Virus record (IMG/VR): IMGVR_UViG_3300032223_002232
Location: 1 to 64,000 of that record
Length of the DNA: 64,000 bases
Source: a virus
Strand: one strand, 5' to 3'
The notes beneath the pieces were generated by a model. That model had not been told where the DNA came from. It saw only the letters and a program-made list of their open reading frames with translations, and did no database searches. The translations under genes were made by a program, and so were the position numbers. Positions 1-64,000 of this stretch are shown one piece after another. Positions within the stretch are counted from its first letter, which is position 1. Each line of letters opens with the position of its first letter.

Positions 1-116
1 GCAGGTATTTTAAACATAGTGTCTTCTCTACCTTCTTTTCTATAAAGTGTTATCCAAGGTTTGTGATTAGTACCTTTATCAATAACACTAGGCTTTGCAA
101 CTATTTTATATTCCAT
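1..116 (-). CDS. hypothetical protein, truncated by window edge
   Basis: An open frame starts at ATG 114-116 and runs off the left edge, so only about 38 N-terminal residues are visible (MEYKIVAKPSVIDKGTNH, then a Trp-Ile-Thr-Leu-Tyr strand and a basic/acidic stretch). It sits 6 nt downstream of the -10 box of a promoter repeat, the same placement as its neighbours, which supports the start. I do not recognise the family. Confidence 0.6.
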   Translation of the reverse strand, partial: MEYKIVAKPSVIDKGTNHKPWITLYRKEGREDTMFKIP

Positions 117-122
117 ATTCTT

Positions 123-151
123 ATTCTATATTTTTTATGAAGAGGTGTCAA
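123..151 (-). promoter_or_regulatory. early-type promoter repeat, copy 1
   Basis: Minus strand: TTGACA (146-151), a 17-nt spacer and TAGAAT (123-128), 6 nt before the ATG at 116. The copy overlaps the last codons of the gene at 135-344, supplying its Asp-Thr-Ser-Ser-stop end. The spacer is a diverged form (CCTCTTCATAAAAAATA) of the repeat consensus. Confidence 0.75.
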
Positions 152-344
152 TCTTGTTTTTAATATGCTCCCAAATTCTTTCATGAACATAGAAGAGAAC
201 AATCTTAGCAAAGAAGTCAAAGACTGATACACCTAATGAGACAAAAGGTTTTCCCGTAAAGAGATAACAGGCAAGAAAAGTAATTAAAGAGCCAAAGATC
301 CTATATGATATAGCTTTGAGTAATGATACAGTTCTAGTTTCCAT
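135..344 (-). CDS. DUF2061 small membrane protein
   Basis: This 69-residue protein carries the features of the DUF2061 family: an N-terminal KAISYRIFGS motif, a hydrophobic segment (about residues 17-30), a second hydrophobic stretch around SLGVSVFDFFAKIVLFYVH and a closing HERIWEHI motif. The family is of unknown function, found in bacteria and sporadically in phages, and is predicted to sit in the inner membrane as a two-helix hairpin. The length matches the usual family size, so ATG 342-344 looks right. Its last codons (KIDTSS) lie inside a promoter repeat for the next gene. Its own upstream repeat copy overlaps the start codon and has a poor -10, which is odd. Confidence 0.8.
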   Translation of the reverse strand: METRTVSLLKAISYRIFGSLITFLACYLFTGKPFVSLGVSVFDFFAKIVLFYVHERIWEHIKNKIDTSS

Positions 345-366
345 GTGCTTTAGGAGGAGGTGTCAA
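338..366 (-). promoter_or_regulatory. promoter repeat, copy 2 (degenerate -10, overlaps start codon)
   Basis: TTGACA (361-366) and the full spacer (CCTCCTCCTAAAGCACA) are conserved, but the expected -10 hexamer reads TGGAAA and overlaps the ATG of the DUF2061 gene. Transcription from it would start inside the coding region. It may be inactive or have another use. Confidence 0.45.
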
Positions 367-392
367 GCTTCATAAAGATTATTCTCATTCAT
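363..392 (-). other. nine-codon mini-ORF between promoter copies
   Basis: ATG (390-392) opens MNENNLYEA and stops at a TGA inside the -35 box of the next promoter repeat. A TAGAAT lies 6 nt before this ATG, exactly the spacing used by real genes here, with TTGAGA 18 nt further upstream overlapping the end of the gene at 397-612. It could be a remnant of a deleted gene, a leader peptide or chance. Confidence 0.25.
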
Positions 393-396
393 AATC

Positions 397-612
397 TTAT
401 TCTAAGATATGATTCTTAATCATCTCAAAAAGAGAATCAATACTCTCTTTAACTGAACCTTCAATCTTTATTGCTGTCTTTAAAACATTACCTTCAAAGC
501 CCTTCATTGGATCATTTGGATCTCTAGGAACTGGCAAAGCACTATCTCCATCCCAATAAATGAGACTGATGAGATTGTTGTTCCTATCAATTGATATTTT
601 GTAATTGTTCAT
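397..612 (-). CDS. hypothetical protein, 71 aa
   Basis: A small acidic protein starting at ATG 610-612, 6 nt downstream of a promoter repeat -10. The N-terminal half looks like beta strands (YKISIDRNNNLISLIYWDG), followed by a Pro-rich loop (PVPRDPNDPMKGFEG) and a C-terminal helix (SIDSLFEMIKNHILE). No catalytic motif is visible. It belongs to the early/accessory block of short single-gene units. The family is not recognised. Confidence 0.7.
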   Translation of the reverse strand: MNNYKISIDRNNNLISLIYWDGDSALPVPRDPNDPMKGFEGNVLKTAIKIEGSVKESIDSLFEMIKNHILE

Positions 613-618
613 TATTAT

Positions 619-647
619 AGTCTATATGCTTTAGGAGGAGGTGTCAA
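619..647 (-). promoter_or_regulatory. early-type promoter repeat, copy 3
   Basis: TTGACA (642-647), spacer CCTCCTCCTAAAGCATA, then TAGACT (619-624), with an overlapping TATAAT just downstream. The ATG at 612 follows 6 nt after the hexamer. It lies immediately after a rho-independent terminator. Confidence 0.75.
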
Positions 648-649
648 CT

Positions 650-683
650 AAAAAAGACTCTTCCAATTAAGAAAGAGTCTTTT
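650..683 (-). terminator. rho-independent terminator
   Basis: An 11-bp perfect stem (AAAAGACTCTT with AAGAGTCTTTT) surrounds a 10-nt loop. On the minus strand it is followed by a run of six T. It lies 20 nt after the stop of the zinc-ribbon gene and directly before the next promoter repeat. It is the clearest terminator in the window and could also work on the plus strand. Confidence 0.8.
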
Positions 684-703
684 AAATGTATTAATAGAGA
701 TAT

Positions 704-997
704 TTATATGCCATATGGATTTTTTGGATCAGGATTAAGACCTTTAGGCTTTGTATCTGTAAGTCCATGCAATTCACCAAGATCATCTGACCAATCATCT
801 CTTTCAAAATAATTTATATAAATTGAACCATCTTTATTCTTTTTTAACTCTCCAATAGGTCCTTCATCCTTACAATAACCTGTACAGTAGACTTTACCAT
901 CTTTTAATATAAGATCAGATCCACATTTTAGACATTCCTCATCTTTTATATTAAATGGTTTATTTAGAATACTCTCAACTAGTTTATCAAACTTCAT
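704..997 (-). CDS. small zinc-ribbon protein
   Basis: This 97-residue protein has a four-Cys zinc ribbon in its first half: CLKCGSDL (about residues 22-29) and YCTGYC (about 37-42), a CxxC and CxxxC pair that would hold one zinc. The rest is acidic with a Tyr/Phe strand (SIYINYFERDDW) and a Gly/Pro-rich tail. Such ribbons bind nucleic acid or protein, but the target cannot be read here. It starts 11 nt after the -10 of a promoter repeat and ends just before a strong terminator, so it is a single-gene transcription unit. Confidence 0.7.
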   Translation of the reverse strand: MKFDKLVESILNKPFNIKDEECLKCGSDLILKDGKVYCTGYCKDEGPIGELKKNKDGSIYINYFERDDWSDDLGELHGLTDTKPKGLNPDPKNPYGI

Positions 998-1008
998 ATT
1001 ATTATTTA

Positions 1009-1037
1009 ATCCTATATGTTTTAAAAGTAGGTATCAA
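1009..1037 (-). promoter_or_regulatory. early-type promoter repeat, copy 4
   Basis: TTGATA (1032-1037), 17-nt spacer CCTACTTTTAAAACATA, then TAGGAT (1009-1014), 11 nt before the ATG at 997. The -35 directly abuts the TAA of the upstream gene. Confidence 0.65.
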
Positions 1038-1271
1038 TTAAAATCCTATGGTTTTAATTTCTGACACAGTACCACTCTTTGTATATTTTTGAACCACTAT
1101 AAAGGTGTGTGTTGATTCTTTTATAACTCTAAAATTAGTTTCTGGAAAAAGATATGTATATTTAGCATAAGCATCTATAGCTTTTTGCAAATCATCATGT
1201 GAATGTTCTACAACCATCCAACCACTTTCAGTATCTTTTTCAAGGTTATAATATTCTGTGTATTCTTTCAT
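1038..1271 (-). CDS. hypothetical protein, 77 aa
   Basis: A 77-residue protein rich in aromatic residues (MKEYTEYYNLEKDTESGWM) with a central amphipathic helix (DDLQKAIDAYAKYTYLF) and a C-terminal beta-hairpin-like stretch (FRVIKESTHTFIVVQKYT). The pattern suggests a compact alpha/beta fold. No known motif is seen. It starts 9 nt downstream of the TAGAAT of promoter copy 5 and ends against copy 4, so it is probably transcribed alone. Confidence 0.7.
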   Translation of the reverse strand: MKEYTEYYNLEKDTESGWMVVEHSHDDLQKAIDAYAKYTYLFPETNFRVIKESTHTFIVVQKYTKSGTVSEIKTIGF

Positions 1272-1280
1272 GATTCTTAT

Positions 1281-1309
1281 ATTCTATATGCTTTAGGAGG
1301 TGGTGTCAA
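1281..1309 (-). promoter_or_regulatory. early-type promoter repeat, copy 5
   Basis: TTGACA (1304-1309), spacer CCACCTCCTAAAGCATA, TAGAAT (1281-1286), 9 nt before the ATG at 1271. The upstream gene ends inside it (LDTTS-stop). Confidence 0.8.
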
Positions 1310-1478
1310 GTTTCTTTTTCAGATTAACAATTTCCTCACATTGCTTACTGATTATATCCTTTAGATATTTGATTCTATGTTCATGTGAATCTCCACAATT
1401 ATAACCACCAAGAGATCTAAAATATTCAGATGCTTTTTTTTGATATGGGTCTGTTAGATTATATGAATTAAATTTCAT
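1293..1478 (-). CDS. hypothetical protein, 61 aa
   Basis: A 61-residue basic protein. The first half has polar and aromatic residues (MKFNSYNLTDPYQKKASEYF), followed by a short Gly-Gly-Tyr-Asn-Cys-Gly turn and a C-terminal helix likely to form a coiled coil (YLKDIISKQCEEIVNLKKKL). Its last five codons, LDTTS, and its stop are part of the next promoter repeat, so the C-terminus is dictated by the repeat. It starts 6 nt after a TAGAAT box. Function unknown. Confidence 0.65.
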   Translation of the reverse strand: MKFNSYNLTDPYQKKASEYFRSLGGYNCGDSHEHRIKYLKDIISKQCEEIVNLKKKLDTTS

Positions 1479-1484
1479 AATCTT

Positions 1485-1513
1485 ATTCTATATGCTTTAG
1501 GAAGAGGTATCAA
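1485..1513 (-). promoter_or_regulatory. early-type promoter repeat, copy 6
   Basis: TTGATA (1508-1513), spacer CCTCTTCCTAAAGCATA, TAGAAT (1485-1490), 6 nt before the ATG at 1478. Confidence 0.75.
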
Positions 1514-1518
1514 TAGGA

Positions 1519-1740
1519 TTATTCTACATCATACTCCTCAATATATGATATAGCAAGTTTAGCTAAATCTTCTCTTCCTTTCTTGGTATATCCAGCAAGT
1601 TCAGCTGCATATTTATTTTTAAGCAATATATGATCTATAATAAAATTAATTGCATCTTCTTGTTTTGCAAAAATCTTATAAAGGTTTGGAGTATTAAATT
1701 CTCCAGTTCCATCAAATGCTGCATATACTTTTTTATTCAT
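1519..1740 (-). CDS. hypothetical protein, 73 aa
   Basis: The reading frame stays open up to a TTG at 1783-1785, but that TTG is the -35 box of the promoter repeat. The first ATG (1738-1740, MNKKVYAAFDGTGEF) lies 16 nt after the -10 box and is the sensible start. The protein opens with a beta strand (KVYAAFDG) and continues with helices (FAKQEDAINFIIDHI and DLAKLAISYIEEY). Many small phage proteins share this kind of one-strand, two-helix plan. I do not recognise a named family. Confidence 0.65.
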   Translation of the reverse strand: MNKKVYAAFDGTGEFNTPNLYKIFAKQEDAINFIIDHILLKNKYAAELAGYTKKGREDLAKLAISYIEEYDVE

Positions 1741-1756
1741 AATATTATTTATACTT

Positions 1757-1785
1757 ATTCTATATGCTTTTAAAGGAGGTGTCAA
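1757..1785 (-). promoter_or_regulatory. early-type promoter repeat, copy 7
   Basis: TTGACA (1780-1785), spacer CCTCCTTTAAAAGCATA, TAGAAT (1757-1762), 16 nt before the ATG at 1740. The TGA inside TTGACA is the stop codon of the phosphoesterase gene upstream. Confidence 0.8.
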
Positions 1786-2447
1786 GCATCATTATGATGA
1801 TCTGGAGAACTTTGTGCTCTCTTTCTCATCTCTGCTCTTAGTTCTCCAAAGGTAATAGGACTTGGACAATTTTCAACAGAAACTTCATAATTGAGTCCTG
1901 TCTTTAGATATAGTCTCCCAAGTTCTGATCTATTAAGATTACCATGTACATGAGAAAAGATATGATATGCTGCCTTTCCACTTCCATTCCAAGATAGAAT
2001 AGGATAGTGGCTCATTATAATAGATTGTCCATTGATTGAAGTCTCAAGATAATTTGGGATAAAATGAACCTCCTTGTATTCTGATGCAGAAGGTAGAAGA
2101 ATATTATCCTGCACCTTTTCAATGAGTTGTTTGTATCCTGCTTGGTGATTACCAGACATGATATAAAGTTGCTTGAAGTCTAGTCTACGAAAAAGGCTAA
2201 TAAGTCTTTCATCAGCATTGTGACCGAAAATTGTATCACCAAGAAGAAACCCAATAGTACTAGCACCAGCTTTCTTATTCCAATTCATGATCAATCCTTC
2301 ATCATGTTCAAAGGAACTATTATATCCTCTGGTCTTCCAGATAGGAACATCCCATTTTGGATCATGTCCATAGTGCACACATCCCCAAAACAGAACATCA
2401 TGATCGGTGCTTGTAATTTTTACAGATTTGTAAAAAAGATCCTTCAT
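1782..2447 (-). CDS. calcineurin-like metallophosphoesterase
   Basis: A 221-residue protein with the metallophosphoesterase motif series: GCVHYGHDP near residue 22, GDTIFG near 70, SGNHQ near 95, SHYPI near 147 and FSHVHGNL near 164. These are the metal-binding blocks of the calcineurin-like superfamily, which hydrolyses phosphomono- or phosphodiesters. The first block normally reads Asp-x-His; here the Asp is Cys, so activity or metal preference may differ. ATG 2445-2447 is chosen over the adjacent upstream GTG; it lies 6 nt after a TAGAAT box. The stop TGA is part of the next promoter -35. The C-terminus is His-rich (DHHNDA). Substrate unknown. Confidence 0.8.
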   Translation of the reverse strand: MKDLFYKSVKITSTDHDVLFWGCVHYGHDPKWDVPIWKTRGYNSSFEHDEGLIMNWNKKAGASTIGFLLGDTIFGHNADERLISLFRRLDFKQLYIMSGNHQAGYKQLIEKVQDNILLPSASEYKEVHFIPNYLETSINGQSIIMSHYPILSWNGSGKAAYHIFSHVHGNLNRSELGRLYLKTGLNYEVSVENCPSPITFGELRAEMRKRAQSSPDHHNDA

Positions 2448-2453
2448 CACACT

Positions 2454-2482
2454 ATTCTATATGCTTTAGGAGGAGGTGTCAA
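2454..2482 (-). promoter_or_regulatory. early-type promoter repeat, copy 8
   Basis: TTGACA (2477-2482), spacer CCTCCTCCTAAAGCATA identical to copy 3, TAGAAT (2454-2459), 6 nt before ATG 2447. The upstream 56-aa gene ends inside it (LDTSS-stop). Confidence 0.8.
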
Positions 2483-2636
2483 GAGTTTCATACAAATCTG
2501 GACAAAATTCTCTATTATATGTTTCTCTAACTCTGATATACTCTTCAAAAGTTAAACCAGTGATTGTTACAGTTATAAGAGCATTAGGACTATCAAAAAA
2601 CTCTTTATCAGATTTTGATTCAAATATTCTAGGCAT
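2466..2636 (-). CDS. small hypothetical protein, 56 aa
   Basis: ATG at 2634-2636 opens a 56-codon frame beginning MPRIFESKSDKEFF and ending YETLDTSS. It is preceded by AGGAGG at 8-nt spacing, one of the few good Shine-Dalgarno sites here, which overlaps the end of the upstream gene. An ATG 4 nt earlier is out of frame and stops at once. The middle reads as two beta strands (ALITVTITGLTFEEY) and an acidic helix. Like two other genes it ends inside a promoter repeat. It is probably co-transcribed with the gene at 2641-2976. Function unknown. Confidence 0.65.
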   Translation of the reverse strand: MPRIFESKSDKEFFDSPNALITVTITGLTFEEYIRVRETYNREFCPDLYETLDTSS

Positions 2637-2640
2637 ACAT

Positions 2641-2976
2641 TTATCCTCCTACTCTATCATTAAATGCTTGGTCTTGTCCAGCATCATTTACAGTTTCCCA
2701 CAAAGAATCAATAGCGTGGCAGATTTCTACTTTCTTTCTACCAACTTTCTTATAGGCTTTGTTGATCTTACCACTCATACCTTCTCTCTCATAAAGATAC
2801 CAATCAATCCATCCAAGTTGATCAGTATTAAATGCGGCTCTAAAAAGTTCATCAATAGCATGTTCATAATTCTCTTCATAATTCATAAGATCTACTCCAA
2901 GTTTATACATCTCACGAGATCTCTTACGAGCAGCTTGGAGATTTAGTATTATTTTTTCAAATGATAGTTTTGTCAT
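2641..2976 (-). CDS. hypothetical helical protein, 111 aa
   Basis: A 111-residue, mostly alpha-helical protein with basic patches (QAARKRSREMYKLG near residue 14, KINKAYKKVGRKK near 70) and acidic helices (YEENYEHAIDELFRAAF). It ends DRVGG, and the downstream 56-aa gene's ribosome-binding site lies in these last codons, so the two are likely translated from one mRNA. A structured intergenic sequence lies immediately upstream (2977-3111) and could form its 5' leader. Not recognised as a known family. Confidence 0.65.
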   Translation of the reverse strand: MTKLSFEKIILNLQAARKRSREMYKLGVDLMNYEENYEHAIDELFRAAFNTDQLGWIDWYLYEREGMSGKINKAYKKVGRKKVEICHAIDSLWETVNDAGQDQAFNDRVGG

Positions 2977-2992
2977 ATGTTTAAAAGTTGAT

Positions 2993-3105
2993 GACTAGGA
3001 AATACTTTTGTGGTACTTCGGACAGGCTACACGTTCATCGTATACTATGCTTCGCTATCACCTGTTGCGGAAGTTCTTTAGCTTATAAGAACTCGCACCC
3101 TAGTC
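2993..3105 (-). ncRNA. candidate structured RNA or 5' leader element
   Basis: The 135-nt gap between two genes contains a closed fold. Outer strands GACTAGG and CCTAGTC pair perfectly over 7 bp (2993-2999 with 3099-3105). Read on the minus strand, the inside holds a strong hairpin (GCG-AGTTCTT with AAGAACT-TC-CGC, loop ATAAGCTA), a 5-bp stem ACAGG/CCTGT enclosing about 34 nt, and a short stem AAGTAC/GTATTT with a 7-nt loop next to the outer stem. It resembles a multi-branch junction RNA. It does not fit a tRNA: no canonical T-loop. Its GC content is above the flanks. Strand is assumed from the genes; the fold exists on both. Confidence 0.5.
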
Positions 3106-3111
3106 AAATTA

Positions 3112-3339
3112 TTAATCAGTAGTAATGGCATCATGATATACTGACAATGCTTTAATAATTTTATAAAGTTCCTTTGTTTCAAATGTTGTAAAGTTTCTTG
3201 GAATACGATTTGCATCAAGATGACTTGTGCATGTATCCTTGATTAAGATCTCCGTCCAATATTCATTATCAGGAGATTGCTGAATAATGATATCTTGTTC
3301 CTCTAATTTGGCGGCTATTTGTACGGATATGTTTTTCAT
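3112..3339 (-). CDS. hypothetical protein, 75 aa
   Basis: A 75-residue protein starting at ATG 3337-3339, 8 nt downstream of a diverged promoter repeat -10. The N-terminal part looks like strands (NISVQIAAKLEEQDIIIQQ), then a loop with one Cys and His (CTSHLDANRIPRNF), then a helix (TKELYKIIKALSVYHDAI). It ends just before the candidate structured RNA. Function not recognised. Confidence 0.65.
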   Translation of the reverse strand: MKNISVQIAAKLEEQDIIIQQSPDNEYWTEILIKDTCTSHLDANRIPRNFTTFETKELYKIIKALSVYHDAITTD

Positions 3340-3347
3340 ACTTTTAT

Positions 3348-3376
3348 AGACTATATCATTTAGAAGTTTCTGTCAA
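3348..3376 (-). promoter_or_regulatory. diverged promoter repeat, copy 9
   Basis: TTGACA (3371-3376), 17-nt spacer GAAACTTCTAAATGATA, TAGTCT (3348-3353), 8 nt before the ATG at 3339. The spacer keeps only CTAAA-like remnants of the consensus. The promoter lies within the 3' end of the phosphatase gene. Confidence 0.65.
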
Positions 3377-3791
3377 CAAAAATTCTATCAAATTCATCAG
3401 CCGTAGTGTTATTTTTATGTCTACCATCATCTACAAGAAGAACTGGTATATCATTCATCTTACAATCTATTACAACTGAAAGTAAATCATCAATGTGAAG
3501 TGTGGAACCAATACCCTTTAGTACTGGTGACTTAGGTCTACCTCTTGTACATTCAGTATGTCTTATCGGAAGATTATATGCTTCAACATATTGTCTCACT
3601 TCATCCATGTCGTATGTTTCTCTTGATGTTACAATATCTATAATATAACCTTCCTTATGCTTCTCCCATAAAAGGTCATGAATCTTTTGAATTGGAACAA
3701 GTATTTCACTTGCCGCCCAAAGCATACCAATCTTCTCTTCACCTAAAGAAAACAAAGTATCATCAAAGTCAAATGTAACTACCCCTTTCAT
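3360..3791 (-). CDS. HAD-superfamily phosphatase-like protein
   Basis: A 143-residue protein with the HAD motif I FDFDDTLF (about residues 6-13), a motif II-like TSRE (near 56) and a motif IV-like HIDD (near 101) with DDGRH following. HAD enzymes use the first Asp as nucleophile to dephosphorylate small molecules, nucleotides or nucleic-acid ends. The minimal size, with no cap domain, is typical of phage versions. The frame stays open far upstream, but ATG 3789-3791 is chosen because it follows the previous gene's TGA by one base and starts directly before motif I. It is the last gene of a seven-gene operon. Substrate not determinable. Confidence 0.75.
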   Translation of the reverse strand: MKGVVTFDFDDTLFSLGEEKIGMLWAASEILVPIQKIHDLLWEKHKEGYIIDIVTSRETYDMDEVRQYVEAYNLPIRHTECTRGRPKSPVLKGIGSTLHIDDLLSVVIDCKMNDIPVLLVDDGRHKNNTTADEFDRIFVDRNF

Positions 3792-3792
3792 A

Positions 3793-4287
3793 TCATTCCC
3801 ACCAGTAAGGTATGTTACCAAGTTTATCCCATTTAGCAAAAGCTCTTTTATCTTTACGATAATATGTTCTATATGCTTCAACAGCATCAATCCTTTTATA
3901 ATCAATAGGCATGGCTTGTGCAAACGGAGTAAGATCACCATCGGGAATTTGATTTTGCATATCAAAAAGTTTCCTGATACCAGATTCACATGAATGAACC
4001 TTACCGTATCTTTTGGTATATTCATCACAAAGTGCCAAACCATGAATAGAAGCCCATACAAAATTTGAACGAGTATCACCACACCAACGAGTACAGGGAT
4101 GATTATGATAACCACCTTTAAGTGGTGTACCATTTTTTGTGAGGGGCATCATATCAGGAGTTGCACCATGACGAATAACAGCAGAACCTAATTGCTGGAA
4201 CAACTCAAGGATCATTTTTACAACATGTTTATCACAATTATAAAATGCTGCTTTCTGTGGATTTCGATCTAAAATGAAAATGTTCAT
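3793..4287 (-). CDS. conserved phage protein of the MNIF..DKHVVKM type
   Basis: This 164-residue protein opens MNIFILDRNPQKAA followed by CDKHVVKMILELFQQLGSA, a pattern I recognise from conserved, functionally unassigned proteins of T4-like phages. Other conserved-looking blocks are HPCTRWCGDTRSNFVW (near residue 63), ALCDEYTKRYGKVHSCE (near 85), PFAQAMP (near 121) and a C-terminal AYRTYYRKDKRAFAKW. Conserved His, Cys, Asp and Glu suggest an enzyme. Some databases may link relatives to DNA repair glycosylases, but I cannot confirm this. It is in the operon upstream of the HAD phosphatase gene with a 1-nt gap. Confidence 0.65.
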   Translation of the reverse strand: MNIFILDRNPQKAAFYNCDKHVVKMILELFQQLGSAVIRHGATPDMMPLTKNGTPLKGGYHNHPCTRWCGDTRSNFVWASIHGLALCDEYTKRYGKVHSCESGIRKLFDMQNQIPDGDLTPFAQAMPIDYKRIDAVEAYRTYYRKDKRAFAKWDKLGNIPYWWE

Positions 4288-4290
4288 ACG

Positions 4291-4539
4291 TTATGATGAG
4301 CGAGGAATATACACCGCAGAAAGATTATAGTCAACAAAAGTATCTTTTGGTAAGAAAGTCAGATCAGGTGCTTCCTGATATTCTCCATCATAATATGCTT
4401 TATCGTCTGGTAATCTTTTAAGATTTTCAATGAGATATATGTTCTTTACTTCATCATATCCAGTTTCATATCCATCAACAACAACTATTTGTTCTGGATC
4501 AAACTTCTGTAAATGTTCTATTAGTTCTTTTACTTTCAT
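4291..4539 (-). CDS. hypothetical phage protein, 82 aa
   Basis: An 82-residue acidic protein starting MKVKELIEHLQKFDPEQIVV followed by VDGYETGYDEV. This N-terminal helix, then a strand with Gly-Tyr-Glu-x-Gly-Tyr-Asp, is a common pattern in small phage proteins of unknown function. It starts inside the stop of the upstream gene (ATGA junction at 4536-4539) and is followed after 3 nt by the next gene, so translation is likely coupled. No catalytic motif seen. Confidence 0.65.
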   Translation of the reverse strand: MKVKELIEHLQKFDPEQIVVVDGYETGYDEVKNIYLIENLKRLPDDKAYYDGEYQEAPDLTFLPKDTFVDYNLSAVYIPRSS

Positions 4540-4832
4540 GGTATAGGTTTATTAGTTCCAATATCTTCTGCTATATATGGTGTATGTAGTTTTATATCTC
4601 TATTAGAAGGATACTCTGTGAATGATACATATCCATCAGTACCCCAAGGATAACCTTTAGAATAATATACTTGTTGAACTTCACCATTAATATTCAATCT
4701 TTGGATTTTATAATAATGAATAGGTACAGAATTTACTAGACATCCACCGATAAGCATAGGTATCATAGCAAAGGCAATTATACCTATTACCACTGTCCAA
4801 CCAAATAAAAATGTTTTAGTTTTATTTGTCAT
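4536..4832 (-). CDS. putative membrane protein or lipoprotein
   Basis: A 98-residue protein with one strongly hydrophobic N-terminal segment (FLFGWTVVIGIIAFAMIPML, about residues 7-26) followed by IGGC, which resembles a lipobox, so it may be a lipoprotein or a single-pass membrane protein. The rest is beta-rich and aromatic (IHYYKIQRLNINGEV; GYVSFTEYPS). ATG 4830-4832 overlaps the upstream stop (ATGA) and is chosen over a TTG 9 nt earlier. Phage lipoproteins of this kind often act in superinfection exclusion or lysis control; that is only a suggestion here. Confidence 0.65.
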   Translation of the reverse strand: MTNKTKTFLFGWTVVIGIIAFAMIPMLIGGCLVNSVPIHYYKIQRLNINGEVQQVYYSKGYPWGTDGYVSFTEYPSNRDIKLHTPYIAEDIGTNKPIP

Positions 4833-5209
4833 ATATTCCAAGTTGATCTATGTCCAGAGTGTCCACAATCATCACAAGAGCTATCACTAAACTCTGTGTC
4901 ATCGCACTGGAAACATTCTACAAGATCTTTGAATGAACAAGTTCCATTCTTGATTCCTTCTTTGAGTTTGATAAGAAGATAGTCTAGAAGCTCATCATCA
5001 TCTTCAGGTTGTTTGACTCCATCTTCTACTTCCCCACTTCTCCATACATCATTGATAGAGAATCCCCAATTGTAGCAAGACATCTCATCATATACAATTT
5101 TGTATTTTGGTTTTGTATCCTTCAATACAAAATCCCTAGGATCATAGTCCTCAAATCCTTGAGGATTTATGTTCTTTAAAACTTCAATAGCTTCTTCTTC
5201 TTCACTCAT
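4829..5209 (-). CDS. hypothetical acidic protein with C-terminal Cys cluster
   Basis: About 126 residues and very acidic. The C-terminal part has a Cys series (CSFKDLVECFQCDD, then SSCDDCGHSGHRS) with two CxxC pairs and two His, suggesting a zinc-binding knuckle. The centre has a helix (DDELLDYLLIKLKEGI). The start is uncertain: ATG 5207-5209 overlaps the previous gene by 8 nt, whereas ATG 5219-5221 would add MEKQ and overlap by 20 nt. I prefer the shorter overlap. The 3' end joins the next gene by ATGA. Function unknown. Confidence 0.6.
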   Translation of the reverse strand: MSEEEEAIEVLKNINPQGFEDYDPRDFVLKDTKPKYKIVYDEMSCYNWGFSINDVWRSGEVEDGVKQPEDDDELLDYLLIKLKEGIKNGTCSFKDLVECFQCDDTEFSDSSCDDCGHSGHRSTWNI

Positions 5210-5363
5210 TTGTTTTTCCATGAAATCGTTCTATTTGATCTTTAGCATCAGCATAAGTTGCTTTAGGATTTTTGTCAATAACTTTTTGAATAGCCTCTTG
5301 TATATCTTGAAAGTCTTGTGCTGTAAACTTATCAACCATTTTTAATAAATCTTTATAGTCCAT
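5202..5363 (-). CDS. small hypothetical helical protein, 53 aa
   Basis: The ATG at 5361-5363 gives MDYKDLLKMVDKFTAQDF and then an amphipathic helix (IQEAIQKVIDKNP) and a second helix (YADAKDQIERFHGK). A TTG 24 nt upstream keeps the frame open but has no other support. The ATG follows the previous stop by one base. All-helical and charged; it could be a small binding or adaptor protein. Not recognised. Confidence 0.6.
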   Translation of the reverse strand: MDYKDLLKMVDKFTAQDFQDIQEAIQKVIDKNPKATYADAKDQIERFHGKTNE

Positions 5364-5364
5364 A

Positions 5365-5640
5365 TTATTCTTGTTCCTCGTTATCAAATTTTAGTTTTTC
5401 TAAATATTCATGGCGATTTTCTTTCATTTCTTGAATAGATTCAAAAATAGCGTCCTCTGCTTCATTTTGTTCTCCTTCTGGTAATAAACTCAAGAAACCA
5501 TCTATCATAGCTAAACATCCACCGATTACATGTGATGCAGTTATTCCATCTTCTGTTGGATGAATGCCACAAATAAATTTATCATCAATGTGACCAATCA
5601 TAAAGATTGGTATAAAGTTTTCCATTTCCTCTTCTTTCAT
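5365..5640 (-). CDS. hypothetical acidic protein, 91 aa
   Basis: First gene of the 5640-3360 operon. The 91-residue protein has a beta-rich N-terminal half (FIPIFMIGHIDDKFICGIHP), a short hydrophobic helix (ASHVIGGCLAMIDGFLSLLP) and an acidic C-terminal helix rich in Glu. ATG 5638-5640 is about 6 nt after the inferred -10 box. Not recognised. Confidence 0.65.
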   Translation of the reverse strand: MKEEEMENFIPIFMIGHIDDKFICGIHPTEDGITASHVIGGCLAMIDGFLSLLPEGEQNEAEDAIFESIQEMKENRHEYLEKLKFDNEEQE

Positions 5641-5646
5641 TAGATA

Positions 5647-5674
5647 ATGATAGATTATAATTTTATATTGTCAA
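5647..5674 (-). promoter_or_regulatory. putative promoter of the seven-gene operon
   Basis: TTGACA (5669-5674) and TATCAT (5647-5652) with 16-nt spacing, 6 nt before the ATG at 5640. It lacks the conserved CCTCC spacer, but its position relative to the ATG matches the other copies. Confidence 0.5.
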
Positions 5675-5965
5675 TTACCAAAAAAGATTATGTTTTCTTG
5701 CGGCTTGTTCAAAGCCTTCATCTTGAATATATCTTTTAAGAATCTCTAAATCTTTCTTTTTAACTTTAACATCAGATTCAGCTGTAACTTTGAAATCATC
5801 TAAAGACACATTTTCAATTTTAATAACCCAATTAACACCTTTAAATTTCATTTCAAAATTATAAGGACCACTTGGATTAGTTTTAAATTTTCCCTGTTTC
5901 TTTTGAAACTGCTGGATTTCTTCTTCATCCTCATCACCGTATCCATCATCATAGTATTCGTCCAT
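5675..5965 (-). CDS. hypothetical protein with acidic N-terminus, 96 aa
   Basis: ATG 5963-5965 gives MDEYYDDGYGDEDEEEIQQF, a very acidic leader of about 17 residues, then a basic linker (KKQGKFKTNPSGPYNF) and an alpha/beta part (FKGVNWVIKIENVSLDDF; KKKDLEILKRYIQDEGFEQAA). A TTG two codons upstream is less likely. The split into acidic and basic parts suggests a binding protein. The ATG is 8 nt after an inferred -10 box. Not recognised. Confidence 0.6.
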   Translation of the reverse strand: MDEYYDDGYGDEDEEEIQQFQKKQGKFKTNPSGPYNFEMKFKGVNWVIKIENVSLDDFKVTAESDVKVKKKDLEILKRYIQDEGFEQAARKHNLFW

Positions 5966-5973
5966 AAACAATA

Positions 5974-6002
5974 ATACTATTACAGTATTACACTATCGTC
6001 AA
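5974..6002 (-). promoter_or_regulatory. putative sigma70-like promoter
   Basis: TTGACG (5997-6002), 17-nt spacer, TAGTAT (5974-5979), 8 nt before ATG 5965. The TGA inside the -35 box is the stop codon of the upstream 239-aa gene, the same trick seen at 1782. Confidence 0.6.
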
Positions 6003-6718
6003 GTTGTTGTTTGTTGAGCAGCCCTTCTAGGTGATCTTGGTGTTCTTGGTGTAGTTGGTGTTTGAGGTTGAGTTTGCTGTTGGGGTTGAGTTTGTTGTTG
6101 AGGTTTAGCTTGTTGTTGTGGTTTAGCTTGTTGTTGTGGTTGTTGAGTTTGTTGTGATGGTTGATTCTGTGAATTATTATACACATCTTGATTTATCCAT
6201 CCATCAATATCGGTTTTAGTATTACCAACCAATATATAATCAACGCCAACCATTTGATTACCAACTCTTTGTTTAGGACAAATCTGTACAATTTTGTTTT
6301 CTTGTACTATAGCTACCCCTCTATATGTCATATAATTTAAGTTAATATCTGTTGGTGCTACTGGTTTCCATTTGTTTGGGGCATCTACTGTTCTAATAAA
6401 TAGATAATTTGCTGGTGTATTGTTTGCTCCAACTGGTACTATACCGTAATTTCCATTTTGATCTAAACCCTTTACTACCTTGGCTTTATATTGTGGATTC
6501 TTCGACCAAACAGCAACATCATTTTGTTTAGGTGGATTCTCTTTTGAATAGTTATAAGATTGTTTTTTATCTTTTTTCGGACCTTTGAATGGATCATAAA
6601 ATGCATTTGGGTCTTTAACAGTTGCATTAAAGGCTGCTATACCCTCACCAGCACCTTTAATAAGATTGCCTACAAACTCATTTAAAATGCAATTAACCCT
6701 AGAATCAAACTTATTCAT
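5999..6718 (-). CDS. hypothetical protein with Q/P/T-rich C-terminal tail
   Basis: A 239-residue protein. Residues 1-180 look folded (FVGNLIKGAGEGIAAF helix near 15, then strands such as YGIVPVGANNTPANYLFIRT and YILVGNTKTDIDGWINQ). The last roughly 55 residues are low complexity: glutamine blocks in repeats of AKPQQQ and TQPQQQ, then PTTPRTPRSPRRAA. The tail is encoded by 18-nt repeats (about 6060-6150). It is the first gene read leftward from the divergent point at 6.72-6.78 kb and has a late-type TAAATATA element 5 nt before its ATG, so it may be a virion or late protein. Confidence 0.7.
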   Translation of the reverse strand: MNKFDSRVNCILNEFVGNLIKGAGEGIAAFNATVKDPNAFYDPFKGPKKDKKQSYNYSKENPPKQNDVAVWSKNPQYKAKVVKGLDQNGNYGIVPVGANNTPANYLFIRTVDAPNKWKPVAPTDINLNYMTYRGVAIVQENKIVQICPKQRVGNQMVGVDYILVGNTKTDIDGWINQDVYNNSQNQPSQQTQQPQQQAKPQQQAKPQQQTQPQQQTQPQTPTTPRTPRSPRRAAQQTTT

Positions 6719-6723
6719 TATAT

Positions 6724-6731
6724 TATATTTA
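6724..6731 (-). promoter_or_regulatory. late-type promoter element
   Basis: TAAATATA in the context GTAAATATAATATAATG, 5 nt before the ATG at 6718. Member of the TATAAATA-like family found in front of structural genes. Confidence 0.6.
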
Positions 6732-6778
6732 CATCATTGTGTAAAAAATTACAGTTTTAAGTAAGTATTTTTTAGAAA

Positions 6779-6943
6779 ATGAGTAGTCCAATCTTAATAT
6801 TAACATCTTATGTGGTCAATAATAAAATCATAAGAGGTAGTTTTCCTATATATGTTTTAGGTATATCACAATGTTGTATAAAAGCTGATGGCACTCAAAA
6901 GGTTACTCCTATAGTTATTAACCCTAATAAAATTCAAAAGTAA
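6779..6943 (+). CDS. small protein, 54 aa, translationally coupled to the VWA protein
   Basis: ATG 6779 opens a 54-codon frame (MSSPILILTSYVVNNKIIRG ... NPNKIQK) whose TAA overlaps the ATG of the next gene as TAATG at 6941-6945. The overlap argues that it is real and that the two proteins are made together. The sequence looks beta-stranded with a Gln-Cys-Cys in the middle. No good Shine-Dalgarno is present; a TAAGTATT, one change from the late element, lies 9 nt upstream (6762-6769). It could be a chaperone-like or capping partner, but nothing in the sequence proves that. Confidence 0.65.
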   Translation: MSSPILILTSYVVNNKIIRGSFPIYVLGISQCCIKADGTQKVTPIVINPNKIQK

Positions 6944-9900
6944 TGCAAACATTTACCAATACACCAGCTTTATTATCTTACCCTGATTGGTCAAAATCAT
7001 TAGGAGTATACTCGGATAATTCTCAGGCAAAATATTTAGAATATTTGACTGATTGGTATAAAAGTTACAGTTTAGATCAAAAATCAATAGATAATAACAA
7101 TAAAATTAAAGATCAATATATTCAATTAATTAAAGATTTAAATTTTTTATTCAATGCTGATGAAAGAGATTTATTCTTATCTGATATTGATTATAATAAT
7201 ACTGATGATTTAATTTATATTATCCCTTACCTTGCTCATAAATTAAAAGAAATTACACAAATTATTGCTGCTAAAAGAGAAGAGCTTAAAAACTCAAAAT
7301 TCAAACACGGAATGATTGGTAGTAATTTAGGTTTGGAGAAAATATTGTATGAGTATGTTTTAAAGAATTTTACTAAAAAAGATTATTCATACACAAGAGT
7401 ACCAATATCACCTTTAACATCTTTCTTTCCAGAATTATCATCCATTAGTAATGATTTTTATATAGAGATTGAAGAGTTATATGATACAGAAAATTATCAT
7501 GATTCAGATCCAACAGTTAGTATTAGTAATTACGAACCACTATCTGCAATAAATGATTATTATCCGTTTGATAGTTTAACAGATGATGATATTAATAATC
7601 TAATATCATCAAGAATAATTCCTAGAATAGTACCAACACCACTTTCAAAAATATTCAATGAATATTTGACATCAGTACCAACACTTTCAACGACAACATT
7701 ATCAGCTTTGTCAGCTGAATATACTGCAAAGACATTTAATATAATAGCTGCTAATCAAAAATATCTTGGTGAAAGTGTTTATGGTTTAACTGCTGTTAGA
7801 GTTAGTGAACTTAATGCACCAGATTATACAATATCCCTCAATCTTCAACAAGGTAACAATTACTTTTATTGGCCTAGTGGTGATAAGGTTGCGGATGATT
7901 CACAAATAGGAAATATATTTAAACCAATATTAATTAATAATTCTAATTTTGTTAATAATCATCCTGTTTCTGGATCTTCATATCTTGATTCTGATTTAAT
8001 CTTTACAGACAAAAATGGAATACTTGAAGGTGCTTGGCTTCAAGGTAGGAGAATCATACAAACTAAAGATACAATGAGTATCAATTTAGTTGCAAAGGAT
8101 AATAGAAGCTTTGTGTTTCCATTTGTAGGATTTAATATTAATTCAAAAGACTTATCATTTAAAAGTTATAGTTTAAATGATAGCAATTATATTTTATATC
8201 AAACATTAGATAAATCTATTAAACAAAATATTTTAAATACATATTATTCAAATCATTTACCAAGCTCTGCTGTAAATGACATGTATTTAAACCAAACAAA
8301 ATTAATTGATGCTGGTGCATTTGCTGGTAAATTTTCAGACGAATCTGATACTCTTGTAAAGACACCTAGTGCTAATCAACAAACAATATGGAGTGATGAA
8401 TTATTAGGTAATGTTGAGAAATCTTTCTTGTTTAAATTTAATAAAACAGATATTCCAATTTCAACTGGTTTCAATAATATACTTTGGCCTTTAATGAATT
8501 ATAGTGATGGTCAAGGTAGTGTTAAAAATCTATCATTAACGTTAGATGATAAAACATGTTTACCTATAATGTTGGGTAATACATCACCAGCACAATCAAT
8601 GCTTGGATGTACCGCTGGTAATAATTTTAATACATCGGATGTAATATATAAAGTATCTGATAATGCTGGTAATAATGCAATTGAAGCTGCATGGCTTGGT
8701 GCTGGTAATATCAGTCAATTAGATTATACACAACATATAATACCAGTATATGCTACATCTGCTGTTAATTGTGCTGAATATATTGATGGTCCAATTCAAC
8801 CATCTCTATCATTCATAGCTCAACCCGGAGAATATACATCATTTATATGGATGGATAAAGATACACCAGCTGATGATGTGTTCTTATATCGTGAACATGC
8901 TGCAAATTGTCCTTATGGTCAATCATATCCACATAATTTCTTTGTAAATCAAGATTATCAAAATCCAACACCATTAAATTCTGGTGATAGTTTCCCTTTA
9001 ACGAAAACACCATGTAATTGTAGATCAATATACTACTCACCACTTGGTCATGAGGGTGATACTTTTGATTCATATAATACAATGGGTGATTTACTTTTTG
9101 CAGATCCAAAGGGATTAGGTGCTGACTTTACAGTAAACTCTTGGGTTGATACTAGAAACTTTGATCCACATCATAGTCCACAATTTTCATTCTATCAATT
9201 AGATGGAACTATGGATAAAGATGTTGGTTATGGATTAGGCAAATGGATGACAGGAAATGGTCACAGAATGATTTTAAAAACTGGAAGACGCTATACATAT
9301 TATAGATCACCTTTAAGAAAGGGTGTAGATAATAATATAACTGTTCCATATTTAATTACAAACTATGCTTATCAAAACATTTCTGTAAACTGTCCATCAG
9401 GTTATGCACCAAGAATAGACTTGGTTGTATTAATCGATAATAGTAGAACTGAGACATATGCACTTGATACAAGTAAAACAATGGCTGCATCATTCTGTGA
9501 ATATGCACTCAATACTAATTCCGATATTTTAATTTCCGTAATATCATTTGCTGAAAAGGGATTATTATTAAACTATCTTACTAATAATAAAAATTCAGTT
9601 TTAAGTCATATATCAGGTATACAACCAACAACTTCAAGCCCTGAATGGTTAACAGATATATATGGTGCTTTAATTTTAGCTAACAATGTTTTAAGCGTAA
9701 ATAAACCCTTAAATAATAATTGTGATATCACAGATACAACAAGCCTATGTAAAGGTTTGGCTGATAGAATATTAAACTTTAGTAATATACCTACAATAAC
9801 AAACTGTCCAAGAAGTAATGCCGCTAAAAAGATAATAATATTTAGTGATGGTCAAGAAACCGTAAATATAGGTAAAGCTATTCCTATTGCTGAAAAAATA

Positions 9901-11541
9901 AAAGCAAGTGGTGTGGAGATAATATCAATGGATCTTGGTTATTACTCGGATCAGAATGATTTAATGGAAACCATAGCTAATGATGGATATTATTATAATG
10001 TTCAAAATTATATATTATATGGTGATGTTAATTTAGATTCATTTAATAGAAGTATATCACTTTCATTGTTAGGTTGTTTCCCATCAATTCCAACTTGGTG
10101 TAAAGCAACTAAAAATAGTGCTGGTGCTTGGGTGGAAAATTATATCGTTTCTGATATGGAATTAAAACCCGGAGATTATTTGGTATATGTTCATAGAGGA
10201 AAGGTTTCATATGTTGGTCAAAATCCAAATGTTTCATTCACAATACCAACAATATCATTTACTGTTAATTTAAAATTAGATGGTTGGGATTATAGTACAA
10301 GTACATTTAATTTATCAGCTGCTGGTGCTGATTATGGTGCAAGACCATTTTGGGCTAAAACACTTACTAACTCTGCAAGTACTTTTGGATTTGGTGGTCA
10401 AATAACATATTATGATGATTATGTTTTAGTACACCAACCCGACATATCTGATATGGTATTGAATAATGGGTGTTACATTCAATATTCCAGTATGGGTAAT
10501 AGAAATGTAAATTGGCAAGAGCATCTTACATTTAATGTAACTTTAACAACTCAACAATGGAATAAATTAATAATAGATAAAAACTATTCTAATTTATCAT
10601 TTGCATTCAATTCTGATAATTTATATGATTTAATTATATCACAATCACATGAGCCTAGTGATTTAACATTAGAGAGTTATTCATCATTTAAACCTGTAAA
10701 ATATAATTATTTTGTAAGAAACTCAGCATTTAACTTTACACAAGACTTGTATTATATAAATCGCTGTGAAACTAGTTTTGTAACATTTACAACTGCTAGT
10801 GTATTAGAAGCAGTAACTCCACATTTAAATCTTGATAATATTCATTACCCAACAGTTGCAACAATTGATTTTCCATCTAATACGGTATCAGAAACTCAGT
10901 TGGGTCATTATTTATTACCAGATAGATTAGGTGTTCCTTATTATTTAGGTAGAGGTTACACTATGAATGTTGATCCTAATAAGTTATCATATATTGATTC
11001 TGTTAGTGCTGAAAGATTATTTTTAGATATTAACAAATATGCATCAAGAAATAGAGGTTTAACTAAAAATGATCAAAATTCACCAGTTTCTATAACAGAT
11101 ATTGATAACAGATGGTTATTTGAGCCATATTCAACAGGTAGTAAATCTGGTATAATTAACAATACTAAAAATAATCAAAAGTTAGTCCCATATCAAACAA
11201 ATTATGAAATAAACCAAAATAATGAAATTGGTTTATGTTATCAGAAGGATAATTTTGAATTTTGGGATGTTAATTATTATAATCAGTGGTCTGATGAATT
11301 AAATTATCCATTATCATTTAGAAAAGAATTAATACTTTCAAGTTATTTTAACAGAGTAGAATCACTTTTAACTAATAAAGGTGTAACAACCCAATGGCGC
11401 ACAGATATATTTGGTAACAACTATGGATTATTTAAAGATTACGATTTACCTGAAACATATCACATTAAGACTGAAAGAGGTGTAAATACAATATCTGAAG
11501 GATATATACCACTTAGTGTTGAAAGTGCTGAGATTGGATAA
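6943..11541 (+). CDS. large virion protein with von Willebrand factor A domain
   Basis: A 1532-residue protein and the first large gene of the only plus-strand block. Residues about 823-1015 form a VWA-like domain: the MIDAS start reads DLVVLIDNSRT (Asp-x-Ser-x-Thr instead of the usual final Ser), and a later strand carries IIIFSDGQET. VWA domains bind metal and mediate adhesion. The rest is beta-rich, low in charge and full of Asn, Ser, Thr and Tyr, typical of tail fibre or baseplate-attached proteins. There is a local Cys pattern (AANCPYG ... TPCNCRS near residues 650-690). No signal peptide. It probably acts as a receptor-binding or tail-wing protein; that role is inferred. Confidence 0.75.
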   Translation: MQTFTNTPALLSYPDWSKSLGVYSDNSQAKYLEYLTDWYKSYSLDQKSIDNNNKIKDQYIQLIKDLNFLFNADERDLFLSDIDYNNTDDLIYIIPYLAHKLKEITQIIAAKREELKNSKFKHGMIGSNLGLEKILYEYVLKNFTKKDYSYTRVPISPLTSFFPELSSISNDFYIEIEELYDTENYHDSDPTVSISNYEPLSAINDYYPFDSLTDDDINNLISSRIIPRIVPTPLSKIFNEYLTSVPTLSTTTLSALSAEYTAKTFNIIAANQKYLGESVYGLTAVRVSELNAPDYTISLNLQQGNNYFYWPSGDKVADDSQIGNIFKPILINNSNFVNNHPVSGSSYLDSDLIFTDKNGILEGAWLQGRRIIQTKDTMSINLVAKDNRSFVFPFVGFNINSKDLSFKSYSLNDSNYILYQTLDKSIKQNILNTYYSNHLPSSAVNDMYLNQTKLIDAGAFAGKFSDESDTLVKTPSANQQTIWSDELLGNVEKSFLFKFNKTDIPISTGFNNILWPLMNYSDGQGSVKNLSLTLDDKTCLPIMLGNTSPAQSMLGCTAGNNFNTSDVIYKVSDNAGNNAIEAAWLGAGNISQLDYTQHIIPVYATSAVNCAEYIDGPIQPSLSFIAQPGEYTSFIWMDKDTPADDVFLYREHAANCPYGQSYPHNFFVNQDYQNPTPLNSGDSFPLTKTPCNCRSIYYSPLGHEGDTFDSYNTMGDLLFADPKGLGADFTVNSWVDTRNFDPHHSPQFSFYQLDGTMDKDVGYGLGKWMTGNGHRMILKTGRRYTYYRSPLRKGVDNNITVPYLITNYAYQNISVNCPSGYAPRIDLVVLIDNSRTETYALDTSKTMAASFCEYALNTNSDILISVISFAEKGLLLNYLTNNKNSVLSHISGIQPTTSSPEWLTDIYGALILANNVLSVNKPLNNNCDITDTTSLCKGLADRILNFSNIPTITNCPRSNAAKKIIIFSDGQETVNIGKAIPIAEKIKASGVEIISMDLGYYSDQNDLMETIANDGYYYNVQNYILYGDVNLDSFNRSISLSLLGCFPSIPTWCKATKNSAGAWVENYIVSDMELKPGDYLVYVHRGKVSYVGQNPNVSFTIPTISFTVNLKLDGWDYSTSTFNLSAAGADYGARPFWAKTLTNSASTFGFGGQITYYDDYVLVHQPDISDMVLNNGCYIQYSSMGNRNVNWQEHLTFNVTLTTQQWNKLIIDKNYSNLSFAFNSDNLYDLIISQSHEPSDLTLESYSSFKPVKYNYFVRNSAFNFTQDLYYINRCETSFVTFTTASVLEAVTPHLNLDNIHYPTVATIDFPSNTVSETQLGHYLLPDRLGVPYYLGRGYTMNVDPNKLSYIDSVSAERLFLDINKYASRNRGLTKNDQNSPVSITDIDNRWLFEPYSTGSKSGIINNTKNNQKLVPYQTNYEINQNNEIGLCYQKDNFEFWDVNYYNQWSDELNYPLSFRKELILSSYFNRVESLLTNKGVTTQWRTDIFGNNYGLFKDYDLPETYHIKTERGVNTISEGYIPLSVESAEIG

Positions 11542-11545
11542 ATAT
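11538..11545 (+). promoter_or_regulatory. late-type promoter element
   Basis: ATAAATAT in the context GATAAATATTAATAACG, overlapping the stop codon of the VWA gene and ending 8 nt before the ATG at 11554. Confidence 0.55.
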
Positions 11546-11553
11546 TAATAACG

Positions 11554-12162
11554 ATGAACTTAAAATTTTCACAATTTAAACCAGCCACAAATCTTGTAGA
11601 TAGTGATGTATTACCTATATTAAGAACTAATGACAATTATGCCATAAGTGCCTTATCCATATTTAATTATATGTCTGGTAATAAATTTAATGAGTTATAT
11701 ACATCATATCAATATTATAGTTCTGTATTTTTAGGATCAAATTCAAATGCTAATTCTGTATTTTCAACATATTCTAATAATAGTTCTTTTTATGTAACAA
11801 CTAATGCCGCTCAAACAATATCTGGTATTAAAACATTTTTCGATTCATCGTTCTTTAAAACATCACTTTCATCTGTTGTGATTTATACACCGAATGGAAA
11901 TTCTAACAATTGGAATGTAGCATCAACTTATGTTTTTAGTAATAGTGCAAGTATTAAAAATGTAACAGATACAGTGAGTAATTCAGCTGGTAATTGGAGT
12001 GATACATATAGTGGGTTTTCTCAATTATCAAGTATTGCTGTTGTTAGTGATATTACAAATACACCATCAGCAACAGCAATTAAAAATATTATAGCAATAA
12101 CACAAACAACATATGATAATCTTATAATAAAAGATCCTTATACTTTTTATATTATATCATAG
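11554..12162 (+). CDS. small tail-fibre-like structural protein
   Basis: A 202-residue protein beginning FSQFKPATNLVDSDVLPILR and then NYAISALSIFNY, a pattern like the N-terminal segments of phage fibres that place a short anchoring region before repeats (a similar plan is seen at the start of the gene at 46654-48723). The middle is Ser/Asn-rich (TTNAAQTISGIKTF is a typical phage-fibre phrase), and it ends IITQTTYDNL-like followed by DPYTFYIIS, a common closing motif of phage fibre proteins. It lies between the VWA protein and the RCC1 protein genes and is likely part of the same appendage. Confidence 0.65.
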   Translation: MNLKFSQFKPATNLVDSDVLPILRTNDNYAISALSIFNYMSGNKFNELYTSYQYYSSVFLGSNSNANSVFSTYSNNSSFYVTTNAAQTISGIKTFFDSSFFKTSLSSVVIYTPNGNSNNWNVASTYVFSNSASIKNVTDTVSNSAGNWSDTYSGFSQLSSIAVVSDITNTPSATAIKNIIAITQTTYDNLIIKDPYTFYIIS

Positions 12163-12171
12163 TCTTGACTC

Positions 12172-15100
12172 ATGCCAGCTTATAACAAAACTTCTTATTA
12201 TAATAATAATCCAATAACGGAAGTATTTGGTTCACAAACTACTCTTTATTATTGTAGGGATAAAATTTCTTTTTGGGGTGATAATTCATATAATCAATTA
12301 TACAATACAAGTAATTTAAATTTAATAAATGCTGCAAGTATAGCAGCTTATGATCACACCGTTGTAGCATTACCTGATGGTGAGGTTGTAGCTTGGGGTA
12401 AAAATGACAAAGGTCAATGTAATGTTCCTAATGGTTTAAGAAATGTTAAAAGTGTATCTGCTGGTAAAGCTTTTACTGTCGCTCTTAAAGAGAATGGAAC
12501 TGTTGTCGCTTGGGGTGATAATAGTTCAGGACAATGTAATATACCAAGTACCGCCACATCTGTTGTAGCTATAGCTGCTGGTGATAACCATGTTTTAGCT
12601 ATAAAAAATGACTTATCTATTATAGCTTGGGGTTCTAATTTCTTTGGTCAAAGTTCAATTCCATCTAATATAGGTAAAATTGCAAATATTGCTGCTGGTG
12701 GAGATAATTCCGCTGTTTTATTAATGGATGGTAGTGTTTATATTTGGGGAAGTAATATAAATGGTAATTTAAATAAACCAGCAAATTTAACTAATGTTTC
12801 TACATTATCAATAAAAAGTAGTCATGTTCTTGCACTTAAAAATGATGGAACTATTGTTGCTTGGGGTAATAACAATTATGGTCAAATTACAATACCAGAT
12901 ACATTAACAGGAAACAAGATAAGAAAAATATCTGCTGGTGTAAATTTTAGTTTAGTTTTAGATTATGCAGGTATTATAACTGCTTGGGGTGATTCAAGTA
13001 AATCACAAACAATTTTACCAAATTTATATCAAGTTGAAAATATTGCAGCTGGTCACAGTCATAGTATTGCATCTTGGTGCTCAATAGTACCGACACCAAC
13101 ACCTACAAAAACGGTTACACCTACACCAATTACACCAACTCCAACTAATACACAAACACTAACTCCTACAGTAACACCAAGTGTAACGCCTTCAATGAGG
13201 GTAACCAATACACCGAGACCTACTATAAATTTAACAAGAACACCAACACCGACACCTACAGCAACACCAATAACAACAGTAAGTGTAACACCAACAAAGA
13301 AACCTCACCCATCACCATTTAGAAAACCTGTTGCTCCTCCACCAGCTAATCAATTTATTCCACCAAAACCAACACAAGAGGCGTTATATTTTCAAAATCC
13401 ATCGCAGACACCAACAAGAACATTAACAAAAACTCCTACTTGTACACCGACATTTACACCTACTGTTACGCCGACTTCAGGTACACCAACGCCTACACCA
13501 ACAGTAACAAAAACAAAACCCACACCCACACCTACACCAACAGTAACGACATCTGTTGGTTCTTATAAGAATTGTGCATATCCAGCATTTAATGGTTTCC
13601 AAAATACTAATAATACATATACAACAATATCATTGTACAAATGGGATAGTTGTATAAGCACTGGTAATCAGAATGATGGTATAATAGATAGTTCAAAATA
13701 TTTTACATCACCCGGTTGGAATGTTGATGGTCATGTAACTATTGTTGCTATAACAAAAACAACAGGAATTGTTCGTGAATCAACTGGAACATTCTTATCA
13801 AAATATCCAATAGGATCAACACAAATAATTTCAAATGTAATAAATTTAAATAACTACCCAAATGTGGTTTCAGATACAAGAAGAAATGGTTCTGGTAACA
13901 TTTACTGTAATAATACTGATGGTAGTATGAATTTTGTATATTTAACAAATGATTATTCTAAAAACTGTGTGCCTTTCGGTGTTAATGCACCAGTTTATGG
14001 TGTATACCATGATGCAGTTGATAACACAATATATGCCGTTGGTTCATTCACAACAGTTAATAGTTTAAATAGAAATCAAGTTGCAAGGTTTAATTATAAT
14101 GGTGTATATGATCAATCATTTGACGTAAATCAAGGTTATAGTGGTACACCGTTTGACTACCCACCAAATGATATAAGAAGAATTAATGATTCATTGTATA
14201 TATCAGCATTGCAAAAATTTGGAACAGTTGGATCTAATGTATTAACATTCAGATCACAAAATGGTTTAGCTAGTAATTTACATAAAGTTGATTTAAATGG
14301 CGTTAGAGATATAAACTTTTTACCATTTACATTTACATTTAACAATAATAATTTTATTGATTATGTAAGTGTACCATCTCAAAATCTTTTAATATTAGTA
14401 AACTCAAGAGCTATTTCATTTAGAAATATAAACAATAATTCACAGTTATCTACAACTATAAATGGAACAGATAGTATACAGGGTATAGTTAAACCTAATG
14501 AAGTAAACCCATCGACTGTTTATATTTTACAAAAGATAAATGGTGGTATTAGTGCAACACAAACACCAAATGCAATTAAAGCTATTAATACAACAACTGC
14601 TTCGATTGATACTAGTATAAACAATTATATAGGTAAGGGTATGATATCAACCGATAATGGTGGATTTGCATTTGGTGCATTATCACCTCAACATGATTTC
14701 ATGGTTCTACAAAGATCTTATAGTGATAATAACATGACACCGGGTTATTGGAATGGTGGAACTGTTAACTCACCTGTTTTATCAAAAATATATACATCTA
14801 ATTTTTCAATACCAAACAATACAATTATATGGAATACATATAATCATATTGTGGGTGCTAATGCTAATAATGGAAATATGTTGATAGATAGTAATGGTAG
14901 AATTTATTTAGTATTACTAAATGAAACTAATTATATTTTCAGTAATATCAATGTTCAACCATATTCAATTATAAGATTATTCCCAGATGGTACATATGAC
15001 GGTTCTTTCAATGTAATGGCTAATTTAAATCCTAGTGGTAAAATCTATAATGCTGCATTGATAAGTGATTTTGAATTAATAGTTTGTGGTGACTTCACAT

Positions 15101-15174
15101 CTTATGCAGGTAATGCATCTAAACAGTATATTGTAAAAATTGACACTAATGGCAATCCTATAAATATAATGTAA
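12172..15174 (+). CDS. RCC1-like propeller / Pro-Thr linker / delta-60-like propeller protein
   Basis: A 1000-residue protein in three parts. Residues about 25-300 contain about six or seven repeats of the form VAWGxNxxGQ followed by IxAGxxHxxAL, the RCC1 family signature that folds as a seven-bladed beta-propeller. Residues about 303-460 are a low-complexity Pro/Thr linker ([10 protein letters not shown] units). Residues about 600-1000 hold repeats such as AVGSFTTVNSLNRNQVARF and LIVCGDFTSYAGNASKQYI, resembling delta-60/DUF5122 beta-propeller repeats. The plan suggests two adhesive heads joined by an extended rod on a virion. RCC1 is best known from eukaryotic regulators but occurs widely as a binding scaffold. 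Confidence 0.75.
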   Translation: MPAYNKTSYYNNNPITEVFGSQTTLYYCRDKISFWGDNSYNQLYNTSNLNLINAASIAAYDHTVVALPDGEVVAWGKNDKGQCNVPNGLRNVKSVSAGKAFTVALKENGTVVAWGDNSSGQCNIPSTATSVVAIAAGDNHVLAIKNDLSIIAWGSNFFGQSSIPSNIGKIANIAAGGDNSAVLLMDGSVYIWGSNINGNLNKPANLTNVSTLSIKSSHVLALKNDGTIVAWGNNNYGQITIPDTLTGNKIRKISAGVNFSLVLDYAGIITAWGDSSKSQTILPNLYQVENIAAGHSHSIASWCSIVPTPTPTKTVTPTPITPTPTNTQTLTPTVTPSVTPSMRVTNTPRPTINLTRTPTPTPTATPITTVSVTPTKKPHPSPFRKPVAPPPANQFIPPKPTQEALYFQNPSQTPTRTLTKTPTCTPTFTPTVTPTSGTPTPTPTVTKTKPTPTPTPTVTTSVGSYKNCAYPAFNGFQNTNNTYTTISLYKWDSCISTGNQNDGIIDSSKYFTSPGWNVDGHVTIVAITKTTGIVRESTGTFLSKYPIGSTQIISNVINLNNYPNVVSDTRRNGSGNIYCNNTDGSMNFVYLTNDYSKNCVPFGVNAPVYGVYHDAVDNTIYAVGSFTTVNSLNRNQVARFNYNGVYDQSFDVNQGYSGTPFDYPPNDIRRINDSLYISALQKFGTVGSNVLTFRSQNGLASNLHKVDLNGVRDINFLPFTFTFNNNNFIDYVSVPSQNLLILVNSRAISFRNINNNSQLSTTINGTDSIQGIVKPNEVNPSTVYILQKINGGISATQTPNAIKAINTTTASIDTSINNYIGKGMISTDNGGFAFGALSPQHDFMVLQRSYSDNNMTPGYWNGGTVNSPVLSKIYTSNFSIPNNTIIWNTYNHIVGANANNGNMLIDSNGRIYLVLLNETNYIFSNINVQPYSIIRLFPDGTYDGSFNVMANLNPSGKIYNAALISDFELIVCGDFTSYAGNASKQYIVKIDTNGNPINIM
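15159..15166 (+). promoter_or_regulatory. late-type promoter element inside upstream gene
   Basis: A perfect TATAAATA (context CCTATAAATATAATG) in the last codons of the RCC1-type gene, 12 nt before the ATG at 15179. Confidence 0.6.
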
Positions 15175-15178
15175 TCAA

Positions 15179-15949
15179 ATGAAAAATTTATATGATTTTT
15201 TTATATTTAGTAATGAAAAGAAAATGTTAAATTTTAGATTTCATGAGTTAAATGAAGTTGTTGACAAATTTATAATAGTAGAATCAGACAAAACATTCAC
15301 AGGTGTTCATAAAGGTTTAAATTTTAATATTGATGATTATTCAAAATTTAAAGATAAAATAATATATAAACCATTCATAGCTGATTTTAGTAGTTATGCT
15401 TGGACTAATGAATATCAACAAAGAAGATATTTAAAATCAGGATATGATGATTTACCAATTGGTAATGATGATTTAATTGTTTTATCTGATGTTGATGAGA
15501 TACCAGATCCATTAGTTTTAAATAGATTTAAAAATGAAAATTTTAAAGGTATTAGAACATTTTATCATGATTTGTATTATAATAACTTTAGAACAAAAAA
15601 GATACATAAATGGTCAGGTTCTTTAGTAATTGATAATGAAACATTTATAAAAAATTATAATTGTGATTTTGAATCTCTCAGAGGTAATAGAGATAATATT
15701 GAAAAAATAGGTGTTGAAAAAAGAGAAGGTGGTTGGCACTTATCTTATTTTGGTGATGTTGATTTTATTATTAATAAAATTAAAAGCTTTTCACACCAAG
15801 AATTTAATACACCAGAACATACAGATCCTGAGAAAATTATGAAATGTATAAATGAGGGTAAAGATCTATTACAACGTAGTGACAATGATACAATTGTATT
15901 AGATACACTTGATCCATATTTACCAAAACATATCAACTTATTAGATTAA
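15179..15949 (+). CDS. GT17-like glycosyltransferase
   Basis: A 256-residue protein matching the family-17 glycosyltransferase plan: N-terminal LYDFFIFSNEKKMLNFRFHE, then FIIVESDKTFTGVHK (near residue 33), WTNEYQQRRYL (near 79), and the DxD-type LSDVDEIPDP (near 101), then HKWSGS (near 142) and GGWHLSYFG (near 185). The eukaryotic reference adds GlcNAc to mannose; bacterial and phage members are uncharacterised. The enzyme is predicted cytosolic with a nucleotide-sugar donor. It closes the plus block and its stop overlaps the opposing gene's stop by 4 nt. It should work with the adjacent glycosylation island. Confidence 0.75.
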   Translation: MKNLYDFFIFSNEKKMLNFRFHELNEVVDKFIIVESDKTFTGVHKGLNFNIDDYSKFKDKIIYKPFIADFSSYAWTNEYQQRRYLKSGYDDLPIGNDDLIVLSDVDEIPDPLVLNRFKNENFKGIRTFYHDLYYNNFRTKKIHKWSGSLVIDNETFIKNYNCDFESLRGNRDNIEKIGVEKREGGWHLSYFGDVDFIINKIKSFSHQEFNTPEHTDPEKIMKCINEGKDLLQRSDNDTIVLDTLDPYLPKHINLLD

Positions 15950-18291
15950 GATTCTTTTCTTTCATCAGCTTTATAGAATAAAAATCTATCGTGTTCTGTT
16001 GGTGTTGCTAACAATATACCGGGATATATATTACCCTTTAATGTTTCTTGATAGATATAAGACATCCATGTTTGTTCAAATGGGTGCGCCCATTTAGTAG
16101 TTAAAAACATCTTCTTATTACCTTCCTTAGATACAACTTGAGGCCAGTTACAATAATAAATTTCACCTGTCGCATAAGGTATACCCTTATATGATTTAAT
16201 ATTATTATATTTTAGGAATGGTTCGTTGTTAGTATCATTGGTTGATTTTCTTGGCTTTTCTGGAAAAAACTTTTCCCTAACATCTTGTGGTATATTATGC
16301 CAAGACCATTGTCTTGTATTATCACCAAATAATTCACTAAAGTTGAATTTTAAAAAGTCAAAGTCTTCATTCCATGCAATATTGAGTATTGTGTTATATA
16401 GATCAGGTATCTTTCTTCTGAATCCATTTTTACAATATTCTTCATTACCAAAATAAAAGAACATATCATCTTCAAAGAACATATGATAATCAAAACCATT
16501 TTCCTCTGCATGTTCTGCTATAAATTGTCTACCACCACAGATGCCAAGATTATCTTTCATCTTTAAATGTGTGAAACCGTAGTATTCACATAGACTTTTA
16601 TACTCACTATAAGTTCCACTGTCAGTTGAATTATCTATTAAAAACTTTTTTGGTTTATCTAAAAAGTTATTATCATATTCTTTAAATGATCTACATAGTT
16701 TTGAGAACTGTTCTGGGAAATTAAACGTCAATACATATAATGCCACATTATCTGTATTATGTGAATTTATTTCACCCCTGCCATTAAGAGTTTTTTCCAT
16801 CTTAGGTTCTAATGATTTATTCTTTAAATTTTCAAAGAATAAACTTAATAACCCATTACCATCAATTTCAAAGTATTGGAATAATTCAGGATACTTGTAA
16901 AGCATTAAAGTGAATAAACTCTCCTCAGTCCCCATATAACCGTTTTTAAGGGAATCTGACATCAAACTATAGTAAACCTCATTAGCCTTTGATATAGAGG
17001 CTTTAGGACCACCAAAAATGCCACCTCTGGCAACTTTGTTAACATTAGCACCAGCATATGAGCACATGGCATTATATTCAAACCCATGAATCTCTTTATC
17101 TGTTTCATATGGAAAACACACGAAACTAAACTTCTTGAAATAATCTTTAATATTATCAATTACATTATCTTTCCAGAAATAACCTTCGTGAACTGTATTA
17201 GTTAATGCGCCATCAATCCAAACTAAATGACTTGAATCAAACGGATCTAGTATTGCCGCATCGTTCAATAAGAACATTTTAGACATAACCAATGGATTAT
17301 ACATCTCAAGCTTCGCTTGTGTGCTTTCGGTTAACCAACCAACTTGGTTGTACCATTCTGGATTATTTCTTATTTTCTGAATATCATTGTAAAATTCATT
17401 ACCCTTAAACCAATCAAGTTCTCTTACTAATATTGATGTATTTGTTAATGATCTATGTTGTAATACAAAATCTTTATATTGTTCTTCAATATAAATTATC
17501 ATATTGCAATCAGTTTTCATTAACTTGGCTAAATTATCAAGATAATGTTCAAATGATCTCTTCCAACCTTCAGTCAATTCGTTTCTTTTAATATCCCATA
17601 TACCAGTAACTATGGTTGTTTCATTTTTCTTTGTCTTAAATGTTTTAATATTTTCAACGGATGCATTTTTTCTATAAAGACCTAATTGATCACATATCTC
17701 AACTACATCATATTCAAGACCTTTCTGTTTAAGAAAATCTGAAATAGCTGCTCTGACTCCGGGTAAGTCGTGCCTATCGTAATCATGAAAGAATATATAA
17801 CCGCCATCTACAACCTTATCAAATACTTTGACTAGACTATCGTAGATTGAATCATAAAAATCACCATCTAAAAATGCAAATGATATTTTTTCTGGTATTT
17901 TATATTCTGGTATATCTTTGAACCAATCTTTATGTATTATAGGTAAAGGTAAATTATTTTGTTTAAAATTTGAAATTAAAACATCTTCTGTTGTTTTTAA
18001 AGTCCCAGCCCTCCAGCCACTATCCTTTTCCCAATTTGATAATTCTGGTAAACCATCAAATGAATCATAAACATACAACTTTTTATTTGATCCAGTTTCA
18101 GTTATAGTCTTCATTAGATATTTGCTGGATTCGCCAACATAACATCCAAGTTCTACTACATCACCCTCAATATTATTATCAATTACATCTAGTAATGATC
18201 TCACAAGAACTTCAACCTGTGATCCACATATAATAGAAGAATCTACTCTTATATTGTTAAAATTTAAAATTTCGTTTAACTTAGTATTCAT
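15946..18291 (-). CDS. three-domain fusion: TylF-like methyltransferase, HtrL/WlaTC-like and GT2-like glycosyltransferases
   Basis: A 781-residue protein with three enzyme-like domains. Residues 1-215 resemble TylF/MycF sugar O-methyltransferases: VVELGCYVGESSKYL (SAM-binding), VYDSFDGLPE, FAFLDGDFYDS and FFHDYDRHDLPGV. Residues about 220-500 resemble the HtrL/WlaTC family: ETTIVTGIWDI, MIIYIEEQY, MYNPLVMSKMFLL, SHLVWIDGALTN and GTEESLFTLM. Residues about 510-781 look like a GT-A glycosyltransferase: LYVLTFNFPEQFSKL, FLIDNSTD, NLGICGGRQF and the acidic FFEDDMFFY. Such a fusion could add and cap sugars in one pass. It is the last gene of the island and meets the GT17-like gene tail to tail. 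Confidence 0.7.
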   Translation of the reverse strand: MNTKLNEILNFNNIRVDSSIICGSQVEVLVRSLLDVIDNNIEGDVVELGCYVGESSKYLMKTITETGSNKKLYVYDSFDGLPELSNWEKDSGWRAGTLKTTEDVLISNFKQNNLPLPIIHKDWFKDIPEYKIPEKISFAFLDGDFYDSIYDSLVKVFDKVVDGGYIFFHDYDRHDLPGVRAAISDFLKQKGLEYDVVEICDQLGLYRKNASVENIKTFKTKKNETTIVTGIWDIKRNELTEGWKRSFEHYLDNLAKLMKTDCNMIIYIEEQYKDFVLQHRSLTNTSILVRELDWFKGNEFYNDIQKIRNNPEWYNQVGWLTESTQAKLEMYNPLVMSKMFLLNDAAILDPFDSSHLVWIDGALTNTVHEGYFWKDNVIDNIKDYFKKFSFVCFPYETDKEIHGFEYNAMCSYAGANVNKVARGGIFGGPKASISKANEVYYSLMSDSLKNGYMGTEESLFTLMLYKYPELFQYFEIDGNGLLSLFFENLKNKSLEPKMEKTLNGRGEINSHNTDNVALYVLTFNFPEQFSKLCRSFKEYDNNFLDKPKKFLIDNSTDSGTYSEYKSLCEYYGFTHLKMKDNLGICGGRQFIAEHAEENGFDYHMFFEDDMFFYFGNEEYCKNGFRRKIPDLYNTILNIAWNEDFDFLKFNFSELFGDNTRQWSWHNIPQDVREKFFPEKPRKSTNDTNNEPFLKYNNIKSYKGIPYATGEIYYCNWPQVVSKEGNKKMFLTTKWAHPFEQTWMSYIYQETLKGNIYPGILLATPTEHDRFLFYKADERKES

Positions 18292-18294
18292 ATA

Positions 18295-19827
18295 TTACAG
18301 ATAACCTTTAGCATAAAATTCATTGTTATTATCATCTACATTTTCAGATCTATAAATACCACAACCAGAAACCTCATTTGGTATAACGTGCAATATTGGA
18401 AATGAATGAACTCTTGATTCAAAATTATCTTCTTTGTAATAATTCATAACAATTTTTGATATGTTATATTTTCCTAAATATGATGAAATTACAATATCGT
18501 CACTCCATGATTTATTAACAAAATCTGTAAAGAAATCATCATTAAAGAACTTTCTCTTATAAGATGCTGATTTATAACCTTCTATTATTTTAACTCTTGT
18601 ATCTTTAGACATGGTAGCACATAAATGACAAGATCCGTCTAATGCACCAATGCCAGCAAATCCCAAAGCTGTATCGGGGTAAATTGTTTGCTTCTTTAAG
18701 TGATACTCAATAAATCCATCTTCGTATATTAAATCATCATCAACAGTTATTATAGTTGTCTCTGGATCAGAGATTCTTTTAATAGTGGGAGCAATTTTTG
18801 TAATTGAACCGTAATCATGACATCTAAAAATTTTAAGTTTATCGTTTTCTTTAACGTAATCGTTTAACCAATCTGGTATTACATACTCTTCACTAGTTTT
18901 ATGATTTATATATGGTATATTAAAATGTATTTCGTAATTAGGGTAACTAAGACTCAATAAGTTCTCTATAACAGGTTTAACACCATGACCATCTCTTTCA
19001 TCACTTAATCTATTTGGGGTTGTGGATAAAGATAATATGACATTCGGAAATTCGGTTAGTTCAAAAGACATATCAATGTCTTTACTATCATCTTTATATT
19101 CAAGTTCTTTTTTAAAATCATATTCTTCGTTATTAGTTTCTACATTAGTAGTGTTGATGAATAATGTTTGGCGACCATTGAATAATGGTATGTAGCCTTC
19201 ATTTATCAGATAAGGTGAAAGTAAATTATCTTTACCACCACCAACAGTATTAAAATCTGTATCATCAATTAATATTAAATGTATATCAGAAAGCTTTTCC
19301 CTTGCAGCTTGAAATGCTTCTAAATGCTTTTCTGCATATTCTGGTGTTCCCACATCCCATCCATCCAGATATAGTATATCAATCTTGCCATCAAAGTCTT
19401 TTAAAAATTGAATACCATCCATTGGTATATTAATATTCAAATTATTAGGCTTTTCTTTACCAATTGATTTATAATAATTTAAAAGATTGCCTACACAAGC
19501 TTCGTTAACATCTACGGTATGAACATCAAATCCACATTCGGTAAAAAATAATGTACTATGACCATCACAACAACAAGCAGGTGACACTAAAGCATTTCTT
19601 TCGCTATCTAAAAAATAATCAATACATTCTTTTTTAAGTTCAAATCTATTTGTACCAATTTCTACAAGTGTTTTGAGATTCAACATCTTTGCAATCTCAA
19701 CCATTTTCCTAATATAGGGTGCTGGTTTTGATCTCTTATTGATATGATCATCAAGTGAAAGATTATCATCATACCAATATTTTTTATCAATTCTAAAATC
19801 AGTTAAAAGTTTATATATTCGTTTCAT
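18295..19827 (-). CDS. methyltransferase-like / glycosyltransferase-like fusion
   Basis: A 510-residue protein. ATG 19825-19827 (MKRIYKLLTDFRI) is chosen: it follows the upstream TAA by one base, whereas the longer frame would overlap the previous gene. Residues about 50-230 look like a class I SAM-methyltransferase fold (TLVEIGTNRFELKKE, DVHTVDVNEACVGN, ILYLDGWDVGTPEY, LILIDDTDFNTVGGG). Residues about 265-510 resemble a GT-A glycosyltransferase (PNVILSLSTTPNRL, TIITVDDDLIYEDGF with a DDD metal motif, NKSWSDDIVIS). A small Cys cluster (PACCCDG) lies in the first domain. Second multi-domain protein of the island. Confidence 0.65.
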   Translation of the reverse strand: MKRIYKLLTDFRIDKKYWYDDNLSLDDHINKRSKPAPYIRKMVEIAKMLNLKTLVEIGTNRFELKKECIDYFLDSERNALVSPACCCDGHSTLFFTECGFDVHTVDVNEACVGNLLNYYKSIGKEKPNNLNINIPMDGIQFLKDFDGKIDILYLDGWDVGTPEYAEKHLEAFQAAREKLSDIHLILIDDTDFNTVGGGKDNLLSPYLINEGYIPLFNGRQTLFINTTNVETNNEEYDFKKELEYKDDSKDIDMSFELTEFPNVILSLSTTPNRLSDERDGHGVKPVIENLLSLSYPNYEIHFNIPYINHKTSEEYVIPDWLNDYVKENDKLKIFRCHDYGSITKIAPTIKRISDPETTIITVDDDLIYEDGFIEYHLKKQTIYPDTALGFAGIGALDGSCHLCATMSKDTRVKIIEGYKSASYKRKFFNDDFFTDFVNKSWSDDIVISSYLGKYNISKIVMNYYKEDNFESRVHSFPILHVIPNEVSGCGIYRSENVDDNNNEFYAKGYL

Positions 19828-19828
19828 T

Positions 19829-20620
19829 TTAACTTTCCGTTGGATGTCCGATTTTATGACCATTTGCTGTAATAGCTTTACCTAAAATGAAGTGATTCCA
19901 ACCTATATCATGCGGTTTATAACCTGCTACAAAGCCAGATACACCAATTTCAAATCCTTCAGCCCATGTACCATAACAATAACCTTTAGCTATAAGATAA
20001 TCATGAAACCATTTAAATTGATCGTAAAACTTCTTTAACTTTTCACCTGTCTGTAGAAAAACTAACAAATATTCTGCTGGTAATCTCGCATCATCCCAAT
20101 CATGGTTTTCTATATCCAAATCATAATTGAATATTTTATGCCAAAAAATACCATGCTCTTTATTATTCTTAGTTTTATAATCATCCAAGAATCCACGCCA
20201 TGTATATGTCATTCTAGGTCCAAGGAAATCAATACCATCATCAAGCATGTTTTTAAAATATGTTTGAACTTCATCTTCGTCCCACCAATCCAATGAGTTA
20301 TCACAATCAGTCCATATTACATAAGCATCATCCTTATCTAATAATTGTCTTAAACAAAGATACCTCATATTAAAATTAAAATCAGAAATATAACTATCTT
20401 TTGAGTTAAATGGGATTCTAATTTGCAACGAATCTCTGTCAATTTCATCAATCAAAATTCTTTCATTTTCTCCAAAAACGTCAGTTATTGATTTCTTACA
20501 ATCTGTTGTTATTGCAAAATAATGATTTGTTTTTTCTAAAACTTCTTTTATAAGTTTACAAGCATAATCTTTAGTGTAATTTTCACCTAAACTTAATGTT
20601 GTAAAATAGATTTTTTTCAT
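19829..20620 (-). CDS. putative glycosyltransferase (GT-A like)
   Basis: A 263-residue protein beginning IYFTTLSLGENYTKDY, followed by a strand-helix pattern and an acidic motif VIWTDCDNSLDWWDED (near residue 101) that would serve as the metal/nucleotide-sugar DxD site. Later blocks (ARLPAEYLLVFLQTGEKL, YGTWAEGFEIGVSGF) look like acceptor-side segments of nucleotide-diphospho-sugar transferases. A late-type promoter element lies 4 nt before its ATG, so it can head a transcript for the genes down to 15946. Family assignment is by overall pattern only. Confidence 0.6.
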   Translation of the reverse strand: MKKIYFTTLSLGENYTKDYACKLIKEVLEKTNHYFAITTDCKKSITDVFGENERILIDEIDRDSLQIRIPFNSKDSYISDFNFNMRYLCLRQLLDKDDAYVIWTDCDNSLDWWDEDEVQTYFKNMLDDGIDFLGPRMTYTWRGFLDDYKTKNNKEHGIFWHKIFNYDLDIENHDWDDARLPAEYLLVFLQTGEKLKKFYDQFKWFHDYLIAKGYCYGTWAEGFEIGVSGFVAGYKPHDIGWNHFILGKAITANGHKIGHPTES

Positions 20621-20624
20621 ATGA

Positions 20625-20632
20625 TATATTTA
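20625..20632 (-). promoter_or_regulatory. late-type promoter element
   Basis: TAAATATA in the context TTCTAAATATATCATATG, 4 nt before the ATG at 20620, overlapping the 3' end of the upstream glycosyltransferase gene. Confidence 0.55.
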
Positions 20633-22171
20633 GAAAGATAGCTTATTTATCAAATCTAAATCTTTAAATATTTTGAATAAAAGATTACAATTTGCATTTA
20701 TAGAACCATTTTCTATATACCAATTATAACCGTTATTTGATACAAAGTCCAATAGTTCGTCATTTTTTATTATTTCATCATATTTGTTTTTTATGATATT
20801 CATTTGTAATATTGGATCTAGATCAATTTCAAACCCAATGTAATGGTAATCTTGTATAAGACTGTTATAAAATTTTTGATTAAGTATCGGTCTAAATAAT
20901 ACAGAACCAGCTGCTAAAATTTCTATATCTCTATTGCAAATCTCACCAGCACCATTTAAAGATAAGCAAATTTTACTTTCTGTCAACTCTTTATAATAAT
21001 TTGAATTTGGAAATACTTTCTTATCTGTAATATTAAAAACTCCTAATTGCGAAAGGTCTAATCTTTGCCCATATAAATAACCTCGGAATATCAATTCTTC
21101 ATTTGTTTTTTCACTGAATGGTAATCTGTTTTTAGCTAAATCATCAAATTCTGACGAATAAGCCAAATATGAAAATGGTATAGTTTCCATATCATTATAG
21201 ACACCAGCGGATGTTATTATACCTACGAGGTTTTCTGTATCCCAACCTAAACCTTTATATAGTAATTCCTCGGCTCTATCCCAATAAGAAATTGCTACAT
21301 ACTTCTTTGTATGTTTATTTCTAATCGTCATTATATGAGGTGAATGTATTCCAGCAGGTTCATGTACATTAATAGGTGTTATGTACTTTACGTTATGTTC
21401 TTTAGAGAAAATCTTATAGAATTCATCAAAAACAATGGTAACAGACCATTTAGTACCATGTGGTTTTTGGTATGTTATTTCATAATCGTGATTTTCGGGT
21501 GGTTTTGGTTTGGCTTTTATACTTTTTAGATTATGGATTATATCCATTAACTTAGCATCTTTAATCCTGTCATTATCAACTTTACATCTATAATGATAAT
21601 GTTCTGAATCAATTAATGTGGGGTCTTCTAAATGATGATCACCACATTCAAATCTAAATCCTTCTGATAAACTTATATTAATGTTATTTAAAATATCCGC
21701 AACGGCAACATCATCGGGTAAATTGAAATTCCATAATGTTTCATTATCTACTATATATTCTACTAAATCTCTACTAAGTGTATATCCACACCCTGACCCA
21801 AAATGAATATCTTCATGTCTTTGTCCTAACATGGCACTATAGTAACCTTTAAGTGGTTTATCTTTTAAGAAGTTTATTAAATTCTCAATCTTTACATATG
21901 ATGATGAATTAGTCCTAAAAACAAAATCAAAATCAAAATTTTCTTTAATGTATTTAAACATCAAATATGTTTTATTATTAATTTGACTCCACCCCTCACC
22001 AGTTGGGAAAAATAAACGATCTCCTTCTGATATCTTATCTAAACTCCCATAATAAAATACTACATCAATTCCAGCATTTTTAGCATCTATAAGCCATGTT
22101 TCTCTAATTTTATTTTCTAAAGTTATATAAGGCTCTTGATCTAACGATAAAACCGAAATTAAAATCTTCAT
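20630..22171 (-). CDS. two-domain glycosyltransferase (GT31-like plus exostosin/CAP10-like)
   Basis: A 513-residue protein. Residues 1-215 resemble galactosyltransferase-type (GT31-like) domains: ISVLSLDQEPYITLENKIRE with the classic IRETW, FDFVFRTNSSSYVKIENL in place of a DDDxxV site, SGCGYTLSRDLVEYI, and a late DDVAVADIL. Residues about 225-513 resemble exostosin/GT1-like transferases: FRGYLYGQRLDLSQLG, SKICLSLNGAGEICNRDIE and LAAGSVLFRP. The nucleotide-sugar DxD of the first half seems altered to RTNSS, so that domain may have another donor or be inactive. It starts 9 nt after the previous stop. Confidence 0.65.
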   Translation of the reverse strand: MKILISVLSLDQEPYITLENKIRETWLIDAKNAGIDVVFYYGSLDKISEGDRLFFPTGEGWSQINNKTYLMFKYIKENFDFDFVFRTNSSSYVKIENLINFLKDKPLKGYYSAMLGQRHEDIHFGSGCGYTLSRDLVEYIVDNETLWNFNLPDDVAVADILNNINISLSEGFRFECGDHHLEDPTLIDSEHYHYRCKVDNDRIKDAKLMDIIHNLKSIKAKPKPPENHDYEITYQKPHGTKWSVTIVFDEFYKIFSKEHNVKYITPINVHEPAGIHSPHIMTIRNKHTKKYVAISYWDRAEELLYKGLGWDTENLVGIITSAGVYNDMETIPFSYLAYSSEFDDLAKNRLPFSEKTNEELIFRGYLYGQRLDLSQLGVFNITDKKVFPNSNYYKELTESKICLSLNGAGEICNRDIEILAAGSVLFRPILNQKFYNSLIQDYHYIGFEIDLDPILQMNIIKNKYDEIIKNDELLDFVSNNGYNWYIENGSINANCNLLFKIFKDLDLINKLSF

Positions 22172-22180
22172 AACTAAAAC

Positions 22181-23065
22181 TTACATCATTATGATGTTTT
22201 TAATGTCGTTTGCTAATTTATTTTTAGTTTCTAAATACCAAGTAATAACTTTATTCTGTAATGCTGAATAATCTGAATCACTCATTTCACTGTAGTTTTT
22301 TATTTCACTCCAAGATTCAACTATAGGTATAGGATGACCCTCACCCCAAATCTCATTTATATATTTTTCGCCAACTTCGGGATAGTTTCTTAAAATTGGT
22401 ATTGCTCCCCATTCTAAACATTCCATAAGTCTAAATGAATCTGGATGATTAAACCCCTTTGGGCATGGAGCGAATCTAGTTTTTTTGTAAATCTCAATAC
22501 ATTCAGATGTTGATAAAGCTGTTGTGCAGTTCCAACCATGTGTTTTATGTAAGAATATTTTTTCTGGATTTAAAGCCATCATATGTATGAAAACATCATT
22601 TCTATCAGCTTTAGGGCATCCTATAAATGAAAAATCATATTTCTTATTATAAGAATTTGAATAATCATTGTTATTATTTAAATAACCACTCTTTACACCT
22701 AGTGGTAAAGTTTTAACATTAGTTTGTGTTATTAATGGATCATAATAATTTCTAAAAACATATTTAGCTTTAGAATAATAACTACAATCATGATTCAAAT
22801 CTTCGTTTGAATATTGTAAAAGAAAGAAATTATATCCCCTCTTTTCATATTCATTTAAATAGTTAAGAAAGTCATTTGATTGCCCACGATTATTATTTGA
22901 ATATATAATCAGTGCATTATCTAATATTGTTGAATATGTTTTATTATCAAATATCCTATTTTGATTAAATTCTTTAAATAAGATATCTACAGTATAATCA
23001 AACTCAAATGTTGTTTGGTCACCATCTAAGGTTTGCCATATCATGTTTAAAACTGGTTTATCCAT
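22181..23065 (-). CDS. exostosin-like glycosyltransferase
   Basis: A 294-residue protein with the C-terminal signature of exostosin (GT47-like) enzymes: KTRFAPCPKGFNHPDSFRL, then MECLEWGAIPILRN and a Trp-Ser-Glu-Ile block (near residues 195-255). The N-terminal half contains KYDFSFIGCPKADRNDVF and LPLGVKSGYL, fitting a GT-B fold. The exostosin domain transfers uronic acid, GlcNAc or galactose units in eukaryotes; phage substrates are unknown. It begins one base after the previous stop (TAAAATG junction), so translation is probably coupled with the GT60-like gene. Confidence 0.7.
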   Translation of the reverse strand: MDKPVLNMIWQTLDGDQTTFEFDYTVDILFKEFNQNRIFDNKTYSTILDNALIIYSNNNRGQSNDFLNYLNEYEKRGYNFFLLQYSNEDLNHDCSYYSKAKYVFRNYYDPLITQTNVKTLPLGVKSGYLNNNNDYSNSYNKKYDFSFIGCPKADRNDVFIHMMALNPEKIFLHKTHGWNCTTALSTSECIEIYKKTRFAPCPKGFNHPDSFRLMECLEWGAIPILRNYPEVGEKYINEIWGEGHPIPIVESWSEIKNYSEMSDSDYSALQNKVITWYLETKNKLANDIKNIIMM

Positions 23066-23066
23066 T

Positions 23067-24320
23067 TTAAAACTTAGGTAGTTTTCCAGTTAATCTTTCA
23101 CACCAACCTTTTGATTTAGAATGAGGCCATACAACCCAATAATCAGGTTTAACTTCTGTTTGGAATTCTAGGAATATCTTACAGTATTTGTCTGGATCAT
23201 TGAAATAATTTTTAATTTCATCTTCAGTTGAATCTTTTCTATATAATGTATCATTATTTTCCGAATGCATAGCAACAGCCCAAAAATCATAATCTTTTTC
23301 TGGTACGCTATCATAGCTAATATCAATACAATGTTTAAATATCTTCAAGAATGATTTATCATATTCATCGGGATCGTTATATGTAGGATTTGGTGCTAAA
23401 TTATTATCTAATGTATATCGTTGAACACTTCTATCTTTAAAACGTAAACCAGAATATGCTTCATATTCTTGTAATGTTCTTTTCTTACCAAACCCATAAA
23501 TTCCAAAATCTGTAGCTGGTGTTTCAGCATCCATACCAAAAAGTTTTCTGTTTTTAGCATGACACTTATTGTTTCTATCACACCATTTTTTGTCATCATC
23601 CCACTGTTTAGTTCTACCCTTTCTGGTATATTCATGCCAAGCCACAACTTTGTGTGGATGGAATAAATCATAACCCCATGTATAAGCTCTAGCTGCTATA
23701 GATATTTCCTCACCGTGAAAATAATATTCAGGATCATGTGGAACTTCTTTACAGAATTTACCTAAAGTGAAACAAAAATGAGCAGAGTAAAACCTAGCTG
23801 GAATTGGTTGAGTTCTTTCTTTAAAATCATCAATACTTGCTGGTAAAAAGAAAACAGCACCTTCTGGTATAAAACGATCAAAATTCATTTTCCAAGGAAT
23901 TTGAACTCTTGCATCTGGATCGTTATCTGGATCAAAACTAGGAATATAACCTGTAAGTAAAGGCTTTTTATGTCCTTTATCTTTAAGTTGTTTAACCATG
24001 TTGATCAACTCTTCATCCCAATTTTCAATAAATCTGTGATGACTATCAAGTTGCAAAGTATATTCCTCATCATCATACTTTTGTTGAATAGTATTTCTAG
24101 CCCAACATGCACCTTTTGATTCTTGATAAGGTACATCTATAATTTTAAATCTTGGGTCGTCTTTATATTGATCTAAATTTTCATTTTCATCATGTTGCCA
24201 ACAAATACAAAAAACCAAGTTTTCAGGTTTTTTAGCTTTATCTATACAATCTTTAACTGTGATTGGTAACTGTGGATCTCTATAAGATGCTATTTGTATA
24301 AATATTTTATTTTTTTTCAT
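23067..24320 (-). CDS. GT60-like GlcNAc-transferase (Skp1 GnT family)
   Basis: A 417-residue protein with the pattern of the GlcNAc-transferase family that includes Skp1 hydroxyproline GlcNAc-transferase: IFIQIASYRDPQLPITVKDC at the N-terminus, CICWQHDEN, GACWARNTIQQ, then LQLDSHHRFIENWDEEL with the D-x-H metal motif (near residue 93), FYSAHFCFTLGKF, HGEEISIAARAYTWGYDLFHP and VVAWHEYTRKGR. Family members attach GlcNAc directly to a protein, which fits the Pro/Thr-rich virion proteins encoded nearby. It overlaps the upstream gene by ATGA. Confidence 0.75.
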   Translation of the reverse strand: MKKNKIFIQIASYRDPQLPITVKDCIDKAKKPENLVFCICWQHDENENLDQYKDDPRFKIIDVPYQESKGACWARNTIQQKYDDEEYTLQLDSHHRFIENWDEELINMVKQLKDKGHKKPLLTGYIPSFDPDNDPDARVQIPWKMNFDRFIPEGAVFFLPASIDDFKERTQPIPARFYSAHFCFTLGKFCKEVPHDPEYYFHGEEISIAARAYTWGYDLFHPHKVVAWHEYTRKGRTKQWDDDKKWCDRNNKCHAKNRKLFGMDAETPATDFGIYGFGKKRTLQEYEAYSGLRFKDRSVQRYTLDNNLAPNPTYNDPDEYDKSFLKIFKHCIDISYDSVPEKDYDFWAVAMHSENNDTLYRKDSTEDEIKNYFNDPDKYCKIFLEFQTEVKPDYWVVWPHSKSKGWCERLTGKLPKF

Positions 24321-24778
24321 AATTCAATCATTGATAATAAATAATTTGCTTTATTGATTCTGGAAATAATATCTTCCTTAGTATTGTTTATGCCAGACTT
24401 TACGTTATTTACATAGTTATTAAACTCTAATGAGGTTAACATATCTTTGATTATGTTTGCAAGATTATAATAATAGTCAATAATAACTTGATTGTTTTGA
24501 TACATCTCAATATGTTCTAATTGAACTCCACTAATATTAAATGATGGGAATGGTACACTATACTCTTTAGATGTACCAATAATCTCTTCTTGAAGCTTAT
24601 CAAATAAATCTGTTAAATCATCATATAGATCACCTAAAATTACATGAACATTATGATCTAATACATACCAATGTAACATTTTTATTGTTGATGTTGCTTT
24701 ATTTAAAATGATACCAAATACTCTTGTTGGATCAAGAGAACTTTGTATCGCTGTTGTTGTTATGACTTCTATTTCCAT
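24317..24778 (-). CDS. DUF5856 / Dps-like helical protein
   Basis: A 153-residue all-helical protein with KMLHWYVLDHNVHVILGDLY (near residue 34) followed by DDLTDLFDKLQEEIIG. This HW...H..LGxLYDDL pattern resembles the DUF5856 family of T4-like phages, related in plan to ferritin-like/Dps proteins, where His, Asp and Glu could bind metal. Its role in the virus is not known. It sits at the head of the glycosyltransferase operon and overlaps the GT60-like gene by ATGA, so it is co-transcribed with it. Confidence 0.65.
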   Translation of the reverse strand: MEIEVITTTAIQSSLDPTRVFGIILNKATSTIKMLHWYVLDHNVHVILGDLYDDLTDLFDKLQEEIIGTSKEYSVPFPSFNISGVQLEHIEMYQNNQVIIDYYYNLANIIKDMLTSLEFNNYVNNVKSGINNTKEDIISRINKANYLLSMIEL

Positions 24779-24781
24779 ATT

Positions 24782-25261
24782 TTAAATTTTTTTATAATAT
24801 TCGGTTCTAACTATATACTCACCTAATGTTATTTCATTACTGCTTAAAAACATGTGATTACTTTTTCTATCTATTGTAGGTTTAGATTCAGTGATTATGT
24901 TATTTTCAAATTCCTTGTTTTCTTTTGTATCTGGTAATGGGTAATCTGGTACATCTTCAAATTTCGAAACCGTTACATATCTATTTTCATAATTTAATGA
25001 TGCTTTAAAACCACACTTTATATAAAAGTTTTTAAGGTTCTCTAAATATGAAATTTCATCTTTAAAGAAGATTTTCCAAAATTTAATTGGAAATAAAATA
25101 TTTAATGCTTGTTTTCTTTTAGAACATTGTGTACATGGTTTATCTTTGCCAGTTAAGAGTATAACTAGCCATGATAATGATTTTGAATGAATAATTGATG
25201 CAAATAAATCACCAATTCCAACGGCATATCTTATATTTAAATCTGGGTTTTTATGATTCAT
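24782..25261 (-). CDS. conserved phage protein with CxxC-RK-LN-FP motif
   Basis: A 159-residue protein. It has the sequence IGDLFASIIHSKSLSW, LLTGKDKPCTQCSKRKQALN and NILFP in the first 55 residues. Many phages encode a small protein with a GxGD...C..CxxRK..LN..FP motif of this kind near structural genes; its function is not established. The second half is polar, beta-rich and ends SSNEITLGEYIVRTEYYKKI. Its start overlaps the upstream gene by 11 nt. The two Cys may bind zinc. Confidence 0.6.
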   Translation of the reverse strand: MNHKNPDLNIRYAVGIGDLFASIIHSKSLSWLVILLTGKDKPCTQCSKRKQALNILFPIKFWKIFFKDEISYLENLKNFYIKCGFKASLNYENRYVTVSKFEDVPDYPLPDTKENKEFENNIITESKPTIDRKSNHMFLSSNEITLGEYIVRTEYYKKI

Positions 25262-25649
25262 TTTGCTCTAAATAAAATTTACGATGTTTTTCATATAAGT
25301 CAACAGCGTGAATTATGGTTTTTGCCATTTTATCAAATTCGGGTAAAAGTGAACTAGTCTTATATGATAAAAGATATAATTGTTTTATTACATTTATAAC
25401 TTGTAAATCTATTGGATAATCTTTATAAATAGTCTTAAACAAAGTATCTTGTAATTCCTTTTCAGTTACAGTATATGGCTTTTCATTTAAGCTAACCATT
25501 TGACCATCATAATCACCTTCCCAACGCCATTTGGTAAGGTCAGATTTATCTTGTGGTATTTCTTTTTTTAAAATGGATTTATTTAAATGTTCTGGAATGT
25601 CATCACTGAAACCAATAAATGATTTTTGTAGATTAAATAATGCAAACAT
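25251..25649 (-). CDS. hypothetical protein, 132 aa
   Basis: A 132-residue protein with a Trp-rich block (KWRWEGDYDGQMVSL) and mostly helical C-terminal half (QVINVIKQLYLLSYKTSSLL and AKTIIHAVDLYEKHRKFYL). It overlaps the next gene by 11 nt. A TATAAT lies 6 nt before the ATG but no -35 is convincing. It sits between the fibre genes and the CxxC protein gene, which hints at a virion-assembly or structural role. Not recognised. Confidence 0.55.
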   Translation of the reverse strand: MFALFNLQKSFIGFSDDIPEHLNKSILKKEIPQDKSDLTKWRWEGDYDGQMVSLNEKPYTVTEKELQDTLFKTIYKDYPIDLQVINVIKQLYLLSYKTSSLLPEFDKMAKTIIHAVDLYEKHRKFYLEQNES

Positions 25650-25668
25650 GAAACCATTATAGCATAGT

Positions 25669-27120
25669 TTAATGACTTGTATAGTATGAAACTATAACAA
25701 TCCCACTTGCACCCTGACCACCAGAAGAATTAGATTCACCACCTCCACCACCACCGCCACCTGTATTTGCAGCACCAAGACTTCCGGGGAAGAATCCAAT
25801 ACCACCTCTTGCTCCACCACCTTGACCACCTACAACTAATTCTAAATCACCTATAGCACCGGCGCCACCGCCGCCACCTGAGAAATATATTCCATTTGGA
25901 TAGTTTATAACGTCACTGTATAAGTAACCATCTTGACCTTTTGATGGAGGGAAGAATCCTCTACCATTACCACCATGACCGCCATCTTGACCACCACCAT
26001 TATCACCACCCTGAGACGCATTTCCATAAGTTGGATTTGCACCAATTCCACCATATCCACCCAAAGCTGTTAATGCACCAAAAACACTACTTCCACCTTG
26101 GAAACCTGTGCTTCCAGCTGCTCCACCATTACCGCCTTGTCCAACCTTTACATTATATGATGTATTTGGTGAAACTGTGTATGTTTGTAAGATTATACCA
26201 CCTCCACCACCGCCGCCACCATAAGTGGTTCCAGTATACCCAGCACCACCACCGCCGCCGCCACCGACCAATAAAACTAAAACTTTATTTACATCTATTG
26301 GAATTGTAATTGAAGAATTTGTTGTAAAAACAAAAGATTTCAATGTTTTAGTTGGTAATAATGAAAGTGGTGATGGTGCTATTGTTACAGGTTTTGTTGT
26401 TGGTGAACCTATATTAAGACTTTCACTATAAGTTCCTGCATTGTAACCTATGTAATTCCATACGTTATTTTGTTTAAAATATCTTAAATTGACACCTTGT
26501 GTAAAATATACATTATCTCTATAAAATGTTACATCCATATTTCTAACTCTATAACCAAATACATTTGGAGTTGCATTGAAAGTTATTAAATGATTTGGAT
26601 TTGTTGGATTTGGACTTACATTATATAAGAAAAAATTAACATTAACAATAGTACCATCAATAAAACTAGTTGCTGGGAAATTGGAATTAAGATATATATT
26701 AGCTAATGGTTTTAATCTAGTGTTAATGGTTTTAATTAAATTAACTTGATTAACAGTAGATAATGCTGGGGCATTAATAGTATCAGTCGTAGGGTTTAAA
26801 ATTGCACCATTAATTGGGTATTGTATTGAAAACTCTTGTTTATTCCAATATGAACTAAGAATCTTAACAGTTGTAGCAGCCTCTGACATCTTATATACTC
26901 TATCATCATTATAACTTGATGCTACTTGTGTGAATGTCTGTATATACGATGTTAATGACTGAAACATCGAATCTATATTATTATAATCTAAGAAAAACTG
27001 ACTTGATAAATTACAAATATTTGTATCTAATACCAATGCATTGTAATTATGCTTTCCAGCAGAATCACCTACAGCATCTGTACTACTAATTGCTAATGTT
27101 GGTATTGTACAATCACTCAT
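25669..27120 (-). CDS. tail fibre with glycine-rich tip
   Basis: A 483-residue protein. The N-terminal half (residues 1-225) has a helix-rich start and the phrase KILSSYWNKQEFSIQYP, shared in pattern with the two upstream genes (ILSS/TLSS, W, YP), so the three are paralogous. From about residue 285 the sequence becomes extremely glycine-rich (blocks of eight Gly, GGNGG, GGYGG), like the polyglycine-sandwich tips of phage adhesins. It ends GASGIVIVSYYTSH, a typical finish of glycine-rich phage domains. Likely a receptor-binding tip; specificity would sit in the loops between Gly blocks. It follows the previous gene by one base (TAAAATG). Confidence 0.7.
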   Translation of the reverse strand: MSDCTIPTLAISSTDAVGDSAGKHNYNALVLDTNICNLSSQFFLDYNNIDSMFQSLTSYIQTFTQVASSYNDDRVYKMSEAATTVKILSSYWNKQEFSIQYPINGAILNPTTDTINAPALSTVNQVNLIKTINTRLKPLANIYLNSNFPATSFIDGTIVNVNFFLYNVSPNPTNPNHLITFNATPNVFGYRVRNMDVTFYRDNVYFTQGVNLRYFKQNNVWNYIGYNAGTYSESLNIGSPTTKPVTIAPSPLSLLPTKTLKSFVFTTNSSITIPIDVNKVLVLLVGGGGGGGAGYTGTTYGGGGGGGGIILQTYTVSPNTSYNVKVGQGGNGGAAGSTGFQGGSSVFGALTALGGYGGIGANPTYGNASQGGDNGGGQDGGHGGNGRGFFPPSKGQDGYLYSDVINYPNGIYFSGGGGGAGAIGDLELVVGGQGGGARGGIGFFPGSLGAANTGGGGGGGGESNSSGGQGASGIVIVSYYTSH

Positions 27121-27121
27121 T

Positions 27122-27931
27122 TTATGTTATAAACTTATCAAAAACCCAATCACAATCAATAACTTTAAAACTTATGGATTTAATGAAAGAGCTTTCTATT
27201 CTATCTGTAAAGTTACAAGTAACCTTCGCTTCAATTTTACCATATGCTTGTGTTGTATGCGCTGAACCATCCACAATAGGTGTTTTGTCAGTATAAGCTC
27301 TATAATATGGGCTTTGATAATAACAATCACTGGTTGCTGATTTTGAGCAGCTTCTTGAGTATCCACAACTATGTCCACCATTACTACAAGCTACATAGTT
27401 ATTAGCCCATATATCACTGCAATATGCGTAAATTGTAGTATTGTGTGTATAACACAACGTATAATCGTATAGATCATAATATGCATTATTGATTTTGTAC
27501 TCTATTCTATATGTATGAGCATTTACTATGAATTGTTGATTTTCAACGTAATTAACAGATCCATCATCATTTCTAATTGGAAAATTTAATTGTAACCAAT
27601 TTTTAATTACTGCAATTGAAGAATCAGTAAATGGTATTGATATTAATTTTGGATACCATATTGTGTATGGTTGTAACCACTTTGCACTATTTGTTTCAAC
27701 TGTTGTTTGGAAACTTTGCCATTCTGATGAAAGAGTATGTATTAAATTTAAAGTTTCATCCATCCTATCAACATATTGTATAAAGAAATTATAAACATTT
27801 TGATATGTGTTATTATAAGAATTTTGAACATCTATTATCCAATTAGATAGATTTGAATAATTCTGATTTATTAAATCCAAACTATCTCCGATATTCTGAC
27901 TTGAACTGATTTTTGTAATAGTATAACTCAT
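27122..27931 (-). CDS. fibre paralogue with Cys-rich tip, 269 aa
   Basis: ATG 27929-27931 overlaps the upstream stop (ATGA) and is chosen over a TTG 15 nt earlier. The first 130 residues share the plan of the neighbouring fibre genes (INQNYSNLSNWI, IHTLSSEWQSF, TIWYPKLI, LQLNFP). The C-terminal half carries a Cys-, Ser- and Gly-rich segment (CYTHNTTIYAYCSD, ACSNGGHSCGYSRSCSK, SDCYYQ) that may be bound by metal or disulphides. Probably a virion protein with a swapped tip domain. No enzyme motif. Confidence 0.6.
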   Translation of the reverse strand: MSYTITKISSSQNIGDSLDLINQNYSNLSNWIIDVQNSYNNTYQNVYNFFIQYVDRMDETLNLIHTLSSEWQSFQTTVETNSAKWLQPYTIWYPKLISIPFTDSSIAVIKNWLQLNFPIRNDDGSVNYVENQQFIVNAHTYRIEYKINNAYYDLYDYTLCYTHNTTIYAYCSDIWANNYVACSNGGHSCGYSRSCSKSATSDCYYQSPYYRAYTDKTPIVDGSAHTTQAYGKIEAKVTCNFTDRIESSFIKSISFKVIDCDWVFDKFIT

Positions 27932-28797
27932 AATATTATATTCCAAAGTGCTCCATCAATTTCATTATAAGTTTTAATATATTTATAAGAATATATTCTA
28001 GCAAAACATGTATCAACTGCGTTTGGTGGATGAACGTGTGCTGGTGTATCACCCTGACCTACAATATCATATAAACCAACAGTAAGTGTTCTGCCACCAC
28101 CATCAGCTATACATGTATATGTTGAACTATCTTTAGTTGTTGATGTCGGTCCACCACAATGTGTATATGCATTATCACATGCACCATAACCAGCGGCTCC
28201 TCCGTGATGGTTACAACCAGCAGATCTATAAGATCCTTGGTTACCACTTCCACACCCATCACATGAAACTGATGTACTACCACCATTAGGTGCACAATTT
28301 TCTTCCCAAGATCTACTAAAACTAAATTGAAAAGGAATATCTTGATTGGTGCTTACATATAAATTAACTATTTGATAATCTGGAAAATTATCAGGTGGAA
28401 ATGTGGATGTTAACCAAGGGTTTAATATTTGTGAATCTTTTTGTAAATCTGTTAAACCACTCCATTGTGATATGGAATAAATTAAAGGAAAATATAGAGA
28501 AAATTGTTTACACCAGTTACCACTTATTGTTTGAACGCAACTATAAGCCTGATTAACTGTAGAATTTATATTTTGAACATTAAATATAGTAGAAAGCATT
28601 AATCCACTAGCTTGTATGAAATCACTATATATTGAATCCCAAAGTGATGCATTTCTTGTCAAATCTATTAAATTTGAACTCAATGTCATTAAATTTCCAT
28701 TTATAACATCCAAAGTATTACCTGCACATAAATTTTCATCTATAAAATAGATGTTTGAGCAATTAGGATTTGTTTTTAATAATTCAAAAGTAGCCAT
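27928..28797 (-). CDS. fibre paralogue with Cys/His/Gly-rich tip, 289 aa
   Basis: A 289-residue protein and the first of three consecutive paralogues. It starts ELLKTNPNCSNIYFIDEN, has CVQTISGNWCKQFSLYFPLI in the same position as the LSS-W-YP block of its neighbours, then a loop-rich domain with many Cys, Gly and His (CDGCGSGNQG, AGCNHHGGAAGYGACDN, HCGGP). The closing part (IVGQGDTPAHVHPPNA) resembles phage fibre-tip phrases. It overlaps the next gene by ATGA and follows the LamG gene by one base. Virion role inferred from context. Confidence 0.6.
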   Translation of the reverse strand: MATFELLKTNPNCSNIYFIDENLCAGNTLDVINGNLMTLSSNLIDLTRNASLWDSIYSDFIQASGLMLSTIFNVQNINSTVNQAYSCVQTISGNWCKQFSLYFPLIYSISQWSGLTDLQKDSQILNPWLTSTFPPDNFPDYQIVNLYVSTNQDIPFQFSFSRSWEENCAPNGGSTSVSCDGCGSGNQGSYRSAGCNHHGGAAGYGACDNAYTHCGGPTSTTKDSSTYTCIADGGGRTLTVGLYDIVGQGDTPAHVHPPNAVDTCFARIYSYKYIKTYNEIDGALWNIIL

Positions 28798-28798
28798 A

Positions 28799-31700
28799 TT
28801 ATTTCCAATTTATTTTATAAAGTGAAGTATTTGCTGGAGATAACTTATCAATTATACTTCTAATTGCTAGTTCTATGTTAGTTTTAACTTCACCGTTTAC
28901 ATCTAAATTATGTAAATTAATGTTAAAATATTTACTCTTATTTGTTGGAAGTTGGAACTGGAACCAATTGGAGATTTCCTCTATATAGTTGCGTTTTCCA
29001 ACTTTCATATTCCATTTTAAAGTTGTAATTTCTGGTGAAAAATCTGATGAATAATATAACTGTTTAATATCATTTTGACTTAAAGTTATGTTATACATTT
29101 TTAAATCTCCCACATCACCAATAAATTTATATCCATTATCTATGTTTAATATATTATTTAAAATATTGTTTTTAATTGTCGTAGCACCTAATAACAAAGA
29201 TGTTCTATAGTTATAGAATAATTGATAATTTTTAGGGAAAGAAACGGTATCAACTAAAACGGTATCAATATAATATTTTGCAACACCATTTGGACCATCA
29301 AACGTAAAAGTAAAATTATGCCATCCCTTTGGTAAGTTTGATATTGGGTATTTTAATGAAAGCAATCTTTGATCGTTTCCGTTCAAATTAGATGCAATAC
29401 TGAATTTCCAAGAAAGATTATTTGAAACATGTGATTTACTATATTTTCTTATATATTCATGACCAGTAAAATCACCATAAGCAAAAAATGCTGGTTGTTC
29501 GTTAACGTCAAGTAATCCAAAGAAATTTAACTTTGATATAGGTGTACCATTTTCATCAATAAGATATGCTTCATTATCAGTTGAATCTATTATGATGATT
29601 CTGTCTTCAATTTGATTTGATGATAGCTTATCATAACATGTAGATAATGTGTTTGATGGTACATTAATTAATCCCATCGTTCTTATTCTCTTTGTTGGTG
29701 GAGTTGGTGGTATTGATCTTGACCTTAAAATTTCAGTAACTAACAACTGATCTCTTTTGCGAGATTCTAAAATATATTTTTGGTTATTTGATGAAAGTAA
29801 AGGTAAATCTTCATTAAGTTTTTTAAGAAGTGGTGGTACTGTAGCTGGTGGCGGTGGACAGTTATTTGGATTATCTAAAACGGATTTACTGAAAGATGTT
29901 TTTAGTGCAATTGATCCATCAGAATTAATCTTTGTATAAGAATCATCACTACCTAATATCCAAATATTGTTATTGTTATCACAAACCATTTGGTTTGTTT
30001 CACCAACAATTGCATAAACCTCTCTATTTTTATAAAGATTAGTTCCAATAACTTCCCATATATTATTATAGTTATCTATTACTGATGCATTACCATAAAT
30101 TGGAATAATATTATATCTTCCATTTACATCAGCTAATGATATTTCTAATCTATTTGCATTAGATTCTAGTAGACCACTAGAAATAAAATTAGCATTTTGA
30201 TCCATTACTAAATATGTTTTTGTACTATTGTCATAAATGTAAAAATTTTCATTTCCATCAAGAGTTAATTGATCAATTTTACTGATACCTGTTATTTTTG
30301 TTGTTAATAAAAGTTTATCATCAACAGTATATTTTGCTGCTATTTTATGTACTGAATCAAAAAGCCAATATCCAAGATTTGACATTCTTTGAATCATATT
30401 AAATCCAGTTGTAATTGCTGTTATTGTTGATACATTACCAAATCTATAATTAAAATTATAAAGTTTACCAGTTGCAGCATTTGAAACTGATATGATTGGT
30501 GCAAACATACGAGACTCACAAATCATACCAAATCCACTATCATAATAGTTTCCAAAAATTTGATAACCATCAAGATTAGCCCAATCATTAACATTTAACC
30601 ATATTGATGTTGTTAATTTTTCATTTTCAAGAAGTGTTGTTTTAGCTGGAAAAATTGCATGATTTGTACCATCTAAATGCCAATAATTTCCTTTGAAATT
30701 TAAAGGATTTTGTTCATATGCTAATGCATTGTTACCATATGTTGAATCATCTAATATAGGTGATGATAACCAATTTGTAATAGATAAAATATTTGAATGT
30801 GAATATTTTCCATCAACATATCTAGAATCTAAATCACTTAAGAAATTTTTACTATCTTGTTTACCAACATGGTAGTATTCATATAAAGTTCCGGGTACAA
30901 AAACAGTTGATGATGGTATATCATATACAAATGGTAATGAAGGATCTTTATCATTGTATGTCATTCCAGAAGAAGTTAATGCTTCATTAGTTGTGTAATA
31001 TGCTGAATTATAATATCTATCATACCAAACAATATTATTGTTTTTATTCGATAACCAAGAACATAAAAATTTATTATGATTATCGGTTGTTGGTAATATA
31101 TCTATATTTTCTATATCCCTAAAATTAGTTTTAACACTTGTGAATATTCTATCTGATGTATATGGAAACTCACCAGCAATAGCACCATCTTCAATTAAAT
31201 TAGATGAGCTTAATGGTATTATATCTGATGTTGGACTAAAGTAAAATTTTGTTATTGAATTACTTGGAAATTCAATTTTTATTGCACTAGTCTGATAACC
31301 TAAATGAATTTTATCTAATCCTTTTGTTTGATTGCTACCTGAATATATTTTGTTATATATTCTATTTAATTTATTATTATTGTAATCGTACTCTGTTGTT
31401 TGATAGTTTTTTAAACCATGAAAATAAAAATCATAATTTGCATTATTATGATTATCAATTGAAACGTTTTCATTTGGAAACACCCCAAGATAATTTTGAT
31501 AATAATCTTTATCTTTATCTTTAATAATTAAGCTTTTTTGATTAATAAGTGGATTTGCATCATATTTTACAATAAAACTATCAGATGTACTATTGTAATC
31601 CCTTTCTGGATTTATATATGACGCTAGTTTAAAAATAGATGTTTGTGGTATTGTTGAATTTGATAGTGTAGTCAATACTAATTGTCTTGAACCATTTTCG

Positions 31701-32263
31701 GTAAAAATTAAACTATAGTTTGTATCACCAGCAAACAATACAATATGATTATCACCCAAAAGACAATTAAATTTTTGTGATTGATCAATTGGTGTTATTC
31801 TTGTTTTAAATGTTAAAGTATTATCAATATCACTTGTTAAGAATAATCCAAAATTATTTTGTATAGTTACCGTATTATCATCAATAAAATTAAAAATAAG
31901 CTTATCGTTTAATGTATAATTTGAATCAGAAACTGCCTTTAAAACATTATTAACAATTCTATATGTTGCATTGTCTGTTGTTGTTGCTAATGGACTTTCT
32001 ATAAGTGTTAAATTATTAATATTATTAGGTAAGTTACTATCTTTTAAGATGTTGCTATTTTTATTTAAATTAGTTAATATTATACCATTTTTGTTATTAA
32101 ATGAAACATCTTGTACATTGTTCAAGAAATCAAAAATATTAAATGACATACCATTATCAAATGTTACTGGTGTCTTTTTTAGACTAAATTGATCGCCTAT
32201 AACATTAAAGTTAACTGGACTCCAATATATGTCTGAAATATTATATGAACTAATGGGTATCAT
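28799..32263 (-). CDS. large virion protein with LamG/concanavalin-like domain split by an insertion
   Basis: A 1154-residue protein. Residues about 520-590 read as the first half of a LamG-type jelly roll (YWHLDGTNHAIFPAKT, TTSIWLNVNDW). Residues about 975-1060 read as the other half (GWHNFTFTFDGPNGVAKYYI, LLLGATTI, FIGDVGDLKMYNITLS). The stretch in between contains short repeats such as NENFYIYDN, VCDNNNNIWILG and a Pro-rich loop, like an inserted beta-propeller. LamG folds bind sugars or proteins, so this may recognise a host glycan. A late-type element lies 6 nt before the ATG. Residues 1-500 are Asn-rich with no known fold. Confidence 0.65.
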   Translation of the reverse strand: MIPISSYNISDIYWSPVNFNVIGDQFSLKKTPVTFDNGMSFNIFDFLNNVQDVSFNNKNGIILTNLNKNSNILKDSNLPNNINNLTLIESPLATTTDNATYRIVNNVLKAVSDSNYTLNDKLIFNFIDDNTVTIQNNFGLFLTSDIDNTLTFKTRITPIDQSQKFNCLLGDNHIVLFAGDTNYSLIFTENGSRQLVLTTLSNSTIPQTSIFKLASYINPERDYNSTSDSFIVKYDANPLINQKSLIIKDKDKDYYQNYLGVFPNENVSIDNHNNANYDFYFHGLKNYQTTEYDYNNNKLNRIYNKIYSGSNQTKGLDKIHLGYQTSAIKIEFPSNSITKFYFSPTSDIIPLSSSNLIEDGAIAGEFPYTSDRIFTSVKTNFRDIENIDILPTTDNHNKFLCSWLSNKNNNIVWYDRYYNSAYYTTNEALTSSGMTYNDKDPSLPFVYDIPSSTVFVPGTLYEYYHVGKQDSKNFLSDLDSRYVDGKYSHSNILSITNWLSSPILDDSTYGNNALAYEQNPLNFKGNYWHLDGTNHAIFPAKTTLLENEKLTTSIWLNVNDWANLDGYQIFGNYYDSGFGMICESRMFAPIISVSNAATGKLYNFNYRFGNVSTITAITTGFNMIQRMSNLGYWLFDSVHKIAAKYTVDDKLLLTTKITGISKIDQLTLDGNENFYIYDNSTKTYLVMDQNANFISSGLLESNANRLEISLADVNGRYNIIPIYGNASVIDNYNNIWEVIGTNLYKNREVYAIVGETNQMVCDNNNNIWILGSDDSYTKINSDGSIALKTSFSKSVLDNPNNCPPPPATVPPLLKKLNEDLPLLSSNNQKYILESRKRDQLLVTEILRSRSIPPTPPTKRIRTMGLINVPSNTLSTCYDKLSSNQIEDRIIIIDSTDNEAYLIDENGTPISKLNFFGLLDVNEQPAFFAYGDFTGHEYIRKYSKSHVSNNLSWKFSIASNLNGNDQRLLSLKYPISNLPKGWHNFTFTFDGPNGVAKYYIDTVLVDTVSFPKNYQLFYNYRTSLLLGATTIKNNILNNILNIDNGYKFIGDVGDLKMYNITLSQNDIKQLYYSSDFSPEITTLKWNMKVGKRNYIEEISNWFQFQLPTNKSKYFNINLHNLDVNGEVKTNIELAIRSIIDKLSPANTSLYKINWK

Positions 32264-32269
32264 CTTTAT

Positions 32270-32277
32270 AATATTTA
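32270..32277 (-). promoter_or_regulatory. late-type promoter element
   Basis: TAAATATT in the context CTAAATATTATAAAGATG, 6 nt before the ATG at 32263. It lies in the 48-nt gap after the protease gene. No hairpin terminator was seen in the gap. Confidence 0.6.
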
Positions 32278-32311
32278 GAATAAAATACCTGTTTTTGGGG
32301 CAAAATATACG

Positions 32312-35161
32312 TTATGGACTTATAATATATTCTGATGGTTGATGAGTTGTATACGTCTCTGTTGTAGAAGTTATTTGTAATTTTGAACCAAACTTTGTAG
32401 CATTACTAGAATCAAGATATATTGCACTAGCGTATTTAGTACCTGTTGTAGCTGTAAATACTGCTTTACGCAAAGGATATGCTTGAACTACACAGTTGTT
32501 ACTATCATTAAAGAATCTGCAACCGAAAAGTACATCCCAAATTTGAGTCATGTAAATTGAATTATTACCAGTTTTATTATAAATATCATAACTGCCACTA
32601 AGTGCTTGTGTTGTATTGGCATTTCTTAATGTAAATGCTGGGGCTGCAACCCAATTATCAACAACTGTTGATGTTCTAGATACATCAAAAGCTATATTAT
32701 TACCGTTTACAGTACCACCATATCCTAAAGTATGTGAAATACCCCATGATGGTAATTTAATTGAAGTTAATGTAGTACCATCAGTTGTAACACCATATGA
32801 TCCTCTAGTTGCATCTGTACCAGATGCAGTTACTGGATTTGGTGTTCTATTTGTTGTCATTATTTCACCTTTAACTGAACTAGCAACTAACCAATTTTTA
32901 GCTGTTAGTGGCGAAGCTGTTGGGTTTGATGCCAGATATGTAGCAAGAGCACCAGCAACCAGTGGTGTTGCGGCTGATGTTCCATTATGGAATATATATT
33001 TTCCTTTGTATATAGCACCATATGTTGAAGATTGATCTACAAAAAATGGTTCTTGATCAGCACCACTCATTTCACCAGTAATTGTTTTAAATTTATTAGT
33101 ACTATAATTATATGTTGTATTACTAAAACCAGACCAAACAGCGGATGCCTCTGCATAAATATCAACATCTGGTCCAAAATTACTATATGGACTCTTTACA
33201 TAAAACGGTTTTGTAAATGAACCTAGATATGAAGTGCCATTAAATGTTAAACCACTCCATCCATATTTTAAGTTAAGATTGTTTGTACCATTATTAAATA
33301 GAACCCCAGCAGAACCATCTGATGTAAATGGAGCATATGATGTATTATTATATATGAAACAATTAGCTACACCAGCAACAGTGGTATACCATTGAATACC
33401 ATTAATTACATTATAAATTGATCTACAATAACCACCAGTATCATATGTTTGATTTGGATTTGTTTCAAGTGTACCAAGGGCTGTGACACATCCAACTTTA
33501 ATTATTGGATAAGTTGTTCTACTCCAATTTGTACCTGTGCTAGAATCTATTCCAGCACCAATATCTGGTGATGAATATGATAAATTTATTGTATTTGATG
33601 CATTACCAATTGAACATAAAGTATATGTTGTTGTATTATAAGAATCTGCAATTGTATAAACACTACCAAGAGATAAACCAGTAGCATTATCAACATAATT
33701 ACCAGTAGCACTATCAATAACCTTTTGTCTGAATACAGACCATAATGTGTTATTAAAAACAGTTCCAGATGAAGTACCATCGCTTCTTAAGAAAGTTAAC
33801 ATTGGTAATAATGTTGGTGCTTTATAGTTTAATTCTAAATTTGAATTACCAGCAGCTACAACACAATGGATACCGTTAGCTAATAATACTCTAAAATAAG
33901 CATCATAAACATCGTTTTGTCCCGGTAATTGTCTTGAATAAATATTACCTTGATTATTTGTAGTGTTTGTGTAATAATTTAAATTATAAAATGGTAAGGA
34001 ATCATAAAAATCAAAATATGTAACTACACCAGTTGAACCATTTGTAGATGTTATTCTACCTCTAGTTGAACCTAGATCAAAAGATCCAGCAAGTAATCCA
34101 TCATTATTATTACCATTTGGTGTAGGTGATCCAGTTGAAACATATGAATCATACGCAACTGATATTGGACTTATTGGTTTTGTTTTACCAGAAGGTACAC
34201 CTGATGGACCTTGATATAACCAACGAATATTGGTATCTAAGAATGGTCCAGCGAAACCACTTATATATGGTCCATTTACATTCCAACTATTGGAACATAC
34301 TGTTGGTCTACCACTAGATAAACCAAATAAATTATTTTGTTTTGCAAATACAAATCCAACAGCAAGTCTCATACAACAAGCCATACTAAAACCAAATGCT
34401 GCACCCAGTTCACTAACATTTAATGTATAAATTCTTGCATTTTTAGCTAATCCACATTTTAAACCAGCTATCAATGATGCACACTTTGTACCATGACCAT
34501 CAAAATCAACATAATAATTTCCGGGCATACCAGCGTAACCGAATTCGGGTAAAATTGCAGAATATGTGGTATTATTAGTACCAGCATCATATACACCTGT
34601 AAATGGATCTACTAATTGACCCCAATCAAATAATTGTACTAGATTATTTCCAAGATTATCTTTTAAATCTTCACACGAAGGATCTACACCAGTATCAATT
34701 ACTAAAATATCAACGTTTGAACAATCAACAGAATATGACGTTAAAAGATTATTAGCTGGTGCGGTTTGATTATAATCTGGTTTATAATTTGTTGCATAAT
34801 ACAGACCTACAGGTGCTAAATTTCCAGTTGGTGCTGTTTTAGGATATTGTGTTGTACTAAGATTACCACAAGCAGCCCAACTAGCATTTCTATAAATAGC
34901 ATCAGGTTGTCTTTCTTTTACATAAGCCAATGAAATTGTTGTTAAGTCTGTTCTATTTACAGAAACAACATTATCTAATTTCCTAACAGCATCAACTTCT
35001 TCTTGACTGAGTTGAAACTCCATAATATCTGGAACCATATTATGGGGGTCAATACATACCTTTGCGCCCGATAAACAACCAGTACCACTTAATGGATCTG
35101 TTAACAAATCGTAAATATAATCACCTGTATTACGATCTGTTGTTGTTATACAAACTTTCAT
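32312..35161 (-). CDS. subtilisin-like (S8) serine protease, probably virion-associated
   Basis: A 949-residue protein with a complete S8 triad: Asp in VIDTGVDPS (near residue 157), His in FDGHGTKCASLIAG (near 222) and Ser in NGTSAATPLVAGAL (near 725). The oxyanion Asn lies in CVVAAGNSNLE (near 433). The approximately 290-residue stretch between the Asn and Ser blocks is much longer than in typical subtilisins and looks like one or more inserted beta domains. The roughly 110-residue N-terminus could be a propeptide. The C-terminal roughly 190 residues are beta-rich. No signal peptide is seen, so action on the virion or at the host surface is more likely than secretion. Confidence 0.85.
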   Translation of the reverse strand: MKVCITTTDRNTGDYIYDLLTDPLSGTGCLSGAKVCIDPHNMVPDIMEFQLSQEEVDAVRKLDNVVSVNRTDLTTISLAYVKERQPDAIYRNASWAACGNLSTTQYPKTAPTGNLAPVGLYYATNYKPDYNQTAPANNLLTSYSVDCSNVDILVIDTGVDPSCEDLKDNLGNNLVQLFDWGQLVDPFTGVYDAGTNNTTYSAILPEFGYAGMPGNYYVDFDGHGTKCASLIAGLKCGLAKNARIYTLNVSELGAAFGFSMACCMRLAVGFVFAKQNNLFGLSSGRPTVCSNSWNVNGPYISGFAGPFLDTNIRWLYQGPSGVPSGKTKPISPISVAYDSYVSTGSPTPNGNNNDGLLAGSFDLGSTRGRITSTNGSTGVVTYFDFYDSLPFYNLNYYTNTTNNQGNIYSRQLPGQNDVYDAYFRVLLANGIHCVVAAGNSNLELNYKAPTLLPMLTFLRSDGTSSGTVFNNTLWSVFRQKVIDSATGNYVDNATGLSLGSVYTIADSYNTTTYTLCSIGNASNTINLSYSSPDIGAGIDSSTGTNWSRTTYPIIKVGCVTALGTLETNPNQTYDTGGYCRSIYNVINGIQWYTTVAGVANCFIYNNTSYAPFTSDGSAGVLFNNGTNNLNLKYGWSGLTFNGTSYLGSFTKPFYVKSPYSNFGPDVDIYAEASAVWSGFSNTTYNYSTNKFKTITGEMSGADQEPFFVDQSSTYGAIYKGKYIFHNGTSAATPLVAGALATYLASNPTASPLTAKNWLVASSVKGEIMTTNRTPNPVTASGTDATRGSYGVTTDGTTLTSIKLPSWGISHTLGYGGTVNGNNIAFDVSRTSTVVDNWVAAPAFTLRNANTTQALSGSYDIYNKTGNNSIYMTQIWDVLFGCRFFNDSNNCVVQAYPLRKAVFTATTGTKYASAIYLDSSNATKFGSKLQITSTTETYTTHQPSEYIISP

Positions 35162-35167
35162 TGTTTT

Positions 35168-35593
35168 TTAAACAAAGAATACTAATACTTTGTCGCCTGA
35201 TATTGTTGTAGAAAATGTTTTAAATTCTGCATTTGCAACCCTTGCTGCAAAATCACCCCATTTATCGATAGTTGTACTTGCAACCTTACCAGTAAGACTT
35301 ACTATTGGTGCTAATGAATTAACCATTATACTATCAAAAAGCTCACCAATATTATTTTCTGTAGCATAGTTATATAAAAACTCAATTGATGTATTTCTAT
35401 AAAGTTCTGTATATAAAACTATTTGTGATTTACATGAACATGAATTATCATAATAATAACTTACGATTTCTGCTGAAATATAAGGAGCAAATGTTTGAAA
35501 TTTAGTTACAAAATCATCCACTCCAGATAATTGTAACATACCTACGAATACATTTGATATTGGGTTATAAGCTTGTAATGTTTCTAATGTCAT
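35168..35593 (-). CDS. hypothetical structural protein, 141 aa
   Basis: A 141-residue protein mixing helices (ETLQAYNPISNVFVGMLQ, DDFVTKFQTFAPYI) and strands, with one Cys pair (NSCSCKSQIV). It is transcribed just ahead of the protease gene (6-nt gap) and has a perfect TATAAATA 4 nt before its ATG. It resembles no family I know. It might be a protease partner or a fibre-attachment protein, judging only from position. Confidence 0.6.
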   Translation of the reverse strand: MTLETLQAYNPISNVFVGMLQLSGVDDFVTKFQTFAPYISAEIVSYYYDNSCSCKSQIVLYTELYRNTSIEFLYNYATENNIGELFDSIMVNSLAPIVSLTGKVASTTIDKWGDFAARVANAEFKTFSTTISGDKVLVFFV

Positions 35594-35597
35594 ATTA

Positions 35598-35605
35598 TAT
35601 TTATA
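35598..35605 (-). promoter_or_regulatory. late-type promoter element
   Basis: Perfect TATAAATA in the context ATATAAATATAATATG, 4 nt before the ATG at 35593. Confidence 0.65.
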
Positions 35606-35607
35606 TT

Positions 35608-36030
35608 TTAATTGATAAATTCAATTCCTTCTAATAACTGTGCAGATGCCATATTATTCAACGTATTTTGTAATTCAAATACTGTAACATTTGTTACAAT
35701 ATCTTGTAAATCTGATGATGGGAAAAGTTGAGGTGGTTGATTATATAAAGATGATACTGGTACAGTTTGAACCGAATCTATAGGTAATCCACTAATAAGT
35801 GGTGTAAAATGAGTAACATCGGATTCAAAATTTAATATAGCTGATACAATAGGTTTCATATATTCAGCTATTTGAATTAAAATATCTTTATCTGGATTTA
35901 AATTTGAAATGTTAATATTAACTGGTGAATATTCAGCAGATGGTCTTTTAAATTCAGTTGAATATGGTCTAACTAGTATACCATTTCCAACAATACTAGT
36001 TTCTAATATGCTAAAATTTACTTCATTCAT
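35608..36030 (-). CDS. hypothetical structural protein, 140 aa
   Basis: A 140-residue protein with an N-terminal beta segment (NFSILETSIVGNGILVRP), a short PSAEYSPVNINISNLNP linker, a helix (DILIQIAEYMKPIVSAILNF) and a Pro-rich loop (YNQPPQLFPSS). It ends in a helix containing ELQNTLNNMASAQ. It is its own late unit, with TAAATATT 12 nt before the ATG. Likely a small virion protein by context; no family recognised. Confidence 0.6.
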   Translation of the reverse strand: MNEVNFSILETSIVGNGILVRPYSTEFKRPSAEYSPVNINISNLNPDKDILIQIAEYMKPIVSAILNFESDVTHFTPLISGLPIDSVQTVPVSSLYNQPPQLFPSSDLQDIVTNVTVFELQNTLNNMASAQLLEGIEFIN

Positions 36031-36042
36031 ATATTTGTATTT

Positions 36043-36050
36043 AATATTTA
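36043..36050 (-). promoter_or_regulatory. late-type promoter element
   Basis: TAAATATT in the context GGGTAAATATTAAATAC, 12 nt before the ATG at 36030, in the 36-nt gap after the giant stalk gene. Confidence 0.6.
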
Positions 36051-36066
36051 CCCTATTATTTGCAAA

Positions 36067-39000
36067 TTACCAGCTGAGTGTCGCACCATTAAGCGCATAT
36101 GGTCTTGTTATTGAACCTTCATTTGTTAATGAAACCGAACCAAGACCTTCAGTTGAGAATCCTGCTCTACCACCTACGCCTAATGCACCAGATTGAGCAA
36201 ACAATTGAACACCATTTACACCTGTTGCACCAAACCAATTACCATAACCACCCACGCTACCATATTGATCATTTGCTGCATTAAGTCCAGATCCAGTAGC
36301 TGCCCATCCAACAGGTGCTACTGTTGGTGATGATTCTACATAATTTCCAAGTGTTGGATTATTAATTTCCCATGCGAAGAAGTTGCCATTAACATTTTCT
36401 GTAGAAGTATTAGCAACATACCATGATCTACCATTAAATGTATATGTTGATGTTGGAGTCATTACGCCGCCTGCGCCCATACCCCATCCACCAGTTCCTC
36501 CAGCTGCTCTATATGTATATCCATTGACCTGTGATGTTGTTGTTTTTGATGTACATGTACCGTTGAGGCAGAATGACCAACAACTTCTCAATGTATGACC
36601 TGAGCAATATCCAAAGATACTGAATCCACCATCGCAACCACAAGAGCATCCACCACCTGTCATGTCTTGTCCATTACATGTTCCACATGATGAACCTCTA
36701 CTTCGACATGTACAGCCAAAAAGAAAATAAGGACATGTTGTTATTGTAGTTTGGATTGTATTTGTTGATTGCCAGTTAATACCAGCACCACCACCACCAC
36801 CGCCGCCGCCAGCATAGATTCTATTATAGTTAATGAGTGTAATTGGAATATCACTGTATATACATGTTCCACCCGGAGTACCACTACCACCTGCTGATAC
36901 AACTGTACTTGGTGTTGTTGAAGCTGCGCCTGTTGGTGCACCACCAGCACCACCAACACTATGAGCACCATATATGTTACCTAAATTGTAAATCTTAATC
37001 GTAGTTAATCCACTTGGGAAACCATTTTGTGGTGTATTGTTACTGGTTAAGATTGACATAGCAGGACATGGACCTGCTGCTTTATTTGTTAATACTCTAG
37101 CATTTGCCCAAGGTGAAGGTGCTACAGCTTGAGTTTGACTATTACCACCTGCATTACTTGAGTAAATTGTCACACCGTATGGAATAATAACTGTTAAGTT
37201 AAGTGCATTTGTACCATTCCACGTTGAATTCTTTCTAACATATTGGTAAAGATCAAGTTGATCTTGATCAGTTGGAATTGTTAAAGTTAAATTATATGTA
37301 CTACTCTGACCTTGGAAATATGGTGCAGCAATAAATTCTTCATTACTGAATACATAATTTCCACTTGCTGGTGCTGGTGGTGGAACTGGAGGTGTTCCAC
37401 CAGTTGTACCTCCACCGCCTGATGCTGGAGGTGTAGCTGCTGGTGTTTGTGAAAGTGCTGGTGTCTGTGTTACAGGATTTGAAGGTGTTTGTGTTACAGG
37501 ATTTGAAGGTGTTTGTGTTACAGGATTTGAAGGTGTTTGTGTAAATGTAGGAGTTGGTGTGTTGTAATTTGATGGTGTAACCGTCTTTGTCATCGTAGGC
37601 GTTACAGACGGTGTATTTGGTGGTGTTGTTGGTGTTACAGTTGGTGTGATTGTTGGTGTAACAGATGGTGTATTTACTGGTGTTCTTGTGACTGTTGGAG
37701 TTACAGTTGAAGATGGTGTATTTGTTGGTGTGATTGTAGATGTATTTGTAAGCGTAATTGTCGGACTGTTTGTAGGTGTATTTGTAGGTGTATTTGTAGG
37801 TGTATTTGTAGGTGTTGCTGTTGGTGATGATGTTGCACCCGGAGTTACAGTTGGTGTTGCCGTTTGTGAATTTGTAGGTGTAACTGTCTTTGTAGGAGTA
37901 TTTGTTGGTGTAGTTGTTGGTGTAACAGTAACCGTTGATGTAACTGTTAACGTTACAGATGGAGTAACACTATTAGTTATAGTTGGCGTTACGGTATTTG
38001 TAGGAGTATTTGTAGGAGTATTTGTAGGTGTAACTGTAGGCGTTACGGTTGGTGTATTTGTAGGAGTTGATGTTGCGCCAGATGTTTGTGTTGCTGTAAC
38101 GGTAGATGTTACTGTAGGAGTTGTTGTAGGAGTTGTTGTAGGAGTTACAGTTGGTGTTACGGTCGGAGTATTTGTAGGCGTTACTGTTGCCGTAACAGTT
38201 GGTGTGTTTGTTGGTGTAGCAGTTGGTGATGATGTTGCAGCAGGTGTATTTGTTGATGTTACGGTTACAGTAACAGTTGGTGTGACTGTTGGTGTATTTG
38301 TAGGAGTTACAGTAGGTGTTGTTGTTGGGGTTACCGTAGGAGTATTTGTAGGCGTTACTGTAGGTGTATTTGTTGGTGTTACAGTTGGTGTTGATGTTGC
38401 ACCAGATGATTGTGTTACAGTAACCGTCACAGTTACAGTTGGTGTATTTGTAGATGTAACTGTTGGTGTATTTGTAGGAGTTACAGTTGGTGTATTTGTC
38501 GGCGTTACAGTTGGTGTATTTGTTGGAGTATTTGTAGGTGTTACGGTTGGTGTTGATGTTGCACCAGATGATTGTGTTACTGTAACTGTAGTTGTAACGG
38601 TTGGGGTGTTTGTAGGTGTAACTGTTGGAGTAACAGTAGGAGTAACTGTTGGAGTAACTGTTGGAGTAGTTGTAGGTGTTACGGTAGGAGTAGTTGTAGG
38701 TGTTATTGTAGGTGTAACGGTTGCCGTGTTTGTAGGAGTAACTGTTGGGGTTGCAAATTGTGTTTTTGTTACAGTTACAGTTGTTGTTGATGTAACTGTA
38801 GTTGTAACGGTTGGGGTGTTTGTAGGTGTAACTGTTGGAGTAACTGTAGGAGTTACTGTTGGTGTAACTGTAGGAGTATTTGTTGGTGTTACTGATGTTG
38901 TTATTGTTGGCGTTACAGTTGGTGTTGCTGTTGGTGTGGATGTTGCACCAGATGTCGGTGATACTGTTACTGTTGTTGTAACTGTCGTTGTTGGTGTAAT

Positions 39001-42000
39001 TGTAGGAGTTGGTGTATTTGTAGGAGTTACAGTTGGTGTATTTGTAGGAGTTACGGTAGCAGAATTTGTAGGTGTTAATGAATTGGTTGGTGTAACTGTT
39101 TGAGTAGTTGTTGGTGTTATTGTTGGTGTAATTGTCGCTGTTACTGTTGGTGTGGATGTTGCCGTTGGTGATGATGTTGCGCCCGGAGTTACGGAAACAG
39201 TAGGAGTTATTGTTGTTGTTGGTGTGATCGTTGCTGAATTTGTTATTGTTGGTGTAATTGTCGGCGTAGCTGTAATAGTAGGTGTTATAGTCGGCGTTGG
39301 TGTTATTGTATTGGTTGGTGTTCTTGTGGGGGTTACAGTAGTTGTAACAGTTGATGTAATTGTTGGAGTGATTGATGGCGTATTTGTAATTGTTGCAGTA
39401 ACAGATGGTGTTGGTGTACTTGTTATTGTTGATGTTATTGTTGGGGTTGGGGTTGCCGTTGGTGTAGGAGATCCAAGCGGTGTTCTTGTGACTGTTATAG
39501 TTGGCGTAACTGTGTTTGTTGGTGTTATCGTTGCAGTCTGTGTTACTGTTGGTGTAACAGTTACAGTATTTGTAGGTGTGAGTGTTGGTGTTACGGAACT
39601 TGTTGGTGTATTGGTTGGTGTTATTGTTGATGTTACAGTTGGTGTTATAGTTGCAGTAACTGTAGTTGTGGGTGTAACTGTAGGTGTTGATGATGCCGCT
39701 GGTGTATTTGTAGGTGTGACGGTTGCTGTAACTGTTGATGTTACAGTTGGTGTGTTTGTTGGACTATTTGTAGGAGTAATAGTCTGAGTATTTGTTTGTG
39801 TAACAGTAGGTGTATTTGTAGATGTTGGTGTATTTGTTGGTGTTATAGTAGGAGTTTTTGTAACTGTAGCTGTTTGTGTATTTGTAGGAGTAATTGTTGG
39901 TGTAACCGTTACAGAAACAGTTGGTGTATTTGTAGGAGTTGAGGATGCTGCTGGTGTATTTGTCGGTGTTACAGTTGGTGTGTTTGTTGGACTTACAGTT
40001 GGTGTGTTTGTAGGTGTAACTGTTTGACTATTTGTCGGTGTATTTGTAGGAGTGTTTGTAGGAGTTACAGTTTGTGTTTTTGTAACTGTAGCTGTGACTG
40101 TAGGTGTGATAGTAGGTGTTACTGTATTTGTAGGAGTATTTGTAGGAGTTACGGTTGGAGAGTTTGTGGGTGTATTTGTTGGCGTAACTGTTACAGATGC
40201 TGTTGGAGTATTTGTAGGTGTTGATGATGCCGCTGGTGTTTGAGATTGTGTTACTGTTACAGTAACGGTTGGTGATACTGTTGGTGTAATTGTTGCAGTA
40301 ACAGATGGTGTAGGTGTTATCGTCACACTTGTTGTAGGTGTGATTGTTGGAGTATTTGTAGGTGTGAATGTAGGCGTTACAGTTACGGTATTTGTAGGAG
40401 TTACCGTTGCTGTAGTTGTTGGAGTAATTGTTGGTGTAACCGTTACAGATACCGTTGGAGTAATTGTTGGAGTTGAAGATGCCGCTGGTGTGTTTGTAGG
40501 AGTATTGGTCTGTGTATTTGTAGGAGTATTTGTAGGGGTGTTTGTAGGAGTTACAGTTTGTGTTTTTGTAATTGTTGGAGTAACTGTTACAGTGTTTGTT
40601 GGTGTTACTGATTTTGTTGGTGTTACAGTTTGTGTAACGGTTACAGTATTTGTTGGTGTTACGGTAGGAGTTACTGTTGATGTTGGTGTAATTGTCGCTG
40701 TTACTGTTGGTGTTACAGTTGGTGTTGAAGATGCAGCTGGTGTGTTCGTAGGTGTTACAGTAACAGTCGATGTATTTGTTGGAGTTGCCGTTGATGTTAC
40801 AGTTGGAGTTGGAGTGTTTGTAGGTGTAACTGTTGGAGTAACAGTTGGAGTTACTGTTGTTGTTTTTGTAACCGTAACCGTAGGTGTAATAGTTGCTGTA
40901 TTTGTAGGAGTATTTGTTGGTGTAACTGTTATTGTAACAGTTGGAGTTACTGATGCAGCTGGTGTTTGTGTTTGTGTAACAGTTGGTGTAATTGTTGGAG
41001 TGATTGTTGGTGTCTTTGTAACCGTAACTGTAGGTGTAGCTGTGCGAGTTGTTGTAGTGGTTATAGTTGGCGATACTGTTGGGGTAATCGTCGGTGTTAA
41101 TGTTGGCGTTCTTGTTGGTGTAGCAGTAGGCTTTGGTGTTTGTTCAAAAACAGGAACATCAGAATTGGCTAATTTAATTGTTGTAGCACCTCCACTATAA
41201 TAATTTAAAGTGTATTTAGAGTTACTATCTAATGGTGAATATAATGAATAAAATGCATTATATGGTGCTATTTGAAATGGTGCACAATAATTGCTAAGTG
41301 TTGAATTACTATTATCAGCTTTATTGTTAACTAATTGATTTTTAAATGTACTACTGAATATATATCCTGAAATATCTATTGTAGAATTATTTAAGAAAAC
41401 ATAATTTGGATTATTTTGATTACTATAATTTAAACTAATTACATATGAATAATCATATGTAGTTGATTTATTAGAAGTTAAATTAAATGTCCAAGTTGTA
41501 AGACCAAATCTATATGGCGTTACTATATTAAAAGATCTTTCAAAATTTAAAAATTGGAAATTTGTATTATTATAATTTAAAAATAAACGTCTATAAGTTT
41601 GATTATTTGAATCATCAATTGCAAGTGAACTTAATGTAAAATTAGTGCCTCTAAAAATTTGATCATTTAAAGTTAAATCGGTATTGGCTCCAATATTATA
41701 AAAAGATCTGGCTGTAAAATTACCATCAAATATTATTGATGCATTTAAATTACTACCATTACCAATTTCGGTATTTGTATTATAATCTAAAAATATAATT
41801 TTATTAAAATTACCAATGTTTTCTGTATTAATAAAACCTCTACTATGATAGGTCGGATTTACTCTATCAGAATTACCAATAATAGACAATCCGTAACCGG
41901 GATAATAATCAGGACCAGATGCACCTTGTATTAATTTCCAAGCTGTAGTATTCCAAGTTGCTGTACTTAAAAAGTATGGATCAGTTTGATTAATACCACA

Positions 42001-43668
42001 AACATATAATTTTGCATTTGAATATGCATCAATAGCACCATATGCATAGGTAGATGTACCAAGCATTGCTATTGTTATGTTTTGGATATTGGTTACGCCA
42101 GAATAAAAAATTAAAGCTGTTGAATCAAGAGCATTTGTATCAAACTCAAAACATAAATTTTTTAAATTTAAAGTTGTTTTTGGATGATGTGAAAATGAAA
42201 TTTGCCTTGCAAAAATTGGGTTGTTTCCATTTGAATAACAATCAATCCAATTTGATGCATTTGTTCCAAAATCTGAAAATTTTAAATTGTTATCAAAACT
42301 AATATACGTTCTAGTAGTTATTTTTCTTGGTGATATATTAAAAGGTTTTTTATCGGTATATACTGGAATAAAATTATTAGTTAAAAGGTTTGTTATGAGT
42401 TCTCCAATTTCATACATACCCAAAATTTCTACAGATAAGAAATCTAAATTAGATAAACTGAAATATGAAAATCCACCAGTTAAAGGAACACCTTTGTTTT
42501 TAGCCCAAATAAAATCACCACCTTTAATTCCTTGTGCATATAAATCTGGTTGATTAGCCTTCATCCAGTTTTCACTGAAATAAGCTGATGAAAGATTTCC
42601 ATTAAATGTACAACCAGAATAAGTTCCATCGTTTTTTGAATTATCTTCACCACAAACTAAATCATCATATATTAAAATTTTTAAAGAATTGCCAAATAGA
42701 TTATTATTTGAAACATAATCTAATACAGCTTTTATATTTTTAAAGAATGGTTTTGCTACACCAAAATCATCATTATGATCATGATCCCAAGCTGAACTTG
42801 TTTGTGATCTCACTACACTAATATTATCAGTAGATTGACTATCAGATGGTTTTACACCAAAAATATAATCGTTTTGATTTACTAGTGATAATTTATTTGC
42901 ATAATTATATTTTAAATTTGAAGATGTATCTAATGCAATATTAGCATATAGTTTATCACCATATAAATTTCCACCAATTGTTAAATTTTGATCTACATTT
43001 ATATCATTAGCTGTTAATTTATTAAATTTAGTAAATTGCGCAGAAACATAAGATGTATTTGTATTATTGTTTAGATATAAATTATTAACATATAAATTAT
43101 TTGATTGAATTTCAAAATTAATAGAACTTAAAATTTGATTATGAGTTAAAGACGTACTAGTTATATTGTTATATATTGTAGAAAGTAAATTTATAGTTGT
43201 GGTATTAATTGTATCACCAATTAATGTATTAAATGTTGCATTTGTATTTGAAGATATATTAGGTACAAAAGTTATACCGTTTGGATATCTTACATTTAAA
43301 CTTAAATTACCAACAAGATTATTACCTGTAATGGATGGTATATATGCATCTATAATTCCAACACTACCATTAATATCAAAATTAAAAATTGGATCTACTT
43401 TATTATAACCTATTTTATTGTTTTTAAGAATTAATGTATCATTAGATGTGAAAACTCTAGAGTTCTTATAAGATGAACTTATCCCAATTGTTAAGAAATA
43501 ATAAGTCTGTTCAGCTTGTGCAGTAGTATATGATAAAGGTAAACCTAAACAAGGTTCAACTGAATCAAGAGTTATAAACCCATAATTATAGGCATTACTA
43601 TTAATATCCGAAGCCGTTAAAGGCTTAAGAGGAAATAATTGTGTCAATGGAGTTAATGATATATCCAT
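36067..43668 (-). CDS. giant virion fibre: head domain, ~1,240-residue Pro/Thr stalk, Gly/Cys-rich tip
   Basis: A 2533-residue protein. Residues 1-839 match in order and phrasing the whole 838-residue protein encoded just upstream (VEPCLGLP vs [17 protein letters not shown] vs [24 protein letters not shown] vs GCSYTGNISSAFYSS). Residues about 840-2083 are a low-complexity array of [12 protein letters not shown] and ITPT units. The end (about 2084-2533) is glycine-rich with a 12-Cys patch ([17 protein letters not shown] ... CSCGCDGG). ATG 43666-43668 is preceded by AAGGGAG at about 7-nt spacing, a rare good Shine-Dalgarno; a TTG 6 nt upstream is rejected. Likely a long, stiff, possibly glycosylated stalk with an adhesive tip. 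Confidence 0.75.
37466..37541. repeat. 24-nt tandem repeat at the end of the Pro/Thr stalk
   Basis: A 24-nt unit (plus strand GTTACAGGATTTGAAGGTGT plus four bases) occurs three times, head to tail and almost without change, encoding SNPVTQTP. It is the only near-identical DNA repeat in the stalk and may mark a recent expansion. Confidence 0.75.
37542..41150. repeat. Pro/Thr stalk repeat array, period six bases within higher-order units
   Basis: About 3.6 kb of degenerate repeats encoding xTPT dipeptide pairs. Third codon positions alternate (ACA/ACT/ACC/ACG, CCA/CCT/CCG, GTA/GTT/GTG), so the protein is regular while the DNA is not. Landmarks of the type [16 protein letters not shown] or PGATSSPT break the array about thirteen times, at uneven spacing commonly around 60-110 residues. 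The opposite strand reads as GVTVGV-type open frames, which are by-products. Confidence 0.85.
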
Positions 43669-43732
43669 AATCAACTCCCTTAACTTGGCTCATTTTGCCA
43701 TTTTAAAAATATTTTTAATAAAAATGCATTCA

Positions 43733-46249
43733 TTACCTAGTACTTTGTGTATAAAAATTTAGTGTATAATTTGTGTTTGTTTGATTAGTTGGACTATTTA
43801 AATTAAATATTCCATACTCATTAAAATTTTTGATACCATATATACTCGTGTAATAAATTTTATCATTAGTATTGAAGTTACTATTTTGTAAGAAATTAAT
43901 ATGACCCAAAGAATTTACAGAATTTGTTAATGATATATAAGATGGTGCATGTGTATCAAAAAATGTATAATAAGAATCATATACATTATTATAAACATTA
44001 AGGTATGTGTTATAATTTGTACCCTGAACTGAATCCTGTAATCTGAAACTCCAACTTGCAAATATATTGCTTATTGGTGTAAATGATGCAAATGAACCAT
44101 TAAAATTTAAATATTTGAAATTCAAATTATAATTTGATATTTCAATTTGATATGATGCATTTGTATTTTTATTATTATATATGATATATTTTGAACTTAA
44201 TCCAAATCCAGTTGTTTTGAATAAATTTTGTTGTAATGATACAGATGATCTATTGTCAAGATTAAACAAACAATTAGCATAAAAATTACCATCAAGTATA
44301 ATACTGCTTTGTATTAAAGAATAATGACCAATCTCTCTACTAGCAGCACTATAATCAATTAATGTTAATTTACCACCATCTCTTACGTTAATCAGACCTG
44401 TATATGGTTGTGCTTCTGTATAGTTTACAATTGTTCCAGTTTGATCTGCGGGATTTCCTACAATCGCTAAACCATAACCCGGATAATAATTTGGATCATT
44501 GAACCCATAACCTGTTGACCATGTATTCCAATTTTTATTACCATAAATGTTAGTTGTTAAATAATAAGGATCTAAAAGATTATTACCACAAATATTAATT
44601 GTTGCGAGTTCAGATTCGACGTTTAATGCACCATATGTGTATATACCATTACCTAATAAAGCAACAGTAATATTTGAGAGGTTATTATTACCATTGTAAA
44701 ATACTAAACCTGATGAATCTATTGAATTTGTATAAATTTCAAAACATAAATTGTTTATTGATAAATTTACAAGCTGCGATTGGTTAAATTGAATTGGGCG
44801 ACCTATGACTGAAGATTTTGTATAAACATCAGTCCATGTATTATAATCAGTACCGTAAAAATTATTAAATGGAACGGCTGAATTTGAACAAATATATGTT
44901 CTGCATGTTATTTTTCTTGGAGCAAAATTAAATGGTCTCCATGTTGAATAATATTTTGTTAAATCATTGTTTACATATGTACCAAGTTCATATCTACCTT
45001 GTATGTTGATATTATTAAATTTTAATGGGTATAAATTAATATAAAAATATTCTCCACTTATATCTGCACTATTATTTTTAGGCCAAATGAAATCGCCGCC
45101 TTTTATTCCAGAATAATATAAATCTGGATATACAGCTTGTAGATATTCTGAACTATAAAAAGCAGAAGATATATTACCAGTATATGAACAACCTGAATAA
45201 GAACCACTACTATCAGATGTCCATGCATTTGCTTTATTCTCACCAGCTACAATATCCTCATCAACCCATATTGTTAAGTTATTACCAAAAATACCATTAG
45301 TGTAGATGTAATCTATAACAGGTTGAATATTTTTAAAATAAGGTTTTAATGTATTTGAATCGGTTGATACACCATCAGTAGGACCATTTATTGTTCTTGC
45401 TATGTTTATATCATCGGTGGAATAACTATCTGATGGTCTAATTACGAAATAATAATTTTTATTTGTAGATACACTTAATTGATTTTGATTATTGTAATAT
45501 AAAGGTGATGATTCATCTATTGCAATTTTACCATAAAAATTATTAGCATAGATATCGTTTTTAACATTAACATCATTATTAACTGTAATTTTAGTTGAAG
45601 ATACTTGACCAATAAATGAATTATTCGAACTTAAATTTTGTGTTGTTAATTTATTAGAACTATATACATTATTAGCAGTTAAATTTGCTGTTATGCTTAC
45701 GTCATTTGTTGCATATAAAGAATTTAATATATATGTGCTTACATTTTTTGTTATATAATTAAAAATACCAGCATTTAAACTAAATGTAGTAATATTGTTA
45801 GCAGTTAATTTATTAGTATATGTAGTTGCATTAAAATAAACATCACTGTTAAAACTAACACCCTTTGCATAATTAACAACAAGAGTATCATTACCATATA
45901 GGTTAGATGCATTTAAGTTTGTTATATAAGCATCAGATGCTCTAAGATTACCACTAATATCAACATTATATGTTGGATTTGGGTTATTAATACCCAATTT
46001 TTTATTTCTGATTATTAATGAATCATTACCACTAAATTTTCTAGAATTTAAATAAGAATTGGCTATTCCAAATACTGGAAAATAATATGATGAATTACTT
46101 TCAAATAATGAATAACCAGTAGGGAGTCCTAGACTAGGTTCAACTGCACCAATTTCAATATACCCTGTATTATAAGCAGTACTATTAACATTGTAATCCA
46201 GCGGATTCAGTCTATACCTATTACCTACTGATGGAGGACTCGTTGACAT
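43733..46249 (-). CDS. virion protein, stalkless paralogue of the giant fibre
   Basis: An 838-residue protein corresponding end to end to the N-terminal 839 residues of the giant fibre. It shares the N-terminal NPLDYNVNSTAYNTGYIEIG block, a Gly/Asn-rich repetitive section of the type SANNVYSSNKLTTQNLSSNN, and a central region (GDFIWPKNNSADISGEYFYI; FNFAPRKITCRTYI) followed by a likely right-handed beta-helix with repeating strand-turn phrases (GINVRDGGKLTLIDYS type). It ends NYTLNFYTQSTR exactly where the paralogue enters its stalk. Two side-by-side copies imply tandem duplication. It follows the 122-aa gene after 15 nt. Probably a tail fibre or spike. Confidence 0.7.
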   Translation of the reverse strand: MSTSPPSVGNRYRLNPLDYNVNSTAYNTGYIEIGAVEPSLGLPTGYSLFESNSSYYFPVFGIANSYLNSRKFSGNDSLIIRNKKLGINNPNPTYNVDISGNLRASDAYITNLNASNLYGNDTLVVNYAKGVSFNSDVYFNATTYTNKLTANNITTFSLNAGIFNYITKNVSTYILNSLYATNDVSITANLTANNVYSSNKLTTQNLSSNNSFIGQVSSTKITVNNDVNVKNDIYANNFYGKIAIDESSPLYYNNQNQLSVSTNKNYYFVIRPSDSYSTDDINIARTINGPTDGVSTDSNTLKPYFKNIQPVIDYIYTNGIFGNNLTIWVDEDIVAGENKANAWTSDSSGSYSGCSYTGNISSAFYSSEYLQAVYPDLYYSGIKGGDFIWPKNNSADISGEYFYINLYPLKFNNINIQGRYELGTYVNNDLTKYYSTWRPFNFAPRKITCRTYICSNSAVPFNNFYGTDYNTWTDVYTKSSVIGRPIQFNQSQLVNLSINNLCFEIYTNSIDSSGLVFYNGNNNLSNITVALLGNGIYTYGALNVESELATINICGNNLLDPYYLTTNIYGNKNWNTWSTGYGFNDPNYYPGYGLAIVGNPADQTGTIVNYTEAQPYTGLINVRDGGKLTLIDYSAASREIGHYSLIQSSIILDGNFYANCLFNLDNRSSVSLQQNLFKTTGFGLSSKYIIYNNKNTNASYQIEISNYNLNFKYLNFNGSFASFTPISNIFASWSFRLQDSVQGTNYNTYLNVYNNVYDSYYTFFDTHAPSYISLTNSVNSLGHINFLQNSNFNTNDKIYYTSIYGIKNFNEYGIFNLNSPTNQTNTNYTLNFYTQSTR

Positions 46250-46264
46250 AGGATTACAAACTGA

Positions 46265-46633
46265 TTAGTATGGTGTATTAACTGTTTCTAATATAGATAA
46301 TGTTATATTAATTTTATTATTATTAGCGGCAGATACGATAAAATTATCGTAAGCTTGTAAAACCAATTTATTAACTACGATGTTTACAGTGTCGTTTGGT
46401 GGTAATTGGAATCCTTGGAGTATGCTAATTGATGGTGATGCTTGTACATCCCCACCGGGACTAGCTGTGGTTGATAATGCAGCATTTACTGTTTGTGCTG
46501 TGCTATCAGTATTTGTAGCTAATGCTGAGATTATTATACCTGCTCGTTGGAACGGTGTGGTGTATATCGACGTTGGTGTAGTTGTCACCGCTGTTGATAT
46601 TCTTTTGAAGTAATTTAAGGGTATTTTTGCCAT
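46265..46633 (-). CDS. small virion protein of the cyanophage 'KIPLNYF' type
   Basis: A 122-residue protein starting MAKIPLNYFKRISTAVTTTP followed by SIYTTPFQRAGIIISAL and ending DNFIVSAANNNKINITLSIL-ETVN. I recognise this pattern from small structural proteins of marine T4-like cyanophages, where it is a compact beta-sandwich protein of the virion. Its job is not established; a decoration or fibre-adaptor role fits the size. It has a perfect TATAAATA 6 nt before its ATG and probably heads a transcript running into the two giant-fibre genes. Confidence 0.7.
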   Translation of the reverse strand: MAKIPLNYFKRISTAVTTTPTSIYTTPFQRAGIIISALATNTDSTAQTVNAALSTTASPGGDVQASPSISILQGFQLPPNDTVNIVVNKLVLQAYDNFIVSAANNNKINITLSILETVNTPY

Positions 46634-46639
46634 ATTCTA

Positions 46640-46647
46640 TATTTATA
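46640..46647 (-). promoter_or_regulatory. late-type promoter element
   Basis: Perfect TATAAATA in the context AGTATAAATATAGAATATG, 6 nt before the ATG at 46633. Confidence 0.7.
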
Positions 46648-46653
46648 CTTATT

Positions 46654-48723
46654 TTACTCAAGTACAATATTAAGTGGTGTAACCAAGGTTAAAATCGCTC
46701 TTTTGAACGTATCACCATCAATTGTTCCTGTGCTTTGTAAAATTTTGAAACTTGGACCTACTTTAAAGTCACCTAATTCGTTTGAACTTGTATAGAACAC
46801 GATTCCGGGTAAATTTGTATTAATTTCAGATATAGGTGCTCCTGTAGTGTCAAATGTTATATTGCCATATGTATCTAATACATAATTTGGCACACCTGCA
46901 TCAAAAATTGCTTCTGTGTTGTTATTAGCAACACCACCATTAGCTGGAATAGCCCAATACATTCTAGTACCAGTTCCCATGTATTCAAATGTATGAGAAC
47001 CTGTTTCGATCATACTTCTTGCATAAAACTTCATAGGAGCATTTGTGAAATCAAGACCTCTTAAATTTGTTAAATCTAATGGAATATTAAAATTTAATAA
47101 TATATCATATGCGTTATTAAGACCGCCTGTATAATTTTTCTTTGGTGTAATCTCAACAAAGAACAGCTTTGGTTCTGGTTTACCATTTAATGATATATCA
47201 CTATCTAAAATATAACCACCTGTAGGTTGACCATTCCAAGGATTGTCATCACCAATAGTAAAACACATATTTGTATATGGGAAACTTGCAACCGATTGAG
47301 TATTACCAAAATTGTCAGGATTAATTTGTAATGTAGATACATTGTTAACTGTGAATAAGTTACCAGCTGGTATATAACCATATGGTGGTACATTACCACT
47401 ATATGTATTTGGATCAGGAGCCATTGTAAATGTACCCTGTAAGATTGGTGTAGGTGATTTACCTCTGGCTATTAAGCCTGATAAACCAAATGTTGAATTT
47501 GATGTACTAATTGAACAGCTTCCACCAGTTTCGCAAACAACACCTTCTTTTGTTGCAACGGTAAAGATACTAACAAACTGAGCATAACCATGATTTTTGA
47601 TAACAATACCTCTACCACCTTGGTTAACTTGTGTGAATGAGTCAAGAACCATACTTCTGATATAACCATCAACTAAACTACCATCAATTCTCATACCTGT
47701 ACCTGCATTATTTGAACCTGTACCATATGTTCCTGTATTTGGATCAATTGAACCCTTATCAACAAGTGCTAAATTATCTGGTACAGAATATGACGTACAA
47801 CCCTGTACATATGGACTTGTGTAAATGGTTGGTCTAAGATTAGGAACAATTGCTGGATTAATTTCATAACCAGCGGTATTGTAAGCTATATTATATTGTG
47901 TTTGGGTTTCTGTTGTAACTGTAGCATTTGAAACTGGAAATGCTATAGCAGCTGAACCACCAACAATATCTTCAACTTCTTTTGTTATCTGTGTGTATGT
48001 TCCAGTATTTGAATCATAAGATACATCCACTACATTTCTTGTTTGAACAATGCTCTTATGACCTCTAAAAGTAAATCCCCAAATATAACAAGCACTACTA
48101 ACCCAGAACATGTCATTATATGCATATGTTGAATCATAAGGTCTAATTGTTGTTCTTCTTAAATTGTCACCAATCATTGATGTATTTGGTGGAAGATAAA
48201 TTGGTGTCTTTTCTGCATAATCACCAGAACGAACCATGATTGTGTATTGTTTCTTAGTTTGTGGTGGTGGTAAGAAATCTGCACCACCAGCGGTAGCTGC
48301 TGCTTCTAATGCCATAGCATCGGAAATAGCCTTTGCTGCTCTTTTAATTGTTCTAAATGGTAATTCTTCGTTTCTACCTCTTGTTGGTGAGTCAATTGTA
48401 TCACTAGCATTTACGTTATCAGATGATACATAATAAACTTCATTTATTACTGGACCATGTTTGTTAATATAATCTAATAGGGTTTGAACTGTTAAATTCT
48501 GTGTTGTGCCATTTGATCCTTGAGATATAGGCATTAAACTTGTAGAATCAATACTAGTTGTACTATCAAGTTGTGGTAATGAGTGAGAAAGAAAATCTAA
48601 AGGATGAACTTTTCTAGTAATATCTTGCTCAAGTACTAATAAATTATTTTTAACATCTATTGGTACTGCTGGTGATGCGTCCTGTCCACCTAAAGGTAAT
48701 TCGGGTATTCTGATGTAAGCCAT
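46654..48723 (-). CDS. beta-helix tail protein of T4-like cyanophage type
   Basis: A 689-residue protein. The N-terminus (YIRIPELPLGGQD ... DITRKVHPLDFL) is an anchoring segment like those of T4-like cyanophage structural proteins. Residues about 95-230 match their beta-helix phrase set: NEVYYVSSDNVNASD, LPFRTIKRAAKAI, YTIMVRSGDYAEKTPIYLPP, NTSMIGDNLRRTTIRP and CYIWGFTFRGHKS. The central part (GTGMRIDGSLVDGYIRSMVL; GIVIKNHGYAQFVSIFT) fits a right-handed beta-helix, and the C-terminal third is a beta domain with KLFFVEITPKKNYTGG. These proteins are tail spikes or baseplate-linked fibres. A late element lies 6 nt before the ATG. Confidence 0.7.
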   Translation of the reverse strand: MAYIRIPELPLGGQDASPAVPIDVKNNLLVLEQDITRKVHPLDFLSHSLPQLDSTTSIDSTSLMPISQGSNGTTQNLTVQTLLDYINKHGPVINEVYYVSSDNVNASDTIDSPTRGRNEELPFRTIKRAAKAISDAMALEAAATAGGADFLPPPQTKKQYTIMVRSGDYAEKTPIYLPPNTSMIGDNLRRTTIRPYDSTYAYNDMFWVSSACYIWGFTFRGHKSIVQTRNVVDVSYDSNTGTYTQITKEVEDIVGGSAAIAFPVSNATVTTETQTQYNIAYNTAGYEINPAIVPNLRPTIYTSPYVQGCTSYSVPDNLALVDKGSIDPNTGTYGTGSNNAGTGMRIDGSLVDGYIRSMVLDSFTQVNQGGRGIVIKNHGYAQFVSIFTVATKEGVVCETGGSCSISTSNSTFGLSGLIARGKSPTPILQGTFTMAPDPNTYSGNVPPYGYIPAGNLFTVNNVSTLQINPDNFGNTQSVASFPYTNMCFTIGDDNPWNGQPTGGYILDSDISLNGKPEPKLFFVEITPKKNYTGGLNNAYDILLNFNIPLDLTNLRGLDFTNAPMKFYARSMIETGSHTFEYMGTGTRMYWAIPANGGVANNNTEAIFDAGVPNYVLDTYGNITFDTTGAPISEINTNLPGIVFYTSSNELGDFKVGPSFKILQSTGTIDGDTFKRAILTLVTPLNIVLE

Positions 48724-48729
48724 TTTTAA

Positions 48730-48737
48730 TATTTATA
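48730..48737 (-). promoter_or_regulatory. late-type promoter element
   Basis: Perfect TATAAATA in the context AGTATAAATATTAAAAATG, 6 nt before the ATG at 48723. Confidence 0.7.
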
Positions 48738-48765
48738 CTAAAGAGCTTACAATTTTAATTATAAT

Positions 48766-50433
48766 TTATGCTGTATAAGATCCAGATGAATTAAATGTTA
48801 AAATTGTATTGGAACCATTTGTTGTTACACTTGGAGATCCTGTTGTTATGTTAGAATATCTGGATGTTGGTATTGAAAGTATAACAACACCAGAACCACC
48901 GTCAGCTGGATGTCCACCAGTATTATATGAACCTCCACCCCCACCTCCACCTTTATTGGCTGTTCCGTTCTGTGCAGCACTTGTTTGTGTTCCACCATTA
49001 CCACCTCCACCATTACCACCGTTACCGCTATTTGATCCACTATAGCCACCACCGCCACCGCCACCACCACCGTAATATAACCCTGTTATATTTACTTGTA
49101 AACCATCACCGCCATTTGCACCAATAGCATCCCACAATCCATTGCCTTCTCCGTTACCTCCGTTTTGATTAGAACCAGCACCACCAGCACCACCAACGCC
49201 ATAGGTGTGGGAACCGCCAGTAAAGCCATTTCCGCTATTACCACCTTGTAAACCAGCTGCTCCATTTCCACCTATTGCTGTTAATGTTCCTACGATTGAT
49301 GAATCTTGCCCATTTGTTCCAGTATATGAACCAGCACCACCAGCACCAACAATAATATTATAAATCTGGTTAGCTGTTACATTAATTGTTGAAAAATTAA
49401 CTGCACCAGCACCACCACCATTACCGGGACCGGGAGCACCAGAATAGCAGCCACCTCCACCTGCACCAACTGTTAAATAATTTATATTATATGTTGGATC
49501 ATATGTTGGTGTTGGAGTTAAAGTTGGTGTTGGAGTTAAAGTTGGTGTTGGAGTTAAAGTTGCTGATGGGGTATATGTTGGTGTAACAGTTGATGTTGGA
49601 GTATATGTTGGCGTAACAGTTGATGTTGGAGTATATGTTGGAGTTATAGACGGCGTTGGTGTTGGTGTTAGTGTTGCAGTTGGCGTAATTGTAGGCGTTG
49701 GTGTAGGCGTTGGTGATGGTATATAGTCAAGAATAAATGAACTTGAATTACCAAAAAGAGAAAATGCATTGGTTGTGTTTAATACACCATAAGGTATAAA
49801 TGAATTAATTTCTAATATATCTTTTGTGTTTAAATTGATACTAATTAAACCATTTTGTCCAATATCATTTTTAACAAAAAATGAAATATTAAAAACATTA
49901 GTATCAATATTATATGTTAACTTTGGATCTTCTTTTATGCCATTAGATGATAATAAATTTGTTATAGTATCAAATCCCAAAACTATATATTTTTGAAAAA
50001 TTTGATTTATTTTACCTGTGTTAATATTAAATTCTTTAAAAAATAAACAAAATTTTATATTTTGATTATTATCAATAACTAATGGATTAAATCCACAAAA
50101 ATATACTTTTTGGTTTAACTCATCAAACCAGTAATCAATATTTGTATCTGATAAATTATGATGAAAATCAAATAAACTATGTGGTTTTATAGTATTACCA
50201 TCAAAAACTAATTTTTCAAATATATAACCATTTTTAGTTTGAATAAAAATACTATCATAAAATACATCAAATCTTGTAATAATATTATAATTTAAATCAT
50301 AATAAAAATCAGGATGTAAAAATTCATATTTTAAATAAACAGAAGATAGAATTTCATTAGCAGATTTAACATTATTCTGCACATCTCTTAACCAAAGCTC
50401 TCCGTTGTAATTTATATCATTATAAAAGTTCAT
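48766..50433 (-). CDS. fibre with Pro/Thr linker and glycine-rich tip, 555 aa
   Basis: ATG 50431-50433 overlaps the upstream stop (ATGA), so the longer upstream reading is rejected. Residues 1-235 are an Asn/Tyr-rich beta domain with propeller-like phrases ([31 protein letters not shown]). Residues about 235-315 are a Pro/Thr linker ([15 protein letters not shown] and [10 protein letters not shown] units) encoded partly by exact 18-nt and 30-nt repeats. Residues about 320-530 are glycine-rich ([32 protein letters not shown]) and end [10 protein letters not shown], the standard closing of glycine-rich phage tips. Architecture copies the tip plan of the genes at 25669 and 36067. Confidence 0.7.
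49505..49558. repeat. 18-nt tandem repeat, three exact copies
   Basis: GTTGGTGTTGGAGTTAAA repeated three times without change; on the coding strand it encodes LTPTPT. Part of the Pro/Thr linker of the 555-aa fibre. Confidence 0.85.
49571..49630. repeat. 30-nt tandem repeat, two copies plus partial third
   Basis: A 30-nt unit beginning GTATATGTTGG and ending GATGTTGGA occurs twice with one difference and begins a third time; it encodes [10 protein letters not shown] repeats in the same linker. Confidence 0.8.
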
Positions 50434-52130
50434 GGTGTATATGGTGGATAAATTGAAGTGTAGGATGCTAATGAAGCGGATACAGGCCAACGGTAATATG
50501 TACTGAATAAGTTATATAAGTCGGCATTAACAGCTTGTGATACCGCTAGTGCGAATGTATCGCAAGCATTTTCTATATCTGAACCTGATGTAATATTTAT
50601 TTGTTTAATATTACTCCAAGTGTATAATAAGAATTGATCTCCAAATTTATTATATAAATCAAACATGAATGAAGCAAACATATCAGTACCCTGTAACGAT
50701 AATGCATTTGTTGGTGCTATATTATCATAAACTGTATTCATGAAATTATAAGATGGATCTGCTATATATGTATTAATTAAATTAATTACACCATATTTAA
50801 AATCATTGAATGGTGTACCATTAAATGGTGCGCCGTTTACTCCAGCAGAATCCATAGACATAAATCTCATAAATACCGCAAATCCAGTGGTAACCGTTTC
50901 ACTTGGTGTTGCATCAACTCTTCTTAAACTATCAACCCAGAAATTCCTTCCTAATTCATAGAATAATACTTGATCAAATTGATTATTCAAATTAACACCG
51001 CTATAAAGAGCATCCCATGATGATCTGAGTAATTCAATACCAGTTCTACCTAATTCACCACAACCAGAACCACATGTAGTGTTAACAACACTTACAGGAT
51101 CTTTACCTCTTAAAGTTACAAGTGTTAATGGATATTCACCGATTACTCTATAATAGAAGTCATAAGCTTTATCTAATTTATAGATTATATAATCTATTAC
51201 TGCTCGGTTTACATTTATGTTGGAAGGAATTTGTAAAGCTACATTTCTTCCAAGATAAGCTTTCATGTTGTAATTTACACTATCAAAACTTGTATATAAT
51301 GTATCTATTACTAATGAAGGACCATATGGTAGTGTTGGTGTTGGTGTAACCGTTGGTGTATGAGTGATTGTTGGTGTTATTGATGGAGTTGGTGTCGGTA
51401 TTTGTAATGATCTTGTAACTGTTGGTGTTATAGTTGGTGTTACAGTTGGTGTTGGTTGTATTTGTGGAATTGGGTTTAGATCTGGATTTACTATAGTTGT
51501 TTTTTCGTAAGGTATGATCGTTACTTCATTATTAACATTAGCAGATGTTAATGTTTTAAATTTACTAGTAAATGGATAAATATAGTTATAAGGTTTACTT
51601 AATTTATCAGCTGATATAATTGGTTTTGGTTTTAATTTCCAGTTAACCAAAGACATCAATATATTATTTTCATTTTGAGTTTGGAATGTATAAAGAATTT
51701 TATTGTCAGGTCCAAACATTTTAGTTTTTATTAAATGTATTTCATTGAAGAATTTATCAACACCATAATCCATTGGTGGATTTTTTAAATTTAATAAAAT
51801 TGTAAATGTTACAATATCAGAACTACCAAAAACATAAACATTTACATTAACTACATAAGTTGAAAGACTTAAATCTTTTGAATAAAACTCTTTAGTTTTT
51901 GGGTAATTTCTAGGATCACCTATTTCATTTGAAATTGGTAACCTATTATCTGAACCTAAAACTGGTTTAAATTTTACAATATCAGAAGTACCATCACCCC
52001 AAATATACTCAATCATTCTAATTTTATGAGATAATGATAAAGTTCTTGGGTCTATAGTTAAATCAAAAGGGGCATAATCACTAATAATTTGATTATCAGA
52101 ATTAAGATAAACTGTACGATTATAAACCAT
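50430..52130 (-). CDS. virion protein with Pro/Thr linker and degenerate metalloprotease-like domain
   Basis: A 566-residue protein. Residues 1-210 are beta-rich ([36 protein letters not shown]), possibly PKD/Ig-like. Residues about 220-265 form a Pro/Thr linker ([28 protein letters not shown]). Residues about 280-566 resemble the gluzincin-type M60-like peptidase scaffold: a helix [16 protein letters not shown] (near 390) stands where an HExxH site would be, followed by [12 protein letters not shown] and [20 protein letters not shown]. The catalytic His residues appear replaced, so this may be a carbohydrate- or protein-binding remnant. Family assignment is tentative. Its 3' end overlaps the 555-aa fibre gene. 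Confidence 0.6.
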
Positions 52131-52134
52131 TATT

Positions 52135-52142
52135 AATATTTA
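52135..52142 (-). promoter_or_regulatory. late-type promoter element
   Basis: TAAATATT in the context GCATTAAATATTAATAATG, 4 nt before the ATG at 52130. Confidence 0.6.
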
Positions 52143-52169
52143 ATGCAAAAACACTAAAATTAAACGATA

Positions 52170-54827
52170 TTAATTAAGATTTGTTTTCTTCCAATAAGAA
52201 CCTTGTTTAACTGCTAAGGTTCCAGCTGTAGAATTCCATACAACTAAATTAGCTGTCGTTGCACTGCTTCCAGTTTGAACGTAAAAAGTAATATTTGCAC
52301 CTTGAGTTGTTGATGGGGTGCTTGCTATAGGTTTTGCCAGAGCTAATAAATTCGTAGAAAGAGTTATACTAGCCCCACCTAAGCTACCAGAAGCCGCATT
52401 AGTTGCAATACCTCCAGCATTGGTATGTGCAATAAAACCAGAACCATTAAATGTATTATTTCCCGATAATGCAAATGTGGCTTGTCCACCAGCACTTGTT
52501 GTATATATAACATTAAAGGTTAATTCATAACTACTATTAGCTTGCATTGAAACTGTAGTATTAAATGCAACTTGACCCGGAGAAGCAGTTGTTGTATTTG
52601 AAGCACTATTGAAATTAGAAGAATTTGCAAGAGTTCCGTTAATTTCTCCAGTAAAATATAAATCTCCTGACACAGATAGTCTTTTACCACTAGTTGGTAT
52701 TCCACCAATACCAACTTGACCAGATGTATCATAATATAATACATCACCATAAACACTATCATAAAGTTTAGTTTTGTCACTTGATCTATAAAGTACAGAG
52801 TAATTACTACCACTTATTCTATCTTGAGCAGTAAATCCATTAATAGAAGTAATTGCACCGTTTGCACTTATTTGACCGTTAACTGTTAAATTACCTGAAT
52901 TTATTTGACCATTAATAGTTAAATTACCAGTAGATGATATAGCACCATTGACTGTAAGTGGAACATTTGGTATATTTGTACCAATACCAATATTAGCATT
53001 TTGATCTATAACCAACGCAGTCAATGGTGTTGTTGCACCAAATTGAGTTTTAATTACATATTTGTTTTGTAATTCATCATATAATGTAATAAATCCAGAT
53101 AGTGATCCAGCAATAGTACCAACTGAACCATCACCCTGTTCACCCATAAAAATTGAAGGATTGATACCATCATTTGGTGTTGGATGATTTAATACAAAAT
53201 CATATGCAGATAATCTTTGTGTGTTAATAGTACCACTACTATTAACATTACCACTTAAATATAAATCGTTTAATGTTGTATTTGAACTTACTCTAAGATT
53301 ATTTAAAGTTGAACCACCAGATACATTTAAAGTACTGGATAATACTGTTCCACCTAAAATATTTAAACTACCTGTATCATAAAGGTTGCCACTTACATAA
53401 AGATTATTTAAAGTTGAACCACCACTTACATTTAAGGTGTTTGATAATACAGTTCCACCAGAAACATTAAGACTATTGTTTAATGTTGCATTACCAATTA
53501 AATTAAATGTACTATTACCACTAAGAGATCCATTAATAGCTAATTTAGCACCGGGACTAGTTTCACCAATACCCACATTACCAGTGTTTGATACTGTTAA
53601 TTGTGTTGTAGCATTAGTTACAATATCAAAACTTGTATTACTTTCAGTTCCAACATATGATCTTGGATAATTTGTTATTGGAGTAGATATTGAAACTCTA
53701 TTTGCAGTTCCATCATCAGAAATTCTTATTTGAGGTTGATTATTACCCTGTGTTGATGCTGTGCTTTTCTGAATAGTTAAAGGTGCTGTTGGTGATGCTG
53801 TACCAAGAGCAATCCAACCATTTTTATTACCATCTACAATAAATGATGGTACACTTAAACTTATATCGTTGTCATAACAAACCAATATTGGTTGAGCACC
53901 TGTTTGAACTATAGTTACCGCTGCATCATTACCTATATTATTAACCTTTAATGAACTTGTTACTTGAACATGTGCATCAAGTTGTGTCAATGCACCTAAA
54001 GCTGAAAGATTGCCTGTTATAAGAGTATTACCATCAACAAATAAATCACCATTTAAATCTAAAACAATATTAGTTAATGGATATGAACCGTAACTTGCAT
54101 TTGGTGTTTTGAATAAACCAGTTCTATTCTTTAAAATGTTAACACCACTACCATTTGTTAATAATGAAATACTATCACCTTTAATTGATGCACCAGTTAA
54201 AGGACTGCTTACTGAAAGAGCTACATTAGGTGAATAAGAAAATACACCAATATTTGTACCATTAGAACTAATTGATGTTGTATTTGAATATGCATTAACT
54301 GCAACTCCCCCAACTGATCCAGCATTTATTGCTATATTTGGTGACCCCACATTTAAACCAATATTTGGGCTATATGCGGATACAGCATTTGATGTACTGT
54401 AAAAATTACCACCAACGCTATTACCATTAGCATTAAGAGCTATATTTGGTGAATAGGTATCTACACCATATGTAGTTCCATGTGAACGTACACCCCTTAT
54501 AGCTGAATAGAAATCGCCACCAATTAATGCACCATAAGCAGAAAGTGCGTCACCAGATGTACTTAAAAATTCACCACCAATTATAGGAGATTTAACATAG
54601 ATGCCACGATAACCTGCTAATGCACATAAAGCAGTATTGTTTGTACCAAAAAAGCCAGCAGTTGCACTTGCACCAGCGTAACAGCTTAATGCACCAGATA
54701 ATACGAAATCACCTCTAAATGGCTGCTGTGGGCTGGCTATTGGATCATGTCCAGCATCAGGATTAGTTGCACTTGTATAAGTGTGATGATTTTGTCTGTG
54801 GAATTTTGAATGGAATCTATTGCTCAT
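52170..54827 (-). CDS. long tail fibre with repetitive shaft, 885 aa
   Basis: An 885-residue protein. The start is His-rich (SNRFHSKFHRQNHHTYTS), followed by pseudo-repeats such as GGDFYSAIRGV, GGNFYSTSNAVSAYSPNIGL and AINAGSVGGVAVNAYSN. The middle has a shaft of strand-turn units (STLNVSGGSTLNNLYVSG, TVLSSTLNVSGGSTLNNLRV, LTVNGQISANGAI) and phrases such as GIGTNIPNVPLTVNG and GNVGIGETSPGAKLAINGSL that are typical of phage and pyocin fibres. The C-terminal 130 residues look like a globular tip (YELTFNVIYTTSAGGQATF). A long fibre trimer is likely. The leader in front of it holds a mini-ORF and a small hairpin. Confidence 0.7.
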   Translation of the reverse strand: MSNRFHSKFHRQNHHTYTSATNPDAGHDPIASPQQPFRGDFVLSGALSCYAGASATAGFFGTNNTALCALAGYRGIYVKSPIIGGEFLSTSGDALSAYGALIGGDFYSAIRGVRSHGTTYGVDTYSPNIALNANGNSVGGNFYSTSNAVSAYSPNIGLNVGSPNIAINAGSVGGVAVNAYSNTTSISSNGTNIGVFSYSPNVALSVSSPLTGASIKGDSISLLTNGSGVNILKNRTGLFKTPNASYGSYPLTNIVLDLNGDLFVDGNTLITGNLSALGALTQLDAHVQVTSSLKVNNIGNDAAVTIVQTGAQPILVCYDNDISLSVPSFIVDGNKNGWIALGTASPTAPLTIQKSTASTQGNNQPQIRISDDGTANRVSISTPITNYPRSYVGTESNTSFDIVTNATTQLTVSNTGNVGIGETSPGAKLAINGSLSGNSTFNLIGNATLNNSLNVSGGTVLSNTLNVSGGSTLNNLYVSGNLYDTGSLNILGGTVLSSTLNVSGGSTLNNLRVSSNTTLNDLYLSGNVNSSGTINTQRLSAYDFVLNHPTPNDGINPSIFMGEQGDGSVGTIAGSLSGFITLYDELQNKYVIKTQFGATTPLTALVIDQNANIGIGTNIPNVPLTVNGAISSTGNLTINGQINSGNLTVNGQISANGAITSINGFTAQDRISGSNYSVLYRSSDKTKLYDSVYGDVLYYDTSGQVGIGGIPTSGKRLSVSGDLYFTGEINGTLANSSNFNSASNTTTASPGQVAFNTTVSMQANSSYELTFNVIYTTSAGGQATFALSGNNTFNGSGFIAHTNAGGIATNAASGSLGGASITLSTNLLALAKPIASTPSTTQGANITFYVQTGSSATTANLVVWNSTAGTLAVKQGSYWKKTNLN

Positions 54828-54834
54828 AATATTC

Positions 54835-54861
54835 TCAAGCCTCTGTTGTTACAGGAACCAT
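54835..54861 (-). other. upstream mini-ORF in the leader of the long fibre gene
   Basis: ATG GTT CCT ... encodes MVPVTTEA and stops 7 nt before the fibre ATG. It begins inside a hairpin AACCA-GCAA-TGGTT whose loop is a GNRA tetraloop. Among the late units this is the only one with a leader of about 60 nt, so it could be regulatory. Confidence 0.3.
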
Positions 54862-54887
54862 TGCTGGTTACTATTCTTGAATATATT

Positions 54888-54895
54888 AATATTTA
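54888..54895 (-). promoter_or_regulatory. late-type promoter element with long leader
   Basis: TAAATATT in the context GGGTAAATATTAATATATTC, 60 nt before the ATG at 54827, directly after the stop of the upstream propeller gene. Confidence 0.5.
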
Positions 54896-54899
54896 CCCA

Positions 54900-56945
54900 T
54901 CAAGTACAACAATTTGATATAGCTTCACCCCAAGTCTTAGTTGGGGCATAATTTGCTGGGAATGCTTCTGATAATTCAAAATATGTAATTGGATTCACAT
55001 TACATGTTCTAATAACTGGTAATGTAAGATTGTATGATGACATTGCACTCCATGACCAACAGAATTGACCTGCACAATTATTATTGTTACCCACATTAAC
55101 TGAAAAATTTTTAATCTCCAAGAATGTTTTTAAAGTTTCGATTGAATTATAAAGTTTGGCTAACTCTCTGTTAAATACTGATGGTACATGTAATTCATTT
55201 ACACCAATACCAAGAGTTTCATTTTGAACATCAGGATTTAATGTAGGTAATTCTCTTGTAACATCTATAGGTAGCCATGAGAAATATGTTATTATGCCAT
55301 ATTTTGTTTGCTCTGATGCCAGAACAAATTTTGCATTTAATGTTTCTCTGAAAGATTTAATGTTTTGAGCCAATCGAATTAAAGATCTATTATAATTTAA
55401 ATCAGAAGTAAATTCATTGCTTTTTACTGCTAATTGATCATAACTCCAATTTTTACTAGGTAAACCATTACCTAATTTGAAAATTTGTAATACATCTTGT
55501 ATTTTTTGTATACCATAAGGCATACTAATTATAAATGACTTGTTTGGTGATCTTTTAATATTCTTGTATGTAAACGTACTTGCTAATGGTAAATTTAATT
55601 CTGTAATAAAATTACCAGATGTTGAGAATTTAAATACATTTGTATCTGATAAGATATAAAAGAAATCACCATTCTCATCAAAAATTATTTTTTCTAGAGT
55701 TGTGGATTTATCATTTAAAAATGTCAAATCTATTGTTTCAAATAAAGTATTTGATAAATTATCATAAATTAAAATTTTATAATTTTGCGTTAATATGAAT
55801 AGTAATTGAGTTGATGGATGAACTGCTATACTTGTTGGTTTATCTTTATCTAATTCATCAGTTGTATATGTATAAACCCAATTCAAATCAATATTAAATT
55901 GTTTAACACAAAAATTATTGTAATCTAAAACATAAAGATAATTGTTTGAAAGTAAAACTTGTGTTGGTGAATTGAATTTATTATGATCAATAACACTACC
56001 AAATCCACCAATTGATAATTCAATATTAATTTCTGGGTTTACCGTCAAATCAATATTAAATTTATAAATTTTATTTGTTGGTGAATCACAAAGATATACA
56101 GTTTCTCCAGTTGAATCAACATCAAATGATAATGGATCAGCTAATAAATTAGATATATTTGCAGAATTATAAAAGTTTCTTTCAATTGGAATGGCTCCAG
56201 CTGAAAATGCTCTAAATTTAGTTCCATCTAATACATAGATATGATCAGATGTTTGACATGCATCCCTTACATCTGAAAAATAAGTTAAGCCCGAATTGGT
56301 TGCTAATTCTGGATTATTTAAATTAGATGAATTATAAGTTTGTGTAAACCATTTAATACCAGAAGCTCTTGAACCTGAATTATTACCCAACCAACCATAA
56401 TATAATGTTGGTGATGTTATGTTTATTGTTTGAATATTAGAATTCAGATAATCTAATGATTCTTGTAATCTTTTAATCGATGTATTAAAGATATCTTCAA
56501 CACCCCATTCATTTGGTTGAATATTTATTTGTTCTAGTGTATATGGTAGTGTTAATGTTATTTCATTATTAAGTCTTAATTGTTCTTGATTATAAGCATT
56601 CCATTGACTTTCAACCACAAATGGAACTTGTACAACATAAGGGTAATGTGATTGTTGTAGATCATTATAAACTGCCGTATACGAAACATAAAAAGTTCCT
56701 TTTTTAGTATATGTATGGAAAACAGTTTGATTTGGTTGTGTTTGCTGAACTGCTGATGTATCACCAAAATTAGTCAAATAATAAGATATAGCTAAATTTG
56801 GATCATACTGTGAAATTACTGGATTTAAATATTGAACAAATACAGGAGTACCTGTCAAGGTATAAACAGTTGACATGTAAACCTGTTTAGGTACTAAATT
56901 ACTATACGATACTAAATCATGTTCTCCTGTTATTATAATACTCAT
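54900..56945 (-). CDS. virion protein with NHL-like beta-propeller, 681 aa
   Basis: ATG 56943-56945 overlaps the upstream stop (ATGA); a TTG 18 nt upstream is rejected. Residues about 200-510 contain about six propeller-like repeats of the form IYVLDGTKFRAFS, VYLCDSPTNKIYKFN, LYVLDYNNFCVKQFN and LLFILTQNYKILIYD, an NHL/Vgb-type beta-propeller. The N-terminal part reads like an Ig-type domain (VFHTYTKKGTFYVSYTAVYN). The C-terminal part is helical plus a Cys pattern (NNNCAGQFCWSWSAMSSYNL; CCT at the very end). It belongs with the two upstream large genes. Likely a baseplate or tail-fibre attachment protein. Confidence 0.65.
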   Translation of the reverse strand: MSIIITGEHDLVSYSNLVPKQVYMSTVYTLTGTPVFVQYLNPVISQYDPNLAISYYLTNFGDTSAVQQTQPNQTVFHTYTKKGTFYVSYTAVYNDLQQSHYPYVVQVPFVVESQWNAYNQEQLRLNNEITLTLPYTLEQINIQPNEWGVEDIFNTSIKRLQESLDYLNSNIQTINITSPTLYYGWLGNNSGSRASGIKWFTQTYNSSNLNNPELATNSGLTYFSDVRDACQTSDHIYVLDGTKFRAFSAGAIPIERNFYNSANISNLLADPLSFDVDSTGETVYLCDSPTNKIYKFNIDLTVNPEINIELSIGGFGSVIDHNKFNSPTQVLLSNNYLYVLDYNNFCVKQFNIDLNWVYTYTTDELDKDKPTSIAVHPSTQLLFILTQNYKILIYDNLSNTLFETIDLTFLNDKSTTLEKIIFDENGDFFYILSDTNVFKFSTSGNFITELNLPLASTFTYKNIKRSPNKSFIISMPYGIQKIQDVLQIFKLGNGLPSKNWSYDQLAVKSNEFTSDLNYNRSLIRLAQNIKSFRETLNAKFVLASEQTKYGIITYFSWLPIDVTRELPTLNPDVQNETLGIGVNELHVPSVFNRELAKLYNSIETLKTFLEIKNFSVNVGNNNNCAGQFCWSWSAMSSYNLTLPVIRTCNVNPITYFELSEAFPANYAPTKTWGEAISNCCT

Positions 56946-59900
56946 AGTGTTATTTGACTCCAAAGATCAGTATTACCAGTATAATCAGCAGACCCTAATG
57001 GAAATGTTGTTGCTGGTATTTGTTGTATTACATTTGTTGTGGCATATAGATAGTATCTATCCAAACCAGCTAAACCTGTGAATAATGGTATAGCTGGATC
57101 ACCATAACTTAAATTAAATATATTATACGTTCCATTTAATGCAGGAACTGTAGATGATGCAGTCCAGAATTCACTTGATAAAAAATATGTTACAGTACCA
57201 CCAACAACTACCGCTGGACAGTTTTGTGGTATAGTGCAGAGTGTTTGTGTTATGGTTACAGATCTTGATAAATCTATATCTATAATTTTTGTATCAATTA
57301 TATGATTTAAACTTAAATCATTATAAGGTATTATTGTTGGTGATAGATGAAAATTAAGTTCATTATTATCATTATAATCTTGTGTTATTGCGTAATTGTT
57401 AAATGTGAATAAATTAAGAGCACCTGCTGTTGGTGCATAATATGTTGTACCCATTGAAATTGGATATGTTGTTAAATTATAACATTGAAGTGATATAGGT
57501 ATACCAGTGTATATTGATATATCTTGAGGATCATATGCTATATCCATTATATCAAATGATGAACTTAATGTACTTGTATATGAATTGTTAGTATTTGTAT
57601 ATATGTAAGAAATATATGAATTTTTATTAGCAGATAACCAAAATGATTGAGTATTGTTTTTCTTATTACCATAAGCTGATGGTCTAAATGAAAGTGTGTA
57701 GTTGCTTGGGTTTAAGAAAGTTAAAGTTGGTGAATTGTTAATCCATGCATATTCTGGATATAAAATAAAATCTAAAGGTTTATAGAATTCAATTGGATCT
57801 ATTGCATAGAAATATTCTTCAGCACTAACGTTATGCGCACTAGTCCAACCTTGAGCTATAGCTGAATCTAATTTTAATGTTATTTTATATGAAGATAAAC
57901 CTAAAATATTAGAATCAACATTGATAATATGATTTTGATTATCCAACAATTGTGTTGAATTAGTATTAAGATTAGTTAGCATCCATGCTTTATTTTGATA
58001 TTTTATCTTAAATAAAAATTGACTATCATCTACTAATAAGAATGATAAATCGCCAGATGCTGCTCTAGTTATTGTATTTAAACCGTTAAAAGTATCACCA
58101 ATTTCAATACTAGAATAATTTTTATAATATGTTTTAAAATCAGAATTTAATGTGGTTTTATCTGGAAAAGCATCAACATTGAATGTGAATGAACCTGTAA
58201 CAGCTGGTACTCTAACATCAGAATTTGCTGTTACTGTAACCGAATGGATAATTGGTTTTATATCTATATCTGGTAGAACTTTTATTCTGATTGTACTGAC
58301 TAATGCATAATTTGTACTAGCAGCATAGTTATAAAAAATATTATTGTTTAATGGTTCATAGGCTGATATTGGTTGGGTTAATGGATCAATATTATCATCA
58401 TAAGTCCAAGTCCAATATATAGGTGTATTTAAAAATTGAGGTATATCGTATAATCTACCTTGATACGGAACTTGTAATTTTAAATCTATTGATCTTACTC
58501 TTTCAAGATTATTTAGTTGACCTACAGGTGTAACGGAGAATACACCTTCACCAAAATAATCAAATAAAGATGTATTTGTTGTTACAGAAGCAATCTCATT
58601 ATATTTTTGTGATGATAATGAAATTGTTGTTTGTTGTGGACCATATCCAGAAACTGCTAATGTTTCGGTTGTTGGATCGAAATCAAGCTCTTCACCATTA
58701 GTTATATATCTTATAAATTTTTTAGTATCTGTATTTACTGAATATAATTGAACATATGATGCATATGGTGAAACACTCCAAGATATTTTACTATTTGTTA
58801 AATCTCTAGAAGGCCATGCAATTGCATTAGTATTAAATGATGAATCAACTATTATTAAATTTGATTCTTCTTTTAAGATATCCAAAAATAATGTTGTACC
58901 ATTGTTTGTTTCAGTATGTTGTCTGGCTAATACGGCTGATGTTTCTTCAAATGCATCAAGTATTCCAAAATCACCCTTTAACGATGCTCTTATAGCAAAA
59001 TCAATTTCACCATATAATGGTGAATAAACAATATTTAAATAACTACCAGTTGTCGCTGGAATCCATGCTGGATTTTTTAAATCATAATATGTATTGGATG
59101 GTCCATAATAAGCACTCACGGAATTAAGTGCTGTATAGTTATTAATATTTGTAATTGTATATTTTATTTGCTCATTGGTTTTAGTGTTATTATATAAATC
59201 ATAAACTAGAGCATTGTAATCTGATACTATAAATGAACTTAACTGTAAATTTAATGCATAACTAACACCATCTGTTGCTGCTGTGTTTAATGCTGATGTT
59301 TTTAAATAGAAATTAAGATTAAAGGAATCTAAATAATTTCCATCACTTGTATTTAATCTTGTTTTATATGTATAATAGTGTGGTGGGTATGTTGATACCC
59401 ATGACATTGTATTGTTTGATACCGTTGTGGCTAAAACATCTGAATTAATAGTGTAAGGTGTTGATCCAATTTTTATTGAATTAAATGTTCCGATTGCAGG
59501 AGAACCATTTATGTTTAATGCATCTGCGATATAATCAAAGTATATATTTGAATTTGAAACTCCTGTTGCAGCATTTGATGAATTATCAAATGTAAATTTA
59601 GAATTTGAAAGGTCTAATTTACATTTTAAAATTGCATTTGATTCAGCACCCAATGGTAATGATGGTGTACTTGGATATTGAATTAATTGATATTCTTGTA
59701 TAGTATTAACCGTTGGATCATAGTTAGTAATATAACTAGTTGTAAATGTATATGATGCGGCTGCTAAATAAGAATATGGATGCTGTTGCGAGATAATTAC
59801 TTTATTACCATTTGGATTAATAAATGAAGCACTATAACTTATAAAAGTTGAATCGGGATTTACTTTAACTGTATCAGTTTCAAATTGTGTAGCATATACC

Positions 59901-60643
59901 GCTGGATTATAATTGCTTGAAAAATTAGAAGGTAGAACTTGAACACCCATTCTTGTTCTTGATGCACATACAGAATAATTTAACGTATATGTTGCATCTA
60001 ATAAATTAGATAATGAACACAATTGAGGAACATTACTAACATAATTTTTATGAATTGGATATGCATCTTTTTCAAAACTATTTGAGGAAACAAATATAGC
60101 ACTCCAAGCCATGATTTTTGTAGTAGTTGATAAATTCCAATATCCTGTGTTTATATCCTTTTTAAGTGTTGTTGGATTTAAAAATAATCTATTTGGATAT
60201 AACAAATAACCATAACAATCATTTATATTTGGATCATTTTGAATATAAAAAACTTGAAACTCTTGTGGAGTTTTATATTTTTGTCTTAATGCTGATATGT
60301 TAAAATAAGATGTTGAATATGCATTTAACTGAATAGTATTTAAATCTTCGGCATAAAAAATATTTGAATTTGTTTTAAAATTAGCATTTGAAGAAAGATA
60401 TGTATTACTTGTAGTTGCATCATAATAAAGTATTGCTGATGTATTTTTAGGATTAAGAATATCAACATTTAAGAAATCTAAAATTTCATTAGAAGGTCTT
60501 TTTTGATATCTAAGGATATTAGTAAATAAAAAATCACGATTTGTTAAATTAAAGTAATCAACATTGACAGCAGATTTATACTGTTCATTAGGATAAGGAA
60601 CATCATTAAATAAGCTTATGTTGTATGCTTGTATGTAACTCAT
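56942..60643 (-). CDS. very large beta-rich tail/baseplate-type protein, 1233 aa
   Basis: A 1233-residue protein dominated by short beta strands with many Asn, Ser, Thr and Tyr. Its N-terminus reads QAYNISLFNDVPYPNEQY. Regions such as YLNIVYSPLYGEIDFAIRAS, TYDDNIDPLTQPISAYEPLN and KPIIHSVTVTANSDVRVPAV suggest a string of Ig- or FN3-like domains. It contains no enzymatic motif I can identify. It is preceded by TAAATATT 7 nt before its ATG and overlaps the NHL gene by ATGA, so the two are made from one mRNA. Probably a baseplate or tail appendage scaffold; family not recognised. Confidence 0.6.
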   Translation of the reverse strand: MSYIQAYNISLFNDVPYPNEQYKSAVNVDYFNLTNRDFLFTNILRYQKRPSNEILDFLNVDILNPKNTSAILYYDATTSNTYLSSNANFKTNSNIFYAEDLNTIQLNAYSTSYFNISALRQKYKTPQEFQVFYIQNDPNINDCYGYLLYPNRLFLNPTTLKKDINTGYWNLSTTTKIMAWSAIFVSSNSFEKDAYPIHKNYVSNVPQLCSLSNLLDATYTLNYSVCASRTRMGVQVLPSNFSSNYNPAVYATQFETDTVKVNPDSTFISYSASFINPNGNKVIISQQHPYSYLAAASYTFTTSYITNYDPTVNTIQEYQLIQYPSTPSLPLGAESNAILKCKLDLSNSKFTFDNSSNAATGVSNSNIYFDYIADALNINGSPAIGTFNSIKIGSTPYTINSDVLATTVSNNTMSWVSTYPPHYYTYKTRLNTSDGNYLDSFNLNFYLKTSALNTAATDGVSYALNLQLSSFIVSDYNALVYDLYNNTKTNEQIKYTITNINNYTALNSVSAYYGPSNTYYDLKNPAWIPATTGSYLNIVYSPLYGEIDFAIRASLKGDFGILDAFEETSAVLARQHTETNNGTTLFLDILKEESNLIIVDSSFNTNAIAWPSRDLTNSKISWSVSPYASYVQLYSVNTDTKKFIRYITNGEELDFDPTTETLAVSGYGPQQTTISLSSQKYNEIASVTTNTSLFDYFGEGVFSVTPVGQLNNLERVRSIDLKLQVPYQGRLYDIPQFLNTPIYWTWTYDDNIDPLTQPISAYEPLNNNIFYNYAASTNYALVSTIRIKVLPDIDIKPIIHSVTVTANSDVRVPAVTGSFTFNVDAFPDKTTLNSDFKTYYKNYSSIEIGDTFNGLNTITRAASGDLSFLLVDDSQFLFKIKYQNKAWMLTNLNTNSTQLLDNQNHIINVDSNILGLSSYKITLKLDSAIAQGWTSAHNVSAEEYFYAIDPIEFYKPLDFILYPEYAWINNSPTLTFLNPSNYTLSFRPSAYGNKKNNTQSFWLSANKNSYISYIYTNTNNSYTSTLSSSFDIMDIAYDPQDISIYTGIPISLQCYNLTTYPISMGTTYYAPTAGALNLFTFNNYAITQDYNDNNELNFHLSPTIIPYNDLSLNHIIDTKIIDIDLSRSVTITQTLCTIPQNCPAVVVGGTVTYFLSSEFWTASSTVPALNGTYNIFNLSYGDPAIPLFTGLAGLDRYYLYATTNVIQQIPATTFPLGSADYTGNTDLWSQITL

Positions 60644-60650
60644 GTTTAAT

Positions 60651-60658
60651 AATATTTA
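60651..60658 (-). promoter_or_regulatory. late-type promoter element
   Basis: TAAATATT in the context CTAAATATTATTAAACATG, 7 nt before the ATG at 60643. Confidence 0.6.
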
Positions 60659-60673
60659 GGTGCAAACAACAGA

Positions 60674-63600
60674 TTATGCAAGTGTTGTTGGGAAAACACC
60701 CAATCCTCTGTATAAATCATAAGAAAATAACCTATCTATGGTTTTTTCATTTGCAACCCATTGATAATTACTGGATAATGATTTGTTTATACTTGTTTGT
60801 TTATTGTTCCAATCAATTATACCATCGACCTGAGTATTATTAAAATTTGGAATAAATTCAAAGAATTCGTAGTAACCTTGCCATGCTCCACCAGTTGGGC
60901 CATTTAAATTCAAATAGTCAACAAGTAATTCAAGTGGATATGATGATAAACTGTTAATATAACCAGTATTTACTAATTCAAATTTATTTAATGATTTTGT
61001 TTTTAACACTATAGGTGTACCTGCACTTACTTGATATGTTGATGAATTTAGCGGTTCACCTCTATTGAAAATACCATCGGGTGATGATGTTGCAAAATTA
61101 TTTTGATCAAATGAATTTGACCCCCATAAAATTGATTGATTAATACTCAATATATCCATTAATCTTTTCATACTTGATGGGTAATATAATTTATAATCAT
61201 TTGTATTTTCATTTACAGCATTTGCTAAACTGTATAACTGATCAATATTACATGTATCTACATCAGAATTGTTAATTACAAAATTTGAAATTTTTTCATA
61301 TGCATTGACACCTAAATCACTATGTTTAAATGGTGCTGAACCGAATATAGTTGGTAAAAATTTATTATAAAGATAAACACTCTCTTGTAAAACTGGCATA
61401 AATGAATAACTTTTCATCTGGTCAGATAAATCAAAATTTTCATTAATTTTGAATAAATCTAACCTTGCATTTAAATATGAATTTGTTGTATTTTCTTGAG
61501 TTTGAACTAAAATTTGTTTAAAATCATTTGTTTCTAAATATTTGTAAAAAGTATTAACTAAGAAAGCGTCTTCACTAACAAGACCTGATGATGAAACTGC
61601 ATAGAAATCTAATGCTGTTGATTTACCAGATAATTGAATAGTTTTTAAATTTGATTTATCATCTTTTAAAATATAATCGTTTAATATTGAATACTTGTTA
61701 TTCCACCTCATTGATGTCCAATCACCATAAGCTTGAGCCGATTTATTCCATTGATTAATTTCAACTTCAGTTGAACCATCTTCAGTTTTATTCCAAAATA
61801 CTTTACCTTGTGGGTTTACATAGAATTTATCAACAAAAGTTCTAGTTTTACTATTAAAAATATAAACTCTATTTTCAACTGAATTTACAATATAGATAAA
61901 TCCTCTTGTATCACAAGCTATACCTTCTAATGCAGTATCATCAGTGTTCTGTTCTGGTATTATTGAAGGATATGGTGCATATTTTGATAAGTCACTATAA
62001 TCTAAAACATTAAATGTAGAAACTAAAGATGTAGTTGTATCAATATACCCAACTCTACTATAGCTATATGTAAACCACGGATTTTGATTTATATCAATCG
62101 TTAAATTATTAATACCTCTTATTGAATTAAAAGAACTTAATAATAAACCATTGGTATCTCTTTTTTCAAGAGTTCCTTTAGAATCCCAAATATTATTTGA
62201 TAGTGCTACCCATATGTTATCATTTGCATCAACAACAATATCTTGTGGACAAGAACATACTGGATAACTTATAGTTGTTAAAATATTACCATTAGTATCA
62301 TATTTTATTAATAAACCGCTTACATAATTTGAATAAGTTACCCATACATTGTTTTGTGTATCAGTATCAATATATGTTGGTTCTATGAAATTTTCAAAAC
62401 CATCATCATGTATATATGATTCATTTTCATTATACCAATCTGAATTTATATTAGGAACTTGATTTTGTATCGAACTTAATGGACTTACTGCAAATTTAAA
62501 ATTTCCAGCACTATCAAATTTTAAAACTGATAATGTATCATATAATGTCATCCAAATGTTTTGATCACCATCTAATACTATAGATGCTGGTGAAATAGCA
62601 TTAGTAACATAATGTTCAAGATTATTTTTATCAATAACTTTGTTTATATTTATTGCATTTAATATTTCACCATTTGAAGAAAATTTATAAAGATAATTTA
62701 ATTCACCATCACAAGCCCAAGCTTGATAATACGGTGATGGTAAAGCTGCAATACTATTAATGCCATGATAGCCCACTGTATTGAATGATCCTTTATTGTT
62801 AAAATCTGGATCAATAACAACTGGAACTTCAAAATTAAAAATTTGTATTTTCGGTAAACTTTTTAAATCTAAATCTGGGAAATTTTGAATAAAGTTATAT
62901 TCAAATAACGCCATTAAACCTGCATTTGGATTTGATATCCAAAGTTTTGGCATATATGTATTACCATTCAAAGGTGGAATACTAACAGTAGCTTTTGCAG
63001 TTAATGTTACAGATAACGTTGTTATTTTTGGCGCATAAAAATAATTTTTATTATAACCAGAACTTAAATAGTTGTCATTGTTTTTATATGTTATGTATTT
63101 AGGATCTAAAAATGATGATTGTATTGTGGGGTTATAACATTCTATGTATACTGGATTATCATCTTGTGAATATGGATTAGATTTGCAAAAGTTTGATTCG
63201 TATGCATATGGGGTTATACCATTACCATCTAATTCAATAGAACTATATTTTTTATTCCAATTTAAAGAAAAAACAATTGGCTGTTTAACATAATACCATC
63301 TTGGATTTATAAAATCTCTAATTCCATTTTCAGAAATTTTTATATAGTCTGGTGGTCTATATGTAAAAACGTGTGGTTGGTATGCTATGGTTTTACTATT
63401 ACTAAAATTTGTAGAAAGTATATGATCTGATTGAGAATCGAAATATTGAATTCCACTTATAGCTAAAGTTGCAACTATTGTACTATATGGTTTGTTATTG
63501 CATAATAAATCAAAATTAAACCAATCATCTACAAAGTAAAATTCCGCATAGCCACTAACACCAATAAAATTTCCACTAATAGTATTTATATATCCATTAT

Positions 63601-63889
63601 CATCAAGAAATAATCTAGTATCAATAGTTTTGACTGTATCAATTTTATTTTGATTTAAATCTAAAAATTTGCATTCTGGTCTTAAAAATGACCATTTACT
63701 TGGTTTTAATTGTGTATCATATGATTTAGAATATAATGATGTTAAACTAATAATATGATCATTGTCATTAGATGAGGTTATTATGACCCTAAATGGATAA
63801 CGATTTAAATGACCAGCAAAGGTTGGTGGAGGTGTGTAATCAAAATATATTGATTCATTCAATAATGTTGGTGTCGGAAGAGCTTGCAT
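60674..63889 (-). CDS. virion protein with Vgb/NHL-type propeller, 1071 aa
   Basis: A 1071-residue protein. Residues about 370-740 hold repeats like AWACDGELNYLYKFSSNGEI, IVLDGDQNIWMTLYDTLSVL, NNVWVTYSNYVSGLLIKYDT, IVVDANDNIWVALSNNIWDS and RGFIYIVNSVENRVYIFNSK, the pattern of virginiamycin-B-lyase/NHL propellers. The lyase's catalytic residues cannot be judged. The first 350 residues are beta-rich with a Pro/Tyr start (YFDYTPPPTFAGHLNRYPF). The last 300 are helical, containing YKLYYPSSMKRLMDILSI and GGAWQGYYEFFEFIPNFN. It starts one base after the previous stop and probably helps form the same tail structure as the next two genes. Confidence 0.65.
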   Translation of the reverse strand: MQALPTPTLLNESIYFDYTPPPTFAGHLNRYPFRVIITSSNDNDHIISLTSLYSKSYDTQLKPSKWSFLRPECKFLDLNQNKIDTVKTIDTRLFLDDNGYINTISGNFIGVSGYAEFYFVDDWFNFDLLCNNKPYSTIVATLAISGIQYFDSQSDHILSTNFSNSKTIAYQPHVFTYRPPDYIKISENGIRDFINPRWYYVKQPIVFSLNWNKKYSSIELDGNGITPYAYESNFCKSNPYSQDDNPVYIECYNPTIQSSFLDPKYITYKNNDNYLSSGYNKNYFYAPKITTLSVTLTAKATVSIPPLNGNTYMPKLWISNPNAGLMALFEYNFIQNFPDLDLKSLPKIQIFNFEVPVVIDPDFNNKGSFNTVGYHGINSIAALPSPYYQAWACDGELNYLYKFSSNGEILNAININKVIDKNNLEHYVTNAISPASIVLDGDQNIWMTLYDTLSVLKFDSAGNFKFAVSPLSSIQNQVPNINSDWYNENESYIHDDGFENFIEPTYIDTDTQNNVWVTYSNYVSGLLIKYDTNGNILTTISYPVCSCPQDIVVDANDNIWVALSNNIWDSKGTLEKRDTNGLLLSSFNSIRGINNLTIDINQNPWFTYSYSRVGYIDTTTSLVSTFNVLDYSDLSKYAPYPSIIPEQNTDDTALEGIACDTRGFIYIVNSVENRVYIFNSKTRTFVDKFYVNPQGKVFWNKTEDGSTEVEINQWNKSAQAYGDWTSMRWNNKYSILNDYILKDDKSNLKTIQLSGKSTALDFYAVSSSGLVSEDAFLVNTFYKYLETNDFKQILVQTQENTTNSYLNARLDLFKINENFDLSDQMKSYSFMPVLQESVYLYNKFLPTIFGSAPFKHSDLGVNAYEKISNFVINNSDVDTCNIDQLYSLANAVNENTNDYKLYYPSSMKRLMDILSINQSILWGSNSFDQNNFATSSPDGIFNRGEPLNSSTYQVSAGTPIVLKTKSLNKFELVNTGYINSLSSYPLELLVDYLNLNGPTGGAWQGYYEFFEFIPNFNNTQVDGIIDWNNKQTSINKSLSSNYQWVANEKTIDRLFSYDLYRGLGVFPTTLA

Positions 63890-63890
63890 T

Positions 63891-64000
63891 TTAGAAATCC
63901 GTTATCTGTATTACACCAGTAGGTTCTATAACATTGATTCTTGATATTAAATTATCTACATTATTAAATATAGGGTATTGGAAATATTGTAATTGATAAT
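63891..64000 (-). CDS. hypothetical protein, C-terminal fragment at window edge
   Basis: The last 35 or so codons of a gene entering from the right edge, ending NNVDNLISRINVIEPTGVIQ followed by ITDF and TAA at 63891-63893. The stop is one base from the ATG of the next gene (TAAAATG), the usual coupling in this block. Too little is visible to name it; the polarity and junction suggest another tail or baseplate protein. Confidence 0.6.
   Translation of the reverse strand, partial: YQLQYFQYPIFNNVDNLISRINVIEPTGVIQITDF

Follow-up and report, generated by a model that had tools for sequence, protein, structure and literature searches.

Most of the genes that stand first behind a promoter in this phage are very probably expressed from leaderless mRNAs, as predicted from the DNA. 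The source record is a 169,763-base aquatic phage of the T4 superfamily, of which the stretch analysed here (the window) covers 64,000 nt. The first-pass annotation had proposed leaderless or near-leaderless initiation together with translational coupling. This proposal is supported by the position and exact spacing of the promoter boxes, a sharp cut-off at a predicted leader of 0, the lack of Shine–Dalgarno (SD) enrichment, the persistence of the layout in relatives and its difference from T4. The layout is not universal: some genes, gp23 in particular, appear to be leadered and SD-led, and 27 of 180 genes (15%) fall into no class, having neither a box nor a close upstream stop.

Early genes would rely on the host RNA polymerase and on sigma-70 promoters, with the -35 and -10 elements positioned so that +1 coincides with the A of the ATG. 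For late genes, the host core polymerase with a phage gp55-type sigma factor would recognize a T4-like TAARTA box and start at the A of the ATG or 1–4 nt upstream. Ribosomes would begin translation directly at an AUG on the 5' end, with no SD pairing; genes farther along each operon would be reached by termination–reinitiation at overlapping or abutting stop and start codons. A small number of genes would have leaders and SD-led initiation, chief among them gp23, which encodes the major capsid protein. The actual 5' ends, initiation at the 5' AUG and coupling are what we infer from these data.

Promoter boxes at start codons

T4-type core genes are present, including terminase gp17, tail tube gp19, gp23 (E 6.8e-89) and the B-family DNA polymerase gp43. 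A homologue of the late sigma factor gp55 (phrog_234, E 9.9e-27) lies at 103326–104048 of the record, and the T4-type TATAAATA late box is found as (N)TAARTA, enriched at gene starts including those of structural genes. Neither the co-activator gp33 nor the sliding clamp gp45 was identified among the proteins scanned, in a general rather than a dedicated search. Tail-fibre and small-gene queries returned no relatives in IMG/VR, and a terminase search of genome contigs gave no match.

The gene-anchored analysis comprised 983 genes from nine genomes, this one and eight relatives, with shuffles that keep dinucleotides as controls. Gene starts were first ATGs from a simple caller, and the box-bearing starts listed are all ATG under this caller's bias toward ATG. 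Bare TAAATA-N5-ATG, counted without gene anchoring, was near its control in several genomes, so only gene-anchored counts were used.

The early class, TTGACA-17-TAnnnT, is of the host sigma-70 type and is locked to the start codon in the nine genomes, with predicted leaders of -1 nt (2 genes), 0 nt (36), 1 nt (20) and 2 nt (11). TTGAC occurred at -38 to -31 in 14 genes of the whole genome compared with 0.5 in shuffles (maximum 4); for the clade the count was 65 compared with 3.0 (maximum 9). The early promoters in the window lie on the minus strand. That of the gene with its ATG at 116 occupies 123–151, with TTGACA at 146–151, a 17-bp spacer and TAGAAT at 123–128, so that the A of the ATG is the predicted +1. 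The predicted leader is also 0 for genes 397–612 (619–647, TTGACA-17-TAGACT, gap 6), 1293–1478 (1485–1513, TTGATA-17-TAGAAT) and 1782–2447 (2454–2482, TTGACA-17-TAGAAT). The 6-nt gap reported earlier for 116, 612, 1478 and 2447 was exact at all four, each with TTGAYA-17-TAGAMT. Predicted leaders of 3, 5 and 10 were obtained for genes 1038–1271 (1281–1309, TTGACA-17-TAGAAT), 704–997 (1009–1037, TTGATA-17-TAGGAT) and 1519–1740 (1757–1785), respectively; the last two are also preceded by TAAATA with a predicted leader of 0, for gene 1519–1740 a late box at 1746–1751. An early spacer, CACCTCCTCC, resembles the 16S tail. It was set aside as a translation signal, as the spacer lies upstream of the predicted +1.

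The late class, (N)TAARTA, is the T4 late box and is likewise locked to the start codon in the nine genomes. Its predicted leaders are -2 nt in 3 genes, -1 in 9, 0 in 64, 1 in 57, 2 in 39 and 3 in 18. TAAATA lies near the start in 33 genes of the whole genome (shuffles 3.8, maximum 11), and the clade has 143 late boxes (shuffles 18.9, maximum 33). T4 late boxes begin at -13 relative to +1 (PMC2988020); with 8 bases, the box therefore extends to -6, and the commonest position corresponds to a leader of exactly 0. As the predicted leader histograms are cut off at 0, the predicted promoter +1 falls at or within a few nucleotides of the AUG, as in leaderless mRNAs. In bacteria, a -10-like signal about 10–12 bp before the start has been used to recognize leaderless genes (PMC3160421). 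Moreover, orthologous starts, such as that of the gp19 gene, retain both the ATG and the box.

Late boxes in the window are on the minus strand, apart from the TAAATA at 11539–11544 on the plus strand (gene 11554–12162, predicted leader 4). TAAATA precedes genes 5999–6718 (6726–6731) and 35608–36030 (36038–36043) with a predicted leader of 2. The form (C)TAAATA was found for genes 19829–20620 (20627–20632, predicted leader 1), 28799–32263 (32272–32277, predicted leader 3) and 56942–60643 (60653–60658, predicted leader 4), and (T)TAAATA for gene 50430–52130 (52137–52142, predicted leader 1). The full TATAAATA precedes genes 46265–46633 (46640–46647) and 46654–48723 (48730–48737), each with a predicted leader of 1, and gene 35168–35593 (35598–35605). 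Gaps of 6 nt at 46633 and 48723 and of 4 nt at 35593, all three at TATAAATA, had been read correctly in the first-pass annotation. Once the T4 box was aligned, the 4-nt gaps assigned to 20620 and 52130 were corrected to 6 nt, and the 6-nt gap at 32263 to 8 nt.

The box at 35593 is an exception to the cut-off. Its gap of 4 implies a leader of -1 or a shifted +1, a point against the leaderless reading.

Shine–Dalgarno sites and gene coupling

SD sequences 5–12 nt before starts were not above chance, with 90 genes in the clade compared with 89.3 in shuffles. The count over the complete genome was also without enrichment (20 genes compared with 14.8, maximum 26). Both of the clear SD sites picked out beforehand are real: a strong AGGAGG at 2645–2650 before gene 2466–2636, and an SD-like GGGAG at 43675–43679 before the 2533-aa gene 36067–43668, both on the minus strand and both exceptions to the rule. 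The few weak 4-mers are at chance level. Outside the window, gp23, encoding the major capsid protein, departs from the rule: its SD is often kept, and its mRNA appears to be leadered and SD-led.

Among 50 window genes, 14 have a late box at the start and seven a sigma-70 promoter, while 18 overlap or abut an upstream stop (at most 3 nt), as had been noted for starts inside operons; six follow a gap of 4–20 nt and five are of other kinds. In one coupled run (3793–5363, minus strand), most starts lie -20 to +3 nt from upstream stops and lack a promoter box. In a second, mostly coupled run (22181–28797, minus strand), most starts overlap the upstream stop or lie within 3 nt of it. Promoter boxes were present at 3% of overlapping or abutting starts compared with 36–47% elsewhere. 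Being nearly absent at gene overlaps, the boxes behave as promoters.

Alternative explanations

A reading that is compatible with the leaderless explanation, and that we consider rather unlikely, is that the layout mirrors a host itself without SD-led initiation, possibly an SD-scarce member of the Verrucomicrobiota. This phylum is a candidate host as a weak lead. Two Verrucomicrobiota MAGs share a 43-nt tRNA-Ala stretch with the relative G017, SD is at or below control in both, and one has -10-like boxes at leaders of -1 to 3; SD-scarce Verrucomicrobia have also been reported (PMC10783764). Nevertheless, the same stretch occurs in an alphaproteobacterial MAG, a tRNA-Ser is equally close to Pseudomonadota and no closer to Verrucomicrobiota, and a related terminase is absent from 388 Verrucomicrobiota genomes. 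In addition, the cultured Pelagibacter phage HTVC008M has putatively leaderless late genes amid SD-led ones, which argues against an SD-less host as the cause.

The boxes might instead drive transcription while longer transcripts, reading through from upstream promoters, yield most of the protein, leaderless 5' ends being minor. Many box-bearing genes do sit 4–59 nt downstream of a same-strand gene, and longer transcripts would be served by coupling. However, the register of +1 and AUG is kept by selection in hundreds of genes, which is hard to explain if leaderless ends go untranslated and makes this reading improbable.

Still less credible is that the A/T-rich boxes are translational enhancers on leadered, SD-less mRNAs with the true promoters farther upstream. 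The genome is A/T-rich, and Bacteroidota normally initiate without SD, using upstream adenines as a signal (PMC10783764). Nevertheless, a -35 TTGACA at 17-bp spacing has no translational meaning, and boxes are nearly absent from overlapping or abutting genes, although an enhancer would be required there too. Moreover, TAAATA exceeds its own letter permutations at its fixed position, and the leader-0 cut-off is common to both promoter classes.

That the first-ATG calls are wrong, the true starts being in-frame codons farther downstream that have leaders and ribosome-binding sites, is hardly credible at all: both proteins share their starting offset in 293 ortholog alignments, far more than for any other value, only 4 of 78 genes of this genome (5%) have an SD at the first internal ATG, so that hidden SD-led starts are absent, and HTVC008M boxes precede starts annotated independently by GenBank.

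Known systems and significance

The phage resembles T4 in its gp55 homologue, its TATAAATA-type box and its early sigma-70 and late promoter classes. T4 late boxes, however, predict leaders mostly of 12–23 nt, and 38 of 54 late-region genes have an SD, whereas here a late box of variable form, (N)TAARTA, directly adjoins the ATG and SD is at chance level. When the same pipeline was run on T4, P-SSM4, phiM9 and XG4 for comparison, SD was found at 35–70% and the late box mostly lay upstream by a leader of at least 12 nt. The T4-like HTVC008M shares about a dozen late boxes at a predicted leader of 0, mostly TATAAATAG-N4-ATG, but has an SD in 54% of its genes and no enrichment of start-locked sigma-70 promoters. 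Its boxed late genes include those at 6280, 18943, 19456, 31132 and 75830 of its record. According to a study of pelagimyophages, the prediction of late promoters was unsuccessful (PMC7029224).

In Actinobacteria and Deinococcus-Thermus, leaderless genes likewise lack SD and have their -10 element some 12 bp upstream of the start codon. They make up about 20–40% of cellular genes there (PMC3160421), whereas the present case is a phage with two promoter classes in a genome without SD enrichment. The 5'-terminal AUG is shared with lambda cI and similar isolated cases of leaderless phage mRNA, but there one gene is concerned and here the arrangement is genome-wide. SD-scarce Bacteroidota also lack genome-wide SD enrichment; they differ in promoter type and usually have leadered mRNAs, whereas this phage has sigma-70 and T4-late boxes directly at the start. 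According to one report, leaderless transcripts are frequent among phages in general (PMC5312081). No description of leaderless late genes in T4-like phages was found in the literature searched, most subscription journals being outside its reach.

Tentatively, a large and widespread aquatic lineage of the T4 superfamily may have given up SD-led initiation, with +1 at the AUG in both promoter classes. A 5' leader with an SD, and often with a hairpin, would be reserved for gp23, setting capsid translation apart from the rest of the genome in infection.

T4 is the textbook case of phage gene timing, and its late genes use leadered, SD-led mRNAs. A T4-related lineage that fuses promoter and start codon would indicate that the late system based on gp55 can be adapted to leaderless translation. 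The layout predicts exact transcript ends for many genes of uncultured phages, should improve start-codon and promoter annotation where late promoters were missed, as in pelagimyophages, and points to hosts with ribosomes that work without SD pairing. The cultured HTVC008M makes the idea of leaderless late genes directly testable.

Promoter boxes in register with start codons

The first-pass annotation had placed the −10 elements of two promoter classes a few nucleotides before start codons. Every coordinate that it named was read. The early promoters at 116, 612, 1478 and 2447 each have the form TTGAYA-17-TAGAMT and lie exactly 6 nt from the ATG. The late-box gaps were as claimed at 46633, 48723 and 35593, while at 20620, 52130 and 32263 the T4-type box is 2 nt farther away. 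An early promoter cassette, TTGACACCTCCTCCTAAAGCATATAGAAT, recurs in eight similar versions on the minus strand at window 123-2482, one ahead of each small early gene and with the spacer conserved too; some upstream genes terminate within the cassette.

Among the 50 genes of the window, a start-located late box was found at 14 and a start-located sigma-70 promoter at 7; 18 starts overlap or abut an upstream stop, 6 follow a gap of 4-20 nt and 5 fall in no class. The corresponding counts for the 180 genes of the whole genome were 51, 25, 64, 13 and 27. Against shuffles preserving dinucleotides, TAAATA 5-16 nt upstream of the start was present at 33 genes genome-wide (shuffle mean 3.8, maximum 11), and TTGAC at −38 to −31 at 14 (mean 0.5, maximum 4). 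Shine-Dalgarno (SD) motifs, previously noted as clear at about two genes, precede 20 genes of the complete genome, which is within chance (shuffle mean 14.8, maximum 26).

The −10 elements of sigma-70 promoters reach to about −7. As the T4 late box comprises 8 bp and starts at −13 relative to +1 (PMC2988020), it ends at −6. Predicted leaders, measured from the promoter-inferred +1 to the A of the ATG, were compiled for nine clade genomes (this phage and eight relatives). For the late box TAARTA, leaders of −2, −1, 0, 1, 2 and 3 nt numbered 3, 9, 64, 57, 39 and 18; for sigma-70 promoters, counted only if at least 10 of 12 positions match, leaders of −1 to 3 nt numbered 2, 36, 20, 11 and 7. Both histograms start sharply at 0, below which the full AUG would drop out of the transcript, and no other single argument speaks as strongly for leaderless use as this onset. 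The predicted +1 base is T at 34 of the 57 late boxes with a predicted leader of 1 nt; the true start at these genes may therefore be the A of the ATG. Inferring leaderless genes from a −10-like signal some 12 bp ahead of the start is established practice in bacteria (PMC3160421). TAAGTA, a second late-box form, is also strongly enriched (95 genes in the nine genomes, against 175 for TAAATA).

Were the boxes translational enhancers rather than promoters, they should also occur at coupled genes; yet they were found at 3% of starts overlapping or abutting the upstream gene, against 36-47% of the remaining starts, although overlapping coding sequence restricts the possible bases there. TTGAC shows the same direction, being scarcer at overlapping or abutting starts, and TAAATA at its start-proximal place outnumbers all permutations of its own letters. 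Since SD motifs precede the first internal ATG in just 5% of the genes of this genome, no SD-led starts are concealed downstream.

Affiliation of the phage and comparison with relatives

The window covers bases 1-64000 of an IMG/VR virus record that is 169,763 bases long. On the basis of domain searches, the record is assigned to the T4 superfamily. Matches were obtained for the terminase large subunit, DNA polymerase B, the major capsid protein Gp23 (E = 6.8e-89), the tail tube protein gp19, UvsX, UvsY and an SbcD-like subunit; the late sigma factor gp55 is a phrog_234 match (E = 9.9e-27, record 103326-104048). The polymerase shares only about 30% identity with cultured phages, among which cyanophages and Pelagibacter phage HTVC008M match best, and the nearest terminase match is to rhizobial T4-like phages (34%). 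Many close relatives are present in IMG/VR (terminase identity 63-87%).

The window also encodes a protein with RCC1 and beta-propeller repeats (12172-15174) and a subtilase-family protease (32312-35161). A glycosyltransferase at 23067-24320 has matches only in giant Xanthomonas and Stenotrophomonas phages (3 records, 47-48% identity), and a 2533-aa open reading frame at 36067-43668, without a Pfam match, has raised GC (0.41 between 36 and 40 kb) and is strongly skewed between strands. An adenylosuccinate synthetase-like protein of 331 aa (record 166490-167485; E = 4.8e-81 to a longer Pfam model of 416 positions) is possibly a PurZ-like base-modification enzyme.

The same gene caller was applied to all genomes compared. 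In the nine clade genomes the late box numbered 143 against 18.9 in shuffles (maximum 33) and TTGAC 65 against 3.0 (maximum 9); SD motifs were not enriched (90 against 89.3). Orthologous genes retain box and start despite differing bases between them. A GATAAATATTA-type box directly precedes the ATG of the gp19 gene in each of the nine genomes, and the protein alignments begin at residue 1. Contigs recruited with gp23 (65-70% identity, 56 loci) had SD at the control level, and their late leaders peaked at 0 nt, with 26 there and 0 at −1.

The clade differs from T4, in whose late region 38 of 54 genes have an SD and late leaders are mostly 12-23 nt, and from P-SSM4 (SD in 33 of 94; leaders mostly 14-26 nt). 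In phiM9 and XG4 the SD fractions are 0.67 and 0.50, and the closest late box in both lies at a leader of at least 10 nt. Polymerase relatives at 27-32% identity have an SD in 53% of genes, and near boxes are absent.

A survey of pelagimyophages reported late-promoter prediction to be unsuccessful for the group (PMC7029224). In the cultured HTVC008M (NC_020484), 62 of 115 genes have an SD, and about 12 late genes carry an (A/C)TAAATA box, mostly TATAAATAG, whose end lies precisely 5 nt upstream of the annotated ATG (predicted leader 0). The start-locked late promoter is therefore not limited to SD-less phages.

SD-led exceptions and host leads

A strong SD precedes 17 of 980 clade genes, where 6 were expected from flanking control windows. 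One such gene is gp23 (record 68865-70346, minus strand; motif ATAGGAGGACAAAAACAAATG), and the relative G017 has a similar motif. Two counts over IMG/VR gp23 loci found an SD at 24 of 43 and at 33 of 57; neighbouring genes were near control, at 12-14%. Many gp23 leaders contain a stem, assessed by eye only, whose sequence varies on both sides and which is flanked by GTTG and TGAG or CGA. It had no Rfam match and is a candidate structured capsid leader. A conserved 209-aa gene with no assigned function (record 149763-150392, and orthologs) has a strong SD in three clade genomes. Between genes on the minus strand at window 2977-3111, a closing stem with three hairpins is predicted (−35 kcal/mol; z −3.3, with no equal in stability among 200 shuffles), a candidate non-coding RNA for which no Rfam or phage matches were found.

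Three genomes, including two Verrucomicrobiota, match a 43-nt stretch of the G017 tRNA-Ala. In sampled contigs of these two, SD did not exceed control, and one has 7 −10 boxes at leaders of −1 to 3, whereas other bins hold no more than 3. SD enrichment was absent from sampled genes of the Verrucomicrobiota G032, G034 and G058, with start-locked −10-like boxes in G032; others, G040 and G117, use SD. Verrucomicrobia with scarce SD have been reported (PMC10783764). A tRNA-Ser search favoured no phylum as host, and no related terminase was found among 388 Verrucomicrobiota genomes.

Proposed mode of initiation

In the proposed mechanism, sigma-70 and gp55 promoters would be set in a register in which +1 is the AUG. 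The first genes of operons would use leaderless initiation and those inside operons coupling, with SD retained at a few genes, the major capsid gene included. With its spacing slightly corrected, the first-pass observation holds, as does its reading as predicted leaderless or near-leaderless initiation plus coupling, and both extend to a whole phage lineage.

Follow-up and report, generated by a model that had tools for sequence, protein, structure and literature searches.

To our knowledge, glycosylation of phage particle proteins is known in a few cases only. Mycobacteriophages carry glycans at the C-termini of capsid and tail-tube proteins, the proposed work of glycosyltransferases of their own (Freeman et al. 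2023, as cited in PMC12619734), and Chlorella virus PBCV-1, a eukaryotic virus, supplies its own cytoplasmic enzymes for glycosylation of its major capsid protein (as cited in PMC5852040). For Xanthomonas phage XacN1, a proteomic analysis detected at least two glycoproteins, which the text of the paper does not name and which its authors suggest to be made by the phage's own transferases (PMC5852040). An enzymatic precedent lies in the polypeptide alpha-GlcNAc-transferases of family GT60, including Skp1 Gnt1 and the Trypanosoma cruzi mucin initiator (PMC6939170), the latter assayed on KPPTTTTTTTTKPP (PMC3769586); these enzymes prefer Thr- or Pro-type peptide acceptors (PMC3769586, PMC6939170). 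A survey of GT-A enzymes found DxH in place of DxD in GT27 and GT60, whose common activity is the O-glycosylation of polypeptide Ser/Thr (PMC7185993).

The virus studied here is a large uncultivated myophage. The window, i.e., the whole stretch of DNA that we analysed, is the first 64 kb of its incomplete, 169,763-bp record (G000), which beyond the window encodes tail sheath, terminase, DNA polymerase, and ribonucleotide reductase. Like the mycobacteriophages, it encodes glycosyltransferases proposed to act on its own virion proteins, and like PBCV-1, it would supply its own cytoplasmic glycosylation enzymes, but the proposed targets are Pro/Thr stalks and the proposed initiator is a GT60 enzyme. 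The features concerned are the following (ORFs are called by their lower coordinate):

12172 to 15174, plus strand: RCC1 propeller, Pro/Thr stalk, and DUF5122 propeller; proposed acceptor
13045 to 13590, plus strand: Pro/Thr tract of ORF 12172 (178 aa with 53 T and 12 S)
15179 to 15949, plus strand: GT17-like glycosyltransferase (PF04724 Glyco_transf_17, 1e-29)
15946 to 18291, minus strand: TylF methyltransferase (Pfam, 4e-26), HtrL/YibB transferase (HtrL_YibB, 4e-18), and a GT2/TAGT-like domain
18295 to 19863, minus strand: methyltransferase-like N-terminal half (weak profiles only, TehB and phrog_24975) and GT2-like C-terminal half with a DDD motif
19829 to 20620, minus strand: predicted GT-A-fold glycosyltransferase (AlphaFold and Foldseek; invariant DxD)
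20630 to 22171, minus strand: GT31-like domain (Galactosyl_T, PF01762, 1e-6) and a further C-terminal half
22181 to 23065, minus strand: RXYLT1/exostosin-like transferase (RXYLT1_C, PF24785, 2e-7)
23067 to 24320, minus strand: GT60 enzyme (PF11397 (GlcNAc), 4e-69), proposed initiator on stalk Thr/Ser
24317 to 35161, minus strand: structural and accessory genes that precede GT60 and leave no more than 48 bp between them; tail-fibre profiles for ORF 25669
36067 to 43674, minus strand: ORF of 2,535 aa that includes a giant Pro/Thr tract; proposed acceptor
37375 to 41172, minus strand: Pro/Thr tract of ORF 36067 (1,266 aa with 573 T, 82 S, 226 P, and 17 charged residues)
48766 to 50490, minus strand: tail-fibre-like ORF in which a 107-aa Pro/Thr tract is followed by a glycine-rich domain
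50430 to 52130, minus strand: ORF with a 76-aa Pro/Thr tract

All seven ORFs of the glycosylation island described in the original prediction are in place and consecutive between 15179 and 24320. Its tally of eight to ten glycosyltransferase- or methyltransferase-like domains holds as well, with about nine transferase-like domains (including the second half of ORF 20630, which carries no family assignment) and two methyltransferase domains. Five of the ORFs have Pfam matches above curated cut-offs (GT17, TylF plus HtrL_YibB, GT31, RXYLT1_C, and GT60). ORF 18295 has no significant Pfam match, and its two halves are separate ORFs at one other locus (L027). ORF 19829, which has no profile match, is a GT-A glycosyltransferase by its predicted fold: Foldseek matches its AlphaFold model (pTM 0.83) to GT-A glycosyltransferases of the PDB (probability 1.00, TM about 0.4 to 0.5), and its DxD motif does not vary among 10 homologs. 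A megablast search of phages with the island gave no match.

The C-terminal domain of ORF 15946 is weakly TAGT/GT2-like with an EDD motif invariant in 18 homologs, and a PDB sequence search with the HtrL-GT2 profile returned nothing relevant. The weak matches of this domain to TAGT (2e-4) and to a beta-glucosyl-HMC-alpha-glucosyltransferase (1.5e-5) would fit transferases that glycosylate modified bases of phage DNA, an explanation that we consider very improbable given that no thymidylate-synthase-type enzyme was found in the (incomplete) record by a search with positive controls and that both the GT60 fold and the association with stalks described below point to protein. A search of the same incomplete record for Tet/JBP enzymes gave no match, with its controls silent too.

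The lead gene of the island is ORF 23067, which scores 234 bits against the GT60 profile PF11397 (curated cut-off 21 bits) and whose DSH triplet, a DxH in place of DxD as is typical of GT60, is invariant in 55 of 55 aligned homologs. Its AlphaFold model (pLDDT 92.6) shows a predicted GT-A fold near GT27, again as expected for GT60: the first 37 PDB matches in Foldseek are all polypeptide GalNAc-transferases (GT27), at TM 0.42 to 0.54, values that speak for a related fold and not for close homology. The enzyme resembles the T. cruzi mucin initiator and Skp1 Gnt1 in profile family, motif, and predicted fold and has Thr/Pro-rich candidate acceptors at hand, but unlike them it is phage-encoded and would work in the bacterial cytoplasm, from within a putative virion gene operon. 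Sequence searches for GT60 returned nothing relevant from the PDB and, at pattern sensitivity, no close relative in bacterial and archaeal genome contigs; we found no paper on a phage GT60 glycosyltransferase in the literature searched. Hydroxyproline was considered as an alternative GT60 acceptor and rejected as unlikely because a 2OG-Fe(II) oxygenase (PF13640), a possible prolyl hydroxylase, was matched in a single record out of 17 searched and not in G000.

The Pro/Thr tracts look like stalks since that of ORF 12172 joins two beta-propeller-type regions and that of ORF 48766 precedes a glycine-rich domain. A PTxTPTxTP-coding pattern has 63 matches in the window versus none in shuffles, and the tracts foreseen in ORFs 12172, 36067, 48766, and 50430 are real; of these four, ORF 12172 alone adjoins the island, with ORF 36067 about 12 kb off and ORFs 48766 and 50430 at least 24 kb off. 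Threonine, serine, or proline make up 881 of the 1,266 residues of the ORF 36067 tract (655 Thr/Ser), which is long, rich in Pro/Thr/Ser, and low in charge in the manner of mucin-like domains. Two more Pro/Thr ORFs lie beyond the window at 85072 and 161292 of the record.

Island and virion genes are tightly coupled. The GT17 gene begins 4 bp past Pro/Thr gene 12172, ORF 23067 overlaps its preceding gene by 4 bp, and throughout the minus-strand genes between 35161 and 15946, neighbours either overlap or leave no more than 48 bp between them; placement of phage-encoded glycosyltransferases with virion genes is also a hallmark of phage systems that glycosylate virion proteins. From this layout, we infer that the island is expressed late and together with the virion genes, and a promoter scan was uninformative (137 found versus 123 expected).

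The main rival explanation is that the island remodels host surface glycans such as LPS or capsule, excluding superinfection or aiding release, and that the stalks are unrelated flexible linkers. HtrL/YibB, GT25, and GT10 are families with a role in LPS loci as well, and bacterial relatives of HtrL/YibB and GT25 often serve LPS; the first of these families is present in the island, and the other two occur in islands of relatives. Seen against the coupling to virion genes, the modelled initiator fold, which is that of polypeptide transferases, and the lack of any membrane-like segment in the seven island proteins, we nevertheless regard this explanation as unlikely. Gtr-type serotype conversion combines a membrane flippase with a membrane glucosyltransferase, and no 19-residue window of the seven proteins exceeds a KD value of 1.39, so there is no flippase or Gtr-type enzyme among them.

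Several further genes of the record are of note. One of the virion-region ORFs (window 32312 to 35161; 949 aa) has a subtilase (S8) domain, and a sulfotransferase-family ORF is found within the structural region (record 77566 to 78381; L073:13566-14381), with sulfotransferases present also in islands of relatives. The replication region holds a second glycosylation-type cluster on the plus strand (record 105119 to 111112; L075:3119-9112) with GT2-like, DUF5672, Gly_transf_sug-like, and methyltransferase ORFs. A 331-aa adenylosuccinate-synthetase relative (record 166493 to 167485; L078:7493-8485), conserved in G001, G003, and G044, matches the PurZ model weakly (96 of 300 bits) and might point to altered purine metabolism.

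Relatives of ORF 23067 were found at 68 viral loci, which allowed us to ask what travels with the enzyme. A homolog of ORF 15946, mostly of its HtrL-GT2 part, is present at 57 of these loci; homologs of ORFs 20630, 19829, and 18295 occur at 7, 13, and 8, and the GT17 and RXYLT1 genes have no homolog at any. In the relatives' islands, the changing genes between encode GT_PLOD, GT10, GT25, GT34, and GT7 enzymes, FkbM and CmcI methyltransferases, carbamoyl- and sulfotransferases, and UDP-galactopyranose mutase. This conservation of initiator and HtrL-GT2 gene with turnover of the genes between them suggests that related phages would have the acceptor step in common and vary the glycan.

Pro/Thr ORFs lie within 10 kb at 48 of the 68 loci, in half of these with the nearest one within about 110 bp of the island, and 71 such ORFs are on the island's strand versus 27 on the opposite one. 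With their tracts masked, the Pro/Thr proteins fall into 25 unrelated families, and after dereplication at 75% GT60 identity, 13 of 19 clusters retain a nearby Pro/Thr ORF. Of the 49 viral records that carry GT60 and span 40 kb or more, 40 have the PTxTPTxTP-coding pattern, versus 0 of 29 unrelated, neutral large viral records (Fisher p = 8e-14, which is optimistic because these incomplete and related records are not independent, and the neutral set is not clade-matched). When the ORFs of four long records are ranked by their distance from GT60, the nearest Pro/Thr ORF falls among the closest 0.7, 2.8, 5.8, and 21.6%. The original prediction had proposed such a comparison across related genomes, and its outcome favours glycosylation of the phage's own stalks, with GT60 islands far from equally common in phages that lack Pro/Thr stalks.

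The association is one-way. Among 23 viral records picked by the pattern and carrying an in-frame tract, GT60 is present in 9 and absent from 14, and no glycosyltransferase is among the commonest neighbour families around GT60-less tracts, as in the neutral set. We reject the idea that Pro/Thr tracts and glycosyltransferases strictly depend on each other since tracts occur without GT60 or glycosyltransferase neighbours. Many unrelated viral contigs (L123, L138, L156, L163, L191, and others) have long Pro/Thr tracts and no glycosyltransferase cluster nearby. The existence of tracts without islands fits remodelling of host glycans, against which stand the strength of the one-way association and the glycoproteins reported in XacN1.

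Relatives of the source phage were picked by terminase, polymerase, or structural gene; a scan with the product of structural gene 28799 yielded three relatives only and served as a syntenic comparison. Neither GT60 nor the Pro/Thr pattern is present in G007 (163 kb) and G044 (107 kb), both are present in G043, and in the fragments G001, G003, and G004 the pattern occurs and GT60 does not. At L070, homologs of ORFs 6943 and 24317 adjoin with no Pro/Thr gene or island between them, and in G043, a Pro/Thr ORF directly follows the ORF 6943 homolog, with GT60 3.8 kb away. ORF 6943 itself (window 6943 to 11541) is large, has a von Willebrand factor A-like domain, and is kept at 42 to 48% in L070 and G043. 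Judged by eye, two ORFs (L383:8977-9525 and L380:10067-10963), of which one neighbours GT60 in G043 and the other is in G001, have N-termini similar to dTDP-sugar epimerase and reductase enzymes.

In a set of 50,697 phage records, GT60 of this type and, likewise, the full HtrL-GT2 gene are found only in the cultivated jumbo phages XacN1, RAS14, and CM1. XacN1 encodes homologs of both (ORF334, 48% to GT60, and ORF330, 42% to HtrL-GT2) and shares with the source phage a Pro/Thr tail on a virion-type protein, but it belongs to another lineage and, where the source phage has GT31, RXYLT1, and GT17, encodes a carbamoyltransferase and GT9. In all three phages, this tail is on a protein of 3.1 to 3.3k residues whose gene adjoins baseplate wedge genes and whose orthologs bear annotations as virion structural proteins, backed in PA5oct by ESI-MS/MS. 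The tail is absent from 6 of 6 sampled orthologs of GT60-less jumbo phages (PA5oct, GAP32, RaK2, CBB, SCTP-2, and Atu_ph07, the last cut at its end).

These orthologs also bear on the idea that the enzymes glycosylate other virion proteins such as capsid or tail tube and that co-occurrence with stalks reflects shared residence in the structural regions of large phages. The mycobacteriophage sites named above (Freeman 2023, cited in PMC12619734), the location of islands in structural regions, and the GT60 records without a tract would agree with it, but every second nearby Pro/Thr ORF lies no more than about 110 bp from an island, XacN1-type orthologs gain a Pro/Thr tail only together with GT60, and GT60 relatives prefer Thr- or Pro-type peptides. 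We thus find this idea somewhat less probable still than remodelling of host glycans, and, as with DNA modification, place it behind that main rival.

Glycosylation by the phage of its own fibre stalks is the best supported reading, as originally proposed, given the predicted fold and motif of the initiator and the tight coupling to virion genes, to which co-occurrence with Pro/Thr tracts, the three cultivated jumbo phages, and the reported XacN1 glycoproteins add further support. Based on gene anatomy, predicted fold, motif, gene coupling, and co-occurrence, we consider it likely that the island encodes a cytoplasmic, late-expressed O-glycosylation pathway for the Pro/Thr virion stalks, for which we infer substrate, sugar identity, and order of steps. 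The GT60 enzyme 23067 would begin glycans on Thr (and Ser) of long stalks such as those of ORFs 12172 and 36067 in the manner of mucin-type initiating transferases, the HtrL-GT2 fusion and the GT31-, RXYLT1-, GT17-, and GT2-like transferases would extend them, and the two methyltransferase domains would cap them. The benefit might be stalks that are stiff, protease-resistant, or antigenically variable.

Because the pairing of glycosyltransferase island and stalk recurs in dozens of other phages, the phages that have it probably sugar-coat their own particles. To a broader reading, in which widespread large phages perform mucin-type O-glycosylation of their own in the bacterial cytoplasm with a GT60 initiator and an exchangeable extender and cap cassette, we give about even chances; its glycosyl-, O-methyl-, carbamoyl-, and sulfotransferases would vary the sugar coat between phages. 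If true, this would be a genetically defined virion glycosylation system that can be tested in the cultivated phages XacN1, RAS14, and CM1, and it would give a reason for the Pro/Thr tracts beside glycosyltransferase islands in many large phages. It would also mean that a mucin-like coat has arisen outside eukaryotes and would offer a modular set of enzymes, for which simple peptides may suffice as substrates.
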